From: Alphaproteobacteria bacterium
Lineage (GTDB): Bacteria > Pseudomonadota > Alphaproteobacteria > Micavibrionales > Micavibrionaceae
Assembly: GCA_021775955.1 (NCBI GenBank)
Contig: JAJFGU010000020.1
Span: forward strand, 248,001 to 312,000
DNA length: 64,000 nucleotides
Reading direction: 5' to 3'
A program made the position numbers and the translations under genes. Position 1 is the first letter of the stretch, and every line of letters begins with the position of its first letter. The notes beneath the pieces are model-generated. The model worked only from the letters and a program-made list of their open reading frames with translations. It searched no databases and was not told where the DNA came from. Below, piece after piece: positions 1-64,000 of this stretch.

Positions 1-1785
1 CGAATCACCGATGACGGCAAAGGCCTTCCTCTCGACAAGATTAAAGCAAAGATTGTTTCCAACGGTCTGGCCACAGAAGAAGAGCTGGCCGAAATGTCCA
101 CCCAGCAAATACAGCAATATATATTCCATGCCGGGCTTTCGACGGCGGAGGCCGTTACATCCGTTTCCGGCCGCGGTGTCGGCATGGATGTTGTGCGCAC
201 CAATATTGAAAAAATCGGCGGCTCCATTGAACTAAAATCCACAGAAGGAAAAGGCTCTACTTTCACCATTAAAATCCCACTGACCCTGGCGATTGTTTCT
301 GCGCTTATTGTTGAGTCCGCAGGGCAGCGTTTTGCGATCCCACAGCTTTCTGTCCGCGAACTGGTCATGGCTTCCGAGCATGGTGACAACAAAATTGAAA
401 CAATCAGAGGAACGCCCGTTTTAAGATTGCGCGACCGCCTCTTGCCGCTCGTATCACTTGACGAATTATTGAAGCTACAAAGAGAAGGCTCCTCAGTTAT
501 TGATCTCGCCACAAAAGCTGAAGAGTTAGAGAGCGAAAAAGAGAGTGTAGTAGCAGCACAGCCATCTGAGGAATCGGAAGGCTCCAATGAAAATCTTGAA
601 GCCGGTGAGAATCCTGAAGATGAAGCCAATCAAGAAGAGGCTAGCACCGGGGGCAATAAGCAACCCCTACAGAACCAGTATATTGTTGTCACAGAAACTG
701 GCGCTTATGATTTTGGCATTATTGTTGATCGCGTTTACGACACAGAGGAAATTGTTGTGAAGCCGGTGCCTAAAATTCTTCGCGACATAGAGCTGTTTTC
801 CGGCAACACCATCCTTGGTGACGGCAGCGTTATTATGATCCTTGATCCAAACGGCGTTGTCAGAGCAACAGGGGAGCTTGATGCCGCTGACGCTACAGAT
901 GCCGCAGCCGAAGACCATGTGGCACAAACGTCATCATCCCAACAAAAAACATCGCTTCTTCTTTTCAAAATTGGTGATGGAGCACCTAAAGCCGTGCCTT
1001 TATCTCTGGTTGCACGGCTTGAAAACGTCAAGACAACGGATATTGAACATTCCAGCGGGCAAATGATGGTCCAGTATCGCGGCGGCTTAATGCCCCTTGT
1101 TCCTTTTGACTCTTCCGTACAGATCAATGAAGAAGACCAGGAGAAGCCCGTTCTTGTCTTTTCGGACAAAGATCGCTCTATGGGCCTCATCGTTGATGAA
1201 ATTATTGACATCACAGAAGAATATATCGATGTGCAATTAACCAGTACTCAAAGCGGGTTGCTCGGAAGTGCTATTATTAACGAGGCCGCAACCGATGTTG
1301 TCGACGTTATGCACTTCCTCAGCGCAACCCACGACGACTGGTTCAAGGACCATGGAGATGAGGCCTATGGCGGTGAAAACGGACACGGGAAAAAACGCGT
1401 TCTTCTGGTCGATGACAGCCCGTTTTTCAGAAATATGTTAGCACCGCTGCTGGGTATAGCTGGATATGATGTGACATCTTTGGAAAGTGCGCGGGACGCC
1501 TTGAAAATGTGTGATGATGGAGTCAAGTTTGATGTAATTATTAGTGACATTGAAATGCCGGATATGGATGGCTTTGAATTTGTCGAGAAAGTCAGGTCAG
1601 ATTCGGACTGGCAAAACACACCGATGGTCGCCCTAACTTCTCATGCCACACCCCAGGACATTGATAGAGGCATACAGGCCGGCTTTAGTAAATATGTTGC
1701 CAAATTCGATAAAGACACACTGCTGAGCACATTGGCCCAGACTCTGATAGAGCAACCGGCACAACAAGAGGGAGAGCAACAATGA
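1..1785 (+). CDS. cheA: Chemotaxis histidine kinase CheA, C-terminal part, fused to a receiver domain (5' end outside window)
   Basis: The reading frame is open from base 1, so the gene starts before the window; 594 residues are visible. The first residues carry the ATP-lid motif DDGKGL and then GRGVGMDVV, the HATPase G1 and G2 boxes. A first CheW-like regulatory domain follows. It is split by an acidic Glu-rich insert (about bases 510-655). A second, diverged CheW-like domain lies at about bases 950-1330. The C-terminus is a complete receiver domain (about 1390-1770) with the DD pair in LLVDDSP and phosphoacceptor Asp in ISDIEMP. CheA relays receptor state to CheY and CheB by phosphorylation; the fused receiver is probably a phosphate sink or extra output. 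The stop codon overlaps cheW by 4 bases, indicating one operon. Confidence 0.93.
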   Translation, partial: RITDDGKGLPLDKIKAKIVSNGLATEEELAEMSTQQIQQYIFHAGLSTAEAVTSVSGRGVGMDVVRTNIEKIGGSIELKSTEGKGSTFTIKIPLTLAIVSALIVESAGQRFAIPQLSVRELVMASEHGDNKIETIRGTPVLRLRDRLLPLVSLDELLKLQREGSSVIDLATKAEELESEKESVVAAQPSEESEGSNENLEAGENPEDEANQEEASTGGNKQPLQNQYIVVTETGAYDFGIIVDRVYDTEEIVVKPVPKILRDIELFSGNTILGDGSVIMILDPNGVVRATGELDAADATDAAAEDHVAQTSSSQQKTSLLLFKIGDGAPKAVPLSLVARLENVKTTDIEHSSGQMMVQYRGGLMPLVPFDSSVQINEEDQEKPVLVFSDKDRSMGLIVDEIIDITEEYIDVQLTSTQSGLLGSAIINEAATDVVDVMHFLSATHDDWFKDHGDEAYGGENGHGKKRVLLVDDSPFFRNMLAPLLGIAGYDVTSLESARDALKMCDDGVKFDVIISDIEMPDMDGFEFVEKVRSDSDWQNTPMVALTSHATPQDIDRGIQAGFSKYVAKFDKDTLLSTLAQTLIEQPAQQEGEQQ

Positions 1786-2276
1786 GCACAGCCGCCAGTA
1801 CAAAAAGCTACGGTCTGAATGACGATTCTCAAGAATCCCATGATCAATCGAAGGATTTTTTGACAATTATAATTGCCGACCAACGCTTTGGCATTCCCAT
1901 TTTACAGGTACAGGACGTTTTGGGAGATCAAACGGTCAACAACATCCCCCTTGCCCCGCCTGAGGTCGCAGGATCACTGAACTTAAGAGGGCGGGTTGTC
2001 ACTGCTATTGATGTCAGGTGCCGCCTGGGTATTGAACCTCAGGCTGCTGAAGAATCAAGCGGCATGAGCGTAGTGGTTGAACACGGAAATGAGTTATACA
2101 GCCTGATCATTGATCGCGTGGGCGATGTTCTGTCGCTGAAAGATGATGCATTTGAAAATAACCCCCCTACTCTTGACGCCGTATGGCGTGAAATCTCCGG
2201 CGGTATCTTCAGGCTTGAAGGAGAACTCCTGGTTGTGCTCGATGTTCCGAGACTCCTCAATACCGTACATAGCTGA
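1782..2276 (+). CDS. cheW: Chemotaxis coupling protein CheW
   Basis: A 164-residue protein whose start overlaps the cheA stop (ATGA). It is a single CheW-like beta-barrel domain, with the typical phrases FLTIIIADQRFGIPI near residue 30, NLRGRVVTAIDVR in the middle and VLDVPRLL at the end. CheW bridges chemoreceptors and the CheA P5 domain in the membrane-associated array. The length is normal for the family. The N-terminal 25 residues are polar and probably disordered. Its position between cheA and cheY is standard for a chemotaxis operon. Confidence 0.95.
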   Translation: MSTAASTKSYGLNDDSQESHDQSKDFLTIIIADQRFGIPILQVQDVLGDQTVNNIPLAPPEVAGSLNLRGRVVTAIDVRCRLGIEPQAAEESSGMSVVVEHGNELYSLIIDRVGDVLSLKDDAFENNPPTLDAVWREISGGIFRLEGELLVVLDVPRLLNTVHS

Positions 2277-2380
2277 TATGTGTATAAAAAATAAATTTTT
2301 AGGTACATGTAAGCTATAAAAAAATATAGAATGGTATCCAGTTTTCTTGAGCACAACCAGATACGGGAGCGAACGTTTAA

Positions 2381-2755
2381 ATGAAATCTTGTCTTGTTGT
2401 CGATGATAGCCGCGTCGTCAGAAAAGTGGCGCGCCGGATTGCGGAAGAGCTGGGGTTTGAGTGTGTTGAAGCCGAAGACGGTCAAAAAGCATACGAAGCC
2501 TGCGAGCAAGCCATGCCGGATGCTATTTTGCTGGACTGGAACATGCCTGTCATGAGCGGTATCGAATTTCTGGAAAAGCTTCGCCAGATGGATAATGGTT
2601 CACACCCGAAGGTGGTGTTCTGTACAACAGAAAATGATATGAGTCATATACAGCGCGCTATGCAGGCCGGTGCAAACGAATACATTATGAAGCCGTTCGA
2701 CAGCGAGATTATCCAATCAAAGTTTGTGCAAATTGGCTTGATGGAATCATCTTAG
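2381..2755 (+). CDS. cheY: Single-domain response regulator CheY
   Basis: 124 residues form one receiver domain: acidic pair in VVDDSR, phosphoacceptor Asp in LLDWNMPVMSG, Thr in FCTTEND and Lys in IMKPFDS. There is no output domain. Phospho-CheY is expected to bind the flagellar switch or a further phosphorelay partner. A gap of about 100 bases separates it from cheW, and cheB follows 30 bases later. The Trp after the phosphoacceptor (DWNMP) is common in alphaproteobacterial CheY proteins. The start ATG is preceded by a gggagcg stretch. Confidence 0.94.
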   Translation: MKSCLVVDDSRVVRKVARRIAEELGFECVEAEDGQKAYEACEQAMPDAILLDWNMPVMSGIEFLEKLRQMDNGSHPKVVFCTTENDMSHIQRAMQAGANEYIMKPFDSEIIQSKFVQIGLMESS

Positions 2756-2785
2756 TCTGTGTTGTAAAGAAAGACCTTCCCCTTA

Positions 2786-3931
2786 ATGATAGAAGAAAAT
2801 CACGTGCCGCATGCTGATAATGCTCAGGGAGGATCCGGTGAAATTCGTGTCATGCTGGTGGACGATTCTGCCGTTATACGCGGAATTTTATCCAAAACCC
2901 TTGAAAGCGACCCCCTGATAAAAGTCGTAAGCTCCGTAGCAAACGGTGAGGTAGCAGTCTCGAACGTCAAACAAGCCAAGCCTCATATCATTATCCTCGA
3001 TATAGAAATGCCGGTTATGGATGGGCTGACGGCCCTTCCGAAGCTGCTGGAGCGCTGCCCAAGCGCAAAAATTATTATGTTCTCCAGCCTCACGGAAAAG
3101 GGGGCAGTGGTCACTCTAAAGGCCTTAACGCTGGGCGCCGTCGAATGTCTTGTAAAACCCACCAGTTCTCAGGAAACAGGGGAAGGGACAGATTTCCAGA
3201 AAAACATCCAGAACCTGATAAAAGGTCTGGTTAGTCCCGCGGAACGCTCTACCCCTAACACTCCCCGGGAAACAGTCAGGGCCGCTGTTGCGACCCCAGC
3301 ACCACGGCCTGAAAGCGGCGTCCCCATTTCCTTGCAACAAGGGGCGGGTGTTTATCAGGGAAAGCCTGATATTCTGGCCATAGGAAGCTCTACAGGTGGC
3401 CCTCAGGCCCTGTTTGAAGTTATTAAAAGCTTTACGGGTTTTGATATACCTATCGTGATCACTCAACACATGCCTGCAACGTTTACCAAAATTCTTGCCG
3501 AACACATTCAGCAACAAACAACTGTTCCCACCCATGAAGGTGAGGAAGGCATGGTCATAGAAAAAGGACATGCGTATGTAGCGCCTGGAGGATATCATAT
3601 GAAGATTGTCCAGAAAGGTGAACAGCTGATCGTAAAACTGGATCACGGCCCGCCTGAGAATTTCTGTAAACCGGCGGTTGACCCTATGTTTCGCTCGGTT
3701 ATAGAAATATTTGGCAACAAGGTTCTTGGCCTGATTTTGACGGGCATGGGCAGTGACGGCCTGGGCGGAGGAAAATTACTGGTTGAAAAAGGTGGACGTT
3801 TGATTGCGCAGGATGAAGAGTCAAGTGTAGTCTGGGGTATGCCGGGTGCCGTCGCCACGGCAGGTCTGTGTAACCAGGTCTTACCCCTTTCTGATATCGG
3901 GCCACAAACCCGCAAGATAATTCTAGGTTAA
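2786..3931 (+). CDS. cheB: Chemotaxis response regulator protein-glutamate methylesterase CheB
   Basis: 381 residues. The N-terminal receiver domain (about 20-135) has LVDDSAV and the phosphoacceptor Asp72 in ILDIEMPVMDG. A Pro/Thr-rich linker follows to about residue 195. The C-terminal methylesterase/deamidase domain has the serine in AIGSSTGGPQ, the histidine in TQHMPATF and the aspartate in LTGMGSDG, completing the triad. The enzyme removes methyl groups from receptor glutamates and gives adaptation together with CheR, encoded 14 bases downstream. Length and domain order are normal. Confidence 0.96.
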   Translation: MIEENHVPHADNAQGGSGEIRVMLVDDSAVIRGILSKTLESDPLIKVVSSVANGEVAVSNVKQAKPHIIILDIEMPVMDGLTALPKLLERCPSAKIIMFSSLTEKGAVVTLKALTLGAVECLVKPTSSQETGEGTDFQKNIQNLIKGLVSPAERSTPNTPRETVRAAVATPAPRPESGVPISLQQGAGVYQGKPDILAIGSSTGGPQALFEVIKSFTGFDIPIVITQHMPATFTKILAEHIQQQTTVPTHEGEEGMVIEKGHAYVAPGGYHMKIVQKGEQLIVKLDHGPPENFCKPAVDPMFRSVIEIFGNKVLGLILTGMGSDGLGGGKLLVEKGGRLIAQDEESSVVWGMPGAVATAGLCNQVLPLSDIGPQTRKIILG

Positions 3932-3945
3932 CTTACAAGGTTGTT

Positions 3946-4824
3946 ATGCGCATTACAGACTTTGATGTTTATAAAGATTTACTGAAAGAGCGATCCGGCC
4001 TGGTTCTCTCGTCAGACAAATCCTACCTGCTCGATTCCAGGCTTAGCCCTGTTGCCAAAAAGTGGGAATTTGCGTCTCTCGAAGCCATGACAGCTGCGCT
4101 GCAGGGTGTTCCTGACACAAAGCTGGTCAATGACATCATTGAGGCCATGACAACCAATGAAACCTCGTTCTTTCGGGACACCAGGCCCTTTGATTTGTTC
4201 AGGGACACTGTCTTGCCTTACGTACTCAAAGAACGCGTCAATCAAAGAAAAATAAAACTATGGTGTGCCGCCGCATCCAGTGGACAGGAACCTTACACTT
4301 TGGCGATGATTATAAAAGAGCAGGAATCTCTCTTTTCAGGCTGGGATATTAGTATCAAGGCTACCGATATATCAAATGAGATCTTGGATCAGGCACGCGC
4401 AGGCCTGTTCTCACAATTTGAAGTTCAGCGCGGCCTGCCCATTGCCCTGCTGATGAAGTACTTCGCACAGGAAGATGAAAAATGGCGCATTACCGATGAC
4501 ATTAAGAAATTAGTGCAGTTTAATTATTTCAATCTTCTGGATTCAATGGCCGGAATGGGGCCGTTTGATATTATTTTCTGCCGCAATGTCCTTATTTACT
4601 TCGATGAAGAAACCAAAGCACAAATCTTCGAGAAAATGTCCAAGATTATCGCCCCCGATGGTTTCTTGTTTCTCGGTGGCGCGGAAACGGTGCTCGGTAT
4701 CACGGATACCTTTAAGCCGGTACCCGAGAAAAGAGGGCTGTATATTACCAAGGACAGCACCTATGCAGAAGATGTGGCTAAAACAGAAGCTGCCGCTCAA
4801 GGCACACAAGCCCTTGCACAATAA
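3946..4824 (+). CDS. cheR: Chemotaxis protein methyltransferase CheR
   Basis: 292 residues. The small N-terminal helical domain includes MTTNETSFFRD, a hallmark of CheR. The SAM-binding domain carries LWCAAASSGQEPYTLAM (motif I), then ATDIS and FDIIFCRNVLIYFD. It transfers methyl groups from S-adenosylmethionine to receptor glutamates. It follows cheB closely and looks like the last gene of the chemotaxis operon, because a repeat-filled intergenic region follows. A short Ala/Gln-rich tail ends the protein. Confidence 0.96.
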   Translation: MRITDFDVYKDLLKERSGLVLSSDKSYLLDSRLSPVAKKWEFASLEAMTAALQGVPDTKLVNDIIEAMTTNETSFFRDTRPFDLFRDTVLPYVLKERVNQRKIKLWCAAASSGQEPYTLAMIIKEQESLFSGWDISIKATDISNEILDQARAGLFSQFEVQRGLPIALLMKYFAQEDEKWRITDDIKKLVQFNYFNLLDSMAGMGPFDIIFCRNVLIYFDEETKAQIFEKMSKIIAPDGFLFLGGAETVLGITDTFKPVPEKRGLYITKDSTYAEDVAKTEAAAQGTQALAQ

Positions 4825-4836
4825 GCTTTTTGGCTT

Positions 4837-5171
4837 AGGGTCTAAACTCGTAATTCTTATCCATTCTGCGCCAGTCAAATTTTTGATAGATGGGCTTGAA
4901 AACTGTGCAGAGCATAGCCGAAGCTACGGTCAAGCAGTTTGAAAGTCCAGATACAAAAATTTGCGGCGCCCACAAAGCAAACCCAAAGGGTTTGTTTGTA
5001 TTTATAAAATGCAAACAAGACGTTGCCTTGCTTCGCAGGGTGAGAAAATAAAAGAAAATTAGCTACGTTTTGCCAATTCGAATATGCTTCGGCATGTCCA
5101 TCATTGTCAAAACTTGCTCCTTTCCCTTTATTTTGTCACAGAATTGTATAAGAATTACGAGTTTAGACCCT
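4837..5171. mobile_element. MITE-like element with perfect 24-bp inverted terminal repeats
   Basis: The 24 bases at 4837-4860 are the exact reverse complement of 5148-5171. Imperfect complementarity continues inward (ATTCTG-rich stretches, then CATAGCCGAAGC at about 4913 against CATGCCGAAGCAT at about 5085-5099). The whole 335-bp unit could therefore fold into a long hairpin. No reading frame inside looks like a gene. It fills most of the 388-base gap between cheR and purH. Transposase-less inverted-repeat elements of this size are typical MITEs, but no related transposase is in the window, so the class is inferred. Confidence 0.6.
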
Positions 5172-5212
5172 GGAAACTTCATAAACATACAAACGACCAA
5201 AAGGCAGCCTTC

Positions 5213-6817
5213 ATGAGTGAAAACAAAATCCGTGACCCGCGTGAGATTAAAGTCAAACGCGCCGTCATATCTGTTTCTGATAAAGATGGAATTGAGGATT
5301 TTGCCAGAAAAATCCATGAAATGGGTGTTGAAATCCTTTCCACCGGTGGAACGGCAAAGCTGCTCAGTGAAGCCGGCATTCCTGTGAAAGATGTCTCCGA
5401 GCATACGGGCTATCCCGAAATGATGGATGGGCGTATTAAAACCCTCCACCCCAAAGTCCATGGCGGTATTCTGGCCAAGCGCGACGACCCTTCTCACACA
5501 GCATCCATGGATGAGCACGGCATAACCGCGATCGACATGATTGTCGTCAATCTCTACCCTTTTGCCGAAACAGTGAGCAGCAACGCTGATTTTGATACCT
5601 GTATAGAAAACATCGATATTGGCGGCCCGGCCATGATAAGAGCCGCTGCCAAAAACCATGATTATGTCGCAATTGTCACCGACCCACAGGACTATGAGAG
5701 AGTTCTGGATGAAATGAAAGACCACGACGGCGCCCTCACCTACCCCCTTAGGCAGCAACTGGCCGCCAATGCTTTTGCCCTTGCCGCCACCTATGACTCC
5801 AATATTGCCAGCTGGTTCGCAGCGCAGACAAAAGAAAATTACCCGCGCCGCATTAGCTTTTCAGGGACGTTAAAACAGACCCTGCGATACGGTGAAAACC
5901 CGCATCAAACGGCCGCTTTGTATCTCGTCGATGGCAGTCTGAGACCCGGCGCAGCCAGGGCTGCGCAGGTTCAGGGCAAAGAGCTCTCCTACAACAATCT
6001 GAATGACACCAATGCCGCGTTTGAACTGGTCGCCGATTTTGAAAATCCCACCGTGGCCATTATCAAGCACGCCAATCCATGCGGCATTGCATCAGCAGAA
6101 AATACTCTGGATGCTTATATGCGGGCCCTGCAATGTGATCCGATCAGCGCGTTTGGCGGTATTATTGCCGTTAATCGCCCGCTCAATGCCGAAACGGCGC
6201 AGGCTATTATTGAAGGCTTTGTCGAGGTCATTATCGCGCCTTCGATTGATGCGCAGGCTGCTGAAATTCTGGAGAAGAAAAACAAAATTCGTGTCCTGAC
6301 CACCGGGGAGATGCCCGATATCCATCAGCCACGCCGCCAGGTCGTCCGCATTGCCGGCGGTCTTTTGGTGCAGGACTGTGATATCGGGCATATCAATGAA
6401 GACGATCTCAAGGTCGTAACAGACAGAGAGCCCACCAAAGATGAGATGAAAGACCTGATCTTTGCCTTCAAAGTCGCCAAGCATGTTAAATCCAACGCTA
6501 TTGTCTACGCCAAAAACCAGGCCAGCGTCGGCATTGGCGCCGGCCAGATGAGCCGCATTGATTCCTCACGCATCGCCGCTTTAAAAGCCAAGGACGCTGC
6601 CAAAGAAATCGGTTTTGATGACCCCCTGACCAAGGGCTCGGTTGTCGCCTCCGACGCTTTCTTCCCCTTTGCTGATGGGCTTATCGCCGCCGCAGAAGCC
6701 GGTGTAACTGCAATCATCCAGCCCGGCGGCTCGATCCGTGATGAAGAGGTCATCGAAGCCGCCAATGAACGCGGCCTGGCTATGGTCTTTACTGGTATCA
6801 GACACTTCCGGCACTAA
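5213..6817 (+). CDS. purH: Bifunctional AICAR formyltransferase/IMP cyclohydrolase PurH
   Basis: 534 residues. It performs the last two steps of purine synthesis, AICAR formylation and ring closure to IMP. The N-terminal MGS-like cyclohydrolase domain shows [28 protein letters not shown] and [13 protein letters not shown]. The C-terminal transformylase domain shows [20 protein letters not shown] and the terminal GIRHFRH. The frame is open further upstream to 5084, but that region overlaps the inverted-repeat element. The ATG at 5213 gives the normal family N-terminus, so it is chosen. Confidence 0.96.
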
Positions 6818-6844
6818 GCCCTCCAACAAAACACCCTCTCAATC

Positions 6845-6904
6845 GTCATCCCGCTTGTCTCGCCGTAGCTCGCTACTTGCGAAGCAAGTGGCAGGCGTAG
6901 GCGG
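6845..6904. repeat. Short palindromic repeat downstream of purH
   Basis: An imperfect inverted repeat runs from CCGCTTG to AGGCGG around a tight CTTGCGAAGCAAG hairpin, preceded by CGTCATCCCGC. The GTCATCCC start resembles the repeats at 44239 and 54806. It may act as the purH transcript end, although there is no U-tract. The remaining bases up to 7141 are AT-rich and hold the candidate promoter described separately. Confidence 0.5.
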
Positions 6905-6905
6905 A

Positions 6906-6961
6906 TTAACCCCTTATTAACCATAAACAATTTGCATTGCCCCCCTGTTTTCAGGTAGAAT
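6906..6961 (+). promoter_or_regulatory. Candidate CtrA box and promoter upstream of the unknown cluster
   Basis: TTAA (6906-6909), seven bases, then TTAAC (6917-6921) match the TTAA-N7-TTAAC consensus of the alphaproteobacterial cell-cycle regulator CtrA. Just downstream, TTGCAT (6932-6937) and TAGAAT (6956-6961) are spaced 18 bases, a plausible -35/-10 pair. A long 5' leader of about 170 bases would precede the gene at 7142. This is pattern matching only; the site is short and could occur by chance. Confidence 0.3.
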
Positions 6962-7141
6962 GCACTTAACATATAAGAATTTTATAAAAAAATTATAAGA
7001 ATAATAAAAACGGTAATTAGGTAATAAGGGTATGAAAACACTGTATAAATACAGGTTTAGACACGCGTCTTTCCATATATATTGTGGAGCGGTTTTAGCA
7101 CCGCCCCTGCCCGCCACCTCAAATATGAGGGGGGCGTAGAT

Positions 7142-7663
7142 ATGGTTTTTTGGGCAACATTGTTTGGGACAGCCGCAGCCACAGGAGCCGATTACGTAAC
7201 TGGCAACAAGGTATCGGGATGGTTTGGCGAGCAATTCAAGGGGGTCGCAGAACTCCTTAAAAAAGAAGACATCGTAGACGTTACTGGAATTTTAAGTAAA
7301 TCAATTGGAACGGCTCCTGAACAACCAGCAACCCCGGCTACAACATCTAGTGCAGACAAGCCAAATACACTCTCAACTCTACTAAACACTGCAACAGAGA
7401 GCATTACGGACAACAGCACGCCCGGCAAAGAAGAAGGATGGCTTGACAGCATATTTGGCGGCGATCTCGACTTTGAAGACATGGCATCGCAATACGGCAT
7501 CCCCGTCGCCATCGTTGGAGCAGCACTCGCTAGCCTTAAATTTGTAGATACTAATTGGGCGCTTAGTTTCGCAGGACTAGGGCTTCTTGCCCATTATACC
7601 GGCCTGACGGACATGGCAAAAGAGTACATGCTTGGTGAAGACCAACCGACACTAGAGATATAA
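7142..7663 (+). CDS. Small membrane-associated protein of unknown function, first gene of the unknown cluster
   Basis: 173 residues, not recognised. The ATG at 7142 follows a purine-rich GAGGGGGGCG stretch and is preferred over a farther upstream start. An Ala/Gly-rich N-terminal hydrophobic stretch (FGTAAATGADYVTG) and two hydrophobic segments near residues 118-150 (VAIVGAALASLKFV; ALSFAGLGLLAHYTG) suggest membrane association. The middle is a Thr/Ser-rich, probably flexible linker. It is followed after about 110 bases of A-rich sequence by the 1174-residue gene on the same strand, so they are probably co-expressed. Confidence 0.7.
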   Translation: MVFWATLFGTAAATGADYVTGNKVSGWFGEQFKGVAELLKKEDIVDVTGILSKSIGTAPEQPATPATTSSADKPNTLSTLLNTATESITDNSTPGKEEGWLDSIFGGDLDFEDMASQYGIPVAIVGAALASLKFVDTNWALSFAGLGLLAHYTGLTDMAKEYMLGEDQPTLEI

Positions 7664-7776
7664 GAAAATAAAAAAACGACAACGATAAAAAAATAAAAAA
7701 CAAAACAACAAGAACCGTAAAAATACGGACAAACGGCAAAAAGATAAAAAGAGGTAAATAGAGAAGGTGTGTATCC

Positions 7777-10700
7777 ATGGCGGATAACGACTACATAAAC
7801 AACCCTTGGGGAACCTGGACGCCTCCTGCAGGCCTGGAGCCCTTAGCCACGGCCAGAACAAACCAGGCGAACCACGACCCGACAAGCCGCGTCACCGCAA
7901 TCGCACCAGAGTATGACAAGGCCGCAGCCTCGGGCACACTCAATACCAGCTACGCGCGCAATTACGACCTGTCCATTTTGAAACAGGATGCCGACATCCA
8001 GGACACCGATTTTGAAAAGAATGTCTCCTTCCAGCACTCATGGCTGAAAGCCAGCCACCACACCTATGAAATGATGGAAGGCACCCCCCCGCCGGGCAAC
8101 ATGAGCGATCAGGAGCTCATCGAATGGGGCCAGGAATTCATGCTCGACTATGAAACCGGCATGGCCGAGTGGAGCACGGAGCTTATCAACCCGCTGAACT
8201 GGTTTAACAGCGACGACATCGGCGGCTCGATCGGCACCGACAGAAAAGCCGAAAAGGCGACACCACAACAAAAAGAAGCCCTGCGTTATTTAAAGGATGC
8301 CTACGACAAATATGATCTGGGTGCATGGGATAGCACCAGATATGTCCTTGAAACCTTCGCCTCACCCGAAAACATAGCCATGCTCCCCGCGGGCCTTTTG
8401 GGTAAGGGCGCACAAATTGGCTGGAATGTTGCCAAAGGCGGCCTACAGGCAATCAGATCAACCGGGCTCAAAACCGCCTGGACAAATGCAAAAGCCGTGG
8501 CGGGGCCGGTGACATCACAATATGGTTTCAAGGCAGGTGCGATTGAAGGAACCGCTTTTGCCGCCGTTGATGCCAATCACCGCCTGGACACCGATGTCAC
8601 GATCGGCAGAGAAACAGAATTCAGATATGACCTCTTCGCCCAGCAAGTCGCCATGGGCGCCGTAGCCGGTGGCGCTGGCGCGCACTACATCCCGAAAGTC
8701 GTATCCTGGGCAGGCAGGAAACTCAGTTCTGCAGGGGGTGGTGCGGTAAATGCAACAAACACTGTGCGCGGCTGGTTTGGCAGAGCACCTACCACCGTAT
8801 CTGTAGGAAAAGTTATCGGTGCCCCCCAACGAACATGGATGCATAGGGTCGCATGGGCAGCTGGCCAACCATGGCGCTGGGTTCCTATGGCACAAGCTGC
8901 AGACCCTTCAGATTGGCTACCCAATGATCTTGTGTTTGGGAAGTATATACATGGTTTTATTGCCGCCGTAGATGATCAGATAGTCAGCAAAGATCGCAAC
9001 ATGATCACAGCTTTCAATAGCCTTAATGATGAAGTGGAAAGGATTGCCCTAAAAACATCCGATGGCGGCGTCAAGATAGAAGATGCCAAGAACCAAGTTA
9101 AAAAAGTTATCAATACCTTCAGAACAGACAACGAAACAAAGTTGCAGGAATTCGCAAAAAGCCTCGATCCTCTGATTGATGAAATAAAGCTTGAAAAAGA
9201 GTTGGCGGAACTTGCTGAGCAAATACGCAGAGAAGAAGGAGGTAAAACTATAAAAACAGTAAAAGGCGCTCAACAAGTACGAGATACAGCAAATAGTCTC
9301 ATGGACGCATGGGAAAGAAAATCTGGAAAAAAACTAACAGCAAGCGGAAGAAATGCGCACCATGTAAGCATCCAAAAAGGCGGAGCAGGAAGATTCAGGC
9401 TCGAAGCGAGGCAGGTAACTGCCATGCACAACTACATCATTGACCTCAAGGAAACAGCTACAAAGCTAGCCGATCAAGGTAGTGATTTCTCAAAAAGTTA
9501 CGAACGCGACTTCGATAAAATATTAGATATGAAAGGCGAAGAAAACGCAACGGCCATTGGCCAAGCAATAAGAGAAAGTCTGTGGTCAATAAAAAAACTG
9601 ACCGGCAACACAAATCAGGCAAAATCTGCAGATGCCGCTCAACGGATACAAGATAGGCCTTACTACACTGTACGACGCTTTATTCCCAAATGGTTGGGTG
9701 GAACAATGGGTATGCGAACAAACAAAATTGAAGATCTGGATGCACAAATGCGCATGTTTGACGTTGGATATTATAACCCCAACAGACGAGTCGCTGGTAT
9801 CAAAGAATTTGCAGATAGAGATAATGCCGAAAGGTTTGCCATTCTAATAGAAATGGCCCGTGAGGTTCCGGAGGTAAAAGAAGGAAAGCAAACCATTGTA
9901 GAATATCTAGATGGGCAGGCAAGAACACTTTATAACGCAGGCAGAGAGTGGGAGTATCTAAAAGCTATACAACGCCTGCAATGGCAAACAGGCAGAGGTA
10001 CGGAAAACAAAATACCGCAGAATCTTTCAAACAGTCTAGGGAGCGATAAAGACCGCCCAGACGTTATGGCACTACGGGTTGGCAAGAAGGCAGACGCTAC
10101 TGACCAGGCACATTTTACTCAATTCTTAAACGGTGTTGAATACGAAGAAGCTTGGATGCCACACAGTCCGTACGCCCAGGACCAAAGACACACTTATGAT
10201 CTATTTGTACGTTGGAGCAATCCGTTCTGGCATGGAAAAAGGTTTGCCGGCACAAACGAAGTTGGCACACCTTTTAAGGATGATGTTATATTAAAAACAC
10301 GGAACCGATGGGTAACCCAAGCAAAGGCATATCTTTTCGGCGGATATACTGTTCCTTCATCAGACCCCAAAAATCCAGTTCCACAAATCAGATGGCTTCC
10401 TGAATCTAAGGACGGTGAAACGAGAGGATGGACAGCAACGCTCGCCGAAAGCGCAAAAATACCAGTCAGACTAGCCTGGAACTGGGCAACCTTACCCTTC
10501 CGCCCAGCCATCATAGTTACAAAGCCTCTTTTCAATAATATAGTGGCCAAAAAGGTCGGGATGGGACTGGGCGTTGGTGGCGTTGCTCTCGCCGCAACAG
10601 AAGGCCTCGCTGAAAATACTATTACGCCTGAGAGAGACACATGGATCACCAATGAGGAAGGCAATCTTGTTGTCCCATTCACCGATACTGATCTCGATTT

Positions 10701-11301
10701 TGGCAACAGAGCTGTCGGGCTTGGGCTTGGGCTTGCTGATTTGGGACTGGCCCCCCTCAGAGGATATACAGGCGCCGTACGGGGGCTTTGGAACTCCGAT
10801 ACCATGCAGGGTATGGTCAAAAAGAAATTCGGCAGCACCGCACCCATTGACCTTGAATTGGAAAAGTATTTTAGCCTTGATGCTCCCGGCCTTAGTGTCA
10901 TGGAACTTAACAAACATTACCTCGGTGATCGTGGCGGTGCTGAAATCAAAACTGTCACCAGTGAATTCCAAAAAGCCATGGATGAGCTGGATGAAATTGC
11001 AGGCAGGCCAACATCCACGGATATGGACAAAGCGCTGGAAGAGCTCGATGAGATAGCCCGCATATCAAGCAATACAACACCGAGCAGGGATTTTTCGCAA
11101 ATCAACGCAAGAAAAACGCAGGCTCCATCAAAACCGCCGCCAGAATTTATGAAAGACAAGCAGAAGACACTCAATTATCTGGAGACGCTGCAACCAACCA
11201 TACAACAGGAATTCACGCAAGAAGCTAGCAGTGCTCCCCCAGAAGGCCGGGAGGCAATGCTTGCCTATCTCGAAACGCTGCAACCGACAGGACCAACTTA
11301 A
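7777..11301 (+). CDS. Very large (1174 aa) unrecognised protein, possibly phage ejection-protein-like
   Basis: Not confidently recognised. The start ATG at 7777 has GAAGG about 10 bases upstream. No signal peptide is seen. A segment near residues 250-310 reads KAGAIEGTAFAAVD, then FRYDLFAQQVAMGAVAGGAG. In my experience this resembles a motif of large podovirus internal/ejection proteins, but it is only an impression. Residues about 410-620 are Lys/Glu-rich and helical. A Gly-rich hydrophobic segment (VGMGLGVGGVALAAT) lies near 930. The C-terminus carries two pairs of short repeats: MDELDEIAG and LEELDEIAR, then NYLETLQPT and AYLETLQPT. Base use from about 8940 to 10400 is more AT-rich than the flanks, suggesting a mosaic origin. 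Confidence 0.75.
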   Translation: MADNDYINNPWGTWTPPAGLEPLATARTNQANHDPTSRVTAIAPEYDKAAASGTLNTSYARNYDLSILKQDADIQDTDFEKNVSFQHSWLKASHHTYEMMEGTPPPGNMSDQELIEWGQEFMLDYETGMAEWSTELINPLNWFNSDDIGGSIGTDRKAEKATPQQKEALRYLKDAYDKYDLGAWDSTRYVLETFASPENIAMLPAGLLGKGAQIGWNVAKGGLQAIRSTGLKTAWTNAKAVAGPVTSQYGFKAGAIEGTAFAAVDANHRLDTDVTIGRETEFRYDLFAQQVAMGAVAGGAGAHYIPKVVSWAGRKLSSAGGGAVNATNTVRGWFGRAPTTVSVGKVIGAPQRTWMHRVAWAAGQPWRWVPMAQAADPSDWLPNDLVFGKYIHGFIAAVDDQIVSKDRNMITAFNSLNDEVERIALKTSDGGVKIEDAKNQVKKVINTFRTDNETKLQEFAKSLDPLIDEIKLEKELAELAEQIRREEGGKTIKTVKGAQQVRDTANSLMDAWERKSGKKLTASGRNAHHVSIQKGGAGRFRLEARQVTAMHNYIIDLKETATKLADQGSDFSKSYERDFDKILDMKGEENATAIGQAIRESLWSIKKLTGNTNQAKSADAAQRIQDRPYYTVRRFIPKWLGGTMGMRTNKIEDLDAQMRMFDVGYYNPNRRVAGIKEFADRDNAERFAILIEMAREVPEVKEGKQTIVEYLDGQARTLYNAGREWEYLKAIQRLQWQTGRGTENKIPQNLSNSLGSDKDRPDVMALRVGKKADATDQAHFTQFLNGVEYEEAWMPHSPYAQDQRHTYDLFVRWSNPFWHGKRFAGTNEVGTPFKDDVILKTRNRWVTQAKAYLFGGYTVPSSDPKNPVPQIRWLPESKDGETRGWTATLAESAKIPVRLAWNWATLPFRPAIIVTKPLFNNIVAKKVGMGLGVGGVALAATEGLAENTITPERDTWITNEEGNLVVPFTDTDLDFGNRAVGLGLGLADLGLAPLRGYTGAVRGLWNSDTMQGMVKKKFGSTAPIDLELEKYFSLDAPGLSVMELNKHYLGDRGGAEIKTVTSEFQKAMDELDEIAGRPTSTDMDKALEELDEIARISSNTTPSRDFSQINARKTQAPSKPPPEFMKDKQKTLNYLETLQPTIQQEFTQEASSAPPEGREAMLAYLETLQPTGPT

Positions 11302-11327
11302 AAATGGCCTAGACAGAGGATAATAGA

Positions 11328-13454
11328 ATGGGTGATGTAACAGACAAACAAAAGCTGAAAGAACAGCTCAAAGAATACAAAGAGATCGTAAAAAGTCCGC
11401 TTGTGAAAGATATCAACGAGCCGGACAAGGTTCTTCAGCTCATAGACAAAGCGCTCAGCATACTATCAACAGTAACCACGAGCAAGCAGATTGATGATCT
11501 ATTAGACCACGCGGAAAAAAATTGGCTTCCGGCATACAGGAAAGTAAAAAAAGAATTCCTGACTACGGCTCCTGCGGAGATCGAGGCCGAGTTTGAGAAG
11601 CAAAAAGCGGCGCTGAGGGCTCACGATCCCAACAGCCCCCTGCTTCGGGGGATCGAAACCACAGAAACCGCCATCCAAGGCTTCGCCGATGATGTCATGG
11701 TTTTGGTAAGGCTGTATGGAGCCACGCAAGGCTATGCCCAACAGGTGTCTGCGATCATCAACAAAAACCCAGGAAAGAGCACCACAAATCCCGCCGCGGC
11801 CGCGGCGAAAGGCCCGACCACGGAAGCGAAGATACAAAAAGAAAAAGATGCGCTGGCTCCTCTGGAGGCCCGCAGGGATGTGCTGAAAGCTTTGGCGAGC
11901 CGCAACGTCGGACAAAGCGCAGAGCTGGACGCCCTGGCAAAAGAAATCGCCACGAAGGAAAAAAAGATAGAGATGCTGGAAAACCGGGCAACCGACGACG
12001 ACGGCAATCCGCTTGAGCTTGACGAGCAAATGAAAAAGGTGCAGCAGGCCGCCACCAGAAAGGGCAAGATAGAAGAAACAATCACCTCTCTTATTGTTGC
12101 CAGAGAAAATCTGAAAAAAGATTTTGACCCCAAAAGTGAGATCAGACAGCGCTTCCTGGATGATGTCGCGCTTAACATTACAAAGCTTGAAAAATTCAGG
12201 GACGATCCGGATGCGGAAAATGCCATGCCGTACGCCGAGGATCTGCTGCGCCGTATCAGCATCAAAAAGCAAGAAGTGGATGAGAATGCAACGGGTATCA
12301 AAGAGGCGCTGAAAGAGCTTAAAGAAATAGAAAAGGAAGCCAAAAAGCGCAATCTCAACGCCGACACGCTTGAAGAAATCAAAGATGCAAAAGAAGCGCT
12401 GGGAAGAGCAACTGTCAACAAAGACCCGGAGACTGTTCAAAGGATTGTTGGAAATGCGCGAGGGCTTGTCGGCAGGCTCAAATGGGATGACACAAAAGGC
12501 GCCGGAGGACGGGCCGCTTACGAATTCATGCCCATGGAGATGCAAAAAGGCGGCGTCTGGGCGGATGCCGGAAAAGCCATTACTGGAACTGTGTCCAAAG
12601 GCTTTAACGACAGCACGAACTGGCTGAAAAGCGTCTGGAAAGGCGGAAAAGGCGATACGATGCAAACGCTCATGCGTTATGGCGGCGGTGTTTTTGCCGG
12701 TATCGCCGGTGTCTGGGCTATCGGTAAGCTGATCGATAACACTCCGGTTCTCAACTGGCCGGGTATCAAGCAGCTCCTGAAAATCGGTGTCTTCCTGCTG
12801 GCCACTATGGCCACCATCAAATTTATGGAAGGTGCGATGCCCGGCGTTGCACAAACATCAGGGAAATTCGGTAGCCTCAGCCATACACCGAAACCAAACC
12901 CCGCAGAAGCAGGCATCAAGCCTTTCGGTGCAAAAAAAGCCGATACTCCTGACGGGACAGAAGTTGAGCCTCCTGCTGACAAAAAAGGCGCAGCGGCAGG
13001 CGCCGGCGTAGCGAGCGAAAGTTCAACGCACGAATTTTGGAATAAAGGAACGGGCAAAGTTCAGGAATTCGAAGTTTCTTACGGTGTGGACGTACAAAAG
13101 GACTCCGGTATACCAAGCAAAACCATGCTCGACCCTGAAGGCGGCGCCTTCCTTATAACCCTCACGGCAAATGCACAACGTGATGACGCCCACGCCTTCC
13201 AGGGAAAAGGCAGTAACCTGCCTGCAAACATCCATGGTGCCGGAGGTCTGCTTGGTGGTGGCACAGGAGGACTTAATCTGCCACATCAAATCTCACGGAC
13301 TTCCTCACAAGAAGGCAAAGCCCTCAAAGTGGGTGGCATTGTACAGGTTGCGAATGAGGACAACATGGCCCCACAAGTTATTCCTTATGAGGCAGTCCTG
13401 AAGTTTAATCAGGGGCACGAAACAACATTTAAACCTATGAAAATGGCTATATAG
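11328..13454 (+). CDS. Large coiled-coil membrane protein of unknown function (708 aa)
   Basis: Not recognised. It starts 27 bases after the 1174-aa gene. Residues 1-380 are strongly charged, heptad-like helix, typical of coiled coil, broken by an Ala/Pro-rich linker near 160. Around residues 450-510 are two hydrophobic segments (VFAGIAGVWAIGKLI; IGVFLLATMATIKF) that look like a membrane hairpin. The last 150 residues form a Gly-rich, beta-like domain. The layout of long coiled coil, membrane anchor and compact C-terminal domain suggests a structural or tethering role. This is inferred from the layout only. Confidence 0.75.
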   Translation: MGDVTDKQKLKEQLKEYKEIVKSPLVKDINEPDKVLQLIDKALSILSTVTTSKQIDDLLDHAEKNWLPAYRKVKKEFLTTAPAEIEAEFEKQKAALRAHDPNSPLLRGIETTETAIQGFADDVMVLVRLYGATQGYAQQVSAIINKNPGKSTTNPAAAAAKGPTTEAKIQKEKDALAPLEARRDVLKALASRNVGQSAELDALAKEIATKEKKIEMLENRATDDDGNPLELDEQMKKVQQAATRKGKIEETITSLIVARENLKKDFDPKSEIRQRFLDDVALNITKLEKFRDDPDAENAMPYAEDLLRRISIKKQEVDENATGIKEALKELKEIEKEAKKRNLNADTLEEIKDAKEALGRATVNKDPETVQRIVGNARGLVGRLKWDDTKGAGGRAAYEFMPMEMQKGGVWADAGKAITGTVSKGFNDSTNWLKSVWKGGKGDTMQTLMRYGGGVFAGIAGVWAIGKLIDNTPVLNWPGIKQLLKIGVFLLATMATIKFMEGAMPGVAQTSGKFGSLSHTPKPNPAEAGIKPFGAKKADTPDGTEVEPPADKKGAAAGAGVASESSTHEFWNKGTGKVQEFEVSYGVDVQKDSGIPSKTMLDPEGGAFLITLTANAQRDDAHAFQGKGSNLPANIHGAGGLLGGGTGGLNLPHQISRTSSQEGKALKVGGIVQVANEDNMAPQVIPYEAVLKFNQGHETTFKPMKMAI

Positions 13455-13518
13455 GAAGAACAATGAATAAACATAAAACAAGAACAGGAAGGGCTTTATC
13501 CTTGTGCGGAGGGATGGT

Positions 13519-13989
13519 ATGATTTTAGCTGGGAATTATGCATCATCCGGCTTGATTCCCTTATCCGAAAGGGCCGTTCTGGCGAGCTTATTCATGGCAG
13601 AAAACGAAACAGATAACGATACAGATAACAGCGGCGGAAGCGATTCCGACGATGCTGGCAGCATCAAAGACGACTGGGGCGGCTCCGGCGGCAAACCGTT
13701 TTTCACGCCTGATGACTTTGACCTTTACGTCAACAAGATCACCGGCGAGACGTATATCTTTCACGGGCCTGATTTGCCCCATGATGTCGAGCGGCTGGAA
13801 TACGACCCGGATGCCTACCGGGTGAATGTGATTACGAAGGACGGTTTAAACCTCGACCTTGGCGTTAAAATTCAATGGCTGATCCGCCCTTATTTTTCCA
13901 AGGCAAAAAACGTTTTTATTGTTAAAACAAAAGACGGCGAATCCATTGACGGCATCGAAGTACCGATGAGCGTTAAAGGCAAAGAATAA
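13519..13989 (+). CDS. Small acidic protein, paralogue of the next gene
   Basis: 156 residues from the ATG at 13519, which has GGAGGG five bases upstream. A shorter form from 13594 is also possible. The segment after the N-terminus is rich in Asp, Asn, Ser and Gly. The C-terminal 90 residues align by eye with the product of 14094-14459: IFHGPDLPHDVERLEYDP against LFHNKPFKNDLSWLEFDL, followed by a DDG/KDG turn and a similar ending. Upstream, a 19-codon frame (13463-13522) with AGGAAG before its ATG overlaps this start as ATGA, so it may be translationally coupled. Function unknown. Confidence 0.65.
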   Translation: MILAGNYASSGLIPLSERAVLASLFMAENETDNDTDNSGGSDSDDAGSIKDDWGGSGGKPFFTPDDFDLYVNKITGETYIFHGPDLPHDVERLEYDPDAYRVNVITKDGLNLDLGVKIQWLIRPYFSKAKNVFIVKTKDGESIDGIEVPMSVKGKE

Positions 13990-14093
13990 AAGAAAAAAGC
14001 CTGCAACTTTGCGCAAGACAAACGGGCTGTGGTAAAATATTTAAAGGGAATATCAGGGTGTTCCTGCAATCAAAACAAGGTTAATATGACCTT

Positions 14094-14459
14094 ATGACCG
14101 AAGACACAGAAGTACATCCTGAACGACCACCCGCAGGCAATTTGACTGATTTTGTCTATGGCGTGGATAAAGAAAATCCTCTTGATATAGAGGTAGCGGT
14201 CAAAGAGGACGGGAAGATTGTATTGTTTCACAATAAGCCCTTTAAAAATGACCTGTCCTGGCTGGAATTTGATTTGGGAACGAATGAACTGGATTTTGTT
14301 CTGGATGACGGAGAAATAAGAGACGTAGGACTACCACTAACAGAAAATGTGGCAAAACATATGCAAAATAGTCACCAGATTTTAATGATTTTATTGGATG
14401 ATAATACAGGGGAAGCAAAAGAAGGAAACTATATACCGCTGATCATCCATAAAAGCTAA
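14094..14459 (+). CDS. Small acidic protein, paralogue of the previous gene
   Basis: 121 residues, function unknown. It shares the FH-x(10)-LE(F/Y)D pattern and the overall strand layout of the preceding small protein, so the pair probably arose by duplication. No signal peptide or membrane segment is seen. Both proteins are acidic and end in a hydrophobic strand (IPLIIHKS here). Same strand and close spacing suggest they belong with the two large proteins upstream, perhaps as accessory or chaperone-like partners. That role is inferred from position only. Confidence 0.65.
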   Translation: MTEDTEVHPERPPAGNLTDFVYGVDKENPLDIEVAVKEDGKIVLFHNKPFKNDLSWLEFDLGTNELDFVLDDGEIRDVGLPLTENVAKHMQNSHQILMILLDDNTGEAKEGNYIPLIIHKS

Positions 14460-14524
14460 GTCCCGGATCAACCGGGCAATATAAAAAGAAAAGTGTGTAA
14501 CCGAAGTAAATAGAGGAGTGTATT

Positions 14525-14686
14525 ATGACTGGATTTCCAAATGTAGGTAAGGACTTTGCAGAGAGTTGCGCATTTCGTTGCCCTCTTGATGGGCCGACTG
14601 AATATATCGATCAAATCGGCGGCAACAAAGTGGCGCTGAACAATCAGCTGAACATCTCATTAACCCCAACGCCTGGTGGCACTTAG
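14525..14686 (+). CDS. 53-residue protein of unknown function, possibly truncated
   Basis: A short frame opening with MTGFPNVGKDFAESCAFRC and ending PTPGGT. The start has a clear ribosome site (GAGGAG, seven bases upstream). A small palindrome (CCCGG, 5 bases, CCGGG) lies at about 14461. The stop is only eight bases before the left end of the 126-bp palindromic element, so the frame may be the head of a longer gene cut by that insertion. Function unknown. Confidence 0.5.
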   Translation: MTGFPNVGKDFAESCAFRCPLDGPTEYIDQIGGNKVALNNQLNISLTPTPGGT

Positions 14687-14694
14687 TAGTTCTT

Positions 14695-14820
14695 CTTGAG
14701 CGAACTGCATTTCATCGTGGACAAGGCAGCCGAGATGAGCCGCGCGGAATTTACACTGCCGTACATGAGCACGGCGAGACGAAGGATAACGATGTCCACG
14801 GTTAAAGGCAGAAGCTCTAG
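14695..14820. repeat. 126-bp palindromic dispersed element, copy 1
   Basis: An imperfect palindrome running from CTTGAGC to GCTCTAG. It matches the 57916-58041 element over its full length and has the same size. Shared blocks include GAGCCGCGCGGAAT, CGTACATGAGCACGGC and GGATAACGATGTCCACGG. The two arms pair with each other around a short loop near 14758. Its right-end CTAG supplies the TAG stop of the minus-strand gene at 14817. The class is unknown; it could be a MITE or REP-like unit. Confidence 0.7.
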
Positions 14821-15242
14821 CCGCACCAGACCCTGGTAACAACCCCGCTATCGATCTCAATCGTCAGCACCAGAGGGTTCCCCGACGGTTTTATGTCCCC
14901 GCCTGCCACAACCACTCTGTAAGGTTTGTCATGGCGTTTTAAAAGTGCTTTCTTCAACGGCTTTCCGATCCAGTCACCAAAATCACAAGCTTTAATTTTC
15001 TCCAGCGATATTGTTTCTTCCGGCGGCGCAATTTGTCCGCGCTGTGGTTGATAGCGGCTTGCCTTCTGCGTTTGCACCTGCTGCTGTGGCACCACGCTCT
15101 CAACAATCCCCGGCTCCGCATCCCACCCGCCGGAAAACATCGCAGATAACAGCGCCAAAACAACCGGTATGGCAAGCAACACCAGCCATAGTGTCGGCTT
15201 GCTCAATCCTGTGTCTGCTCCCTTATTATCTTCTTCGCTCAT
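14817..15242 (-). CDS. Membrane-anchored protein with an I78 inhibitor-like C-terminal domain
   Basis: 141 residues. A cytoplasmic N-terminal tail is followed by one membrane segment (LWLVLLAIPVVLALLSAMF, about residues 18-36) and a Gln/Pro-rich linker. The C-terminal 55 residues have the pattern C-x(4)-WIGKP, YRVVVAGG, then TIEIDSGVVTRVWCG. This follows the peptidase-inhibitor I78 fold (Cys, W-x-G, R-x-V-x-G, D-G-x-V-x-V-x-CG). The two cysteines could form the family disulphide in the periplasm. The I78 assignment is by motif and moderately sure. The stop codon lies in the 126-bp repeat. Confidence 0.65.
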   Translation of the reverse strand: MSEEDNKGADTGLSKPTLWLVLLAIPVVLALLSAMFSGGWDAEPGIVESVVPQQQVQTQKASRYQPQRGQIAPPEETISLEKIKACDFGDWIGKPLKKALLKRHDKPYRVVVAGGDIKPSGNPLVLTIEIDSGVVTRVWCG

Positions 15243-15301
15243 AGCCCATGATAACCGCTTATCCCTTGCAATCGCAAGCGCCTGCGCCTATCCCTTTCCT
15301 T

Positions 15302-16051
15302 ATGATTGACCATATCATCTTGTTCATTATCGCTCTGATCGCCAACGGGTTTTCAGCCCTGTCCGGCGGCGGGGCGGGCTTGCTGCAATTTCCGGTCCTC
15401 ATCTTCCTTGGCCTACCCTTCGGTATCGCCCTGGCCACCCATAAAATTGCCACCGTCGCGCTCGGCGTCGGCGCGGTATTGCGCCACCTCAAGGAAAAAA
15501 CGCTGGAGCGCAATTTCTCCCTTTACGTTTTAGCCACCGGCCTGCCCGGTGTTGTTCTCGGCGCGTCGATCATCTTAAGCGTCCCCGACCGCCCGGCAGA
15601 AATAACACTTGGCGCGCTTACTCTGGGACTTGGCCTATATTCCATTTTCAAAAAATCGCTGGGACAGGATTTTGAGCCCAAAAACCGCGATAAAAAAGGC
15701 TATATCCTTGGCGGCCTGCTCATCTTCCTCGTCGGCTTCTTTAACGGCTCCCTCAGCTCCGGCTCCGGCCTGTTCCTCACCATGGTGTTTGTCAAATGGT
15801 TCGGCCTCGATTACAAACGCGCAGTCGCCTATACCATGGCGCTGTGCGGCCTTGTTTGGAATGGCACCGGCGCTATTGTTCTTGGCTTTCTCGGCACGGT
15901 GCAATGGAGCTGGCTGCCCGCCTTGCTGCTCGGCGCGATCCTTGGCGGCTATGCCGGCTCGCACCTTGCGATCATCAAGGGCAATCTGTGGATCAAACGC
16001 AGCTTTGAGATCGTCACGCTTTTGGTTGGCATAAAGCTGCTAATAGGGTAA
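15302..16051 (+). CDS. TauE/SafE family membrane permease
   Basis: 249 residues with about eight hydrophobic segments and two similar halves, each with a Gly/Ser-rich motif: NGFSALSGGGAGLLQFPVL and FNGSLSSGSGLFLTMVF. This is the sulfite exporter TauE/SafE (DUF81) pattern. Family members export sulfoacetate, sulfite or other organic anions; the substrate here cannot be told. The frame extends up to 15248, only five bases from the divergent gene. The ATG at 15302 gives the usual MIDHIILF start and is preferred, although neither has a good ribosome site. Confidence 0.85.
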   Translation: MIDHIILFIIALIANGFSALSGGGAGLLQFPVLIFLGLPFGIALATHKIATVALGVGAVLRHLKEKTLERNFSLYVLATGLPGVVLGASIILSVPDRPAEITLGALTLGLGLYSIFKKSLGQDFEPKNRDKKGYILGGLLIFLVGFFNGSLSSGSGLFLTMVFVKWFGLDYKRAVAYTMALCGLVWNGTGAIVLGFLGTVQWSWLPALLLGAILGGYAGSHLAIIKGNLWIKRSFEIVTLLVGIKLLIG

Positions 16052-16060
16052 AACCTCTTA

Positions 16061-17869
16061 ATGTCTAAACCTCTCGAGCACATCCGCAACTTCGCCATCA
16101 TAGCGCATATCGACCACGGCAAGTCGACCCTGGCCGACCGCCTCATTCAAACCTGCGGTGGGCTTGAAGATCGCGAGATGAAAGAACAGGTGCTCGACAA
16201 TATGGAGCTAGAGCGCGAGCGCGGCATCACCATCAAGGCCCAGACCGTGCGCCTGACCTATAAAGCCAAGGACGGCATCGAATACCAGCTCAACCTCATG
16301 GACACACCCGGCCATGTCGACTTCTCTTATGAAGTCTCGCGCAGCCTCGCCAGTTGCGAAGGCTCCCTGCTGGTCGTTGACTCCACGCAAGGAGTCGAAG
16401 CGCAAACGCTCGCCAATGTTTACCAGGCCATCGACAACAGCCACGACATCGTCCCCGTCATCAACAAAATCGATCTGCCCGCCGCCGATATCGAATCCGC
16501 AAAAAAAGAAGTCGAAGACGTCATCGGTTTGGATGCGTCTGAGGCCGTCCCCTGCTCCGGCAAGACCGGCGAAGGCATTGATAATCTGTTAGAGGCCATC
16601 GTCGCCAAATTACCGCCACCCAAAGGCGACACAGACGCCCCAACCAAAGCGCTGCTGGTGGATAGCTGGTATGACTCTTATCTCGGCGTGGTCATCCTTG
16701 TCCGCGTCATTGACGGCTATCTCAAAAAAGGCCAGAAAATCCGTTTCATGAATACCGGCGCCACCCGCGACATTGACCGCGTCGGCATATTCACCCCCAA
16801 ACATGTGATGCTCGATGAGCTCGGCCCCGGCGAGATGGGTTTTATCACCGCCGGTATCAAGGACATCAGCGACACGAAAGTCGGCGATACCATCACGGAT
16901 GAAAAATACCAATGCGAAACCGCCCTCACCGGCTTCAAACCCTCCGTGCCGATGGTGTTTTGCTCCTTCTACCCCATCGATAATGGCGAGTATGAAAAGC
17001 TGAAAGACTCCCTCGCCCGCTTGGCGCTCAATGACGCCAGCCTCCATTTCGAAGCCGAAAGCTCACAAGCCCTTGGCATGGGGTTTCGTTGCGGATTTCT
17101 CGGCCTGCTGCACATGGAGATCATACAGGAACGCCTCGCGCGCGAATTCGACCTCGACCTCATCCCGACCGCTCCGAGCGTTGTCTATCAAATCTATGAC
17201 ATGAAGGGCAAGATGACCGAGCTCTACAACCCCGTCGACATGCCAGACCCGACACATATAGAGCATGTCGAGGAGCCGTGGATCAAAGCGACCATCCTCA
17301 CCCCCGATGAATTTCTCGGCGGGCTGCTGACATTGTGCCAGGAACGTCGCGGCTCACAAATCGAGCTGACCTATGCCGGCGCGCGGGCGATGCTGGTCTA
17401 CCGCCTGCCGCTGAACGAAGTGGTGTTTGATTTTTACGACCGCCTCAAATCCATCTCCAAAGGCTATGCCAGCTTCGATTACGAGCTTGACGGCTACGCG
17501 CAGGAAGACCTGATCAAACTTGACATTAAAGTCAATGATGAGCCCGTCGATGCGCTCTCCATGATCGTCCACCGCTCCCAAGCCGAGCGCAGGGGCCGTC
17601 ATCTGTGCGAACGACTGAAAGAGCTGATCCCGCGCCAGATGTTTAAAATCGCCATCCAGGCCGCGATCGGCGGTAAAATCATCGCCCGCGAAAATGTCAG
17701 CGCTCTGCGAAAAGACGTCACGGCAAAATGCTATGGCGGCGACATCAGCCGTAAAAAGAAACTGCTCGATAAACAGAAAAAGGGTAAGAAAAAGATGCGC
17801 CAGTATGGGAATGTCGAAATCCCCCAAAGCGCGTTCATCGCGGCCCTTAAGATGGGGGATGAAAAGTGA
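16061..17869 (+). CDS. lepA: Elongation factor 4, LepA
   Basis: 602 residues, full length. The GTPase domain has the P-loop in [26 protein letters not shown] (G2), DTPGHVDF (G3), NKIDLP (G4) and CSGKTGEG (G5). Domain II, the EF-G-like domains III and V, and the LepA-specific C-terminus ([16 protein letters not shown], then [15 protein letters not shown]) follow in order. It is a ribosome-bound translation GTPase that acts on stalled or mistranslocated ribosomes. It starts nine bases after the permease, but a functional link is not apparent. Confidence 0.97.
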
Positions 17870-17908
17870 CAGGTTGCTTACGCGGCTTTGCCGCTTAGCC
17901 AACCTGTC
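17868..17908 (+). terminator. Hairpin after lepA (terminator-like palindromic repeat)
   Basis: GACAGGTTG at 17868-17876 pairs with CAACCTGTC at 17900-17908. An inner CGCGGC/GCCGC stem extends it around a TTT loop, giving a strong hairpin that begins within the lepA stop codon. The following CATCCTGAGGAGCCTGAAAGGCGACGTAGGATC (to about 17940) resembles widespread GTCATCCTGAG repeats. No U-tract follows, so it may be a transcript-stabilising REP rather than a classical terminator. Confidence 0.5.
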
Positions 17909-18005
17909 ATCCTGAGGAGCCTGAAAGGCGACGTAGGATCTCATTGCTTGACGCGCTCTGGCCTTGCCATATATAAAGAGCACTCCACAACCAAAGGACA
18001 AATCC

Positions 18006-18503
18006 ATGATCAAGAAAGTTTCCGGCGATATTCTTTTGAGCGATGCGCAGGCTATAGCCCACGGCGTTGCCCCGCACGACCATTTCAATCAGGGGCTGGC
18101 GCTGGCTCTACGGGAACAAAACCCGGCCATGGCCAAAGATTTCCGCCATTTCTGCCATCAGCAAAACCCGAAAGCCGGGGGCGCTTGGCTGTGGGCCGGC
18201 GGCGAAGGCGTGATTATCAATTTGATGACGCAGGAGCCTGCACCGGATGAAAAAGCGCATCCAGGCAAAGCGAGCACGGGAAATGTCTCCCATGCGCTGA
18301 AAAAGCTGCGCAAAATTATCGAGGCAGAAAACATCACCTCCATTGCCCTGCCCAAACTGGCGACGGGCGTTGGCGGGCTGGAGTGGAGCGAGGTTGAGCC
18401 TCTGATCGAGGAGCATCTGGGCGATCTCGAAATCCCCGTCATCATCTATGAGACCTATGCCAAGGGTGAAAAGGCGCCAGAAGACCTCGCCAAAGCTGCT
18501 TAA
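18006..18503 (+). CDS. Macro domain protein (ADP-ribose binding/hydrolysis)
   Basis: 165 residues, a single macro domain. The start at 18006 has AAAGGA upstream. Characteristic parts are VSGDILLSDAQAIAHGVAP at the N-terminus, TGNVSHALKKL in the middle and IALPKLATGVGGLEWSEVEPLI, the phosphate-binding glycine loop followed by the W-x-x-V motif. Macro domains bind ADP-ribose or remove it from proteins, RNA or DNA. No DarT-type toxin partner is adjacent, so a general ADP-ribose-processing role is likelier than an antitoxin role. Confidence 0.85.
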   Translation: MIKKVSGDILLSDAQAIAHGVAPHDHFNQGLALALREQNPAMAKDFRHFCHQQNPKAGGAWLWAGGEGVIINLMTQEPAPDEKAHPGKASTGNVSHALKKLRKIIEAENITSIALPKLATGVGGLEWSEVEPLIEEHLGDLEIPVIIYETYAKGEKAPEDLAKAA

Positions 18504-18515
18504 GATGGAGGGTGA

Positions 18516-18947
18516 GTGGTGTTTTTTGGACAATTCAAAGACTTTCTAAGAAAGATCAAACATTTTCATGTATTTGGAACAGGACTAGGTATAGAAAATG
18601 TTTCAAATGAAGAACGAGAAGCATATAAAAAAAATTATGCTCTTATTTCAGAAGCTATAGGAAATATCTTTACTGAAGGCAAAATATCTCAGGAAACACA
18701 TCAAAAAATTTGGAAAGCCAGAGATCAAGCAAGATTAGAACTCTGTGATGAAATAAAAAATTACACTGAAGAAATATTCCTTATTAGCCATGAAGCCTTC
18801 TCTCTGTACTATAGCTTTATCGCAGGTGAACACGGCCTTCCCAAAGGCCCTGAAAGAACAGAGAGAGTTAATCAATTCTACGAATTAATTAAGCGCCTCA
18901 ATAAATTTGAACCTCACAAAAAATACCGTCCTTACATTCAATACTAG
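18516..18947 (+). CDS. Small AT-rich gene of unknown function
   Basis: 143 residues starting at GTG 18516, with GGAGGGTGA immediately upstream; the next GTG at 18519 is equally possible. It is mostly helical and charged. No signal peptide or motif is recognised. Its AT-rich codon use contrasts with the macro-domain gene 12 bases upstream, which hints at horizontal acquisition. It is directly followed by a nested palindromic repeat region. Confidence 0.6.
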   Translation: MVFFGQFKDFLRKIKHFHVFGTGLGIENVSNEEREAYKKNYALISEAIGNIFTEGKISQETHQKIWKARDQARLELCDEIKNYTEEIFLISHEAFSLYYSFIAGEHGLPKGPERTERVNQFYELIKRLNKFEPHKKYRPYIQY

Positions 18948-18953
18948 CTCCCC

Positions 18954-19118
18954 CGTCATTGCGAGCTCAGCGAAGCAATCCATTTAAAACCACAGATAGA
19001 CACAGATGCGCACGGATGGTTGATAGGAAAATTTATATCTGTGTTGATCTGTGTTCATCCGTGGTTGTTTGCACCTTCTGGATTGCCGCGTCGGCCTAAC
19101 GGCCTCCTCGCAATGACG
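18954..19118. repeat. Nested palindromic repeat (CATTGCGAG type enclosing a CACAGAT type)
   Basis: Outer arms are CGTCATTGCGAG...CGAAGCAATCCA (18954-18982) and TGGATTGCCGCG...CTCGCAATGACG (to 19118). Between them sits a second inverted pair, AACCACAGATAGACACAGAT (from 18988) against GATCTGTGTTCATCCGTGGTT (to 19066). Both motifs are of kinds seen scattered in many bacterial genomes. The arrangement suggests one palindromic repeat inserted into another. Together with the next 50 bases it makes up the whole 220-base gap to the next gene. Confidence 0.65.
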
Positions 19119-19167
19119 CGCTCTGCGAAAGCGCTGTGTCCGCTGTGATCGCTGTGGTTTAAAAAAC

Positions 19168-19356
19168 TTAAGCCGCTTGCTGTGTTTCGTCCTTGATCAC
19201 ATCGCTGTCGGCATTGTGACGCACGGACTCAATGCCTTTTTCGGCGCCCTGCTTTGTGGTGTAGCCTTCGCTCTGGCAGATTATTTCGTGATTGGCGGCC
19301 TTCAGATTCCAGTAAAACTGATCGTCTTTGCCTTTTTTAATCGTGTAATAGCCCAT
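19168..19356 (-). CDS. YegP-like (UPF0339/DUF1508) small protein
   Basis: 62 residues. The single DUF1508 repeat is recognisable from FYWNLKAANHEIICQSEGY, followed by T-x-K-x-GAEKGIESV and a short acidic/Gln tail. E. coli YegP carries two such repeats; single-repeat forms are common in alphaproteobacteria. The biochemical function is not known. GAGGAGGC lies before the ATG. It precedes the minus-strand end of the convergent repeat region and follows the STAS-like gene in the same direction. Confidence 0.8.
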   Translation of the reverse strand: MGYYTIKKGKDDQFYWNLKAANHEIICQSEGYTTKQGAEKGIESVRHNADSDVIKDETQQAA

Positions 19357-19386
19357 TTGAGCCTCCTCTTTTCATGGTTTGGTAAC

Positions 19387-19770
19387 TTAAGCCGCCTTCT
19401 CCTGCTGCCCACCGGCGATCCAGGCCTTCGCCTGCTCGGCCTCAGCCAGCTTAAAAAGCTTCACTTCAGCGGGAAAGAACGGTTTAACGACCGCCGCCAT
19501 ATTCCGCATCCAGCCCACATCCGTGGCCAGTGCGATATGGGACAGGTCGTGCCAATGTTTCAGGCCGTAGGTCATGTCATCCCACATGGCGCTCAGCTCC
19601 ATGCCTGTAAAATCCTCGTTCATTACGACCAGCATTTTACCCGGTTTATGCTTTTTAAGCATCTCATCACACAGCGGCAACATGCCATCGACATAATCCT
19701 CGTGCGTCAGCTTGCCGCTGATCTCAAAACCCACTGTGTTTTCAGGAAGTCCTTCAATTACTTTATACAT
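19387..19770 (-). CDS. STAS/SEC14-like (SpoIIAA-like) protein, copy A, with a disturbed start
   Basis: 127 residues of the SpoIIAA-like/STAS-SEC14 family. Conserved parts are GFEISGKLTHEDYVDGMLP, KMLVVMNEDFTGMELSAMWDD and YGLKHWHDLSHIALATD. It is closely similar along its full length to the product of 21515-21898. Members are small cytoplasmic proteins of unclear role, possibly binding lipid or regulatory ligands. A 20-bp tandem duplication covers the start. The well-spaced ribosome site (AAGGAG) now serves the upstream ATG, whose frame stops after 10 codons. The true frame begins at the second copy, so expression may be reduced. Confidence 0.8.
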   Translation of the reverse strand: MYKVIEGLPENTVGFEISGKLTHEDYVDGMLPLCDEMLKKHKPGKMLVVMNEDFTGMELSAMWDDMTYGLKHWHDLSHIALATDVGWMRNMAAVVKPFFPAEVKLFKLAEAEQAKAWIAGGQQEKAA

Positions 19771-19790
19771 CCTTCAATTACTTTATACAT
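19751..19790. repeat. 20-bp perfect tandem duplication over a start codon
   Basis: CCTTCAATTACTTTATACAT occurs twice in succession (19751-19770 and 19771-19790). On the minus strand each copy begins ATGTATAAAG. Because 20 is not a multiple of three, the upstream ATG at 19790 reads M-Y-K-V-I-E-G-C-I-K-stop, while the ATG at 19770 opens the STAS-like gene. The AAGGAG site sits nine bases before the upstream ATG. Confidence 0.9.
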
Positions 19791-19939
19791 CGCTTTATCT
19801 CCTTTTTGCCTGTGGTGCCGCCTGACTGTATACCCTGTGCAAAAAAATTACAAAAACAGGGCAAGGCGCTTGTTTAAAAACCTTGCTTAACTAGGAAAAA
19901 TAACCTATAATACCTGCATGGAAAACAGCCACAACAAAC

Positions 19940-20102
19940 CGTCATTGCGAGTACCCAAGGGCATAAACTTCGCGAAGCAATCCAGTCTTTATGCTTTTGC
20001 CTCTGGATTGCCGCGTCACACGAAGCAACGTCAAAGACGTTGTTCGTTTTAAAGGAAAGCGAACAAACCTGGGGTTTGCTTCGCGCATTCCTCGCAATGA
20101 CA
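19940..20102. repeat. Palindromic repeat of the CATTGCGAG...GCAATCC family, second copy
   Basis: It begins CGTCATTGCGAG at 19940 and ends CTCGCAATGAC at 20102. Inner arms are CGAAGCAATCCAG and CTGGATTGCCGCG. Further internal hairpins include AACGTC/GACGTT and GCGAACAAACC/GGTTTG. It shares its outer arms with the element at 18954 but not the inner insert. It makes up a third of the 528-base gap between the divergent genes at 19770 and 20319. The rest (20103-20318) has frames of up to about 100 codons, none convincing. Confidence 0.65.
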
Positions 20103-20318
20103 AGAAAGAATATGAAAACATAATTCCTGTGATTCAAACTGAAGGACTGGACATAATGCAAAACCAACGGACTATTAACAGCGGAGAAAAAACATTGAAA
20201 AATCAAGGCCATGGCAAATGCCGAAAAAAAAGCGACCAACGAACTATTAAGCCCGCCCTGTTGCCAGAATCCAAAACGCAGCCTAAACTGGCCCTTCATT
20301 TATAAAAGGAGACACAAA

Positions 20319-21029
20319 ATGCGCATCATACTCGCCACTGCTTTGCTACTGGTTTTCGCCTGGCCGGCAAACGCTCAGGATTACAAAACCGTGCTTGATG
20401 TTCCCGAAGGTGCAACGCTGGTTAGTTTGTCGGCCACCGAGCGCGTTGAGGTTGAGCAGGATCTTCTGGTGGCGCAGCTCAAATACGAAGCGGAGAACGC
20501 CAACCCGAAAGCGCTACAGGATGAGATCAACCGCGCGATGAAAAAAGCCGTTGATGCCGCGAAGAAAGTCAAAAGCGTAAAAGTTTCGACCCAACAATAT
20601 TACGTGCATGAATATCGCCGCGACAAACACGCACCGAAGATCTGGAAAGGTTCGCAAGGTTTGATGATTAAGGGAAAAACAGCGGATGAGCTTTTGGAGC
20701 TGACCGGCAAGCTGCAGGAAATGGGGCTCACGATGAGCGGGTTAAGCTATGCTCTGTCGCCGGAGCTTCTGGAAGAAACGCGGGATAATCTATTGGAAGT
20801 TGCATTGAAAAAGCTGCAGGCAAAAGCTGCGCGCACAGCCAAAGCTTTAGGCAAAACCAGCGCCGATCTCCTGCAGGTTAATGTCGACATGGGCGGTGGC
20901 ACCCGCCCGCAGATGATGCGCTCCTCCATGGCGATGTCCGAAGGAATAGCGGCCAGTGCAGCCCCCGTCGCCGCGCCGGGCCAAAGCGATATCACATTGA
21001 GCGTCAACGCTCAGGCGCTCGTGAAATAA
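20319..21029 (+). CDS. SIMPL domain (DUF541) periplasmic protein
   Basis: 236 residues. The ATG at 20319 has AAAGGAG upstream. The first 20 residues are a signal peptide (IILATALLLVFAWPANA, cleavage likely after ANA). The mature part opens with ATLVSLSATERVEVEQDLL, followed by helical and strand blocks, and ends SDITLSVNAQALVK, the usual SIMPL layout. Family members are periplasmic or outer-membrane proteins of uncertain role, E. coli YggE being the best known. A strong hairpin terminator follows the stop. Confidence 0.85.
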   Translation: MRIILATALLLVFAWPANAQDYKTVLDVPEGATLVSLSATERVEVEQDLLVAQLKYEAENANPKALQDEINRAMKKAVDAAKKVKSVKVSTQQYYVHEYRRDKHAPKIWKGSQGLMIKGKTADELLELTGKLQEMGLTMSGLSYALSPELLEETRDNLLEVALKKLQAKAARTAKALGKTSADLLQVNVDMGGGTRPQMMRSSMAMSEGIAASAAPVAAPGQSDITLSVNAQALVK

Positions 21030-21056
21030 TGGAGGGGTGAAATAATGGAGACCAAC

Positions 21057-21094
21057 AAAAAACGGCCGCTCAATTTTACAAGCGGCCGTTTTGG
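21057..21094. terminator. Bidirectional rho-independent terminator
   Basis: AACGGCCGCT (21061-21070) and AGCGGCCGTT (21081-21090) form a perfect 10-bp stem with a 10-base loop. It is flanked by an A-run on the left and TTTT on the right, so it could stop transcripts in both directions. It lies between the converging SIMPL and HU genes. Confidence 0.9.
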
Positions 21095-21111
21095 AATTCC
21101 GTTATTTGATC

Positions 21112-21399
21112 CTAGAGAAGTTTATCCTTCAGATCTTTTGCAATCCGGAACGCGACTTTCTTCTTCGCCGGAATCTGGATTTGCTCGCCGGTTGCCGGGT
21201 TGCGCCCCATCCGTGCTTTCATTTGCTTGACCTGCAAAATGCCAAGGCCGGGAATGCGTACGCGGTTGCCGCTCTGCAGCTGGGAAACGAAATTCTCAAC
21301 CATGTCTTCCAGAATCGCTGTCGTATCCTTCTTTGACATGTCGTGCTTTTCGGCCAGTTCTGCGGCCACTTGTTTCAGTGTAACGGTTGGTTCTGCCAT
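21112..21399 (-). CDS. HU/IHF family DNA-binding protein
   Basis: 95 residues from the ATG at 21399, which has AGGAAAG upstream; the frame runs on to 21468 but the family start is here. Two N-terminal helices are followed by RVRIPGLGILQVKQMKARMGRNP and IQIPAKKKVAFRIAKDLKDKL, the beta-arm and C-terminal helix of HU. The arm tip RNPATG has the intercalating proline. It bends and compacts DNA in the nucleoid. The arm is slightly Lys/Met-rich; whether it is HU or a diverged IHF-like form is not settled. Confidence 0.9.
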   Translation of the reverse strand: MAEPTVTLKQVAAELAEKHDMSKKDTTAILEDMVENFVSQLQSGNRVRIPGLGILQVKQMKARMGRNPATGEQIQIPAKKKVAFRIAKDLKDKLL

Positions 21400-21514
21400 T
21401 GCTTTGTCCTTTCCTGATGAGTTAAAGCGAATCCTATATTTCAATACTACACCAAGACAGGCGCGCAAAAAAAGCCCATTTTACCAATATTTTCAGCCTT
21501 CGGCGTTATTTTCC

Positions 21515-21898
21515 CTAAGCAGCTTCTTTTTGCTGCCCGGAAGCGATCCAGTTTTTGGCATCTTCAAGCTGGTTAAAGTCGAACAATTTCACCTCGCCAG
21601 GGAAGATCGGACCGAAGAGATTGGTCATTGTGCGTATCCAGTTCTCATCAGTTACCAAGGCAAAATGGCTGAAATCATGCCAATGCTTGATCCCGTAAGT
21701 GGCATCGTCCCACATCGCCGAATACTCCATCCCGGTGAAATCCGGCCCAATGACACAAAGCATCTTCATCGGCTTGTGCTTCGCCAGAACCGCATCGGCA
21801 GCGGGAATTAACTGCTCGACATAATCTTCATGGGTCAGCTTGCCGCTTATCTCTACGCCCAAAACACCTTCAGGCAGATCTTGAATGGTCTTCAACAT
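21515..21898 (-). CDS. STAS/SEC14-like (SpoIIAA-like) protein, copy B
   Basis: 127 residues, a close paralogue of the product of 19387-19770: same length, same GVEISGKLTHEDYVEQLIP and YGIKHWHDFSHFALVTDENW blocks. Here the ATG at 21898 has an undisturbed AGGAGAG ribosome site, so this copy is the intact one. A small soluble protein whose precise function is unknown. The two copies are separated by the SIMPL and HU genes, consistent with a local duplication. Confidence 0.85.
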   Translation of the reverse strand: MLKTIQDLPEGVLGVEISGKLTHEDYVEQLIPAADAVLAKHKPMKMLCVIGPDFTGMEYSAMWDDATYGIKHWHDFSHFALVTDENWIRTMTNLFGPIFPGEVKLFDFNQLEDAKNWIASGQQKEAA

Positions 21899-21983
21899 AA
21901 TGCTCTCCTTTGTTTGTGCTGATATATATAACGCAAGCTAGTGCATTTTTTGTCATGTTCAAGGATAGGGCTGCAAACTCAGC

Positions 21984-22391
21984 CTAATGACCGCAATGTG
22001 CGCCATGTTGATGGCCATAGCGATAATGATGCTTTGCATGTTTTCGGTACTTTTTATAGTGCTTCGCAGGCTTGTAATAATGGCCGTAATGATATGGGTT
22101 ATAGGCATGATATGAACGACGAACATGCTTCCTCTTATGGGCCTTATTATGCTTTTTCATCTTATGATAACGGCCTTCAAACGGATGAGCCTCGCCACCA
22201 GCCGCCACAACGCGCCAGGAACCGTCAGGTTGCAAACAAGCCTTGCCGTATCCGGCCTTCACATCATCGCCGATGCGAATGGATTTGGCGTAACTCCGGC
22301 AATAGGAACCATACTCAGCTTTGGCGACCGCCGGATTGAAAACAACAGGAATCATAAGAGCGCCTGCAATTAAGAGCGTTTTAATTTTCAT
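21984..22391 (-). CDS. Secreted His/Tyr/Lys-rich protein with surface-antigen-like core
   Basis: 135 residues. An N-terminal signal peptide (TLLIAGALMIPVVFNPAVAKA) precedes a core reading YCRSYAKSIRIGDD, then GKACLQPDGSWRVV. This resembles the C-terminal domain of the 17-kDa surface antigen family (ACxQPDGSWRI). The last 65 residues are dominated by His, Tyr and Lys (AHKRKHVRR, HHYRYGHQHG), suggesting metal or cell-wall binding. The tail is low-complexity, so its role is uncertain. GAGGATACGATC precedes the start. Confidence 0.7.
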   Translation of the reverse strand: MKIKTLLIAGALMIPVVFNPAVAKAEYGSYCRSYAKSIRIGDDVKAGYGKACLQPDGSWRVVAAGGEAHPFEGRYHKMKKHNKAHKRKHVRRSYHAYNPYHYGHYYKPAKHYKKYRKHAKHHYRYGHQHGAHCGH

Positions 22392-22470
22392 GATCGTATC
22401 CTCGCTTCATTGGTTGGTGTTAACGCTGCTGATACGAGGTGAATTTGAGAACCCTTCTATTTTTATTGCA

Positions 22471-22504
22471 AAAAGGCCCCGCCTTATTTGGCAGGGCCTT
22501 TTAA
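22471..22504. terminator. Rho-independent terminator
   Basis: AAAAGGCCC...GCC pairs with GGC...GGGCCTTTT around TTATTT, with A- and T-runs on both sides. It lies between two minus-strand genes and most likely ends the transcript of the membrane-protein gene at 22528. Confidence 0.85.
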
Positions 22505-22527
22505 AATCGCTACTGGCTCTCAGGCTA

Positions 22528-22929
22528 TTATTTTTTATAAACCGCCGCAAGGGCTGCGCCCGCGCCAACACCTGTCAACAGGGATGCGCCCATCCATGAC
22601 ATGATCAGCGACGCCGGAACCGGCATATAACAATACTTGCCAATATCCAAAGCGGCCAAAAGAAGACCTACATAAAGACCGTAGCGCAGACCTTCCGATA
22701 CACCTTTGCCTTCATAATTTTGGACAAAGATATAAGTGATCATAAAAGACAGCGCCAATTGACTCATCAACATAAAATGGAAGTACTTGGTATGATCTTC
22801 CATCGGGCGCCACAAACGGGCCGTCGCTTCATAAGTATCGCTTAAAGCCACACCATGAACCAAATACTGGAAGCCAAAAACAAAAGCAAAAACAGCTATA
22901 ACCGATAATGCAAAACGTGTGGTATTCAT
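22528..22929 (-). CDS. Four-helix membrane protein of unknown function
   Basis: 133 residues with about four hydrophobic segments: FALSVIAVFAFVFGFQYLV, LMSQLALSFMITYIFV, LYVGLLLAALDIGKY and a Gly/Ala-rich last one. Acidic and aromatic residues between helices 1 and 2 (RLWRPMEDHTKYFHFM) are notable. It resembles small DUF-type inner-membrane proteins found next to one another in many proteobacteria, but no family is recognised. GAGGAG lies before the ATG. It is transcribed from its own promoter, back-to-back with the DUF3137 gene. Confidence 0.7.
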   Translation of the reverse strand: MNTTRFALSVIAVFAFVFGFQYLVHGVALSDTYEATARLWRPMEDHTKYFHFMLMSQLALSFMITYIFVQNYEGKGVSEGLRYGLYVGLLLAALDIGKYCYMPVPASLIMSWMGASLLTGVGAGAALAAVYKK

Positions 22930-23013
22930 AACAACTCCTCACAAACTCCGGGTTTAAAAACGATCCTGAGTCGCTAGGATATATCGCCTTATCAAAATAT
23001 GGTATGTTTTTTT

Positions 23014-24045
23014 ATGGTAGACGCAACACAACAGGACAAAGCGCACAATTCCTCCCATAAAGACGAGGATATCAACCCCGTCAGCCATCAACATTTTTCT
23101 TCTGAAATCAAAAAGCTCATCGACGAAGCCGAAGATATACGACTCGCACGCATGAGAGAATATGAGAAGAGAGGATTTCTTTCTTTTTCTCTGGGGCTGT
23201 TTAGTGTCCTGGCCGGGGCCTGCGCCTTTGGCTGGTTCTTCTTTGTACGACTAGACCTTTTGCTGGGCATACTGGGTTTGATTGCCGGGGTTATTCCCTC
23301 TTATTTGCTTCACCAATACAAAATGCGGCCTCTGCAGCAATATGAGCGCCAGCACAAAATGGTCTTTATGCCAAAACTAGCAAAAGCGCTGGGCAACCTG
23401 AAATACAGGCCAAAGAGCGGCATCAAAATTAAAATGCTGGGGCCAGCCAGAATTCTACCCTCTTTTGAAAACTACCACGCCGAAGATTGTCTCTCCGGCA
23501 CCTACAAAGGCACAAAGCTCATTCTTTCAGAAGCTCGCATGACCCACCGAAAGCAAGCCGGCCATCTCGTTTTTGACGGGGTGTTTATATTGCTGCAATT
23601 AAGTGAAGAAAGATTCACAGGTCAAACCATTATTACAGCAGACCGGCATTCGGCAAAACGGTGGCAAGGAAAACGATGGAAAGACTTACAATCTTTTACA
23701 GTAGAAAATGGGGACCTTGCCCGTATTTTTGATGTTTATACAGACACACCCAAGGAAGCTGAAAATTTTGCCCGTGAAGAAATTCTTGAGCGACTTAAAG
23801 AAATATCAACTGAGTTTGATAAATCTCCTCTTTCCATCTCTTTTTATAAGAAGAAATATATTTTTATTATGATTCCATACGATGTCGATATGTTTGAACC
23901 GTCAAATCTCTATCTGCCAATTACAACCAGCAGTAACGCCCATCGTTGCAAAAAAGAAGTCGACCAGATTTTAGCAATTATAGATATGCTGGCGCTTTAC
24001 GAACCCAATGTCGCTAAGGACAAATCTTTACATCTCTACACGTAA
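23014..24045 (+). CDS. DUF3137 membrane protein
   Basis: 343 residues from the ATG at 23014; an upstream ATG at 22999 would add five residues. A polar N-terminus with a helical segment is followed by two membrane helices (about residues 55-95) and a cytosolic domain. That domain contains GTYKGTKLILSEAR, FDGVFILLQL, GQTIITAD and KKKYIFIMIPYDVDMFEP. This is the DUF3137 layout. Its role is unknown; it is often found in alphaproteobacteria and mycoplasmas. The 3' end overlaps the convergent gene at 24028 by 18 bases. Confidence 0.8.
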   Translation: MVDATQQDKAHNSSHKDEDINPVSHQHFSSEIKKLIDEAEDIRLARMREYEKRGFLSFSLGLFSVLAGACAFGWFFFVRLDLLLGILGLIAGVIPSYLLHQYKMRPLQQYERQHKMVFMPKLAKALGNLKYRPKSGIKIKMLGPARILPSFENYHAEDCLSGTYKGTKLILSEARMTHRKQAGHLVFDGVFILLQLSEERFTGQTIITADRHSAKRWQGKRWKDLQSFTVENGDLARIFDVYTDTPKEAENFAREEILERLKEISTEFDKSPLSISFYKKKYIFIMIPYDVDMFEPSNLYLPITTSSNAHRCKKEVDQILAIIDMLALYEPNVAKDKSLHLYT

Positions 24046-24351
24046 AATAATGTCCTGCTCTCCAATCATGACTGACTTTCTGGCCTTCTTTGGCAGGGGA
24101 ACGCCGCACCCCCGGCAATAAACCATCACAGCTGCAGCCAAAAAATCCCGGCTGTACTCTATTTTTGCCCCTGTCTTATCAAGCGGGTTTTCTATAGTAA
24201 CATAAATGACGTTTTCATCTTTTTCGTCCGCTCTGATCGATATGATTTCGCCGGTTGGAGGTTTTTTTCTCTCCTTCTGGACGCAAAGGGAATAGAGAGC
24301 CTTATAAGCCTCCCCATAATCAAAAATAATCCGCCTGTCTTCACGTGGCAT
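24028..24351 (-). CDS. Small cytoplasmic protein of unknown function
   Basis: 107 residues. An N-terminal helical part (IIFDYGEAYKALYSLC) is followed by beta-strand material (GEIISIRADEK, VIYVTIENP) and a possible metal-binding CRGC pair (residues 79-82). No signal peptide or membrane segment is seen. It follows the glycosyltransferase gene by about 30 bases on the same strand, so the two may share a transcript. Not recognised as a known family. Confidence 0.6.
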   Translation of the reverse strand: MPREDRRIIFDYGEAYKALYSLCVQKERKKPPTGEIISIRADEKDENVIYVTIENPLDKTGAKIEYSRDFLAAAVMVYCRGCGVPLPKKARKSVMIGEQDIILRVEM

Positions 24352-24381
24352 AACTCACTCCCGATAACAGCAATACTTTCA

Positions 24382-25608
24382 TCATTTTCCACCAGCTAGC
24401 TTTACAAGCTCGTCCGCGATCTTCGTAGCAAGCTTGGAAGGATCAAAGTCCTTGTATTTCTCCGCCATGTTTTGCGCCGCCTGTTTAAACTCGCCCTCAT
24501 TAAGCAGGAGTGAAATTAATTCAGTAACTTTTCCTGCGTCGTATTCTCCTATTAAACCACGCCCTGCTTTATTCCTGCCTATTGCCCGTGAACACATCAA
24601 CTGCTCTATATGGCCCGGCAACAAAAGCTGTGGTACGCCATTTAAAGCAAATGCCGCCGAAATCCCCGAACTCCCATGACATATACCAAGGTCGCATTTT
24701 CCAATGAGCTTATCCAGCCTGATCGCGCCATTAAAAATACGCAAACCCGGTTTTTCAATCTGCTTCTTCAACCCAGGTGGAATTCCAGGTGCGGCAATAA
24801 TAACATCATAATCATCTGGCAACCCCCTGAGCGCCTCTATACAGGGTTTGAAAGGCATTGTCTCGGGCCGTATATAACCAAAAATGCGTTTGCCGGATTC
24901 TTTCTTCCAATCCACCTCCTCACCACCATCTATACTGTAGAAAGGACCACAATATTTTGGTTTTGATTTTGTAAAGCTTGCCCTGTCAGGATAATGGTCG
25001 AGCTCCTCAAAAGTCGTGAGAAACTCCGCATCAACTTTTAGAGCATCAGCGAATTTCTTGATCTTTGGTATGCCCGCCAAAACCAAAGCTTCATTTACAT
25101 TATTCAGAACCATTTCTTCATGGCGCGCCATGACCTCTTCATCTATTTTTTCCCAGTAGCGTAATGGTGGCATAGGTGTGGCGAGCGGTGGCACATCATA
25201 GCCTGCCCCAAAGGCGGCTTTCTTAAATTTAAACCCTCGGGCAGCCAGCAGTGCTGTCGGCGCAGCCTGGACAACCAGAACATCAGGCTTTACCAATTCA
25301 TAAAGACCGCGCCAAGCCTCAATCAGGCCCGCAAGCTCCGCAGGCCTGTCATAACCACATGGACGTAAATCATCGGGATATATCAGGCTTGGACCACGTT
25401 TGGATCCCGGGGCCGGGGGCTGAACAGGATAGTAAGGCGCCTGCAGGACCTTATATTTCAGCCCCTCAGAAAACGGCTTTATAACGGCAGGGTTTTGTAG
25501 CGCGAAAAAAAGCTCTGCCTTACGCTTTGCCAGTGGCCTTGCAACCTCAACAAGTTTGGTCACATGCCCAAAATTTCGTCCCACTTCCCATGCAAATAAA
25601 ACGCGCAT
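24382..25608 (-). CDS. GT-B fold glycosyltransferase (UDP-glycosyltransferase/MGT-like)
   Basis: 408 residues. The N-terminal Rossmann-like domain opens MRVLFAWEVGRNFGHVTKL, the acceptor domain of GT1/GT28 enzymes, with a glycine-free loop before FGHV. The C-terminal donor domain shows ICHGSSGISAAFALNGVPQLLLP and EQLMCSRAIGRNKAGRGLI, equivalent to the sugar-nucleotide site of MurG/MGT proteins. It probably glycosylates a lipid or small molecule; the substrate is unknown. No polysaccharide genes are nearby. The start is a good ATG but has only a weak purine stretch. Confidence 0.8.
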   Translation of the reverse strand: MRVLFAWEVGRNFGHVTKLVEVARPLAKRKAELFFALQNPAVIKPFSEGLKYKVLQAPYYPVQPPAPGSKRGPSLIYPDDLRPCGYDRPAELAGLIEAWRGLYELVKPDVLVVQAAPTALLAARGFKFKKAAFGAGYDVPPLATPMPPLRYWEKIDEEVMARHEEMVLNNVNEALVLAGIPKIKKFADALKVDAEFLTTFEELDHYPDRASFTKSKPKYCGPFYSIDGGEEVDWKKESGKRIFGYIRPETMPFKPCIEALRGLPDDYDVIIAAPGIPPGLKKQIEKPGLRIFNGAIRLDKLIGKCDLGICHGSSGISAAFALNGVPQLLLPGHIEQLMCSRAIGRNKAGRGLIGEYDAGKVTELISLLLNEGEFKQAAQNMAEKYKDFDPSKLATKIADELVKLAGGK

Positions 25609-25786
25609 TCTGAAACTTTAGGGACAGGCCTAATGCTCCGCAAGGATTTTAAGCATTTTTCCGGGGGAATATTGAGAACTGATTGCATGCATATGAAACC
25701 GCTATTCACGGATATTCATTTTATGATACTTTGGTTTGCGTCTGCGTAATTGCATTTCAGAATAAATACTCAACTTAAGGAATAAT

Positions 25787-26461
25787 ATGTCTGCAAAGGA
25801 ACAAGAGCCTTCCAATGACCAGGATGAAGAACCAAAGGACACCGTTTTTTCTGCTGTTTCCAATGTCGGCGAGCAGCTCGGCGCTATTGAACAGTTCATA
25901 GCAAGGCGCTTTGACGAAATATCGATGGAAATCAATGCCACATCGCAACAGGTCGATATGGCGGAAGAAGGCATCACGAACCGCTTTACTGAAATTCTGG
26001 AAATCCTTCATGCCGTTTCCTATAGCGGTGATGGCAATACACCGGCCAATGCGGGCGTGGAGCTTGATGCCGTTGTTGATATGACAGAAGAAGCGGCCAA
26101 TAAAATTCTTGATGCTGCGGGTCGTATTAACACGAAGATCCATTCTGATGAAGACTGGGAAAATAAAGAAACAAGAGAAAAAGTCATAGACAGCATCAAC
26201 GACGACGTTGAGGAAATTTTTATGGCCTGCTCCTTTCAGGACATTACCGGGCAAAGAATTCGCAAGACATTGGAGAACCTCAAGACAATTGAAGACAGGC
26301 TTGGCACTGCACTTGACCGCCTGGGCATTAATATATCGGTGGAAGATAGGCCACCCCCACAGGGAGCATCGAGCCAATCGGAAATCGATGCCCTGCTCGA
26401 AGGATATAGCGCCGCTGAAAAAGCAAAACAGGACGCACCCGATGGTGAGATCAAAGATTAG
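25787..26461 (+). CDS. cheZ: Chemotaxis phosphatase CheZ
   Basis: 224 residues from the ATG at 25787 (AAGGAA upstream). The protein is almost all helix, as in the CheZ four-helix bundle. The active-site region is ACSFQDITGQRIRKTLENL, with the Asp and Gln of QD-x-TGQ that catalyse CheY-P dephosphorylation. The acidic N-terminus is extended. Near the C-terminus SQSEIDALLEGY lies on a flexible tail. It resembles the FliM N-terminal CheY-binding peptide, and CheZ tails bind CheY in the same groove. It lies 21 kb from the che operon. Confidence 0.9.
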   Translation: MSAKEQEPSNDQDEEPKDTVFSAVSNVGEQLGAIEQFIARRFDEISMEINATSQQVDMAEEGITNRFTEILEILHAVSYSGDGNTPANAGVELDAVVDMTEEAANKILDAAGRINTKIHSDEDWENKETREKVIDSINDDVEEIFMACSFQDITGQRIRKTLENLKTIEDRLGTALDRLGINISVEDRPPPQGASSQSEIDALLEGYSAAEKAKQDAPDGEIKD

Positions 26462-26714
26462 GGCATAAACCCTTAATTAGAAGATTTTTACAGCTCCTCA
26501 TACTTACCCCCCCTTAAAAACAAACATCTCCCAAGTGGCTCTTTCTGCAAAGAAAGGGCCCTAATTTTATTGCAAAATATAAATACATCAAATTTTATTT
26601 AAATAAAGGACAAGCGCCAGATAAGTATAGAATTACCTTTTACTTCAAATTTTATCCATAATTAAACTCATTTTTACCCCGCATCCCTAATATCAAAGAA
26701 AAGCGGGGGCAAAA

Positions 26715-27173
26715 ATGAGTACAAATACTTCTCAGGACAAACAGTGCGAAACCATAGCGGGTATGATAGCGGGGCTTATGAAAGAGCTGGAAAGCCTGGC
26801 TCCTCATCCTGATCACCTCAATACCGGCCCCGGCGGCGAACATGATAGTATGCTGGGCCAGATTTTCATGGATAGCTTTCTGGGTGCATCTTTCCTGGAA
26901 GTTGCCTCCGGGACCCCTGATATTGAAAAAATGGCTGAAAGCGCCAGCCAATATATGACGGACCGATCCAAAGGCCGGAGTAGCTTTACCCTGGACAGAC
27001 GCCGTGCGATTACGGGTCATTTCAACGCGGGCAGTTCCCCCAGATCCACAGGAATGCAGGCTTTTATCGCCGATTTACCAAAGCGTAAACGCGTTGAAGG
27101 GGCCCTTACCCGTTACCAGGGTCGGTTGGCTACTATAAAAGCTGCAAGCCCTGCTCCGCAAATAGCTGCCTAA
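26715..27173 (+). CDS. Soluble protein of unknown function downstream of cheZ
   Basis: 152 residues, not recognised. A helical N-terminus (ETIAGMIAGLMKELESL) is followed by a Gly-rich loop with two His, a helix around DSFLGASFLEVASG and a basic C-terminal part (PKRKRVEGALTRYQGRL). No signal peptide is seen. GCGGGGGC precedes the ATG, a weak ribosome site. The 250 bases between it and cheZ are AT-rich and show only a small hairpin (CTTTCTGCAAAGAAAG at 26540). Confidence 0.6.
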   Translation: MSTNTSQDKQCETIAGMIAGLMKELESLAPHPDHLNTGPGGEHDSMLGQIFMDSFLGASFLEVASGTPDIEKMAESASQYMTDRSKGRSSFTLDRRRAITGHFNAGSSPRSTGMQAFIADLPKRKRVEGALTRYQGRLATIKAASPAPQIAA

Positions 27174-27255
27174 ATCACATCTTCAACAACTATTCAGCCT
27201 GCCTACAAATATGATAGAATGCTGGAGTTACGCACCCTCATGGGCAAGGACAACC

Positions 27256-28194
27256 ATGGCTGATTTCGGCACATCTTTATTACGCGAAAAATTCTCTATC
27301 CTTGATCCGGAGATCAAAGGACGTGAAAACAATAAACCGGTAATCGCGCTCAGCAACAGAATGGTTGCTGACATGAAATCCGGTGACAAATACCACGAGG
27401 AATTTGTGATCAGGGCGCATAACATGCATTCCTGCACAAGAATGACAGCGCTTGTTCTCCAGAGCTTCTATCAGGGCGGGCCGATTATGAACAGGCACAC
27501 CCCTTTTGACTGGAGCGCGTCGTGGGACAAAATTGTTAATGAATACGAATATGCTTACAATCCGCAACGCTGGATAGCCGTATACCACAAGGGCCGTATC
27601 GTTTTTGAAGCCGGCGAACATCATATGCTTCTGGATGTGATTGAACAATGTGATGCCAGAAATACAGGTCAATATGATGAATCCGTCGCCTTGGCTGAAG
27701 ACGCCTTCAAGCAGCTGGGAAAGACCGTCACCATCGACCATGACTCCAATGTCGCATTGGTTGTTACCTTTGAGGATAATGAGTGCAGAGTGGGCGTCAT
27801 TATGCGCGGCCCTGATCGCACGACCACATTCAATTTCAAAGCAAACGGAACCAAGGAAAAACCACTGAATACCCCGCAATGCCTCTCCGGTGCCGCCGCT
27901 TTTCTTGAAGGCATTCAACTGGCCTTTATGGTCGGTATGAACAACGAAAAAATAAGGCTGGGTATTATCAAGCGTTTTTCAAATGAAGAAAAGCAAACCA
28001 AAGAAGCCAAAAAACGCCTCTCCCGCCTCTCTGCCGAGGTTGCCAATATGGAGGCGGCGCATGATGTGCATTACAGGCCGGAGCGCCCTGAATTCCCACA
28101 TGTTATTATTGATGCCGAAAAGCTGGCCCAGCAAATCTTAGAGCCGCCGGAGGATAGCGACGACGACGAAGAGCCGGAAGAAACTGAAAATTAG
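27256..28194 (+). CDS. Soluble protein of unknown function with acidic C-terminal tail
   Basis: 312 residues from the ATG at 27256 (AAGGACAACC upstream); an upstream extension of 15 codons has no ribosome site. The body is a mixed alpha/beta protein with YAYNPQRWIAVYHKGRIVFE, LDVIEQCDARN and a strand CRVGVIMRGPDRTTTFNF. A coiled-coil-like helix follows (KQTKEAKKRLSRLSAEVANM). It ends in an Asp/Glu-only stretch. No catalytic motif is evident and no family is recognised. It may be co-transcribed with the gene 82 bases upstream. Confidence 0.65.
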   Translation: MADFGTSLLREKFSILDPEIKGRENNKPVIALSNRMVADMKSGDKYHEEFVIRAHNMHSCTRMTALVLQSFYQGGPIMNRHTPFDWSASWDKIVNEYEYAYNPQRWIAVYHKGRIVFEAGEHHMLLDVIEQCDARNTGQYDESVALAEDAFKQLGKTVTIDHDSNVALVVTFEDNECRVGVIMRGPDRTTTFNFKANGTKEKPLNTPQCLSGAAAFLEGIQLAFMVGMNNEKIRLGIIKRFSNEEKQTKEAKKRLSRLSAEVANMEAAHDVHYRPERPEFPHVIIDAEKLAQQILEPPEDSDDDEEPEETEN

Positions 28195-28279
28195 GCCTTG
28201 GTAAAAAAACTTCTTGCAATTTGTTTTCATAATCTATATATTCTGCGCTTAATGGCCAACTAGTGGATAAGGATAAAAA

Positions 28280-28693
28280 ATGACTAAGAAAACCAAGTAT
28301 TCTTTTACGACAACATTTGATGAAATTGCCCAAACAATCCAAGAGACAATAGATGCAGGTAAGCCTTGCCCGAACGGCGGCAGCGGAATGCTCAAGTATG
28401 GTCCCCTAGAAGGCAAAGTAACCGGCATGGCCCTTAATTCATCTATTGCCAATGGTTATCACGGCCTTAAAAAAGGCGTTTACACGAACCTTTTTGACTT
28501 CTGTGTAAAAAATGGTTTTAAAAAGCCCAAACCTCCCGCAAAAGAGGAGAAGCCTGCTGGCAAAAAAGATTTTATGAGGCTTGGAGCATCCTCACCTGCA
28601 CCTAGAGCTGCAGATCTGATACTCCAAGAAGGCTTAAGCCGCACCCACCATCTCACTGAAGATGAGCTACAATCTTTACAATACGGAAGCTAA
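28280..28693 (+). CDS. Small basic protein of unknown function
   Basis: 137 residues. The start is preceded by AAGGATAAAAA. The N-terminal half is compact (YSFTTTFDEIAQTIQETIDAG, then GSGMLKYGPLEGKVTGMAL). A Lys/Pro-rich linker follows (KPPAKEEKPAGKK) and a short helix ends the protein. No membrane segment. Not recognised. The AT-rich codon use differs from the neighbouring aconitase gene, whose 3' end faces it with a single-base gap. Confidence 0.55.
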   Translation: MTKKTKYSFTTTFDEIAQTIQETIDAGKPCPNGGSGMLKYGPLEGKVTGMALNSSIANGYHGLKKGVYTNLFDFCVKNGFKKPKPPAKEEKPAGKKDFMRLGASSPAPRAADLILQEGLSRTHHLTEDELQSLQYGS

Positions 28694-28694
28694 T

Positions 28695-31370
28695 TTAAGC
28701 CGCAGCGATATTGCGCAGGACGTAATGCAGGATGCCACCATTGCGGTAGTACTCCACCTCATCCAGCGTATCGATCCGGCAGAGCAATGTAACCTCTTCC
28801 GATGAACCATCCGCTTTATGCACGGTGAGTGTAATATCCTGCCCCGGCTTGAGATCGCCTTCAATACCGGCAACATCAAACGTTTCTTCGCCGGTCAAGC
28901 CAAGCGAAGTCCGGCTCACCCCATCTTTAAACTGCAACGGCATCACACCCATGCCAACAAGATTGGAGCGGTGAATACGCTCGAAACTCTCGGCTACAAC
29001 AGCCTTCACGCCGAGCAACCTAGTGCCCTTCGCCGCCCAGTCACGAGAAGAGCCCGTGCCGTATTCTTTCCCGGCAATCACAACAAGCTTTGTGCCTTCT
29101 TCCTGATATTTCATCGAGGCGTCGTAAATGCTCATCTGCTCGTCGCTTGGAATATGCTTGGTGTAACCGCCTTCAACATTATCCAGCATCTCGTTTTTGA
29201 TGCGGATATTGGCAAAGGTGCCACGTGTCATCACGCGGTCATTACCCCGGCGTGAACCATAAGAATTAAAATCGCGCGGCTCCACGCCATTTTCCACTAG
29301 ATACGCTCCAGCCGGATGGTCTTTCTTAAACGCCCCGGCGGGTGAAATATGATCTGTTGTTACAGAGTCGCCCAGTATCGCCAGCGCATAAGCCCCTTTG
29401 ATATCCGAGGTTGCAGCGGCTTCAGCGCTCATGCCTTCAAAGAAAGGCGGGTTCTGTATGTAGGTCGAGCTGTCACTCCAGTTGTACGTTTCACCGGAAT
29501 CGTCGCCGCCAATCGCCTGCCATTCCTTTGGTCCCTTAAATACATCGGCATATCTTTGCGTGAACATCTCGCTCGTCAGACAGGTGCGCACAGTGTCCTC
29601 AATCTCTTTATTAGTCGGCCAGATATCTTTCATAAAGACATCATTGCCGTCCTGATCCTGGCCCAGCGGGTCTTTATACAAATCAACCTTCATCGACCCG
29701 GCAATTGCATAGGCCACCACCAAAGGGGGACTGGCCAGATAATTCGATTTCACATGCGGAGAAATCCGCCCTTCGAAATTGCGGTTACCGGAAAGAACAG
29801 ATGTCACATTCAAATCACCCGCATCAACTGCTTTACCAATCGGCTCGGGCAGCGGCCCGGAATTCCCGATACAGGTCGTGCAACCATACCCAACCGTATT
29901 AAAGCCCAACGCATCCAGATCTTCCTGCAGACCCGCTTTGTTCAGATAATCCGTGACCACTTGCGATCCCGGCGCCAGTGAGGTTTTCACCCATGGCTTG
30001 ACGGTTAAACCTTTTTCGCGTGCCTTGCGCGCCACCAAACCAGCCGCGAGCATCACGGAAGGATTTGATGTATTCGTACAGGATGTAATCGCAGCAATAA
30101 CGACATCGCCATTATCCAGCGTGTCTTCACTGCCTTCGATAGGGATGGATTTTTCTTCCGGGCAAACCGTGGCAAAAGCACTCACCGAGTCTTTAAGCTC
30201 AATTCGGTCCTGCGGACGTTTCGGCCCCGAAATACAAGGCTCAACGCTAGCAAGATCCAGCTCTAATGTTTTTGTGAACTCCGGATCGGGTGTAGAACTA
30301 TCGCGCCACATGCCCTGCTCCTTCGCATAGGCCTCAACCAAATTCACGCGGTGCTCATCGCGCCCGGTAAAGCGCAAATAATTCAGCGTCTCTTCATCAA
30401 CCGGGAAAAATCCGCATGTCGCACCATATTCCGGGGCCATATTGGCAATCGTTGCCTGATCGGCCAGGCTCAAATGATCCAGACCGGGACCGTAAAATTC
30501 AACAAATTTTCCAACCACACCAAGCTCGCGCAGCATCTGCACCACCACAAGAACCAGATCGGTCGCAGTTGTGCCTTCTTTGAGCTCACCATTCATCTTA
30601 AAGCCAACAACTTCCGGGATCACCATCGAAACCGGCTGTCCCAGCATCGCCGCTTCGGCTTCAATCCCGCCAACACCCCAGCCTAAAACGGCCAGGCCGT
30701 TAATCATTGTGGTATGTGAATCCGTGCCCACCAGCGTATCCGGATAAGCCACCTGCTTGCCTTCATTATTCTCGTCATCTTCAACCCAAACGGTTTGGGC
30801 GAGATATTCCAAATTCACCTGGTGGCAAATGCCGGTACCTGGCGGCACCACGCGGAAGTTTTTAAACGCGCCCTGCCCCCATTTGAGGAATTCATAACGC
30901 TCACCGTTGCGCTCAAACTCGCGCTCGACATTGGCCTGCACCGCGTCATTGGTGCCAAATTTATCGACCATGACGGAGTGATCAATCACCAGATCAACCT
31001 GAGACAGCGGATTAATGCTCTGCACATCGCCGCCGAGTGCAGCCATCGCCTCGCGCATCGCCGCCAGATCTACAACCGCCGGCACGCCGGTGAAATCTTG
31101 CATCAACACACGGGCCGGACGGTAAGCAATTTCATGAGTTGAGCTCTTCGTCTTGAGCCACTCGGCCAGCGCCTGAATATCTTCTGTCGTCACGCTGCGC
31201 CCGTCTTCAAAGCGTAGGAGATTTTCCAGCAGGACCTTTAACGAAAACGGTAGGCGCGATATATCGCCGATTTTCTCAGCAGCCGCAGCCAGAGAGAAAT
31301 AATCGTAATCCTTGCCGTCCACCGTTAATGTTTTGCGCGTACCCAGAGAATCTTGACCTGTGCGTGTCAT
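28695..31370 (-). CDS. acnA: Aconitate hydratase AcnA
   Basis: 891 residues, full length for the AcnA/IRP family. It isomerises citrate to isocitrate in the TCA cycle via a 4Fe-4S cluster. The cluster cysteines are visible in [18 protein letters not shown] and [36 protein letters not shown] is the active-site loop region (given in parts: [18 protein letters not shown]). The swivelling C-terminal domain has [21 protein letters not shown] and [14 protein letters not shown]. The start ATG at 31370 has GGGGTGAT upstream. It stands alone on the minus strand. Confidence 0.97.
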
Positions 31371-31498
31371 AATATATCACCCCTTGGGCGTTTGCCCCTT
31401 TGAAAAGTCATGAAATCATACGCAGGAATTGCATACAAAGTGTATCATGAACCCAAAATATATAAAAAGAGGTTAACGTATGGGGGTATGCGGTGAAA

Positions 31499-32044
31499 TT
31501 AGTTCCAGATAGGAGGTTCCCAGGGCTCGAACCAGCTATCTCTTTGAAAGCTAGGCCTTTGCCAAACTTTCAGACGCCCGTCAAGTTCTGTAAGATATAG
31601 CAAAGCGTCGGCACCTCTTCTTGTAAATTTGCCGTCTTCCTTAAACGGTGGAAATTCCAAAAGTCCGCGCCCGATCCTAAGTAGCCTATCGGCTTCCATA
31701 ACGTCCGGGTGATTGGGAGAGACCGGCCGCATCATGTTTTTTAGAAAAACCACATCCAAAAGGGCGCAACATGTACGGCAATACTCCATAAGGTCTTCAG
31801 GCATAAATCCGTTAATCTGACGAAAGTCATTCAGAGCCTCAGCAACATCACCCTGAGCATTCAAAGACCACCCTCTGATCTTATAGGCCCTCGCCTTCTC
31901 TTCTCCGCTTGCCGAAAGATCCATCATCACCTTTCCAGTCAGAAACCTTACAGTTGTATATTTTTTCTCTTGTAAAGCCTGATCGGCCTCAAGGAGAAGC
32001 TCTTTATTTGTGGGGTTTAAATCGCTCTTTCCAGCGTTATCCAT
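31499..32044 (-). CDS. TPR-like helical protein of unknown function
   Basis: 181 residues. The N-terminal half has two TPR-like helical pairs: LLLEADQALQEKKYTTVRFL and ARAYKIRGWSLNAQGDVAEA, the latter with the G/A positions of a TPR. The C-terminal part is rich in Trp, Pro and Phe (FQRDSWFEPWEPPIW). No signal peptide. TPR proteins usually mediate protein contacts; no partner can be named. It is separated from acnA by 128 bases and is probably its own unit. Confidence 0.6.
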   Translation of the reverse strand: MDNAGKSDLNPTNKELLLEADQALQEKKYTTVRFLTGKVMMDLSASGEEKARAYKIRGWSLNAQGDVAEALNDFRQINGFMPEDLMEYCRTCCALLDVVFLKNMMRPVSPNHPDVMEADRLLRIGRGLLEFPPFKEDGKFTRRGADALLYLTELDGRLKVWQRPSFQRDSWFEPWEPPIWN

Positions 32045-32377
32045 GGCTTTAACCTGGCTCCGTTTCAGTTGTTTCGCACTTGCAATCTAAAATATTAGGC
32101 ACAATATGTCAAACAAAGTACCTAAAATAATAAAATAAGGAGTCTTTTTTACCATCCATTTGGAAAACAAGACAACTCAAAAGGGGCCGCCCAGCCCTAT
32201 TTTCCAGCCAAAACCCCAAGAAAAACCCTGTAAAATCAACTATTTATGAAAATTCTTGAAATGCACATTTTCTCTCCACTTTTTCGCCACATTCCAAAGC
32301 CACAATGAAACTATAGATACTTGAGGAACAAAAGAATTCAAAGACCTCTACCATCTACCAGCTCACTACCGTAATTA

Positions 32378-32407
32378 AGCCGCTGCCCCTACCAGGCAGC
32401 GGTTTTT
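32378..32407 (+). terminator. Rho-independent terminator 49 bases before ccmA
   Basis: CCGCTGCC (32380-32387) pairs with GGCAGCGG (32395-32402) around CCTACCA, followed directly by TTTTT. It points along the plus strand, but the nearest genes to the left are on the minus strand. It therefore ends either a short unannotated transcript starting in the 410-base gap or serves as an attenuator in the ccmA leader. The rest of the gap (32045-32377) is AT-rich and shows no gene. Confidence 0.85.
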
Positions 32408-32455
32408 ACATGGGAATGGCTTTGCGTCCCCCCATGAATCCCCTATAAAGCTTTT

Positions 32456-33100
32456 ATGGCTGTTTTTTCCGGTAAAAATCTAAGTTGCGCGCGCGGACAC
32501 AGGCTGATCTTCGAAGATTTATCCTTTGAAATCAAAAACGGACAGATTCTAGCCCTGACCGGCCCGAATGGCTGTGGCAAAACCAGTCTTTTGCGCATTA
32601 TGGCCGGGCTGCTTGATCCCTTCACCGGCAGCCTGGAATGGAACGGCGAAAAAAATCCCGACTTCCTGGCGCAAAACATCCTCTGGATGGGGCAGGAGAC
32701 GCCTTTAAAGCCGCAGCTCTCGGTCATTGAAAACCTGCAATTTCTTTCCTGCATTATGGGCGGCCCGTCGGATAAGGCGGCCATTCAGGAAACCCTCGAA
32801 AAAACCGGACTTGGGCGTTTTTCCCACTACCCTGTGCGATATTTGTCTATGGGCCAGCGCAGGCGCACATTGCTCACGCTTTTATATCTGGCCAAACGCA
32901 AAATCTGGCTGATTGACGAGCCAACCAACCATCTCGACAAGGAAGGACGCGATCATTTAGTCAAAGGTGTGATGGATTACACAAATCAGGGCGGCATGGC
33001 CGTGATTGCCACACATAGGCCGGAGCTTTGGGGCTCGTGCACTGTGCTCGATGTTTCTGCTTTCGATGAAGGTACAGCGCCGGAAAGAATCGCGGCATGA
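32456..33100 (+). CDS. ccmA: Heme exporter ATP-binding protein CcmA
   Basis: 214 residues, one ABC ATPase domain: Walker A GPNGCGKTSL, Q-loop in WMGQETPL, signature LSMGQRRRTLL, Walker B IWLIDEP and the switch His in IATHRPE. CcmA powers the CcmABCD complex, which releases heme-loaded CcmE in cytochrome c maturation (System I). The signature has Met where many ABC proteins have Gly/Gly, as in some other CcmA proteins. The stop overlaps ccmB by four bases. First gene of the ccm operon. Confidence 0.95.
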   Translation: MAVFSGKNLSCARGHRLIFEDLSFEIKNGQILALTGPNGCGKTSLLRIMAGLLDPFTGSLEWNGEKNPDFLAQNILWMGQETPLKPQLSVIENLQFLSCIMGGPSDKAAIQETLEKTGLGRFSHYPVRYLSMGQRRRTLLTLLYLAKRKIWLIDEPTNHLDKEGRDHLVKGVMDYTNQGGMAVIATHRPELWGSCTVLDVSAFDEGTAPERIAA

Positions 33101-33759
33101 AACAACTCACTGCTGTCCTGATGCAGGATCTAAGGATCGACATCCGCCATGGCGGACAAATTGTTATTCTCCCCGCTTTCTTTCTTCTGATCGTTTTGCT
33201 TTATCCATTGGGCCTTGGCGCGGACGTAAAAACGCTACAAACCAGCGGCCCCGGCCTTTTGATAATTGCCGCCTTGCTCGCATCTCTTTTGCCGCTGGAA
33301 AAACTTTATACCGATGATTTAAAAGACGGCACGATGGACCTTTTGTTATTATCACAACAGCCCCTTTCCCTTTACGTTACCGGAAAAATCATGGCGCATT
33401 GGATTATTGCCGGAGCGCCGCTGGTAATCATGAGTCCCGTTCTGGCGCAAATGATGGGACTTGGCATATCCTGGCATGCTCTGATGCTCGTTTTTACTCC
33501 GGCAACGCTGCTTTTTGTTCTGATCGGCCAGATCGCCGCCGCGCTTAGTTTAAACGCGCAGCGCGGATCGGTTTTGCTGGCGCTTCTTGTGATACCACTT
33601 TACATTCCAATACTCATCTTTGGTGCTGGTGCGCTGGATTTATTCCAGAGCGGAATGAGCGCCAAAGGCCCTGCGTTATTTTTATGGGCGATGCTGGCTT
33701 TTGCCTTGCCGCTCACACCTCTGGTAACTGTGAAACTTCTAAAGATGCAGATCGATTGA
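33097..33759 (+). CDS. ccmB: Heme exporter membrane protein CcmB
   Basis: 220 residues with six hydrophobic segments, typical of CcmB. Recognisable parts are DLRIDIRHGGQIVILPAFF at the N-terminus, PLEKLYTDDLKDGTMDLLLL and NAQRGSVLLALLVIPLYIPI, all well-conserved blocks. It forms the membrane part of the CcmAB transporter in the inner membrane. The ATG overlaps the ccmA stop (ATGA), and ccmC starts one base after its stop, so the genes are translationally tight. Confidence 0.95.
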   Translation: MKQLTAVLMQDLRIDIRHGGQIVILPAFFLLIVLLYPLGLGADVKTLQTSGPGLLIIAALLASLLPLEKLYTDDLKDGTMDLLLLSQQPLSLYVTGKIMAHWIIAGAPLVIMSPVLAQMMGLGISWHALMLVFTPATLLFVLIGQIAAALSLNAQRGSVLLALLVIPLYIPILIFGAGALDLFQSGMSAKGPALFLWAMLAFALPLTPLVTVKLLKMQID

Positions 33760-33760
33760 T

Positions 33761-34489
33761 ATGTTCGGATACGCCAACCCAAAACGATACCAACAACTAA
33801 GCCGGATTATCCTGGCACTGGCACTCGTCTTTGCTGTGATCTTTTTAGGCGAAGGCCTTTATTTAGCGCTCATCGCCTCGCCGCCGGATTACCAGCAATC
33901 AGAAACCGTGCGCATCATGTATATCCATGTGCCCGCCGCCTGGCTGTCGATGTTTATCTATGCCTCGATGGCCGTGGCAGCGCTGACGCTGATTATCTGG
34001 AAGCACACGCTGGCTGGATTTTATATCCGCGCCGCGGCTCCGATTGGCGCCGCCTTCACCGCTATTTGCCTGATTACCGGCTCTCTATGGGGCCAGCCAA
34101 CCTGGGGCACATGGTGGGTCTGGGATGCACGACTTACTTCCGTGCTGATCCTGTTTTTTCTTTATCTTGGCGTAATGGCGCTGGGCAATGCCTACGACAA
34201 TCCCGACAAAAGCCAGCAAGCCAGCGCCTGGCTGGTTCTGATTGGCTCCATCAATCTGCCGATTATCAAATTTTCGGTCGAATGGTGGAATACGCTCCAT
34301 CAACCCGCCAGCCTGACCAGCCTGTCACGCATGGCCAATCCGGGCATACATCCCGATATGCTGGTGCCATTGTTGGTTATGGCGGGAGGGTTTTTGTGCC
34401 TGTTTGTTGTGCTGGCAATCCTGCGTCTAAACAATGAAATATTGAGCCGCAAAATTCACGTGATGAGGCTAAGAACAATTCATGGCTGA
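33761..34489 (+). CDS. ccmC: Heme-handling membrane protein CcmC
   Basis: 242 residues and six membrane helices. The signature tryptophan-rich loop is WGTWWVWDARLTS, between conserved histidines (HVPAAWLS and HQPASL). CcmC places heme on CcmE in the periplasm. It follows ccmB directly, and its last eight bases overlap the start of ccmD. Length and motif order are normal. The C-terminus is short and basic. Confidence 0.96.
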   Translation: MFGYANPKRYQQLSRIILALALVFAVIFLGEGLYLALIASPPDYQQSETVRIMYIHVPAAWLSMFIYASMAVAALTLIIWKHTLAGFYIRAAAPIGAAFTAICLITGSLWGQPTWGTWWVWDARLTSVLILFFLYLGVMALGNAYDNPDKSQQASAWLVLIGSINLPIIKFSVEWWNTLHQPASLTSLSRMANPGIHPDMLVPLLVMAGGFLCLFVVLAILRLNNEILSRKIHVMRLRTIHG

Positions 34490-34631
34490 ATTTTTGAACA
34501 TGAACGGCTACGGCTTTTATATCTGGAGCGCTTACGGCGCGGCCCTGACCATCTTCATCGCCCTGGCTTTGGCCACGCTTTATAAGTCATTCAGGCTAAA
34601 ACGAGAACAACGCCTGTTGGGCAAGGACTGA
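34482..34631 (+). CDS. ccmD: Heme exporter small subunit CcmD
   Basis: 49 residues. It begins MAEFLNMNGYGFYIWSAYG, has a single membrane helix (AALTIFIALALATLY) and ends in a basic tail (KREQRLLGKD). This is the standard CcmD shape, a short Tyr/Trp-rich N-terminus before one helix. It starts inside the end of ccmC (8-base overlap) and is followed after six bases by ccmE. CcmD is needed for release of holo-CcmE. Confidence 0.9.
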   Translation: MAEFLNMNGYGFYIWSAYGAALTIFIALALATLYKSFRLKREQRLLGKD

Positions 34632-34637
34632 CCAGCC

Positions 34638-35081
34638 ATGACCCGAAAGCAGCAAAGAATTTATTCTATCATTCTCATCGTCTTCGGCATTGGCATCGCT
34701 ACGACGCTATCCCTGATGGCGATGGAAGAAAATATCACCTATTTCTACACCCCGTCCGATATTTTCGAAGACGAAAACCTGCCGCCGCAAGACAAAGCCT
34801 TTCGCCTCGGCGGGCTTGTGGCCGAAGGATCGCTCAGCCGCAATGGGGCGATCATCACCTTCATTGTCACCGATAACGCACACCAGCTCTCCGTTGCCTA
34901 TGAAGGCATAACGCCGGATCTATTCCGCGAAGGTCAGGGCATCATTGCCACCGGAAATCTCAACCCGGAAGGCGTGTTTGTCGCCGACAGCCTGCTGGCC
35001 AAGCACGATGAAAACTATATGCCGCCGGAAGTCGCCAAAGCATTGGAAGAAGTGCACGGCTCTGATAAAACAGCGCCATGA
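34638..35081 (+). CDS. ccmE: Periplasmic heme chaperone CcmE
   Basis: 147 residues. An N-terminal membrane anchor (SIILIVFGIGIATTLSLMA) precedes an OB-fold: FRLGGLVAEGSL, FIVTDNAHQLSVAYEGI, PDLFREGQGIIATG. The heme-binding motif is AKHDENYMPPE, with the covalent heme His and the nearby Tyr. This is the common His form, not the archaeal-type Cys form. The stop overlaps ccmF by four bases. Confidence 0.96.
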   Translation: MTRKQQRIYSIILIVFGIGIATTLSLMAMEENITYFYTPSDIFEDENLPPQDKAFRLGGLVAEGSLSRNGAIITFIVTDNAHQLSVAYEGITPDLFREGQGIIATGNLNPEGVFVADSLLAKHDENYMPPEVAKALEEVHGSDKTAP

Positions 35082-37006
35082 TTCCTGAGCTCGGTCATTT
35101 TGCCCTTATCCTGGCACTGGTGGTAGCACTGGCGCAGGGCTTTCTTCCTTATCCCGCGCTCAAAAAACGTGCGGCGATTTTGCTTTTCTCTCTCAACCTC
35201 ATCGCATTCCTGTCCCTGACATGGGCTTATATCGTCACCGATCTTTCGGTTGCCAATGTCGCGCAGAACTCCCACACCCTCAAACCTTTTATATATAAAG
35301 TCGCGGGCGTCTGGGGCAATCATGAAGGCTCGATGTTGCTGTGGTCACTAATGCTGGCGCTGTTTTCGATGCTGGTTGCCCTATCAACGGTTAAGCCCGA
35401 GGGCCTAAAAAACAAAGTCCTTTCCATTCAGGGGTTGCTGGCGAGCGGTTTTCTGGCCTTCATACTGCTGGCTTCCAATCCATTTGCCCGCCTACCCTTT
35501 GCCCCGGTTGACGGCGCGGGGTTAAATCCGGTTCTGCAGGACCCCGGCCTGGCGATACACCCGCCGCTACTTTACATGGGCTATGTCGGGTTTTCTGTGG
35601 CGTTTGCCTTTGCACTGGCCGGGCTTTTGGAAGGCAAGCTGGACAAAGACTGGGCGCGCGCAGTCAGGCCCTGGGTGCTGCTCTCCTGGTCGTCATTATC
35701 AGCCGGGATCGGGCTTGGTTCCTGGTGGGCTTATTACGAATTGGGGTGGGGCGGCTGGTGGTTCTGGGACCCGGTGGAAAATGCGTCCCTCATGCCGTGG
35801 TTGCTCGGCACAGCCCTACTGCATTCAGTGATCGTGTTAGAGAAACGCAATACGCTGAAGCGTTGGGTGGCGCTTTTGGCTATCCTCACCTTCAGCCTGT
35901 CCATGCTCGGGACCTTCCTTGTGCGCTCGGGTGTTTTAACATCAGTGCATGCTTTTGCCGTCGATCCGATGCGCGGCATTTTTATCCTCGGGCTACTGAC
36001 TCTATATACCGGCAGCGCTCTTATCATTTACGCCTGGAAGGCCGGCAGCCTTGAAAATAAAGCTCTCGAAAGCACAGCCGAATTTTCACCCGTAAGTCGT
36101 GAAAGCACGCTCATTCTAAACAATCTTTTCATGACAACCGGCTGCGCCACCGTTCTGATCGGCACGCTTTACCCCCTTGTCATGGAGGCCCTAAATGCCG
36201 GCCAAATTTCCGTTGGCCCGCCTTATTTCATCGCGACCTTTGTTCCCCTGATGATACCGGCTCTTATTCTTATGGGCATTGCGCCGTTCATAGCCTGGAA
36301 GAAAGGCAATCTTACGTCACTGAAAAAACAACTGACCATCCCCTTTATAATAGTACTAGCATCTCTCCCTCTCCTAATATGGATCATGGAAAATCAAAAT
36401 GGGGAAGGAACTCACCCTGTAGGAGTTTGGGTAGGGCTGGGAATAGCGCTCTGGCTTTCTGTCACAACCATCAGCGAATGGGTAAAACGGACAGAGCTAA
36501 AACTCTCCCGCATTAAATCTCTGCCGCTTTCCGCTTGGGGCATGAGCAGCGCGCATCTGGGAATTTCCGTCGCCATTTTCGGCATGGTCGGCTCGACGCT
36601 TTGGCTGAAGGAAGAAATCAAATTGATGAAACCGGGCGATGTCATGCCGATCGGCCGCTATGAATTAAAGCTGGAAGAAATCACCGCCAGTTTCGGTCCC
36701 AATTACGCCGCCGACGCAGCGCTACTTGGTCTGCATTACAAAGGATCAAGTCACAGCATTGCCACCCTCAAGGCCGAACGCCGCCATTACCCGGTCGCAA
36801 GGCAGGGAACAACCGAAGCGGCCATCAGAAAATCATGGCGCGATGATATTTATGTAGCGCTGGGCGATCAGGATTCACAAAAGCCCGAATACTGGGTAAT
36901 CCGCGCCTACGTCCATCCGCTGGTGCCGTATCTATGGCTGGGCTATTTCATGATCGCGCTGGGCGGGTTTTTGGCGCTCCTTGGAACCCGAAAGAAAAAG
37001 CCATGA
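35078..37006 (+). CDS. ccmF: Cytochrome c heme lyase subunit CcmF
   Basis: 642 residues with about 14 membrane helices. The WWD domain is clear (WGGWWFWDPVENASLMPW) and is flanked by conserved histidines (WGNHEGSMLLWSL upstream). A periplasmic region of about 110 residues precedes the last helix. CcmF receives heme from CcmE and attaches it to apocytochrome c together with CcmH. It is tightly packed between ccmE and ccmG (overlaps on both sides). Confidence 0.96.
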   Translation: MIPELGHFALILALVVALAQGFLPYPALKKRAAILLFSLNLIAFLSLTWAYIVTDLSVANVAQNSHTLKPFIYKVAGVWGNHEGSMLLWSLMLALFSMLVALSTVKPEGLKNKVLSIQGLLASGFLAFILLASNPFARLPFAPVDGAGLNPVLQDPGLAIHPPLLYMGYVGFSVAFAFALAGLLEGKLDKDWARAVRPWVLLSWSSLSAGIGLGSWWAYYELGWGGWWFWDPVENASLMPWLLGTALLHSVIVLEKRNTLKRWVALLAILTFSLSMLGTFLVRSGVLTSVHAFAVDPMRGIFILGLLTLYTGSALIIYAWKAGSLENKALESTAEFSPVSRESTLILNNLFMTTGCATVLIGTLYPLVMEALNAGQISVGPPYFIATFVPLMIPALILMGIAPFIAWKKGNLTSLKKQLTIPFIIVLASLPLLIWIMENQNGEGTHPVGVWVGLGIALWLSVTTISEWVKRTELKLSRIKSLPLSAWGMSSAHLGISVAIFGMVGSTLWLKEEIKLMKPGDVMPIGRYELKLEEITASFGPNYAADAALLGLHYKGSSHSIATLKAERRHYPVARQGTTEAAIRKSWRDDIYVALGDQDSQKPEYWVIRAYVHPLVPYLWLGYFMIALGGFLALLGTRKKKP

Positions 37007-37500
37007 CAAAAAACTTCACAAATTTTGTTCCGCTGATTGTTTTTTTGGCTCTGGTGATCGCCTTTGCCGCGCTTTTGCTCCGTCCAGAAAAAGCGGAGAT
37101 GATTTCTAAACCCCTGCCCGCTCTTTCTCTCGAAGGGTTAAAAGCTGAAGACCTCAAAGGCCCGGCCGTTGTTAATTTCTTCGCCAGCTGGTGCACGCCT
37201 TGCCGCGCCGAGCATAGTCTTTTGATTGAGCTAGCCGAAAATGATGTACCAATTTATGGTATTGCCTATAAGGACAAGAAAGCTGATATGAAACGGTATT
37301 TGGAAGATTTGGGAAACCCTTACACAAAGATTGGAGCGGACATCAAAGGCCGTGCTTTCATTGACTGGGGACTGACCGGCGTACCGGAAAGTTTTGTGAT
37401 TGATGGTGAGGGCCGCATTCGCTACCACCACGGCGGTGTGTTATTGCCGGAGGATATAAAACACACGATCCTTCCTTTAATAAAGGAGCTTAGCAAATGA
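37003..37500 (+). CDS. ccmG: Thiol:disulfide interchange protein CcmG/DsbE
   Basis: 165 residues from the ATG at 37003 (ATGA overlap with ccmF). A signal-anchor helix (VPLIVFLALVIAFAALLL) precedes a thioredoxin fold with the active site FFASWCTPCRAEH and the cis-Pro in GVPESFVID. It also has the acidic CcmG loop (IKGRAFIDWGLTG). It reduces apocytochrome c cysteines in the periplasm. The stop overlaps ccmH by four bases. Confidence 0.95.
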   Translation: MTKNFTNFVPLIVFLALVIAFAALLLRPEKAEMISKPLPALSLEGLKAEDLKGPAVVNFFASWCTPCRAEHSLLIELAENDVPIYGIAYKDKKADMKRYLEDLGNPYTKIGADIKGRAFIDWGLTGVPESFVIDGEGRIRYHHGGVLLPEDIKHTILPLIKELSK

Positions 37501-37910
37501 CGACAGCTTCTCATATCGTAGCATTACTCGTGGGAGCAATGTTGCTTTGCTTTTTACCCTCTCTTACCCATGCCTTCGTTAACCCGGATGAACAACTCTC
37601 CAACCCTGTCCTCGAGCAACGCGCACGTGATATATCCAAAGACATTCGCTGCCCGGTTTGCGGCGGCCAGACGATTGAAGGGTCCAACGCCGACGTCGCG
37701 CGCGATTTACGCCTTCTCATTCGTGAACGTCTTATCGAAGGCGATACCAATGAAGAAATTATAGATTACCTGCGCGCCCGCTACGGCGATGAAATTCTGA
37801 TGAACCCGCCGATGCTTAGAAGCACAACACTGTTATGGCTCGGGCCTTTTCTTGTTTTTATGTTGGGTGGCACAATCGCAGGCCACTTTATTCGAAAGGC
37901 TCAAAAATGA
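37497..37910 (+). CDS. ccmH: Cytochrome c maturation protein CcmH/CycL
   Basis: 137 residues. A signal sequence (IVALLVGAMLLCFLPSLTHA) is followed by a three-helix domain with RCPVCGGQTIEGSNADVARD. This holds the conserved C-x-x-C that reacts with apocytochrome disulphide. RYGDEILMNPP follows, then a C-terminal membrane helix. The short form lacks the TPR part, which is encoded by the next gene as a separate CcmI-like protein. Confidence 0.95.
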   Translation: MTTASHIVALLVGAMLLCFLPSLTHAFVNPDEQLSNPVLEQRARDISKDIRCPVCGGQTIEGSNADVARDLRLLIRERLIEGDTNEEIIDYLRARYGDEILMNPPMLRSTTLLWLGPFLVFMLGGTIAGHFIRKAQK

Positions 37911-38446
37911 CGACAATCGTAATAGCCGCTATCCTTTGTGCCATCTGCACGCTTTACTTAATTATTCCGATTGCAGCAAAGAACCGCTACAGCGCCCACG
38001 GCCTGATGGTGGCGCTGCCGTTATTATCGCTCTCGCTTTATTTGTTGCTCGGATCACCTGGCCTGCCAAGCGCGGCTGCCTTGTTTGAAAAAGATGAACT
38101 TAGAATCCAGGCACGCTCCATCGTCAAAGGGGAACTTAAAATGATGGAGGCCCTGTCCAAAGACCCGGAGAATGTCGATTTGATGCTGGCGCTCGGCTCC
38201 ATCCGTATTGCCGGCGATCGCTCTGAAGATGCTATCGGCATTCTAAAACACGCTCATGATTTGGACCCGGACAATGAGGATGTCAAACTGCAGCTTGGCG
38301 CTGCTTATTTTGTATCCGGCCTGTATGAAATGGAAGACAACAGGCGTGCACAGGCGCTGGAAGACTTTCGGGCAGCGTTAAAGATCGCGCCCGCCAATGC
38401 GCCTTACAAAAAAGATTTGAAAAATATTATTGAGACTTTGAAGTAG
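37907..38446 (+). CDS. ccmI: CcmI-like TPR protein
   Basis: 179 residues from the ATG at 37907 (ATGA overlap with ccmH). Two N-terminal membrane helices (IAAILCAICTLYLIIPIA; MVALPLLSLSLYLLLG) are followed by a periplasmic part with TPR-like repeats (PENVDLMLALGSIRIA, DNEDVKLQLGAAYFVSGLYE, RAQALEDFRAALKIAP). CcmI/CycH proteins hold the apocytochrome C-terminus for heme ligation. It is shorter than classical CcmI, so the match to CcmI is by layout and operon position. Confidence 0.8.
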   Translation: MTTIVIAAILCAICTLYLIIPIAAKNRYSAHGLMVALPLLSLSLYLLLGSPGLPSAAALFEKDELRIQARSIVKGELKMMEALSKDPENVDLMLALGSIRIAGDRSEDAIGILKHAHDLDPDNEDVKLQLGAAYFVSGLYEMEDNRRAQALEDFRAALKIAPANAPYKKDLKNIIETLK

Positions 38447-38447
38447 A

Positions 38448-39182
38448 CTATTTCCGCACCTTGCTGGCCGCCCTTAAATCAGCTTTACGCTTTTTGTGAT
38501 ATTTTGGGCATTTGGCGTTGACGGTTTCGTACTCCTCAAGACTGTCGAGCTCACGTTGCCGATCAATACGCTCCAGGTCCATCTTTTTAAATTCATGCTC
38601 GACAATTTGCGCGACGGTTTTTTGCATACGCTCGGCAATATGCTGAGCCGTCTCAGGCTTCACCGGCCCGGCAACAAAGCCGCGCTGTGATAATGCGGCA
38701 TAAACTTTCTTGCCCATAATTTTTGAATATTTATTGACGATCAGGCGATCGATATTCACATGTTTTTTCTCATGCCCAAGCACCGCCGCTTTCATACACC
38801 GGTCTTGCGCAACCTCCTGTGCAATCACAATGGTCGGATCAAGCTTGATGGTAATTTCTATCTTGTCATACCACAGACAAAGCGCATCCTTGTAACCCGG
38901 GGCCAAAGCATGATCAAGATGCACCATCGGCTTCATCTCAACGCCGCCGGACATAAAGCCTTGCGTTGCCGAAACACCGTGAAAGCCGTAAGGATCGATC
39001 GTATCGACACTATATTGCTGAAGGTCTTTCAGGCTTTGGGAATAATCATATATCGTCGCTTCGGCTTGCGGAATGATATTAATTTCTGCCGGTTTGGGCA
39101 GTTTACATACCGGCTGATGATGACCGCCGGAAGCTGCCAAAACCATAAGAGTGGATGCTGTTAATGGATCAATGCCTAACAT
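38448..39182 (-). CDS. Putative secreted HExxH-motif protein
   Basis: 244 residues. The N-terminus is hydrophobic and could be a short signal (PLTASTLMVLAASGG). The central AAVLGHEKKHVNIDRLIVNKY contains HEKKH, a zinc-protease-like HExxH motif followed by a downstream helix with acidic residues. The rest is charged helix ending in a basic tail. Similar proteins occur in alphaproteobacteria as hypothetical proteins; enzymatic activity is inferred only from the motif. Convergent with the ccm operon, with stops two bases apart. Confidence 0.6.
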   Translation of the reverse strand: MLGIDPLTASTLMVLAASGGHHQPVCKLPKPAEINIIPQAEATIYDYSQSLKDLQQYSVDTIDPYGFHGVSATQGFMSGGVEMKPMVHLDHALAPGYKDALCLWYDKIEITIKLDPTIVIAQEVAQDRCMKAAVLGHEKKHVNIDRLIVNKYSKIMGKKVYAALSQRGFVAGPVKPETAQHIAERMQKTVAQIVEHEFKKMDLERIDRQRELDSLEEYETVNAKCPKYHKKRKADLRAASKVRK

Positions 39183-39313
39183 AAATGCCCCTCGCTATAC
39201 GCCCATATTTTTTTGCACTAGATATATTATACCAAATAAGGTTAAAAGAGAGTAACTTTGGGCAGGGATTGAGCCTGTCAGGCCCTATTTATTTAAGAAA
39301 AAGAGGCACTTAT

Positions 39314-39595
39314 ATGTATATCATCGGCGAAATACTGAATCTGGTTATTCATCTTTATATCATGGTTATTATCGCTCAGGTGGCGGTAAGCTGGCTAATC
39401 GCCTTTGACGTTATCAATTCCGGCAACCCGCAGGCACAAAACCTCGTCAGATTGCTGCGGAAAATCACCGACCCGGTCTATAAGCCGATCCAGAAATATA
39501 TCCCGCCGATTGGCGGCATCGATATTACGCCGCTGGTGGTGATTATCGGCCTGTCCCTTCTGCAGCGCCTGATCGTACCGATTTTTTATTTTTAG
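39314..39595 (+). CDS. YggT family membrane protein
   Basis: 93 residues from the ATG at 39314; longer upstream starts are unlikely. Two hydrophobic helices ([39 protein letters not shown]) flank the conserved loop [24 protein letters not shown]. YggT proteins are small inner-membrane proteins linked to osmotic or turgor control and envelope growth. folD follows nine bases later on the same strand, a common pairing. Confidence 0.9.
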
Positions 39596-39603
39596 GGGTG
39601 AGC

Positions 39604-40440
39604 ATGACGCAAGTAATCGACGGAAAATCCATTGCAGCTGGACTGCGGGAAGAGCTGGCGCAGCAGGTCAAAGCCCTGCCCGCACAGCCCGGGTTGGCGG
39701 TTATTCTGGTCGGTGACAATCCGGCCAGCCATGTCTATGTGAAGAATAAAATCAAAGCCTGCGAACAGGTCGGTATTAAAAGCTTTGAATCACGTCTGCC
39801 GGCACAAGCCACACAAGCCGAAGTTGCCGTAGAGATACAGGCCTTTAATGACAACCCGTCTGTGCACGGCATTTTGATGCAATTGCCGGTGCCGGATCAT
39901 TTGAATTCTGACGATCTCATTCACCTGGTCAACCCTGCCAAGGATGTCGATGGACTAACCTTTATCAATATCGGCAAGCTGGTGGCGGGGGATGAAACCG
40001 GCATGGTGCCGTGCACGCCGCAAGGCTCCATGATTTTGATTAAATCTGTGGAGGAAAATTTAGGCGGGAAACACGCCGTGGTGATTGGAAGATCGTTATT
40101 GTTCGGCAAGCCAATGGCGCAATTGCTGCTGGCCGAGAACTGTACTGTGACAACGGCGCATTCGCGCACACAAAACCTCGATGAGGTTTGCCGCAGCGCC
40201 GACATTCTGGTTGCGGCGGTGGGAAGGGAAAAAATGGTCAAGGGCGACTGGATAAAACCCGGCGCGATTGTGATCGATGTTGGAATCAACAGAATGGAAG
40301 ACGGCAAACTCTGCGGCGATGTTGATTACGAAGCCGCTCTTGAGATCGCCTCCGCTATCACCCCCGTCCCCGGCGGCGTCGGCCCCATGACTATTGCCTG
40401 CTTGCTGAAGAATACGGTGAAAGCGGCCCAGAGCACTTAA
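39604..40440 (+). CDS. folD: Methylenetetrahydrofolate dehydrogenase/cyclohydrolase FolD
   Basis: 278 residues. The ATG at 39604 has AGGGGTG upstream, and a GTG six bases earlier is possible. Motifs: [15 protein letters not shown] (catalytic Lys), [27 protein letters not shown] and [15 protein letters not shown]. The C-terminal NADP site ends with [15 protein letters not shown]. It makes 10-formyl-THF in one-carbon metabolism, consistent with a need by purine synthesis (purH is in this window, unlinked). Confidence 0.97.
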
Positions 40441-40442
40441 AC

Positions 40443-40817
40443 TTAAGATGCCATCATTTGATAATAAATTAAAAACACTACGAAGATCGTGCCTACAATT
40501 AAAGTAACTCGAATTTTATCAGCTTTAAGTGGGTCATAACGTTGAATTTTCTTACCATGCCCATCGTGCACGCCCGTCTCTTTCGTACGCGAAAATCCAC
40601 GTGTTTTCGTCTCTATCAATACCTCTGTCTTTTGCTGCCCAACGCCAGAATCTTGGCCTTCAAGAATATCAGGAACACCATTTTTGTCCGCATCACGAGT
40701 AAGAGTCTCGAATAGATCACTGTGCTTTTCACGAACATCTTCGGGAACATCCTCAAGAGAATCGTAAGTAACCTCATCTATTATATATTTTTGTACTCTG
40801 TGCGTTGTAACTTTCAA
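40443..40817 (-). CDS. Small protein with C-terminal membrane anchor, unknown function
   Basis: 124 residues if read from TTG at 40817, which has GGGGAG upstream; a GTG at 40853 would overlap the icd stop. The N-terminal part is acidic with a conserved-looking EDVPEDVREKHSDLFE. An EF-hand-like loop (DADKNGVPDIL) suggests a possible calcium site. One C-terminal membrane helix (VTLIVGTIFVVFLIYYQMM) ends it, so it is probably tail-anchored. It follows icd by one base on the same strand. Confidence 0.6.
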   Translation of the reverse strand: MKVTTHRVQKYIIDEVTYDSLEDVPEDVREKHSDLFETLTRDADKNGVPDILEGQDSGVGQQKTEVLIETKTRGFSRTKETGVHDGHGKKIQRYDPLKADKIRVTLIVGTIFVVFLIYYQMMAS

Positions 40818-40818
40818 G

Positions 40819-42288
40819 CTACTCCCCTTGCGCCACGGTAAACCCTGGCTCACCGTCGAAGTTGTGCAACATCACAGATTTGGTAAAATTGAAGCCCGCT
40901 TCGTTCATATTGTTCATCAGCGCCAGAACTTGGGAAGTTTTTATCTCTTCATTTTCATTCGCAGCCATAAACCGCAGCCGCCAGTTATCGGCGCAGAATG
41001 TCCCCGGATTGCCATTGGGCCATACCTTGGTCCCGCGATTGGAAATCATCTGTAGCTTCAGATTATGATCAACCTCCAGACAATCACTCATCAGCCCCGC
41101 CAGATCATCGGCGGTACCGTCCCAATTGAGACCAACATCTACGCCGACACGAACTTTCGTCCGCTCAGGTTGTGATTCAAGTGGCGGCAATTTAATCCCG
41201 CCCGGAGGCGCTTTCGAATAATCAACCGTCTTTAAAGTCGAAGGATTTTGCCCCAGACGTTCAATCACAGCCGCAGAAAAATCGGCCGTACCCACTTTTT
41301 CCGTGCTCACGCCGCCATCTTCCTTGGAACGATAAATATCACCGGTATGAATGCCATCCTCAATCGTCTTGAGCCACGCATTATGCACCTTCGCCGCGAC
41401 GTCACCCTGACCGATATGCACCAGCATCTGAATGGCGCCAAGCACCAGCCCGGACGGATTGGCAATCTTTTGTCCGGCGATATCCGGCGCAGATCCATGC
41501 ACCGCTTCAAACATCGCAAAATCCGCACCTATATTACTCGACCCGCCAAGCCCCACAGAACCCGTCACTTCGGCCGCGACATCGGAAATAATATCGCCAT
41601 ATAAATTAAGCGTCACAATCACATCAAACATCTCCGGATGCGCGGCGACCTTGGCGGTGCCGATATCTACAATCATATGATCCTGTTCGATGTCCTTATA
41701 CTCCGCGCCAATCTCATTAAACACCTGATGAAACAATCCATCTGAAATTTTCATGATGTTGTCTTTGGTCATACAGGTCACTTTTTTACGCCCGTTTGCC
41801 CGCGCATATTCGAATGCATAGCGCACGATACGCTCACATCCCGGACGTGTGATAATCTTGAGCGACGCCATCACATCTTGTGACTGGCGATATTCAATCC
41901 CGCCGTATAAATCTTCCTCGTTCTCACGCACAATCACCAAATTCATATCCGGGTGATGGGTTTTCACATAGGGAGCATACGCCACGCAAGGGCGCACATT
42001 GGCAAAAAGAGAGCACTGTTTTCGGATGGTGACATTAAGCGATTTAAAACCCCCACCCTGCGGCGTCGTAATCGGCGCCTTCAAAAAAATCTTAGTGCGA
42101 TTGAGTGACTCCCATGCAGACTCATCGATGCCGTTTGCAACACCGCTTTTATAGACAGCCTCACCAATGGTAATTTCCTCAATGTCGAGCTGCGCGCCCG
42201 CCGCATCAAGGATTTTCAGGGTCGCGTCCATAATTTCTGGCCCAATGCCGTCGCCGCGCGCTACTGTAATAGGTGTTTTTGTGCTCAT
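40819..42288 (-). CDS. icd: NADP-dependent isocitrate dehydrogenase, long form
   Basis: 489 residues. The catalytic core starts ITVARGDGIGPEIM and has NLYGDIISDVAAEVTGSVGLGGS, the isocitrate/metal and coenzyme region, and VHGSAPDIAGQ. After about residue 335 there is a C-terminal extension of about 150 residues (TKVRVGVDVGLNWDGT...), as in Rickettsia and Thermus-type enzymes, longer than E. coli Icd (about 416). It converts isocitrate to 2-oxoglutarate in the TCA cycle. The start has GGAGATAT upstream. It fits with acnA in the same window. Confidence 0.92.
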   Translation of the reverse strand: MSTKTPITVARGDGIGPEIMDATLKILDAAGAQLDIEEITIGEAVYKSGVANGIDESAWESLNRTKIFLKAPITTPQGGGFKSLNVTIRKQCSLFANVRPCVAYAPYVKTHHPDMNLVIVRENEEDLYGGIEYRQSQDVMASLKIITRPGCERIVRYAFEYARANGRKKVTCMTKDNIMKISDGLFHQVFNEIGAEYKDIEQDHMIVDIGTAKVAAHPEMFDVIVTLNLYGDIISDVAAEVTGSVGLGGSSNIGADFAMFEAVHGSAPDIAGQKIANPSGLVLGAIQMLVHIGQGDVAAKVHNAWLKTIEDGIHTGDIYRSKEDGGVSTEKVGTADFSAAVIERLGQNPSTLKTVDYSKAPPGGIKLPPLESQPERTKVRVGVDVGLNWDGTADDLAGLMSDCLEVDHNLKLQMISNRGTKVWPNGNPGTFCADNWRLRFMAANENEEIKTSQVLALMNNMNEAGFNFTKSVMLHNFDGEPGFTVAQGE

Positions 42289-42448
42289 GGGAATATCTCC
42301 GCCTCAAAGAATAAAGGAAACGCAGTAGAGCTATCCTAGCACTATTTATCCTGAAATATAACGCTCTTTTAAGGCTGAATACGCTTATCTTCGCCGCTCC
42401 CTTACACATAAAACTTGCCTTTAGACGATTTTATGCTGATATAATCCT

Positions 42449-42829
42449 ATGATTGGACCGCACGAAGGAAAAGAACTGGAATTAATGCTGACAGGCGAGA
42501 AGAAACTGTCCATGTTTCACGACTCCATAATTGATGGTCAGGAAATTCCGGAAGATATTATCCCCGAAAACGCCTTTTCTACTCATGTAACAAAAGGCTC
42601 TATAAAACGTTTTTCTCAGAATATCCGTGCAGCTAAATCAGATGGTGTTATTCGTTATGTTTTCTTCACATTGCCTACAGAGGAATGGCGCGCAGAGTTC
42701 TTAATATGGCTCAAACAAAATACTTTGAAAAACGAAATGCCAAACGACAAAGCCCATGACATCCTTGTCGGCCAGCTTCTTGGCTATAGCGAAGAAGATA
42801 TCCAGGATTATTTGGCACAGTTAGATTAA
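42449..42829 (+). CDS. Small protein of unknown function
   Basis: 126 residues. It begins MIGPHEGKELELMLTGEKKL and has YVFFTLPTEEWRAEFLIWL in the middle. A perfect -10 (TATAAT, 42440-42445) with an extended TG sits only three bases before the ATG. The transcript may be nearly leaderless, or start at the ATG at 42488. The function is not known; the compact size and mixed composition suggest a soluble regulator or antitoxin-like protein, but nothing supports a choice. Its 3' end overlaps the convergent prophage gene by four bases. Confidence 0.55.
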   Translation: MIGPHEGKELELMLTGEKKLSMFHDSIIDGQEIPEDIIPENAFSTHVTKGSIKRFSQNIRAAKSDGVIRYVFFTLPTEEWRAEFLIWLKQNTLKNEMPNDKAHDILVGQLLGYSEEDIQDYLAQLD

Positions 42830-43173
42830 GTTTTAGAATCACAATCAGGACATAAGTCACCCTTGGAACCTCCATGCGGACCACCACATTGGGGACAACG
42901 GATTATTGGGCTTCTGCCAGGATCATCCTCATCCAACTCCTCATTCAGGCTAGAAAGAGTTTCGCCCATCGGTCTTATAACACCATCAACTTTTAATCCT
43001 TTTTTCTTTTGAAAACCTTCGATCGCCTTGAATAACGCTTCATCCGGATAAGGCGTTAATCCATAGTCCGGCACCTCAAAATGCCCCGTATCTAGCAAGG
43101 CATTTTTCACGGTAAAAACATCATCTAAATCTGCTGATCCGTCGCGCTGCAATGGTTTTTTTATCGTAATCAT
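42826..43173 (-). CDS. Peptidoglycan-binding-domain protein with C-terminal zinc ribbon
   Basis: 115 residues. The first 80 form a PGBD-like helical domain (DEALFKAIEGFQKKKGLKVDGVIRPMGET, given in parts: ALFKAIEGFQKKKG, DGVIRPMGET). A short acidic linker precedes CPQCGG and CPDC, two C-x-x-C pairs of a zinc ribbon. A similar GLIFPRGETVG block occurs in the product of 57221. AAGGAG lies before the ATG. It is the last gene of the phage block and probably serves cell-wall targeting; the zinc ribbon fusion is unusual. Confidence 0.65.
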   Translation of the reverse strand: MITIKKPLQRDGSADLDDVFTVKNALLDTGHFEVPDYGLTPYPDEALFKAIEGFQKKKGLKVDGVIRPMGETLSSLNEELDEDDPGRSPIIRCPQCGGPHGGSKGDLCPDCDSKT

Positions 43174-43196
43174 AATGGTTCTCCTTTTAAAAAATT

Positions 43197-43724
43197 TTAG
43201 TTCTTTCCTGAATTATTCCAGTAAATCGTCTCGTTATTTTGCAGCTTCTTGTCTTCACTGCGCTTGTAGACATAAATCCCGAGCACCGACAGCCCGATGC
43301 CCCAGATCGCACTGAGGCTGCTCATCGCATTCAGCACAATTCCGGCCCGCGCGGTATCAAACACTATCACATACGCAATACCAAACATCTGCGCCGCCCA
43401 GGTCACCGCCATGAGGTATCCAAAAGTCGGGCGCATGCGCCGCACGAATTTATCTTTTGATGCAATTTCGGCGCGCAAAGATTTGTTAATCTCGGAAATA
43501 TTCGCCGCGCGCTCTTCCAGCGCCATCTCATTCATTTTTTCGGTATGGCGATTGGCCTCGTTCATTTGCTCGGGCGTGATCTGGCCACGCCGGATAGCCT
43601 CATCAACATCGCGCAACGCCTTGGCCGCGCCGCGTGTCACCGGCGTATCGACGCTGCCCAGCGCCTCGGCCACAACATTGACCAAAATAGGCAAACCAAT
43701 TTTTGACAGTAATGCGGGAATCAT
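43197..43724 (-). CDS. 3TM phage holin (GTA-holin-like)
   Basis: 175 residues. It opens MIPALLSKIGLPILVNVVAEALG, then a charged helical part and two C-terminal membrane helices (YLMAVTWAAQMFGIAYVIVF; SSLSAIWGIGLSVLGIYVY). This matches the three-helix holin family found in alphaproteobacterial prophages and gene transfer agents (GTA_holin_3TM). It opens the inner membrane for the endolysin encoded just upstream (43737). ribosome site AGGAGAA precedes it. Confidence 0.75.
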   Translation of the reverse strand: MIPALLSKIGLPILVNVVAEALGSVDTPVTRGAAKALRDVDEAIRRGQITPEQMNEANRHTEKMNEMALEERAANISEINKSLRAEIASKDKFVRRMRPTFGYLMAVTWAAQMFGIAYVIVFDTARAGIVLNAMSSLSAIWGIGLSVLGIYVYKRSEDKKLQNNETIYWNNSGKN

Positions 43725-43736
43725 GATGTTTTCTCC

Positions 43737-44216
43737 TTATAATATGCGGTAAAAAATGTGATGGCCGATTTCGGCTGTCGGTTTTTCGCCACGCGACCAA
43801 TAGGGCGTTATACCTTTTGCATGATAATGCGTAGCGCCCCCGCTCAAATCATCCAGCGCGCCCATAATCGCCCGCTTGGCCATCCGCAGCGCCGTGGCGA
43901 AATACAAATCGCTTTCATCAACGCTTTGCAGCTTTCTAAAATTCGGATCACTGCGGTTCCAGCACGAAAACTGATACGGCTTCTGGCACACCTGAATAAT
44001 GTTATTGCCCCACCAATACCGCCCGCGCTTATCGGACTCTGCAACGCGGTTCAGCACAACACAGGCCACAGCCTGCATCCCGGCGGTGCCTTCGCCGCGC
44101 GCCTCACCCCATAATGTACGCGCCAAAACATCGGCTTCGACTTCACGGTAAAAGGCATGAGAATTCTCTTTGGACTCGCACTTGGAGTCCAAAGCAATCA
44201 GCTTTGGTTTCTTCAT
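43737..44216 (-). CDS. SleB/Hydrolase_2-type cell wall hydrolase (endolysin)
   Basis: 159 residues, no signal peptide. The catalytic domain is recognisable by ARTLWGEARGEGTAGMQAVA, with the active-site Glu, followed by VVLNRV, a Trp/Tyr-rich middle (KPYQFSCWNR) and THYHAKGITPYW near the end. Such domains are N-acetylmuramyl hydrolases or lytic transglycosylases. With the holin downstream it forms a lysis pair. A hairpin at 44239 lies just behind its start. Confidence 0.85.
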   Translation of the reverse strand: MKKPKLIALDSKCESKENSHAFYREVEADVLARTLWGEARGEGTAGMQAVACVVLNRVAESDKRGRYWWGNNIIQVCQKPYQFSCWNRSDPNFRKLQSVDESDLYFATALRMAKRAIMGALDDLSGGATHYHAKGITPYWSRGEKPTAEIGHHIFYRIL

Positions 44217-44238
44217 CGATTTTTCCTTTTCAAAAAAA

Positions 44239-44264
44239 CGTCATCCCCGTGAAAACGGGGATCT
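44239..44264. repeat. Small GTCATCCCCG palindrome
   Basis: CCCCGT and ACGGGG pair around a GAAA tetraloop inside CGTCATCCCCGTGAAAACGGGGATCT. It shares the GTCATCCC start with the repeats at 6845 and 54806. It sits between the endolysin gene and the preceding gene. Confidence 0.6.
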
Positions 44265-44294
44265 GGTTAATTCTAAGTCTGGTTTTTGCTTGTT

Positions 44295-44609
44295 TTAGTT
44301 TTTGGAGGCCGCTTCGGCCTTAAGCGCCGTACGATCAAGCTTGGCTTCGATACGCAAAAGATGCTGGGTCAAACGCTCTTCGAGATCACGCAGATCATTA
44401 TGAGAGGCATAATTTTTGGCGACCTCCAGCTTGAAACCATTGAGGCCCTCACGCAGTTGATTGGAACGGCGCTCGAGCAAATCCTGCACATGACCGACGG
44501 CCTGCTCGCCATCGCGGCGCGTCCGCCAGATCAACCAGAACAACCCGCCCATAGCCGGCAGATCAAACACCGTAATCCACCATATAAGGTCTTGAGATAT
44601 AAGATTCAT
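44295..44609 (-). CDS. Phage small membrane coiled-coil protein (spanin- or holin-associated)
   Basis: 104 residues from the ATG at 44609 (AAGGAAAACC upstream). One N-terminal helix (LIWWITVFDLPAMGGLFWLIW) is followed by a charged coiled coil (LRDLEERLTQHLLRIEAKLDR). This fits i-spanin-like or holin-helper proteins that lie between TerL and the lysin in T7-like gene orders. No sequence family is recognised, so the role is inferred from position and layout. Confidence 0.6.
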   Translation of the reverse strand: MNLISQDLIWWITVFDLPAMGGLFWLIWRTRRDGEQAVGHVQDLLERRSNQLREGLNGFKLEVAKNYASHNDLRDLEERLTQHLLRIEAKLDRTALKAEAASKN

Positions 44610-44630
44610 TTGGTTTTCCTTATTATTTTG

Positions 44631-44659
44631 TTGACTGTTGCCATAATGACTGGTATGGT
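44631..44659 (+). promoter_or_regulatory. Sigma70-type promoter of the small plus-strand moron gene
   Basis: TTGACT (44631-44636), a 17-base spacer and TATGGT (44654-44659) lie 28 bases before the ATG at 44688. The spacer is ideal and the -35 matches five of six consensus bases. Confidence 0.6.
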
Positions 44660-44687
44660 CCTTTTGAAATTGACAAAGGACAAAAAA

Positions 44688-44972
44688 ATGACCAAACAAC
44701 TGACATTTGAAGAGGCTAAGGATAAAGCCATTAGCTTTCTAAAACCTATTTTAGAAGAAGCAAATAAAATCTCTCCTTTAAGATTCTACAAAAAAAGCAA
44801 TGGCGAAATATGCTTTTCAGACTCTAGGTCATCTACAACATTCACTATGGCATTTGGCCTCACAAAACTTTTTACAGATACAGCCATAGAAAAACCTGAG
44901 ATACCTCCTGCAAATGAAGTCTTAGGTAGGGCAATATCAGAAGCTGGAATTGAATTTACAAAAGAAAACTAA
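44688..44972 (+). CDS. Small moron gene of unknown function
   Basis: 94 residues, on the strand opposite to the phage block. AAAGGA precedes the ATG. It reads MTKQLTFEEAKDKAISFLKP at the start; Ser/Thr-rich strands follow in the middle. No motif is recognised. It sits between the spanin-like gene and TerL, with its own promoter, and its 3' end is seven bases from the TerL stop. These traits are typical of a moron. Confidence 0.6.
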   Translation: MTKQLTFEEAKDKAISFLKPILEEANKISPLRFYKKSNGEICFSDSRSSTTFTMAFGLTKLFTDTAIEKPEIPPANEVLGRAISEAGIEFTKEN

Positions 44973-44979
44973 TTATTTT

Positions 44980-46467
44980 CTAATCATCCATCACCGTCTT
45001 CGCTTTATGCTGCTTACCACCGACCGCCCATTTCTGGCTACCGCGTTTGGGAAAGCTCCGCAGGCGCATCGGCTCCAGCGCCAACGCCCCGGCCACCGCG
45101 TCCAGCCCGTCATCGCGCCCATGCTTTTTACCCGGTTTCCATTCCTGCATTTCGCTCAGAAACGGTGTGTCACGCACGCTCTCATGAACATGCAACACCC
45201 GCGCCGCCAGCACGACATCAAAGGCCTCCAATATTCGCAAATCCTTGGGCCGGTTGTTGTGTACACTCTTGACACTGCATGGCACATTATTTTTGGCGAG
45301 CGCAGTGCGCAAAATTCCGGGCAACATTTTACCAATGCCGTTGTCTTCGACCGCCACAGATGGCAACCGCAAAATCTGCGCCTGATACGCCACTTGCCGA
45401 CATTGCTGCGCCGCCTCATCTTCATCACTATGATTATCGAGCTCTATATATAAGAGTTTATGCAGCCAATACTGCCCGTCCTCATCCGTAAACACCGCAG
45501 CGAAAACACTGTTATCGCCACCGCGCCCGAATGCCGGGTCCCAATAACCATGCGCTGACACCATCTGTCGGCCATTAATCTCCAGCCGGTTTATCTCCTT
45601 GGTATAATCCAGCCGCGCGTCATAAAACTGTAGCGCCGTCGGGTCTAATCGCCCTTCCGCAATATTAACGGGCCTGAGCAACATCTGGCTCGCAAACTTA
45701 TTCGGTCCACTATTGGTTTTTATACGCTCGATATTCTCAATGCTAAACCGCTCCGGCCAGGCACTAACGCCCTCATCATCAACAACCGGAATCACCAACC
45801 GTTCAAAATCTGATAAAAACACCGCATCCTCGCCCAGCTCAACACGTGGCTTATCGGCATAGATCGTGTGATAATTATGCGGCGTACCGATAAAAATCTG
45901 CGTGCCGCCCGGTACCATCACGTAATCGATCTCCAGCAATCTTTCACGAAGCAGCTCTCTCTTTTCGGGGCTACTACACGTACCCGGCACCTCAACATCA
46001 TCACATATAATGACATCGGCGCGGCTACCGGTAATGTTCGATGTAATCCCGCGCGCCAACATAGACGGATCGCGCAACTCCAGATCACGATTAACGGTAA
46101 AACGATCACCCGCCCATTGATCCAGCTTTGCCGGTTTAAGGTCCGACGTTAACGGATGACGCTCAAGAATACGCTTAACATTGCGCACCATTCTTTTCGC
46201 CAGCGAAAAATCCGCCGCCAAAACAAGGATACGCAAAGCCGGATTGATGTACAAAAGCCATGCCGCAAACAGCCCGGCTATCGTGCTCTTGCCGCTGGAG
46301 CGAAACGCCATGAGAAGCAGCCGCACCTTGCCATCGCGCCAATTTCTCTCCAGCCATTCCGCCATCTTTAAATGAATTTCCGGCGTCGGCAGACCCATCC
46401 TCTGCCCGTTCCATTTGCGGATAAAGTCGACGAAATTGTGTTTCTTGTTCGCTTCTATATTTGTCAT
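44980..46467 (-). CDS. Phage terminase large subunit (T7-like TerL)
   Basis: 495 residues. The ATPase part has the Walker A-like FRSSGKSTIAGLF (about residue 55) and Walker B VIICDDVE (about 152). Between them are RILVLAADFSLAKRMVRN and SNITGSRADV. The nuclease part has WDPAFGRGGDNSVFA and VEDNGIGKM, the acidic residues of an RNase H-like fold, and DGLDAVAGALALEP at the end. It packages DNA through the portal. No small terminase is recognisable in the window. Confidence 0.93.
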   Translation of the reverse strand: MTNIEANKKHNFVDFIRKWNGQRMGLPTPEIHLKMAEWLERNWRDGKVRLLLMAFRSSGKSTIAGLFAAWLLYINPALRILVLAADFSLAKRMVRNVKRILERHPLTSDLKPAKLDQWAGDRFTVNRDLELRDPSMLARGITSNITGSRADVIICDDVEVPGTCSSPEKRELLRERLLEIDYVMVPGGTQIFIGTPHNYHTIYADKPRVELGEDAVFLSDFERLVIPVVDDEGVSAWPERFSIENIERIKTNSGPNKFASQMLLRPVNIAEGRLDPTALQFYDARLDYTKEINRLEINGRQMVSAHGYWDPAFGRGGDNSVFAAVFTDEDGQYWLHKLLYIELDNHSDEDEAAQQCRQVAYQAQILRLPSVAVEDNGIGKMLPGILRTALAKNNVPCSVKSVHNNRPKDLRILEAFDVVLAARVLHVHESVRDTPFLSEMQEWKPGKKHGRDDGLDAVAGALALEPMRLRSFPKRGSQKWAVGGKQHKAKTVMDD

Positions 46468-46505
46468 TCATGTCCTCTTCTCCCCATTTATGCTGTAAGT
46501 ATAAA

Positions 46506-46530
46506 AAAAGCGCCCCGAAAGGCGCCTTAC
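46506..46530 (-). terminator. Terminator between the sigma4-like moron and TerL
   Basis: On the minus strand GGCGCC...GGCGC forms a short stem, followed by seven T residues (plus-strand A-run at 46503-46509). It lies just after the stop of the moron gene at 46554, insulating its transcript from TerL. Confidence 0.7.
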
Positions 46531-46553
46531 AAAAATATTTTCTTTTACTATCA

Positions 46554-47645
46554 CTATAAATATTCTACTCTTGGGTCGCCTTCCACTTCATTAGTAGGAG
46601 AATATACTATAACAGCACTTCCTTTTTCAAAATACCCCGTTGTCCCTTGAAATATCACGGCAACCCTAGTTGCAGAATTTTGTCTTTCCCTTTCATCAAT
46701 AGACGTAGCCTTAGCAAGAACTCTTTTTAATTCCTCCAGAGGCACAACAACACTATGACTTCCCGGGCCTGCCGTGACATGCGCCTTAACTCCTTCTTGT
46801 AAGACACCAGGATTTCCTTTCAGATTTGTAACTGCTTCATTTAGGTGATATTGAGTATTTTTTAAATCTGTAGATGCCTTTTCTATTTTTTTCAGGCAAT
46901 CGCCAATTATTAGCGTCAATAGATCAGATGATTTCTCTTCCTGAACATTTTCATACACGAAACGCTGCTTTCGCAGAGCTTCTTTTAAGCTTTTCTTAGT
47001 TTCACTTATTGCTTTCAATTGCGACTGTACTTCTTCAACCGGCAACTCAATCAAAGTGCCTATATCACCAATAGCCTCATCATGCATTCTACGAATGACC
47101 GGAGGGCTACGGTGAATTAACCCACCAATCCTAGACCAGGCAGCTTCGTCTTGATAACGAGAACACAGTATAGAAGCACCATCCTTCCCTACTATTTCCG
47201 CTACCACACCCCAGAACACATCCCTTCCTAAATACTCCACTTGATTACTAAAATCCTTTGCCTGAAAAAGTCTCAGCAAAAGCATTTTCTCCCACTCTTT
47301 ACTCAACTGGACAGGGCTTTCTACTTCAGGAACCTTTCCCTTGGCAAAGTCATTCATTTGAGCTTTTAGTCTTTTTTTACCTCTCAAAAGCCTCAGTCTA
47401 ATACTATTGGAAGATACGCCCCCCATTTCTCCACCAATCTGAGCTAAAGTTTTTTCTTCCCAATAATATTGTCTTAAAGAAATTGCATCCTTTTCTATCA
47501 AACAGCCCAACATTGCAGTAACCGCCCGAGCTTTTTCTTCGCCGCCCATCCTTTCAAAAAATCCAGTATCATCGGGTTCCGCAAGTTTTATAAGCCTATC
47601 TGTATAACTAAGGCCCGACACTTGGCTCTTTTCTCTACTAAGCAT
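46554..47645 (-). CDS. Moron protein with two sigma-region-4-like HTH segments
   Basis: 363 residues from the ATG at 47645; the longer TTG form starts upstream of the predicted transcription start. Two segments look like sigma70 region 4: LRQYYWEEKTLAQIGGEMG with NSIRLRLLRGKKRLK, and ILCSRYQDEAAWSRIGGLIH with VIRRMHDEAI. A coiled coil and a Ser/Thr-rich C-terminal domain follow. It has its own TTGACA promoter and terminator and AT-rich codon use, so it is a moron. It may regulate transcription; that is inferred from the HTH pattern only. Confidence 0.6.
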   Translation of the reverse strand: MLSREKSQVSGLSYTDRLIKLAEPDDTGFFERMGGEEKARAVTAMLGCLIEKDAISLRQYYWEEKTLAQIGGEMGGVSSNSIRLRLLRGKKRLKAQMNDFAKGKVPEVESPVQLSKEWEKMLLLRLFQAKDFSNQVEYLGRDVFWGVVAEIVGKDGASILCSRYQDEAAWSRIGGLIHRSPPVIRRMHDEAIGDIGTLIELPVEEVQSQLKAISETKKSLKEALRKQRFVYENVQEEKSSDLLTLIIGDCLKKIEKASTDLKNTQYHLNEAVTNLKGNPGVLQEGVKAHVTAGPGSHSVVVPLEELKRVLAKATSIDERERQNSATRVAVIFQGTTGYFEKGSAVIVYSPTNEVEGDPRVEYL

Positions 47646-47680
47646 TGCTTTGCCACTCCAAAAAAATGTTTCTGGGAGAG

Positions 47681-47709
47681 CTAATAGCAAAGCATAAACA
47701 TTATGTCAA
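47681..47709 (-). promoter_or_regulatory. Consensus sigma70 promoter of the sigma4-like moron
   Basis: On the minus strand TTGACA (47709-47704), 17 bases, then TATTAG (47686-47681). The -35 is perfect. It lies 35 bases before the ATG at 47645. Confidence 0.7.
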
Positions 47710-47716
47710 CTTATTT

Positions 47717-49741
47717 CTACAAGTGCTTACCCACAATATACCACTGCCCGCCATCGGAGGTGACGGTGATCGCGCTATACTGAGAACTCAACGGCTGGGT
47801 TGACTGGTCCGGCCCGGACCCGCCTTGCTCGCTCACCGTGATAACATTCGCCGACACATCGGTCTTTTTAATCGTCACTGTCCGGCCCACAGATTCCGCG
47901 GCATTGGCCGGTGGCAAACGCGCGGTCATAACGCCACCAAAACTAGACAGCAAATACGTGTCCACCGCCATATCAATGTCGTATGTTCCACTGCCATCAA
48001 AAAACCGCGTGTTCCCGGCCGAACGGTTCGACGCAATAACAAACCACTCCGCCCCGTTGGATATCGCCATCATGTAATCATTCTCCGCGCCGAGGAAGAA
48101 ATTCGCGCCGTCCGGCCCCGGCCCGGTTTTTTCAGCAACCGTTATCACGTTGCCGGATGCGTCGGTTTTCTTCACCACCATCATCACGCCAACTGCCGTC
48201 GAGGCCAGCGGTAAATTCACCGTCAACGCCCCGCCAAAAGACGACACCAGATGCACCGAATGCGACAGATCAAGGTCAACGCTGCCGCTGGTATCGATAA
48301 ACTCCGTATCATAGCGCTGCAGCGTCGCATTCATGTCCGTCACAGTGGTTTTCTGCAAACGGTTTTTATCCGGGAACCCGGCATTATAGGCGGTATATTC
48401 ACCGCCCGATAAATCCCAAATCGCCGAACCATCAGAAGCCGATAACAAATTATATATCGCCGTTTCAATCGACCCAGCCTCCAGCTTTATATTCGGCACC
48501 TGGTTATTCGACTCTGCATACGGATTAATCAACAGCGTCTTGTTTGATGCCGCACCGATAATAAAGCACCCTTGCGCTGTACCTTTAACATTGGCCTCGC
48601 AATCTATGAAAGCATTATTGAACGAGCCGTGCTCCACATAAAACCCGGCGCCGGTAATATCCGCACCCAAAGAATACGCACGGCAGGCATGAAACTTATT
48701 GGCATTCGGCGTATCGCCCGCCCCGGATTTGGTCAGGTGAAAACCATTCACCGAAGGCTGCTCCACCAACACGCGATCAAAATTATTCCAGTAACACGGC
48801 TTGTTGGTATCGGTATAACCATCCAGCAACACGCCGGTTTTCGGCGCAACAATTGTGACGTCCGTCACCGATGTCTGCACGCAAGGCCGGTCACGACCAA
48901 ACAATTTAATCCCAACATCGCCGCCTTCAATACGCAAATTGGCAATCATGGCGTGATCAGCAGGCACCTCAATCGCATTGAATGTATCGGCCTGACATTT
49001 GAGAACGGATTTCGATCCCGCTCCTATCAAAGTCTGGCGCTCTCCAACCGTAATAGTCCCGCTAATAAGGTAATCACCATTGGGTAAAAACACTGCGTCA
49101 TGCGCGGCCAAAGCCTGCTGGATCGCCAGCGTATCATCGGCTAACCCGTCACCCACCGCACCAAAATCCTTCACCGAAATCAAATCGGAAAATTTATCAT
49201 GACTGGTACGCGTAGCCGCACCCGTGCCGACAGCCGTAAAGTCCGGCGGCGCCATTGCCCCCGAAAGATCGACTGCAACAGGATCGCCATTACCATCAAA
49301 GCCCAGCGCTTTATTCGCGCGCACACTCCGGTCCGGTAATTCAGATACTCCTGGCGTTTCATGCTCGCCATATTTCAGCGCCGTCTCATTCTCGCGTTCA
49401 ACCTGCTGGATCGCCGCCACCATATAATCAAGCTCGTTATTAATCGACTGCGCCGAAAAATCCCCACCCTCCAAAAAATCTGTCACACGCTCGATTGGTA
49501 AAATCCGCTCCAGCGTTACAATCACGCCACTTGTCGGTGCCGTATCAAACGTCACATCTCCCCCTGCTGTCGCGCCCGCACCAGAAATCGTAAAGCCGCT
49601 CACCTGCGGCGCACCATCCAAAGACACAACCATGTCCTCGCTGGCAAAAATGGGGAATGGATATAGAAATACGGTTTGGCTACCATTCGCCGTATAACGC
49701 ACAACAGGCGTCACCGCCGGCATTTTAATATGCTCGATCAT
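47717..49741 (-). CDS. T7-like tail fibre/tailspike with pectate-lyase-type beta-helix
   Basis: 674 residues. The N-terminal 130 residues fit the T7 tail-fibre attachment domain (VRYTANGSQTVFLYPFPIFA and SAQSINNELDYMVAAIQQVE). The middle opens ISVKDFGAVGDGLADDTLAIQ, the start of the pectate-lyase superfamily beta-helix used by tailspikes to cut or bind polysaccharide. The C-terminus has two similar blocks (VVKKTDASGNVITVAEKTG and TIKKTDVSANVITVSEQGG), an internal repeat. It attaches to the particle and recognises the host surface. Confidence 0.85.
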   Translation of the reverse strand: MIEHIKMPAVTPVVRYTANGSQTVFLYPFPIFASEDMVVSLDGAPQVSGFTISGAGATAGGDVTFDTAPTSGVIVTLERILPIERVTDFLEGGDFSAQSINNELDYMVAAIQQVERENETALKYGEHETPGVSELPDRSVRANKALGFDGNGDPVAVDLSGAMAPPDFTAVGTGAATRTSHDKFSDLISVKDFGAVGDGLADDTLAIQQALAAHDAVFLPNGDYLISGTITVGERQTLIGAGSKSVLKCQADTFNAIEVPADHAMIANLRIEGGDVGIKLFGRDRPCVQTSVTDVTIVAPKTGVLLDGYTDTNKPCYWNNFDRVLVEQPSVNGFHLTKSGAGDTPNANKFHACRAYSLGADITGAGFYVEHGSFNNAFIDCEANVKGTAQGCFIIGAASNKTLLINPYAESNNQVPNIKLEAGSIETAIYNLLSASDGSAIWDLSGGEYTAYNAGFPDKNRLQKTTVTDMNATLQRYDTEFIDTSGSVDLDLSHSVHLVSSFGGALTVNLPLASTAVGVMMVVKKTDASGNVITVAEKTGPGPDGANFFLGAENDYMMAISNGAEWFVIASNRSAGNTRFFDGSGTYDIDMAVDTYLLSSFGGVMTARLPPANAAESVGRTVTIKKTDVSANVITVSEQGGSGPDQSTQPLSSQYSAITVTSDGGQWYIVGKHL

Positions 49742-49766
49742 TGTAGTCTCCTTTAAATTTTATTTC

Positions 49767-50327
49767 TTAGAATAAGTTTCCAGCAAAGCTCAACACATCA
49801 AGACCGGAGCCAATGCGATTGGAAAGTTGATTGGCATTGGCCGACAACCGTCCAATCCGCTGGCTTTCCTGGAGCTGCGTTCTTTGAATAACATTCAACC
49901 GACGCTGTTGAGAAATGTTCTGATCAAGCGCACCAAAACGTAACGCATCCAGCCGCATCCGTTCTTCGCGGTCATTATCGGTTTCTTCAAACAAGCCAAG
50001 TAAAACCGCCTCGGCGCTACCACCACTCGATGAAATTCCGCTCCCACCGAACTGTGCGCGTTGCCGCGCCACCGCCCGGCGTAGCGCATCACGCCGCTTG
50101 CGCTCGGCCGTATCGGCATCGGCGGCAATACGTTCACGATCCAGCGCCGCATCTTCGCTGCTTTGCCTTTGCTGCTCCGCCTGGCGTTGTTGTAATTGTT
50201 GTAACGCTAAATCCTGTCCGGCGCGCGCATCACGAGATGCTGCCTCGCTTCCTACAATATTCGACACAAGGCCGACGCCCTGCGAAATCACCGGCAACAA
50301 TTGTAAAACGGGTGTCAATCCTCCCAT
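49767..50327 (-). CDS. Small internal virion protein, gp14-like
   Basis: 186 residues. A short hydrophobic N-terminus (LLPVISQGVGLVSNIVG) is followed by a Gln/Arg/Ala-rich coiled coil and FGGSGISSSGGSAEAVL, a Gly/Ser pattern common in alphaproteobacterial podoprophage genes. The position between tail nozzle and fibre matches T7 gene 14 (ejection protein). The large partners gp15/gp16 are not found next to it. Assignment is by position, size and style. Confidence 0.55.
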   Translation of the reverse strand: MGGLTPVLQLLPVISQGVGLVSNIVGSEAASRDARAGQDLALQQLQQRQAEQQRQSSEDAALDRERIAADADTAERKRRDALRRAVARQRAQFGGSGISSSGGSAEAVLLGLFEETDNDREERMRLDALRFGALDQNISQQRRLNVIQRTQLQESQRIGRLSANANQLSNRIGSGLDVLSFAGNLF

Positions 50328-50356
50328 AGTTTGGTTCCTTTCCTAAAAATTAGTTG

Positions 50357-50387
50357 TAAAAAAAGCCCCTGAAAAATAGGGGCTTTT
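50357..50387. terminator. Rho-independent terminator after the 50412 moron
   Basis: AAAAAGCCCCT and AGGGGCTTTTT form an 11-bp stem with a GAAAAAT loop. It lies between the stop of the gene at 50412 and the start of the gp14-like gene, so it ends the moron transcript. Confidence 0.85.
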
Positions 50388-50411
50388 TATTTTTAATTCT
50401 ACAATACAGGT

Positions 50412-51116
50412 CTATAAATCAGGCTTCATAACATCACCAGAGCCTTCTAAATGGCTATCAATCCTATTACCTGATTCTCTCATCTCCTCTTTAAGAATTT
50501 TCGTAACTTTTCGAATAAAATAACCCATTTCTTTTTCTGACACCTCTCCCTTCCTATAACTATCCTCAAACCGCATAAAACTCATAGAAACGGTTTCCGT
50601 TAAACTATTTTTATACTTTGGGTTTTTCATTATCTCTAAAAACTGATTTACGGCTTGAGTAGGATTGACAGCGAGCTCGCCCGAATAATCCATATCGGGT
50701 ATATCAAGCTCTTTTAACATTAAAACAAAAACTTCCTTCATTTGTATGTCCGCAATCGTATCCGTCTCATAACAAAACATAATGCGCGCAAATCCCTGAA
50801 AGAGATCCTTGGTCACTTTAGGGACAGCCGCATCACTCTCTTCTTGCAAAAAACGTTGGAAAGCATCATCAATAGATAAATGATCGTTATTAGATAAACT
50901 CTGCGGTGTAATTCCAAGTCTTTCCAATCCCGTATCCATAGATTGAATTATTGCCTCAGGTTTCGTCGAGCCATCATGATAAAAACTCTCGATACGTCTG
51001 AGTGTACTTAAAAGGCTCTTTATTCCTTCCTGCTTGGAGCTGTCTATAGGCCCCTCTATTTCAATTCTTTCCTCCAAGGCGTGAAGAAAGAAATAGGCTA
51101 TGGAGTGATAATTCAT
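50412..51116 (-). CDS. AT-rich moron protein of unknown function
   Basis: 234 residues, mostly helical and acidic, with no signal peptide. It begins MNYHSIAYFFLHALEERIE and ends in a charged helix. Its AT-rich codon use differs sharply from the tail genes on both sides. It has its own promoter (51163-51191) and terminator. No motif or family is recognised. It interrupts the tail-gene order between the nozzle and gp14-like genes, the position expected of a moron. Confidence 0.65.
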   Translation of the reverse strand: MNYHSIAYFFLHALEERIEIEGPIDSSKQEGIKSLLSTLRRIESFYHDGSTKPEAIIQSMDTGLERLGITPQSLSNNDHLSIDDAFQRFLQEESDAAVPKVTKDLFQGFARIMFCYETDTIADIQMKEVFVLMLKELDIPDMDYSGELAVNPTQAVNQFLEIMKNPKYKNSLTETVSMSFMRFEDSYRKGEVSEKEMGYFIRKVTKILKEEMRESGNRIDSHLEGSGDVMKPDL

Positions 51117-51162
51117 TAATTTTGCTCTTAGCTCTAATATTGTATTTGCTCAATAAAACGTG

Positions 51163-51191
51163 ACTATAATAAACATTATGGCAATAAGCAA
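51163..51191 (-). promoter_or_regulatory. Promoter of the 50412 moron
   Basis: On the minus strand TTGCTT (51191-51186), 17 bases, TATAGT (51168-51163), about 47 bases before the ATG at 51116. The -10 matches five of six consensus bases. Confidence 0.55.
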
Positions 51192-51206
51192 GAGAATTAT
51201 TTACGT

Positions 51207-53105
51207 TTAATCATTCACCTTCAACTCGGTCATCACCGCCAGCAACGTAAAGGGCAGCGGCACATCCTGTTCGATCCGCCACAGCGCTTTGGTGCTGTCT
51301 TCGGCCCAGCCCAGCGCCCGCACACGAATATCACCACTCACAAGCGGCGGCGGTGAATCCAACACCGGATCCTCACCAAGCTGGCGCAGCGCAATATCAT
51401 TTAGGCCCCGCCCAACATCTAGCCGCAGCGCTGCCGTATTCTGCAGACGATAAATCCCTTCGATCAAACGCACCTTGCGCCCGCCGCCAGCCGCACCAAC
51501 TTCGCTCGGCGGCAGCGGCTCTATAATATGTGTGTAGGACAAACCAATTTCGACTTTGTTGGCCGCTTCGTCAATTGTAATCGCACCACCGGTGACAATT
51601 TTATTCGATTGCACTTCACCATCGGCGACAATAGAAACGGTAAGCCCTTCAAGATGATCCAGCCCAGCCCAATTCGTCGCCGCCGTAATAACCTCCCCGG
51701 TCAGCGCAGAATCCAAATTTAACATGTCATCAAACTGCTCAATCATGAAATTCCCATCACGCTGCGTCAACATAAACACATCATCGCCGACAATCGCCAC
51801 AGACTTGACTGAGCCTTGCGTTTCATGCAGCGTCCAGGCCGAAACCTGCTCACTCCTGAACACGGTCAGCGTCGCAAATTTTCCGTCATCACGCACAATA
51901 AACAACAAGCGCCGCCGCTGATCGTAATCCTGATCAACCGGCGTCGTAATAATATGCCGCGACAGAAGCGACAAATCCGTCGACTGATAGGCCTGCTCAA
52001 CATCCGTATAAAGAAACTCATGAATTTCCTGTTTGTTGCGCGCAATATAAAATGTCGCACCGTCAACATTGACCGGTGGAATATGCCGATCCAAAACCGA
52101 GCCAATCCGCGTTTGCCGCCTGATCTGCACACTCGCCGGTGTCAATGGATCACCCGTAACCATCCATTCGGCGCCGCTGGTAAAAACCTGCAAGTGCCGT
52201 CCCGAAAATATCCCGCGAATGGCATTGACCTGATCGGATAAAATCGCGAACTCAATCGCTTCGTCATCCAATCCGGTGCCTAGATTAAAATTAAACAAAT
52301 CACCCGATTTGGAAAACCACAACCGATTGGGCAAATCCCGACTGCCGCCAATCACCAGGCGATCCTGGTGGAACGCTATAGATACCGGGTACCCACGCAC
52401 AGGCGAAAACGCCTGCTCAAACCAGTCAATCGTCGGATCGGTGTCCGGCAAATCTTCAATCACATCAACCGTTACAACTGTCGGTGAGTCAAAATCCGTA
52501 ATCTCAACTTCTTTGCCATTAACACGCATACGCGTACCTTCATGCCCGGCGGCAAAAATATCAGATGAAGATGTCAGCGTAATGCTACCCGTTGTCCCGC
52601 TTGGCGTTAACGTCACTTCTGCGCCAGAAAATTTGAAATGCGGCTGATTGACAATATTGCCATCGGTAAAGAATGACCAATCGTCGAGGCTCCATGCACC
52701 GCCCGACCCACGCGTCAACTTTTTTGGCGTCACATCAGGATGCACCATCAATAGAGTATCGGCGCTTTGCGTCCAGGCGATTTGGGAGATCTGCGCCGCG
52801 CTCCACGGGGCGCTCACCGTGGCATCCTTCACCCCACCCGCATAAATATCAATCTGTCCGTCAGTAATCACCAGCAAATAAGTCTGCTGCGTGTTAAATT
52901 CAAACGCGATGAGCTTGCCATCACCAGCGGCACTATCAATAAAGCCAAGGCCCGAGCGCCGCGTCACGCCGCCAGTGGGCTTGATAAACACATTTTGCAG
53001 CGTCAGAGCGCCATTATCATAGGCGCGCAAATCCCCGCGACCCAGCAATTCCGGCGATACCTCGCCTGCGGTAAAAGTTGTCTTGATTTCACGTATCCGT
53101 GTCAT
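51207..53105 (-). CDS. Tail tubular protein B / nozzle (T7 gp12-like)
   Basis: 632 residues from the ATG at 53105, nine bases after AAGGA. It opens TRIREIKTTFTAGEVSPEL and then GALTLQNVFIKPTGGVTRR, a very common signature of podovirus nozzle/tail proteins in alphaproteobacteria. A beta-rich body with repeats follows (FIVRDDGKFATLTVFR, AWTLHETQGSVKSV). It forms the distal tail tube and exit channel with the gp11-like protein. Normal length for the family. Confidence 0.85.
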   Translation of the reverse strand: MTRIREIKTTFTAGEVSPELLGRGDLRAYDNGALTLQNVFIKPTGGVTRRSGLGFIDSAAGDGKLIAFEFNTQQTYLLVITDGQIDIYAGGVKDATVSAPWSAAQISQIAWTQSADTLLMVHPDVTPKKLTRGSGGAWSLDDWSFFTDGNIVNQPHFKFSGAEVTLTPSGTTGSITLTSSSDIFAAGHEGTRMRVNGKEVEITDFDSPTVVTVDVIEDLPDTDPTIDWFEQAFSPVRGYPVSIAFHQDRLVIGGSRDLPNRLWFSKSGDLFNFNLGTGLDDEAIEFAILSDQVNAIRGIFSGRHLQVFTSGAEWMVTGDPLTPASVQIRRQTRIGSVLDRHIPPVNVDGATFYIARNKQEIHEFLYTDVEQAYQSTDLSLLSRHIITTPVDQDYDQRRRLLFIVRDDGKFATLTVFRSEQVSAWTLHETQGSVKSVAIVGDDVFMLTQRDGNFMIEQFDDMLNLDSALTGEVITAATNWAGLDHLEGLTVSIVADGEVQSNKIVTGGAITIDEAANKVEIGLSYTHIIEPLPPSEVGAAGGGRKVRLIEGIYRLQNTAALRLDVGRGLNDIALRQLGEDPVLDSPPPLVSGDIRVRALGWAEDSTKALWRIEQDVPLPFTLLAVMTELKVND

Positions 53106-53119
53106 GTAAAACATTCCTT

Positions 53120-53347
53120 ATGCGTAAAGTTTTAAAAAAATTAGTAACCGTAGGCTTGTTGTCGTCTTTCGCACTTGGTTTAAGTGCATGCCAAACAACG
53201 CGTGATGAGCGTATATTGATCGGTACAGCCCTCGGAATAGGCATAGGTGCCGGAATTTCCGCTTCAACAGACGAAGAATTTTTGGCGAGCATAGCCATTG
53301 GCGGCGCCGCCGGTGCAACACTGGGCTTTCTGTCCGAAGATTTTTAA
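53120..53347 (+). CDS. Small lipoprotein with glycine-zipper segment
   Basis: 75 residues, opposite in direction to the tail genes. A lipoprotein signal peptide (LVTVGLLSSFALGLSAC) ends in the lipobox LSAC. The mature part has a glycine zipper (IGTALGIGIGAGI) and a second one (IAIGGAAGATLGF). Glycine-zipper lipoproteins sit in the outer membrane. As a moron-like gene it might alter the cell surface or block superinfection; this is inferred. No good ribosome site is seen. Confidence 0.6.
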   Translation: MRKVLKKLVTVGLLSSFALGLSACQTTRDERILIGTALGIGIGAGISASTDEEFLASIAIGGAAGATLGFLSEDF

Positions 53348-53398
53348 CGTCGCACACCAACCAGCGTAAGGTCCCGGTCTTATTAGGCATACTAAAAT

Positions 53399-53427
53399 TT
53401 GACATAATTATTAATTTCGTTTATAGT
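53399..53427 (+). promoter_or_regulatory. Consensus sigma70 promoter of the 53460 moron
   Basis: TTGACA (53399-53404), exactly 17 bases, TATAGT (53422-53427). An AAGGAG ribosome site and the ATG at 53460 follow. It is one of the best promoter matches in the window. Confidence 0.75.
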
Positions 53428-53459
53428 CTCTCCATTGCTTTAAAATAAGGAGACAACCA

Positions 53460-53744
53460 ATGTCTGAAGACAAAAGAGAACAACCTGAATTATTTATGGA
53501 GGCTGTACAGGGCATTCCCGAAACAGACCTTAAAATAGCTGCAAAAACGATCGGCGCTATCAATAATGGTGCCTCCATAGACGACATTTCCGAGATGGAT
53601 CTTGAAGTTACCACAAACGTGCTTGGGCAAGACTACGTTCAAAATGCTTTTTTAGGTCGACTGCCTCAGGAAGACAATGATAGTCCTAAGACAGAAAGAA
53701 TGGGCAACCTTGTTATAGAGCTACGAGAAAATAATCACTCCTAA
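53460..53744 (+). CDS. Small acidic moron protein of unknown function
   Basis: 94 residues, plus strand. Strong promoter and ribosome site. It begins MSEDKREQPELFMEAVQ, is acidic overall, and contains KIAAKTIGAINNGASIDDI. No motif is recognised. The 3' end overlaps the stop of the tail tubular A gene by four bases (convergent), showing insertion exactly at the gene boundary. Confidence 0.65.
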   Translation: MSEDKREQPELFMEAVQGIPETDLKIAAKTIGAINNGASIDDISEMDLEVTTNVLGQDYVQNAFLGRLPQEDNDSPKTERMGNLVIELRENNHS

Positions 53745-54310
53745 CTCCTCACATCTACAAGCGTAAAATCTTCAATTCTGTTCGGCGTGTCCTGCTGCGC
53801 ATCAATTTGCCGTGCGCGTTTAAATTCATTTTCTGCCAGACGAAAGGCGGCTTCGGCGCGGCTTGTGCTCTCGGTCACCGGGATCACAAATTCTGCTGAC
53901 AACCGTGCTATTAACGCCTGATCAAAATAAGGAGGGAACTCCTCTTCCTCGGGCCGGAATATATATGTCAGCACCACAGAGTCGGAATTGGTATGCAACG
54001 CACCGCGCGCGATGCGGTAATTCAACCCGCGCCCACGCGTTCCACTACCGGCGGACATCGCCCGCAAATAATCATTGGGAAGCTGGTAAGCTTTATCGTA
54101 ATCGGCAATCGGCGGCGTGCCGAGCTCGGTTAGCTCCAGCTGCCCGGTCGCAAAGCTCCAGGCATAAGCCGAAAGCAGCGCATCACGCACCGGACCAAAC
54201 AACGCGCCAGCAACTTCGGATGTGGCGGTACCGTCATCAAAAGACGTAATTGGCGCGGCGCCAATACGTATAAGCGCCCGACTTGCGAGCGCGACATCAT
54301 TAAGTGCCAT
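53741..54310 (-). CDS. Tail tubular protein A / adaptor (T7 gp11-like)
   Basis: 189 residues. The N-terminus MALNDVALASRALIRIGA and the following DGTATSEVAGALFGPVRDALL and AWSFAT are the well-known start of the gp11-like head-tail adaptor family. It forms the ring between portal and nozzle. The stop is shared in overlap with the plus-strand moron. Normal size. Confidence 0.85.
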   Translation of the reverse strand: MALNDVALASRALIRIGAAPITSFDDGTATSEVAGALFGPVRDALLSAYAWSFATGQLELTELGTPPIADYDKAYQLPNDYLRAMSAGSGTRGRGLNYRIARGALHTNSDSVVLTYIFRPEEEEFPPYFDQALIARLSAEFVIPVTESTSRAEAAFRLAENEFKRARQIDAQQDTPNRIEDFTLVDVRS

Positions 54311-54312
54311 AA

Positions 54313-54510
54313 AAATTCTCCATTATAAAAGGGGGTGGTGCGGCCCCCTCTTAAGGGGGAAAAGAAGAGACCGCACCGCGAAGAAATCCAGAGGATCACT
54401 TCGCTATCGATACGCGGGCGAGATTTCTCGAGCCCATCGCAACGTCTACACACAAGAGAAGCAACGCGTAGCGAAGCAAACCGTAGGTTTGTTCGCAAAA
54501 AAAAGCGTTG
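54313..54510. repeat. Non-coding palindrome-rich gap between tail tubular A and the next gene
   Basis: The 227-base gap (54311-54537) holds CCCCCTCTTAAGGGGG (54344-54359), GGGCGAGATTTCTCGAGCCC (about 54418) and CGTAGCGAAGCAAACC with GTTTGTTCGC (about 54468-54498). These resemble pieces of the other palindromic repeats (CGAAGCAA, GTTTGTTCG). No gene is seen. Confidence 0.45.
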
Positions 54511-54537
54511 TTCATCTCTATACGGAAGTAGACAGGT

Positions 54538-54783
54538 TTACGAATAAACCGCTACGGTGACGCTGCTACCGTCATTGCCGGTTACGATATAAAACTTCGT
54601 AGCCGGGGTGCCGTCCGTATCGATGTTAACAATAAACAGATCGTTCAGACGCAGCATATCGACGGCGCTATCAAAATAGCCTGCCGTTTCGATGCCTGCT
54701 GTGTCATCTGTCGTGGTGTAGTGCCACAAGGTAAAGTTGTTGGCATAGGCCAACACACTGAGGTCGGATGCTTTATAAGCCAT
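54538..54783 (-). CDS. Small phage structural protein (capsid-adjacent)
   Basis: 81 residues. It begins MAYKASDLSVLAYANNFTLW, with a beta-rich body ending VTVAVYS. Proteins of this size and start lie directly downstream of the major capsid gene in many alphaproteobacterial podoprophages. They are probably minor head or decoration proteins, but the role is not proven. A GGAG site precedes the start. Confidence 0.7.
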   Translation of the reverse strand: MAYKASDLSVLAYANNFTLWHYTTTDDTAGIETAGYFDSAVDMLRLNDLFIVNIDTDGTPATKFYIVTGNDGSSVTVAVYS

Positions 54784-54805
54784 AGTTCAAGTCTCCTTTT
54801 TAAAA

Positions 54806-54937
54806 CCCCGTCATCCCCGCGACTGAGCGAAGCGAAGTTTAAACAGCGGGGATCCAGAAAAGAGCCAAGCAAAGCTTGGCACATATGGGTCCCGTTTGTT
54901 TAAGTCTGCTTCGCAGACCAACGGGATGACGGTGGGG
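54806..54937. repeat. Large GTCATCCC palindromic repeat next to the capsid gene
   Basis: Outer arms CCCCGTCATCCC (54806-54817) and GGGATGACGGTGGGG (54923-54937) pair across the unit. Inner hairpins are GCCAAGC/GCTTGGC (about 54862-54880) and GTCTGCTTCGCAGAC (about 54904-54918). It starts about 20 bases beyond the start of the 54538 gene and ends 13 bases from the capsid stop. Same family as 44239 and 6845. Confidence 0.7.
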
Positions 54938-54950
54938 TTATGTGTTGGCA

Positions 54951-55784
54951 TTAATCTGGCGTTTCATCAGATTCAATGGTGATGATACCGGTCTCATCAA
55001 TCAGTCCGGCGCCCTGGCTCATCATGTTGTTCACAAAATGTGCCGCACGATCGCCATGCCACGTGATGTCAGTTTCGACATCAGAAGCGACAGCATGACC
55101 AACAGCGTTTTTGTGGAACCAAAAACAGGAACGGATATCATTGCCATCAATCGGCAGACCGGAATGCGGGATCCAGATCGTACCCAGCCAGAACTTGGCT
55201 TGCGTAATCGAGGCGAATGGCAGTTCTTCATGGCCGATATAATCGGAATGAACAAACTCATCTAGAGCCAAAAGCTCACTCCATTGTTTCCAGCCGACGA
55301 TGCAGTAACGCTGGCCGTCATCGGGCACATCGTTATCACCGAAGGTTTCAAACGCCTGAAGAACCTTGTCTTTGGTCAAGCCAACATTGCCATCGGCAAT
55401 CGTATTGGCCGAAGCACTGGCAAGCTCATTGATAATAAGCTCGTCGGTTTTACGTCCCAGTGCACCCGCACCGGCAGTCGCAATAACCTGACGTTCATCA
55501 ACATTTATTTTGAGCTCATCAAGATGGTCAACCCAGTCACCCGCATAATAATCCTGCAAAGTGACCTCGACATTGGAATGGGCCAAATTCATGACCGGCA
55601 CCATGCCGTGGGTTGATTTGGTTGAAGCCGTACCTTTGCCGACTTTTTGAAACACGGCCGTAGAGCCGTTAACGTTGCTGATTGTGCGAACAGTGTTCCG
55701 CAATTTGGAACCCTGACGCTGATAGGCCTGATGCACTTCTTGTTCGAACTGCTTAATGAAGGCCTGGTCGATTGTTGTAGACAT
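54951..55784 (-). CDS. Major capsid protein (podovirus)
   Basis: 277 residues from the ATG at 55784, with AAAGAGG upstream. It begins MSTTIDQAFIKQFEQEVHQAY, followed by the E-loop-like region and LAHSNVEVTLQDYYAGDWVD. ITWHGDRAAHFVNNMMSQGA near the end is a well-known capsid block of this family. It has an HK97-like fold by family. It is preceded by a leader of about 160 bases with a strong hairpin. The position after the scaffold gene is as in T7. Confidence 0.88.
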   Translation of the reverse strand: MSTTIDQAFIKQFEQEVHQAYQRQGSKLRNTVRTISNVNGSTAVFQKVGKGTASTKSTHGMVPVMNLAHSNVEVTLQDYYAGDWVDHLDELKINVDERQVIATAGAGALGRKTDELIINELASASANTIADGNVGLTKDKVLQAFETFGDNDVPDDGQRYCIVGWKQWSELLALDEFVHSDYIGHEELPFASITQAKFWLGTIWIPHSGLPIDGNDIRSCFWFHKNAVGHAVASDVETDITWHGDRAAHFVNNMMSQGAGLIDETGIITIESDETPD

Positions 55785-55942
55785 AATCAAACCTCTTTCA
55801 TGTTTATATGTGGTTGAAGATGTCCGGCCTCGGTTGTCGCTTAATATTTTGTAATATCTGGGGCCTGAGAATCCGGAAAGGAACACGGGTGGCAGGCGGG
55901 GTGAACCCGTTCTCTGCTTCGTGCTTATTTAGTCTTTCGAGA

Positions 55943-56000
55943 GAAAGAAAAACGCCCGGCTGCATATCCACCACTTAAGGGCAGGCGCAGTTCGGGCGTT
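55943..56000 (-). terminator. Terminator-like hairpin in the capsid leader
   Basis: On the minus strand AACGCCCG and CGGGCGTT (plus 55993-56000 and 55951-55958) form a stem with a 34-base loop, followed by TTTTTCTTT. It lies 160 bases before the capsid ATG. The rest of the 385-base gap (55785-56169) holds a second small hairpin (ACGGGT/ACCCGT) and no gene. It may end upstream transcripts or mark an RNA-processing site. Confidence 0.65.
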
Positions 56001-56169
56001 GATACTGAACAATGTAGGATATATTTCCTATGATGTCAAGAGAAAAATCAAAAAATTTGTATTTTTATACCACCAATGGCATAGTGAGAGTAGGCTCATA
56101 ATATAAGCATGATAAGGGTAAAAGGCTAAACTTAAGGCCTCCAGATGCTATAACGAGAGGAAAAGAACC

Positions 56170-56556
56170 ATGCTGGGGATGTTTTTTTCATCACTAAAAA
56201 AGAAACCGGACAACGATCAGTTTACCACCCGCCGCCGTCATGCACGGCGCGATTGTGATCGCTGCGTCAGTGTGATTGCTGGCAAAACCTACCCGGTTGA
56301 AAACTGGTCGATGGGTGGCCTGCAAATTACAGGCGACGACCGCATGTTCACCCCCGGCCAAAAACTCGATATCACCATGAAATTTAAACTGCGCAATAAC
56401 ATTATCGACATATCGCATAAAATGGATGTCGTGCGCAAAACCAAAGGCAAAATTTCTTTTGAATTTACGCCACTCAGCCAAAAAATTAGCAACAACCTGC
56501 AACAAGTGGTCGATGATTACGTCGCCGGAAAGTTTGCTGAATCACATATGGTTTAG
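56170..56556 (+). CDS. PilZ domain protein (c-di-GMP binding)
   Basis: 128 residues, plus strand. The PilZ motif is RRRHARRD (R-x-x-x-R) followed at the usual distance by ENWSMGG (the D/N-x-S-x-x-G part), so c-di-GMP binding is likely. No other output domain is present. AGAGGAAAAG precedes the ATG. A weak promoter (TTGTAT, 17 bases, CATAGT) lies about 110 bases upstream. It is inserted between the capsid leader and small phage genes, so it is host-like cargo or a leftover host gene. Confidence 0.8.
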   Translation: MLGMFFSSLKKKPDNDQFTTRRRHARRDCDRCVSVIAGKTYPVENWSMGGLQITGDDRMFTPGQKLDITMKFKLRNNIIDISHKMDVVRKTKGKISFEFTPLSQKISNNLQQVVDDYVAGKFAESHMV

Positions 56557-56567
56557 GCGACTTTAAA

Positions 56568-56756
56568 TTATTTAGCTTTATCGGTTTTATTTTTTCTTTT
56601 GCTGGAAGTGCTATGTCCTGCATAAAATCCTAAAAACAAACCAGACATAACGCCATAAAGGACACCCAAAACAGGGCCATATTTACTTGTTCCGTAGAGC
56701 CACATAGCAACACCTACAGGAATACCTAACCCCCAAAATATTTTCCAGTTTATCAT
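56568..56756 (-). CDS. Small two-helix membrane protein
   Basis: 62 residues. Two hydrophobic segments (IFWGLGIPVGVAMWLYG; LGVLYGVMSGLFLGFYAG) and a basic tail (SSKRKNKTDKAK). Unknown function. It is convergent with the PilZ gene, whose stop lies 11 bases away. A possible -10 (TATACA) lies about 40 bases upstream. AT-rich, and probably accessory. Confidence 0.5.
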   Translation of the reverse strand: MINWKIFWGLGIPVGVAMWLYGTSKYGPVLGVLYGVMSGLFLGFYAGHSTSSKRKNKTDKAK

Positions 56757-56812
56757 TCCAGCTTATCTTATCCTTTATAAATGCCATATGTATAGATTTT
56801 ATTGCCTTAGTT

Positions 56813-57208
56813 TTAAGACTTACATGCCGCTAGAGCAGCCCCTGCTTCATCCATTCTTGATTTAGCGGCTGCAACTTCAGATTCAATGTCTGGTATTTTT
56901 GATTCCAGTTCTACAATTTTCTGTTTTAGCTGTTCTTTCTCTCTTTCAAGTGTAATTAGCGTTTTTTCATCAAAGACAGCATCCAAAATTTCCTCTCCTA
57001 TAACACCTGTTGAGCTTCCAATACCTAATCCTTCACCACCTCCAATCATGGCGCCTCCTATTATTCCAGGAATACCACCAGGTATGCCAGCTATAGCACC
57101 TCCAACACCACCAATGACACCTCCACCTATATGCATATTTCTTCCGGTTTTTCTTTCCTCTGCAATTTTTTCTTCCAATTCAGAAAGCTCTTCTTTCATA
57201 CTTTGCAA
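56813..57208 (-). pseudogene. C-terminal part of a gene split by an in-frame TAG stop
   Basis: 131 residues from TTG 57208, or fewer if begun at the ATG at 57199. The frame is the same as the peptidoglycan-binding gene upstream, with only one TAG (57223-57221) and four sense codons between. Coiled-coil character runs straight across the stop (AEQRFE, stop, VREELQSMKEELSELEEKIA). The fragment then has a glycine-zipper stretch (IGGGVIGGVGGAIAG) and a second coiled coil. A CAG or GAG to TAG change would explain it. Stop readthrough or reinitiation is also possible. Confidence 0.6.
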
Positions 57209-57220
57209 CTCTTCGCGTAC

Positions 57221-57883
57221 CTACTCAAAACGTTGCTCCGCAATAACAAAAGCGCCGCTTGCATTTGCAAATTCTACTGCTTCTTCCTCACACTTATTTT
57301 CATCATTTTGCAGCGGCGGTTCCGGTTTTTCCGGCGGTTGATTGGGATCATCCTGCGGAGGGTTTTCCGCGGGCGGCAGATCAGATGGCGGCTCCTGCGC
57401 CGGTGGTTTTAGCTCATCTGCCGGCGGCGGCGCTTCATTACCATCCTTTTCAGCGAGCTGTGCCTGTTGAAAATCTCCAACACCAGGCAAAGGAAGGCGT
57501 ATATCATCATCTCTACGCTTATCAGCCGTTTCTACCAACGCACCCACGGTTTCACCACGCGGAAAAATCAGGCCATCCTGTTTTAAATCGCGTTCACTCT
57601 GAAAATCACGAATAGCGTTATCCAGCCCGACACTGAACAAGCCAGTTGGCCCTTCGGTCTGCTCTAAATCAAGCAGATCATTACGCTCCATCAACGTTTG
57701 TACGCGCGCAACATCGTCACGGCTATTGGTCTGGTTACGTCCCACCCCGTCCGATAAATTACCAAGCGCATTTGTGCTAACGTTTTCCCTGCGCTCACGG
57801 ATGCGCTGAAAATCCTTATCCTCTTCTTCTGGTATACTGCCAAATCCGTCGCGCTGGATGCCCGATAATGATCGTCCAAACAT
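57221..57883 (-). CDS. Peptidoglycan-binding-like phage protein, N-terminal part of a split gene
   Basis: 220 residues from the ATG at 57883, with CAGGAGT upstream. A disordered charged N-terminus precedes a PGBD-like region (DNAIRDFQSERDLKQDGLIF, then RGETVG), which resembles the gene at 42826. A long Pro-rich linker (PPAENPPQDDPNQPPEKP) and the start of a coiled coil follow. The frame is then cut by TAG. Conserved FPRGETVG suggests wall binding by the particle. The downstream gene fragment completes it. Confidence 0.65.
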   Translation of the reverse strand: MFGRSLSGIQRDGFGSIPEEEDKDFQRIRERRENVSTNALGNLSDGVGRNQTNSRDDVARVQTLMERNDLLDLEQTEGPTGLFSVGLDNAIRDFQSERDLKQDGLIFPRGETVGALVETADKRRDDDIRLPLPGVGDFQQAQLAEKDGNEAPPPADELKPPAQEPPSDLPPAENPPQDDPNQPPEKPEPPLQNDENKCEEEAVEFANASGAFVIAEQRFE

Positions 57884-57915
57884 TTTATTACTCCTGATAT
57901 TTAGTTCTTCATTGC

Positions 57916-58041
57916 CTAGAGCAAACGCCATTTAGCCGTGGCAAGGCATCCGAGGCGAGCCGCGCGGAATGTACACTTTCGTACATGAGCACGGCAAGCC
58001 GACGGATAACGATGTCCACGGTTGAATGGTGGACGCTCTAG
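57916..58041. repeat. 126-bp palindromic dispersed element, copy 2
   Basis: Runs from CTAGAGC to GCTCTAG, perfect 7-bp inverted ends, with the arms pairing along nearly the full length around GTAC-ACTTTC-GTAC. It is about 80 percent or more alike to the 14695 copy by eye. Its CTAG supplies the TAG stop of the scaffold gene, exactly as the first copy does for the I78-like gene. It lies between the scaffold gene and the split gene. Confidence 0.75.
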
Positions 58042-58694
58042 TTATTACCGAACATGCGTTGGAACCCGTCCGTCACTTTCGCAACAAAAGCAGGATCACG
58101 GTCGCGCCAGTAACGCGGGTCACGCATCATCGAAGTCAGCTCTTTCTCATCAAGACCGGCGGGAGCGCCCTCGCCGCCGCGCTGCAATGTTGGCTCGTCT
58201 GATTTCATCATCCGCTCGAGCGCCAGAACGCCTTCAAATGAACTCGACATATTTTCCAGCACGCCAGGCGGCAGGTTTTTCTGACCAAAGGCCTGCAATT
58301 GCCGTGACATTTCCTTCCAGCGCTCCGGCCCGCCATAATGCGCAACCAACTTTTCCACTTCACGGTCAGCATCAAATTCTGCTGCCATCTCCGTAATCAT
58401 CGGCACCATGCGCTCGGCCGCCAGGTCGTAAACCTCCTGCGCCTGCTCATGGCTAAAGCCTTTTTCGTGTAGGCGGCGGTTGATTTCTGCATCTGGCTGG
58501 AACAATCCATGCGAGCAATCAATGCAAAACTCTTCCGGGCTTTTCGGCGCTGATGGGTTTTGTGACATTTTTTTCTCTAGCGCGTTATAGGAATCGATCA
58601 TCGCCTGCAGGCGCACATCTTTTGTTTCCGGGTCACGAAATTTATCCGGAATTGTTGTTTCATCAAGGTCTTCGGTTAATAGATTAACAGTCAT
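58038..58694 (-). CDS. Capsid scaffolding protein (T7 gp9-like)
   Basis: 218 residues, acidic and helical. It begins MTVNLLTEDLDETTIPDKF; YNALEKKMSQNPSAPKSPEEF follows. A helical C-terminal part ends in DPRYWRDRDPAFVAKVTDGF, a common end of podovirus scaffold proteins. It lies between the portal and the capsid, as in T7. Its stop codon comes from the 126-bp repeat. It drives prohead assembly and is lost on maturation. Confidence 0.75.
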   Translation of the reverse strand: MTVNLLTEDLDETTIPDKFRDPETKDVRLQAMIDSYNALEKKMSQNPSAPKSPEEFCIDCSHGLFQPDAEINRRLHEKGFSHEQAQEVYDLAAERMVPMITEMAAEFDADREVEKLVAHYGGPERWKEMSRQLQAFGQKNLPPGVLENMSSSFEGVLALERMMKSDEPTLQRGGEGAPAGLDEKELTSMMRDPRYWRDRDPAFVAKVTDGFQRMFGNN

Positions 58695-58727
58695 TGTACT
58701 CTTCTCCTTTGGTTAAATAATTTTTAA

Positions 58728-58934
58728 TTAGGCCGGGTTACGGCCACGGTCAATCAACCGCAAAATAGTCGCCACAAGCGAGCGCTGCCCTTCGGTGTAG
58801 CGTAATTGCTCATCTGTCGTTGTTGGCCCAAGCGCACGCTGGAATGTCATCACCTGCAGATGTGACAGAACTTTCTGACCATCATCTGTGGCAAAAAGCC
58901 GGGCAAAAGATTTTTCAATATCGCGTTGTTCCAT
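58728..58934 (-). CDS. Small conserved phage protein downstream of portal
   Basis: 68 residues from the ATG at 58934 (GGAG nine bases upstream); longer starts overlap the portal gene. It reads MEQRDIEKSFARLFATDDG, then VMTFQRALGP and YTEGQRSLVATILRLID. This short family (similar to Bordetella phage Bbp19) accompanies portal genes in podoprophages. Function unknown. Confidence 0.7.
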   Translation of the reverse strand: MEQRDIEKSFARLFATDDGQKVLSHLQVMTFQRALGPTTTDEQLRYTEGQRSLVATILRLIDRGRNPA

Positions 58935-58971
58935 TTTATTTGGCTCCTGTGGTGAATAGATTAATCCAAGA

Positions 58972-60657
58972 TCAGCGTTCGTTGCCAGTGACGGCATCGG
59001 TTTCTTCCGGCGGAATATCTGCAATATCGGCCGGGATAGAAATTGAAATATCCGCCGGAATATTTTGTGTAATGTCTTGTGATATATCCGGCGATATATT
59101 TTCTTCGTTAATGTTTTGATCATTATTGATCTCCTCTTCTTTTAGTGCGTTTTGTATGGTTTCAATCGGCGGGATCGGCAGCTCATTGCGGATCAGATCA
59201 CTGGGAACACCCAGAGCATCACCCAGGAACCGCGCCGCTTGCGGTAAGTTAATCGCGATCGAGGCTTCCGGCCCCATCGCCAGAACCGTATTGATCCAGC
59301 TGAGTGTGTTTTGAACATTGCGCTGGCCTTGCGCACGCGCCAGTGGTGAGCGGTAATCCACCGACACAAGACGTCCGTCGAGCGAAATATCCGGCACCTC
59401 ACCACGCCTCCGCAAAATCGAAAACGCCCGCGTAATCAGCGGCGTTAGCAATTCCGATTGCAATCGCCCATAAGTTGCACCAAGCAGCAACGACATCTCC
59501 GCCGTGCGCTCCAGAACTTCCGTCGCTGTCATGCGCGGTCCATTCACCGGTGCCAGACGATCGGTCAAAAGTGCATGACGAATACGCGCCTGCAAACTAT
59601 CCAAAATCAGCTGCGACACATCAAAACGCCCCGGCATATCCAGCGGCTGCAGCCCTTTCGAACCAACAGCCTTAGGAATAATACTCCCCGGTGTTAGCTC
59701 AATATTGGCAGGGTTCAAAATACCGTCATCATCCGCCTGCCAGATTCCCGTCACAGCAATCGAAGCATTCTTGAGGATCAACTCAACAACCTTGTTGGCC
59801 GTCTTAATATCCGGCAGCGCCTTCATAATCGGCGAACGCCCATAAATCTCACCGGGCGATTTCAGCCAACGGAAATTAATCACTGGCGATTGTTCAAACC
59901 GACCAACATGCAACGGTATTGGCCCACCACTAACCTCAATCAAGCAAGCTGTGAAATCATAGACCAGACCATCGGGCAAAACTGCCTCCAGTATTTTAAA
60001 CCGAGCCTGCGGATCGCGCGACGCTACCTTTATAACTTCCGATGGAATATCGGCAAACGGATAACGCGCCTTCAATTGTTCAATCGTCAACGAAAGCAAT
60101 CTGTAAGAACCGTCCAGAAATCCGTTCTCACCCTCCTCCAGCACCACCTGCGTCAGTGGCACCGAAGAAAAACGAAATGCTGACGTGCTACCGGGTATTG
60201 ATTCCTCAAAATATAAACTCGCCGTTCCGCCAACCACTAAATCGAGATAACACTGATGAATCTCAACAGAGAAATTCGAGCGATCGAAATGATCCTGTAT
60301 CGTCTTGGCGGCTTTCTCAAGAACGGGGGCAAGCGACTCTGCTTCCTGCGGTGATAAATCAGGCCCAGGCTTCAGGCCAAACCACTGGCTCCAACTCGGC
60401 GTTAAATTACCAAGCAAACTGGCGGCCAGTTGATCCGCCGCATCCATCGCCGTCGCATCATAAATATTTTCCGTGCGACCTGCACCGGGGCGTTGATCTC
60501 CCATAAACCCGCCACGCTGCGGCAGTGCAAAATCGTAACAATCTTCCCAAAGTTTTTCCCAATTACTACGACGCCGTTGCGCCGCTTCAAAACGCGAGAA
60601 TAACTCTTCCAGATTTTTTTCAGCTTCGCCTTCTTCATTCAATGTAACAATCGACAT
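58972..60657 (-). CDS. Portal protein (T7 head-tail connector-like)
   Basis: 561 residues. It begins with an acidic/helical region, then RSNWEKLWEDCYDFALPQRG, a hallmark of the T7-type portal, followed by NIYDATAMDAADQLAASLLG and a beta-rich body. The C-terminus is an unusual Ile/Asn/Asp-rich tail with repeated DISQDITQNIPADISISI-type words, which looks like low-complexity growth. It forms the DNA entry ring. Three small genes follow in the reading direction upstream. Confidence 0.9.
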   Translation of the reverse strand: MSIVTLNEEGEAEKNLEELFSRFEAAQRRRSNWEKLWEDCYDFALPQRGGFMGDQRPGAGRTENIYDATAMDAADQLAASLLGNLTPSWSQWFGLKPGPDLSPQEAESLAPVLEKAAKTIQDHFDRSNFSVEIHQCYLDLVVGGTASLYFEESIPGSTSAFRFSSVPLTQVVLEEGENGFLDGSYRLLSLTIEQLKARYPFADIPSEVIKVASRDPQARFKILEAVLPDGLVYDFTACLIEVSGGPIPLHVGRFEQSPVINFRWLKSPGEIYGRSPIMKALPDIKTANKVVELILKNASIAVTGIWQADDDGILNPANIELTPGSIIPKAVGSKGLQPLDMPGRFDVSQLILDSLQARIRHALLTDRLAPVNGPRMTATEVLERTAEMSLLLGATYGRLQSELLTPLITRAFSILRRRGEVPDISLDGRLVSVDYRSPLARAQGQRNVQNTLSWINTVLAMGPEASIAINLPQAARFLGDALGVPSDLIRNELPIPPIETIQNALKEEEINNDQNINEENISPDISQDITQNIPADISISIPADIADIPPEETDAVTGNER

Positions 60658-60660
60658 ACT

Positions 60661-60966
60661 CTACTCTCCCAATAATGTTTTTCTCTGCCCACCAGCAGTA
60701 GCCGCACTGAGCAAACCACGAAAACTAGTTTGTATCGTTCCAAAACGGCCACGCCCTCTTTGCAACAAACTGCCTGTCCGTTGCTCGGACGCCGTGGGAT
60801 CACCTGAACTCGTTACGCCGCCACCGGTGCCGCCAGTAGACGTATTCGTACCGCCACCGCTCCCCGATCCTGACGTTGTTTGCGTTGTGGTCACAGCCGG
60901 GCCAGGCACAAAAACCACCTGCGGCTGCGCTGCCGGCACAACCGGCCGGGATGCTAAACTACCCAT
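60661..60966 (-). CDS. Small Gly/Thr/Ser-rich phage protein
   Basis: 101 residues from the ATG at 60966 (AAGGAG upstream). A Gly/Ser/Thr-rich linker (TSGSGSGGGTNTST) precedes a basic C-terminus (LLQRGRGRFGTIQTSFRG). It ends GQRKTLLGE, a pattern also seen in other alphaproteobacterial prophages. Its start overlaps the previous gene by eight bases. Probably a minor structural or assembly protein; function unknown. Confidence 0.6.
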   Translation of the reverse strand: MGSLASRPVVPAAQPQVVFVPGPAVTTTQTTSGSGSGGGTNTSTGGTGGGVTSSGDPTASEQRTGSLLQRGRGRFGTIQTSFRGLLSAATAGGQRKTLLGE

Positions 60967-61393
60967 ATGAATAATCTCCTTTGTGTGAATGTTTCGCGTA
61001 TGAATTCTTCCCTCGCAAAAATCGGTAAAGCTGCCAGGGCGTAAAAATAAATCTCTTGTGAAGACCGAGCACACGCTTCACGGCTTCAACACAGGTAAAA
61101 AACATGAAGGGCGCCGCTTTTTGATGGCGCTCTACATATGTCTCAACCACTTTATGTCCCCGGTTTTCAAGCCAGTACGGCAAATCAAATTCCGGTGGCA
61201 CATGATGATGCACGGAAATCTCCGTATGATTGGACAGCGGGTCCAGACTGATCCAGCGTTGCCCGTCATTCAGCAAGACAAAACAATGCCTAAAACCAGG
61301 TTTAAAAACTTTCAGCCAGGACAAATCTGTCTGACCGCTAAAAACGACCCAGGCCGTCTGGCAATTTTCATTCTGTCTTCCAAATGCACTCAT
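60959..61393 (-). CDS. Conserved phage protein with permuted NlpC/P60 (YiiX-like) features
   Basis: 144 residues. WVVFSG, then GFRHCFVLLNDGQRWISLDPL, then FFTCVEAVKRVLGLHKRFIFTPWQLYRFL (given in parts: FTCVEAVKRV, FTPWQLYRFL). A His followed by an acidic residue and then a Cys-x-E before TP-x-x-L is the order seen in permuted papain-like YiiX proteins. Catalysis is not proven. Start overlaps the upstream gene (ATGA). It may be a peptidase or amidase of the particle. Confidence 0.55.
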   Translation of the reverse strand: MSAFGRQNENCQTAWVVFSGQTDLSWLKVFKPGFRHCFVLLNDGQRWISLDPLSNHTEISVHHHVPPEFDLPYWLENRGHKVVETYVERHQKAAPFMFFTCVEAVKRVLGLHKRFIFTPWQLYRFLRGKNSYAKHSHKGDYSYG

Positions 61394-61824
61394 TCTGCTA
61401 CCCCCTCATAAAGCACCGCTTTCTGGGTCCAGTTCGGGCCCGGCACAGAATTAACAACCCGCACAATCCCTTTGCGAATCAGAAGCGGCTCGATTCGCTC
61501 CAGCGCCTCACTCCACAAATCCCAGGCGCGCACTTCCTTCACCCGCTTTTGATCAGGCGGCAAAAGACGGCGGCCATAATGGCGTAACACCAACAAATGA
61601 TCGCGCAGCAAGCGGCGCTGGCGATAAAGACGGTCCAAAACCTTCAAAATATCCACAGGTTCGCAAGGCCTCACGCCCTTACCAATCCCGCTGACAATCC
61701 GCGCGCCTTCATTCCTGGCCTCCTGAGCCTGAACAAACCAGAACCAGGCCTCTTCAGCCGTTTCAAACGGGGTCGCTTCGCTACCGGACTGCCCTCTGGG
61801 GATATAGTTTTCTTTAGACACCAT
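61390..61824 (-). CDS. Conserved phage protein, first gene of the block
   Basis: 144 residues, basic. ETAEEAWFWFVQAQEARNEGA is followed by a helical Arg-rich region (LYRQRRLLRDHLLVLRHYGRRLLPP) and LWSEALERIEPLLIRKGIVR. This type is often found at the head of podoprophage modules. It may be DNA-binding or a packaging helper (perhaps standing in for a small terminase), but no fold is recognised. AAGGA lies before the ATG, and the promoter is 48 bases upstream. Confidence 0.6.
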   Translation of the reverse strand: MVSKENYIPRGQSGSEATPFETAEEAWFWFVQAQEARNEGARIVSGIGKGVRPCEPVDILKVLDRLYRQRRLLRDHLLVLRHYGRRLLPPDQKRVKEVRAWDLWSEALERIEPLLIRKGIVRVVNSVPGPNWTQKAVLYEGVAE

Positions 61825-61871
61825 TTTTTCATATTCCTTGTTTGTTCTTAGTATGTTTCCTTTATGTTCTC

Positions 61872-61900
61872 TTTATGCTATAAACTCTTATCGATGTCAA
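61872..61900 (-). promoter_or_regulatory. Sigma70-type promoter of the phage block
   Basis: On the minus strand TTGACA (61900-61895), 17 bases, CATAAA (61877-61872), about 48 bases before the first phage gene. The -35 is perfect. On the plus strand TATACT (61951-61956) could be the -10 of the divergent HTH-OPRTase gene. The region between shows no other gene. Confidence 0.55.
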
Positions 61901-61994
61901 GACCTATTTAGGATTTTTTTCCTCTTTACCTTTGTGTGTGTAACTGGGACTATACTCCTAGGACATATTTCCACGTCAAAAGGAGCAACAAATC

Positions 61995-62906
61995 TTGTTT
62001 ACCCACACACAAATCTGGCTGGGCATCGACCGCCTGGCATCCAGCAACGGCTACTCCCCTTCCGGCCTCGCCAAAAAGGCCGGGCTGGACCCGACATCAT
62101 TTAATAAAAGCAAGCGCATCAATCCCGATGGCAAACCACGCTGGCCATCGACAGAAAGTCTTTCCAAGGTTTTGGCTGTTACCGATTCAAATATGTCGGA
62201 TTTCTTCAGCCTGATTGATGACGGCAAGATGCGCGTGAAAAAGATATCCAAAGACGACAGAAAAAATATTGCCCACGACACGGCAAAGATTTTACTGGAT
62301 ACAAAATCTGTTCTATTTAATGCCTCAAAGCCTTTCACGTTGAAATCAGGACGCAGCTCACCTGTTTATATCGACGGGCGACGCCTGATATCTTTTCCTG
62401 AGCAGCGCAGCCAGATCATGGATTTTTCGGCGGCCGTTCTTGCACAGGAAATCGGCGTCAGTAAATTTGATTTGATTGCCGGCGGTGAAACGGCTGGTAT
62501 CCCTTACGCTGCGCTGATTGCAGAACGTCTGCAGAAACCCATGCTTTATGTGCGCAAGGAACCCAAGGGCCACGGCCGCATGGCACAGATTGAAGGCCAC
62601 CTACCCGACAAAGGGAAAAAACGCGTGGTTCTGGTCGAAGATTTACAAACCGATGGCGGCTCCAAAAAAACTTTTGTCAGCGCCCTGCGTAAGGCCGGCA
62701 CCAAAGTTGAACACGGCTTTGTTATTTTTCACTACGGCATCTTCAAAGAGAGTGAAAAGAACATGAAGAAGCTCGGCATTAAACTCCACGCGCTGGCGAC
62801 ATGGCATGATGTATTGGAAGTTGCCCGCCAGGGAAAATACTTCGACAAAACAACATTAAAATCCGTCGAATCTTTCCTCGACAATCCCGAAGGCTGGAGC
62901 CCATGA
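61995..62906 (+). CDS. pyrE: HTH domain fused to orotate phosphoribosyltransferase
   Basis: 303 residues from TTG 61995, which has AAAAGGAG nine bases upstream. Residues 1-75 are an HTH like the N-terminus of S24/LexA-type alphaproteobacterial repressors (IDRLASSNGYSPSGLAKKAG, DPTSFNKSKR, RWPSTESLSKVL). From about residue 80 a complete OPRTase follows: FTLKSGRSSPVYIDGRRL, GGETAGIPYAALIA, LYVRKEPKGHG and the PRPP loop VLVEDLQTDGGSK. OPRTase makes OMP in pyrimidine synthesis. The fusion is in frame without a stop; a shorter form from 62228 is possible. nadK overlaps its stop by four bases. Confidence 0.88.
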   Translation: MFTHTQIWLGIDRLASSNGYSPSGLAKKAGLDPTSFNKSKRINPDGKPRWPSTESLSKVLAVTDSNMSDFFSLIDDGKMRVKKISKDDRKNIAHDTAKILLDTKSVLFNASKPFTLKSGRSSPVYIDGRRLISFPEQRSQIMDFSAAVLAQEIGVSKFDLIAGGETAGIPYAALIAERLQKPMLYVRKEPKGHGRMAQIEGHLPDKGKKRVVLVEDLQTDGGSKKTFVSALRKAGTKVEHGFVIFHYGIFKESEKNMKKLGIKLHALATWHDVLEVARQGKYFDKTTLKSVESFLDNPEGWSP

Positions 62907-63661
62907 AACTTGCCTTCCATGCGCCGGACAAACCACGAGCACAAAAAGCGCTCGAGGAGCTAAAAAGCGAATACGGTCAAAACAAGCCGGAAGACTCTGA
63001 TACGCTCGTTATCCTTGGCGGGGACGGCGCGATGCTGCGTGCCTTACACACATATAAAGACATCGATATTCCGCTGTTCGGCATGAATATGGGTACGCTT
63101 GGTTTTTTGCTCAATGAATATGATGTAAAAAACCTCCCGGCCCGCATTGAAAAAGCCAACGCATTCAAAATTCACCCGCTTGTCATGGAGGCCAAAGACA
63201 AAGACGGTAAAACCCATCAAGAGATGGCCTATAATGAAGTGTCCCTCCTACGGGCGACGCATAACTCCGCCAAAATAAAGATATTCGTGAATGATAAAGA
63301 ACGTCTGGAGCGTCTGGTTTGTGATGGCATTCTGGTGTCCACGCCGATGGGCTCCACGGCTTATAACTCTTCCGCCGGCGGACCGATTATACCGCTCGAT
63401 GCCAATGTCCTGCCGCTCACACCGATCAGCGCGTTTCGCCCGCGGCGCTGGCCCGGCGCGCTACTACGCAATGATGCCAAAATTACGTTTGAAATTCTAC
63501 GAAACGTTGAGCGCCCCGTCAGCGCAACCGCCGACTCAACCGAAGTCAGAAACATCGTCCAGGTCGACATTCACCAATCCAGCAACATATCTCGCACATT
63601 GCTGTTCGACCCTGACAACCACCTCGAAGAACGCATATTCCAGGAACAATTCGCGCCTTAG
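62903..63661 (+). CDS. nadK: NAD kinase NadK
   Basis: 252 residues. The GGDG motif is VILGGDGAMLRAL; the second domain has NEVSLLRATHNS, CDGILVSTPMGSTAYNSSAGG and RPLSPI-like LTPISAFRPRRWPGALL. It makes NADP from NAD. Start ATG overlaps the pyrE stop (ATGA), suggesting co-translation with the HTH-OPRTase. The C-terminus is of normal length. Slightly short N-terminus for the family but the GGDG region is intact. Confidence 0.95.
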   Translation: MKLAFHAPDKPRAQKALEELKSEYGQNKPEDSDTLVILGGDGAMLRALHTYKDIDIPLFGMNMGTLGFLLNEYDVKNLPARIEKANAFKIHPLVMEAKDKDGKTHQEMAYNEVSLLRATHNSAKIKIFVNDKERLERLVCDGILVSTPMGSTAYNSSAGGPIIPLDANVLPLTPISAFRPRRWPGALLRNDAKITFEILRNVERPVSATADSTEVRNIVQVDIHQSSNISRTLLFDPDNHLEERIFQEQFAP

Positions 63662-63667
63662 CTGCAA

Positions 63668-64000
63668 CTAAGCTTTTCTTGGCTTCGCCTTATTGATGCT
63701 GCGCAATTTCCGTGCACTGGCCAGCTCGTTCTCGATATTGCTCAGCTTTTCCGCCAGCTTTTCATCAACGCTGCCGTCCTGCATAATGCCGCTCTCCGGG
63801 ATCAGCCCCAGCTTCTCCGCAACATATTGATAGCCTTCCACCAGATCACCCAGATCAAAACGAAAACGGTCCTTATCCATTTTCTCGCCCGTCTTGGTAT
63901 CCCATAGACGACACGTATCGGGGCAAATCTCATCAGCCAGCAGGACATAGAGATTGCCATCTTCATCCCAGACCCGACCAAATTCCAGCTTGAAATCCAC
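63668..64000 (-). CDS. purC: SAICAR synthetase PurC, C-terminal part (runs off the window)
   Basis: The last 110 residues are visible. [20 protein letters not shown], then [19 protein letters not shown] and [20 protein letters not shown] are the conserved SAICAR synthetase C-terminal blocks. The enzyme joins CAIR and aspartate in purine synthesis. A tail of about 30 residues (helical, then basic) follows the core. The gene is convergent with nadK, with stops seven bases apart. Confidence 0.92.

Follow-up and report, generated by a model that had tools for sequence, protein, structure and literature searches.

A conserved podovirus-type gene cluster of Micavibrionaceae and other Alphaproteobacteria as a candidate gene transfer agent

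Gene content of the cluster

We have analysed a stretch of 64,000 nucleotides from a genome of the alphaproteobacterial family Micavibrionaceae (the window), which carries a block of phage-type structural genes as one 19-kb unit that might fit a phage-size head. A preliminary description had seen in it a complete podovirus-type morphogenesis module in T7 order. This module is real: the portal, scaffold, capsid, tail tube, tailspike, terminase and lysis genes are backed by family searches, and inspection of the open reading frames (ORFs) showed both the T7 order and the open core frames. All genes given below lie on the minus strand unless the plus strand is stated. The cluster begins with two conserved genes whose function is unassigned. 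The AF2 model of the first (61390-61824), which is present in relatives, is mostly helical (mean pLDDT 81), and the second (60959-61393; mean pLDDT 84) has invariant residues H36, C37 and C101; a PDB fold search with either model gave no match at E 0.001. They are followed by a small, conserved, glycine/serine-rich gene with only a weak PHROG match (60661-61074; E 0.009), the portal or head-tail connector (58972-60657; PF12236, E 7e-146; phrog_332), a Bbp19-like phage protein (58728-59123; PF25181, E 3e-15) and a scaffold of the T7 capsid assembly type (58038-58694; PF05396, E 8.5e-10). Between the scaffold and the major capsid protein (54951-55784; PF19821, E 1e-80), a PilZ-domain gene lies antisense (56170-56556, plus strand; PF07238, E 5e-8), a position that is kept in 59 of 60 relative loci.

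The interval between the capsid and tail tube A holds a conserved 81-aa protein (54538-54783), which is a complete ORF in 75 of 80 loci and had no match in the Pfam scan. The tail is represented by tail tubular proteins of type A (53741-54310; phrog_394, E 6e-42) and type B (51207-53114; phrog_376, E 3e-146) and by a tailspike (47717-49741) whose N-terminus matches phrog_1640 (E 7e-31). Of 43 relative loci, 42 retain 95% or more of the tailspike length, with a median identity of 68%, whereas phage spikes are not expected to stay conserved at full length. The protein at the T7 gp14 position (49767-50327) had been called gp14-like; it does recur in relatives, but has no family match. The T7-type terminase large subunit, TerL (44980-46467; NF033889 termin_lrg_T7, E 1.3e-122), has the Walker and nuclease motifs. 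The lysis pair consists of an endolysin of the cell wall hydrolase type (43737-44216; PF07486, E 3e-21) and a holin of the GTA holin family (43197-43724; PF11351 GTA_holin_3TM, E 6e-10). The segments 42826-43173, 46554-47690, 50412-51116 and 56813-57931 are accessories, private or sporadic among relatives. The split gene at 57221, which had been read as a sign of decay, sits in the last of them and is therefore barely informative on decay of the core.

In agreement with the preliminary description, the flanking genes are host genes (icd, folate dehydrogenase, YGGT and NAD kinase), and no integrase, polymerase or primase was found in 20 ORFs compared with PHROGs or in the ORFs scanned with Pfam and NCBIfam, a set holding few short plus-strand ORFs. 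A small terminase was not recognised in the cluster, and the scanned ORFs of the block included no counterpart of the large T7 internal proteins gp15 and gp16. Exact direct repeats shared by 42000-43800 and 61000-63000 were at most 11 bp long, which does not exceed chance (shuffles: mean 10.5, maximum 12), so that no att-like repeat was recognised there. A strong promoter had also been proposed; a sigma-70 scan of the divergent region (61700-62100) found no consensus and leaves this claim unsupported. Contig C15 was considered as a contaminant, which was not borne out by its single rpoB, by an estimated contamination of 0.92% or by a 20-kb stretch in mid-contig that has no second copy except short repeats common to other contigs; contamination may nevertheless be present, as the first 6 kb of this contig have 61-72% GC.

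The divergent regulator and its palindrome

The block, which had been delimited as 42826-61824, is real, but the system is larger and reaches 62906, as the divergent helix-turn-helix (HTH) gene at 61995-62906 (plus strand) belongs to it. This gene encodes a RogA-like HTH (aa 1-76) fused to PyrE, an orotate phosphoribosyltransferase (aa 87-302; NF001729, E 6e-95). In relatives, the HTH part stands alone or is joined to an S24 domain, and in many of them the architecture is that of RogA, an HTH with a LexA-like S24 domain. Of the stand-alone homologues adjoining the cluster, 28 have a RogA-like size (about 213 aa); the two that were domain-scanned gave an S24 match at E 8e-26 (G395) and a sub-threshold one at E 0.21 (G041). 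The Ser-Lys pair of S24 is kept in some relatives and lost in others, and the window lineage has PyrE instead of S24. A RogA-like HTH occurs in 56 of the 64 capsid-bearing genomes, compared with 46 of 283 genomes with neither GTA marker, and in 44 of these 56 it lies within 8 kb of the capsid or portal. Of 40 genomes that carry the marker of RcGTA, 23 have it as well.

Between the regulator and the cluster lies an operator-like palindrome, ATTTAGGATTTTTTTCCTCTTT (61906-61927). When as many as 3 mismatches are allowed, this sequence has only 2 sites in the genome, one per locus copy. Across relatives, the palindrome (at most 3 mismatches of 16) is present in 50 of 89 regions, compared with about 0.5 in shuffles, where the wider palindrome was derived from the same regions on which it was scored and the null consists of dinucleotide shuffles only. 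Of the 89 distinct regions, 63 contain its core, GGA-N6-TCC, where shuffles gave 5 on average and 10 at most; the regions are related and do not represent independent events. Only 6 of 113 regions have the Caulobacter box GGAA-N4-TTCC in its exact form; the average in mononucleotide shuffles was 0.35.

Distribution and descent

The cluster is no recent prophage, and it is not confined to a single strain. The capsid gene was found in 88 of 104 Micavibrionaceae genomes, and the capsid type in 64 of 387 sampled Alphaproteobacteria, which carry 31 family codes; the genus Azospirillum has the cluster as well. The location is also conserved: gene order and strand are identical in all 64 loci with at least five core genes, and nadK or PyrE adjoins the portal side in 40 of 46 relative loci. 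No copy of the capsid was found in 72,556 plasmid records. Among near-complete family genomes, 5 of 79 have neither capsid nor portal, and two of these five (G059 and G095) still have the HTH-PyrE fusion. No portal was found in at least 9 kb upstream of the capsid in 4 of 54 loci, and 12 loci with at least 9.5 kb downstream have no match to TerL and/or the tailspike in that stretch. In several genomes, portal and capsid are 75 kb to 1.2 Mb apart (1.2 Mb in G420) with both frames open, so that the particle clearly cannot package the whole gene set there. The capsid matches of G116, G248, G271, G328 and G453 contain one stop.

The descent of the cluster is mostly vertical, and its agreement with host branching is partial outside the family. 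The cluster tree and the rpoB tree have 18 of 25 splits in common within Micavibrionaceae (Mantel r 0.78) and 28 of 55 over all genomes (Mantel r 0.80), compared with at most 2 in 500 shuffles; outside Micavibrionaceae only 8 of 27 splits agree (Mantel r 0.70). When six cluster genes were compared singly with rpoB, the Mantel r was 0.60-0.82, and in every scope the observed value lay above those of all 999 permutations. Purifying selection acts on the structural genes rather than being relaxed: in the 11 genome pairs tried, one of which was fully saturated, core dN/dS was mostly 0.02-0.2, with the highest value of 0.48 for the endolysin in the pair G351-G276.

Origin and probable function

The location of the cluster at one chromosomal spot beside a repressor-like switch in most family members, and its presence in many distant relatives, suggest that a virus was tamed long ago, and its purpose is probably to move the DNA of its own bacteria between cells. 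We consider it likely that the cluster derives from an ancient, domesticated podovirus, passed on mostly vertically and now operated by its host as a gene transfer agent, in which the packaging of host DNA is the step that we infer. The preliminary description had named the same candidate, and support comes from the searches for att repeats, an integrase, restriction to one strain and relaxed selection, none of which was found. In such a system, the HTH protein would act at the palindrome to repress the cluster. Where relatives have the Ser-Lys pair of S24, DNA damage could relieve repression through self-cleavage; relatives without the pair and the window lineage would need another signal, for which the pyrimidine state is a candidate. 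Short-tailed heads would then be assembled in a minority of the cells and loaded by TerL with chromosomal DNA. Lysis of these cells would be the task of the holin and endolysin, and binding to kin that of the tailspike.

The structural genes are all of phage type and related phages exist, which would also be expected if temperate or defective podoviral prophages had repeatedly re-entered the same site, with a hot spot by icd and pyrE. Pelagibacter phage EXVC031P Hodr has a similar short-tail gene set (capsid 50%, portal 34% and tube B 35% identical), as has the IMG/VR contig L201 (capsid 71%, portal 30% and tube B 27%); primases and gp14/15/16-type internal proteins, present in the one IMG/VR contig scanned, set the L201 phage apart from the cluster. 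In the capsid tree, the capsids of two IMG/VR contigs place in or beside the Micavibrionaceae clade, and considering also the capsid of Hodr, exchange of the capsid gene between the cluster and phages has, judged by sequence, evidently happened. However, the portal, tube B and TerL are 31-34% identical to the top complete phages among the matches listed, compared with 51-95% among 74 loci (L043-L116). The cluster tree tracks the host, there is no att repeat, and integrase and replication genes are absent from the scanned ORFs. Repeated re-entry is already contradicted by the wide separation at which split halves are retained, and we regard it as quite improbable.

It appears unlikely that the domesticated particle serves a different purpose, acting for example as a bacteriocin-like weapon or in the predatory lifestyle of Micavibrio, and packages little or no transferable DNA, though two observations fit this. 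No gp15/gp16-type ejection protein was found in the scanned ORFs, and the podovirus-like FpGTA is discussed as possibly tailocin-like in the relevant passages of its report (PMC12946183). On the other hand, the scaffold, portal, capsid and a motif-intact TerL are all retained, none of which is needed by a killing tail. The cluster is also present in Azospirillum and further lineages that are not known to be predators. To a decaying prophage remnant we give hardly any credence. Genes have been lost or broken in some relatives, as the portal of G038 is split with four stops, that of G144 is in two pieces 17 kb apart, and G009, G011, G046 and G085 have short capsid matches only. Nevertheless, dN/dS is well below 1 in every computable pair, and full length is kept by tube B in 57 of 58 relative loci and by nearly all tailspikes; for the family as a whole, decay is already contradicted.

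If the domesticated podovirus packages host DNA, many Alphaproteobacteria from lineages without a known gene transfer agent own one that is mostly vertically inherited and was built from another type of phage, and this second, independent domestication could be used to test why bacteria retain such agents. We tentatively suggest, as a possibility somewhat short of even, that Alphaproteobacteria have two ancient, mutually exclusive gene transfer agents, RcGTA and a podovirus type where RcGTA-like clusters are reported absent; that RogA was first the repressor of the podovirus type, divergent beside it, and later that of RcGTA; and that in a subclade of Micavibrionaceae the switch was rewired by the fusion of the RogA HTH to PyrE. 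If host DNA is packaged, one repressor family would also be tied to two different gene transfer agents, and the S24 domains with and without the catalytic pair, together with the replacement by PyrE, would form a natural series of switches.

Comparison with known gene transfer agents

Our literature search found no podovirus-like gene transfer agent reported for Alphaproteobacteria. In Faecalibacterium, the podovirus-like GTA-like element FpGTA was reported in 2026, termed "most likely podovirus-like" and arranged in two separate operons (PMC12946183). By its description, it is like the cluster in being host-borne and near-ubiquitous in its genus and in having a TerL-portal-scaffold-capsid operon. 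FpGTA is described from Gram-positive hosts of one genus, whereas the cluster belongs to Alphaproteobacteria with 31 family codes and has a RogA-like switch and known flanks. RcGTA and CcGTA, of the Rhodogtaviriformidae type, resemble the cluster in vertical descent and in the absence of replication genes (PMC9662315 and general background). The GTA-type holin family is common to these agents and the cluster. RcGTA has a siphovirus-like tail and the GTA_TIM protein; this marker (PF13547) had no match in the window genome or in any of the 64 capsid-bearing genomes.

The repressor of the Caulobacter GTA in Caulobacter crescentus, RogA, is a protein of 213 aa with an HTH and a LexA-like S24 domain, and its box GGAA-N4-TTCC fits the GGA-N6-TCC core of the cluster, a likeness in architecture and box as described (PMC9632790). 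RogA targets gafYZ, whereas the regulator described here adjoins the structural cluster and, in the window, has PyrE in the place of S24. From Azospirillum (lipoferum and B510), particles have been described that contain random host DNA of about 10 kb (Boyer 2008, as related in PMC3899980). The authors pointed to another, RcGTA-like region. These particles are mitomycin-induced and GTA-like, and the cluster is found in the same genus, a match at the genus level. If the cluster packages host DNA, the unexplained 10-kb particles of Azospirillum would become directly testable through the deletion of one gene.

Gene content and flanks of the cluster

The podovirus-type gene block lies in contig C12 (JAJFGU010000020.1) of a genome of 2.32 Mb and 99.96% completeness, and runs from 61824 to 43197. 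From 61824 it encodes three small conserved genes, the portal, a Bbp19-like gene, the scaffold and the capsid, followed by a conserved gene for an 81-aa protein, tail tubes A and B and a conserved ORF at the position of gp14, and then the tailspike, a T7-type TerL, an endolysin and a holin of the Pfam GTA_holin_3TM family. In agreement with the preliminary description, every core frame is open and the flanks hold host genes, isocitrate dehydrogenase and a folate gene on the left and PyrE and NAD kinase on the right. Also, the claimed absence of integrase, polymerase and primase held among the ORFs scanned, and the suggested search for att sites revealed no att-like repeat in the cluster flanks.

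Accessory ORFs were counted across 180 loci, one of them the window, at a threshold of E 1e-8. Sporadic or private ORFs are located at 42826-43173 (13/180) and 50412-51116 (1/180), and the ORF at 46554-47690, between TerL and the tailspike and with a weak sigma-70 region-4 match, is private to the window (1/180). The PG-binding/glycine-rich ORF at 56813-57931, which has one in-frame stop, falls outside the conserved set (at most 7/180). Strongly folding palindromic repeats occur within the cluster at 54810-54933 and 57916-58041; both are members of repeat families dispersed across the genome, and the latter has one further window copy at 14695-14820.

The window genome contains a second copy of the whole segment, 69-88% identical (C15:6311-29887; L153, L154), and is the only family genome with two full-length capsid copies. 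This copy takes in the host flanks, extending past icd at one end and past nadK at the opposite end. The genome has one rpoB, and a 20-kb stretch taken from mid-C15 occurs only once. The second copy may be an old segmental duplication, a segment acquired from a sister species or the product of a mixed contig.

Conservation and descent among relatives

Occurrence in a single strain, which the preliminary description would have held against a gene transfer agent (GTA), was not observed: the capsid matched in 88 of 104 Micavibrionaceae genomes (66 of the 79 near-complete ones), four matches being only short pieces (G009, G011, G046, G085). Among the 13 near-complete genomes without the capsid, the portal is present in 8 (G030, G035, G056, G069, G089, G096, G099, G101), and 5 have neither (G003, G059, G088, G091, G095). 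G003, a 2.9-Mb genome of the window's genus, gave no portal, capsid or PyrE match in the searches made. In the sample of the class Alphaproteobacteria, 98 of 387 genomes matched, 64 at an identity of 52% or more (G116 and G392 partial) and the other 34 at most 36%; in the phylum sample, all 9 of 397 genomes matching at E 1e-40 were Alphaproteobacteria. Two stretches from very reduced 0.9-Mb genomes (L155 and L157, family f58) keep the capsid (58%) in a rearranged set with several short HTH gene copies.

We compared the window proteins by tblastn with 80 loci and tallied the 74 best (L043-L116, Micavibrio among them), leaving out L117-L122, five of which are Azospirillum. Gene order and strand are the same in 64/64 loci with five or more core genes. 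Identities are 55-95% for the portal, 60-94% for tube B, 51-82% for TerL and 67-94% for the capsid; the tailspike is full length in 42/43 loci (median identity 68%). Location had been proposed earlier as a point of comparison: on the portal side, nadK and/or the PyrE domain adjoin on the opposite strand in 40 of the 46 loci long enough to judge. Isocitrate dehydrogenase appears in 12/180 locus stretches (window and second copy counted), and many of the 180 stop short of it. A PilZ gene (56170-56556 in the window) lies antisense directly before the capsid in 59/60 relative loci, and a c-di-GMP link or antisense control is possible. As exceptions to this conservation, the portal is missing upstream of the capsid, within the stretch covered, in 4/54 loci, and no TerL and/or tailspike match was seen downstream in 12 loci that extend at least 9.5 kb on that side.

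The cluster and rpoB trees were compared using a concatenate of capsid, tube A and tube B from 58 genomes. They have 18/25 splits in common within the family, 28/55 overall and 8/27 outside the family, against at most 2 in each scope in 500 label shuffles. Mantel r was 0.78, 0.80 and 0.70, respectively, and was reached by 0/999 permutations; single genes (capsid, tube A, tube B, portal, TerL, scaffold) gave 0.60-0.82 across the three scopes, again with 0/999. The deep branches agree only partially. As for dN/dS, which the preliminary description had put forward as a check on relaxed selection, 11 pairs were tried (G083-G079 was fully saturated) and the computed values are mostly 0.02-0.2. Raised values were seen in G144-G456 (0.14-0.36; the G144 portal is broken) and in the endolysin of G351-G276 (0.48), and for the G192-G420 tailspike, whose divergence precluded a dS estimate, pN/pS is 0.60.

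A prophage would be the alternative to a GTA. Several genomes have the portal module apart from the capsid module with both frames open, at distances of 1.2 Mb on one contig (G420), 243 kb (G356), 133 kb (G288) and 75 kb (G021), or on separate contigs (G456, capsid contig 3.07 Mb); the separated portal of G038 has four stops. The whole gene set of a split genome cannot fit one particle, and a particle unable to carry its own full gene set is typical of GTAs. The split clusters are hard to square with a prophage.

The divergent regulator and the palindrome

An HTH gene stands divergent to the cluster, and we examined it in 48 loci. In 28 it encodes a protein of ~200-220 aa, in which the Ser-Lys pair of the LexA/CI-like S24 domain is complete in 17, half present in 1 and absent in 10; Pfam S24 was clear in one of two proteins tested and below threshold in the other. 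RogA, the Caulobacter GTA repressor, is described as a 213-aa protein lacking the catalytic residues (PMC9632790), and its HTH + S24 layout is the same as that of these proteins. Five loci have a short HTH protein, and 15, all within the family and including both window-genome copies, have an HTH-PyrE fusion. In the window gene (61995-62906, +), PyrE stands in place of S24, a fusion seen in a Micavibrionaceae subclade. G059 and G095 lack capsid and portal, yet possess the fusion. A link of pyrimidine state to GTA control is possible.

In the class sample, the RogA-like HTH is present in 56/64 capsid-bearing genomes, 23/40 genomes with the marker of the siphovirus-like RcGTA and 46/283 with neither marker (Fisher 1e-27 and 7e-8, uncorrected for kinship). 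More GTAs that have escaped recognition, or remnants, may be present in the last 46. The 8 capsid-bearing genomes without the gene, some with far-diverged portal and tail genes, may represent phages or other lineages; the capsid by itself is a loose marker. Within 8 kb of the capsid, the HTH was found in 33 genomes, 30 of them divergent and the other 3 of one family. Where the portal was located (16 class genomes), the HTH gene was present in 13, and in 12 of these it was divergent and at most 1.8 kb from the portal, indicating that the switch tends to go with the portal at splits. Linkage to capsid or portal was found in 44/56, the portal having been sought in just 1 of the remaining 12.

Between switch and cluster lies a palindrome, AAATAGGA-N6-TCCTATTT or a variant (61906-61927 in the window). 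At 3/16 mismatches or fewer it occurs in 50/89 distinct regions versus ~0.5 in dinucleotide shuffles, the consensus being derived from these same, mutually related regions; GGA-N6-TCC occurs in 63/89 versus a shuffle mean of 5. The window version, at up to 3 mismatches, has only two genome sites, one per locus copy. This GGA-N6-TCC core is also that of the RogA box of Caulobacter, GGAA-N4-TTCC. The analysis shows the genes with their order, selection and descent, the switch and the palindrome; beyond these, we consider that the HTH protein would repress the cluster at the palindrome, and that induction would lead to packaging of host DNA, lysis and delivery. Among the ORFs scanned, no ejection protein of the gp15/gp16 type was recognised, so that DNA would need another way in, or delivery would fail.

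Relation to phages and known gene transfer agents

Among 50,697 phage records, the complete phages at the top of the matches listed reached 50% for the capsid (Pelagibacter phage Hodr), 34% for the portal, 34% for tube B and 31% for TerL. A 5-kb human-faeces record (capsid 60%, portal 54%) falls together with a genome that bears the cluster, and resembles a fragment of one of these loci. In IMG/VR, 365 stretches encode the capsid; from the best 80 of 365, nearly all long stretches listed represent this cluster, in several cases together with the neighbouring host genes. The exceptions, L201 and L203, have capsids at 68-71%, but portal and tail proteins at 25-31%, and L201, the one scanned, encodes primases and internal virion proteins. 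Their capsids group in or beside the family clade, and this capsid probably reached phages from hosts or through exchange between the two.

GTA_TIM, which marks RcGTA, occurs in 40/387 class genomes and in 0/64 with this capsid (Fisher 0.001, uncorrected for kinship). In the literature covered, which takes in few subscription journals or bioRxiv preprints, the sole podovirus-like GTA-like element found was FpGTA of Faecalibacterium, called the first of that morphology by its authors (PMC12946183), and none was found for Alphaproteobacteria. The table of a 2019 survey appears to give zero predicted RcGTA-like clusters in Azospirillales, Rhodospirillales, Acetobacterales, Rickettsiales and others (PMC6821227). 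Azospirillum carries the present podovirus-type cluster, and another report recounts that mitomycin-treated Azospirillum released particles with ~10 kb of random host DNA (PMC3899980).
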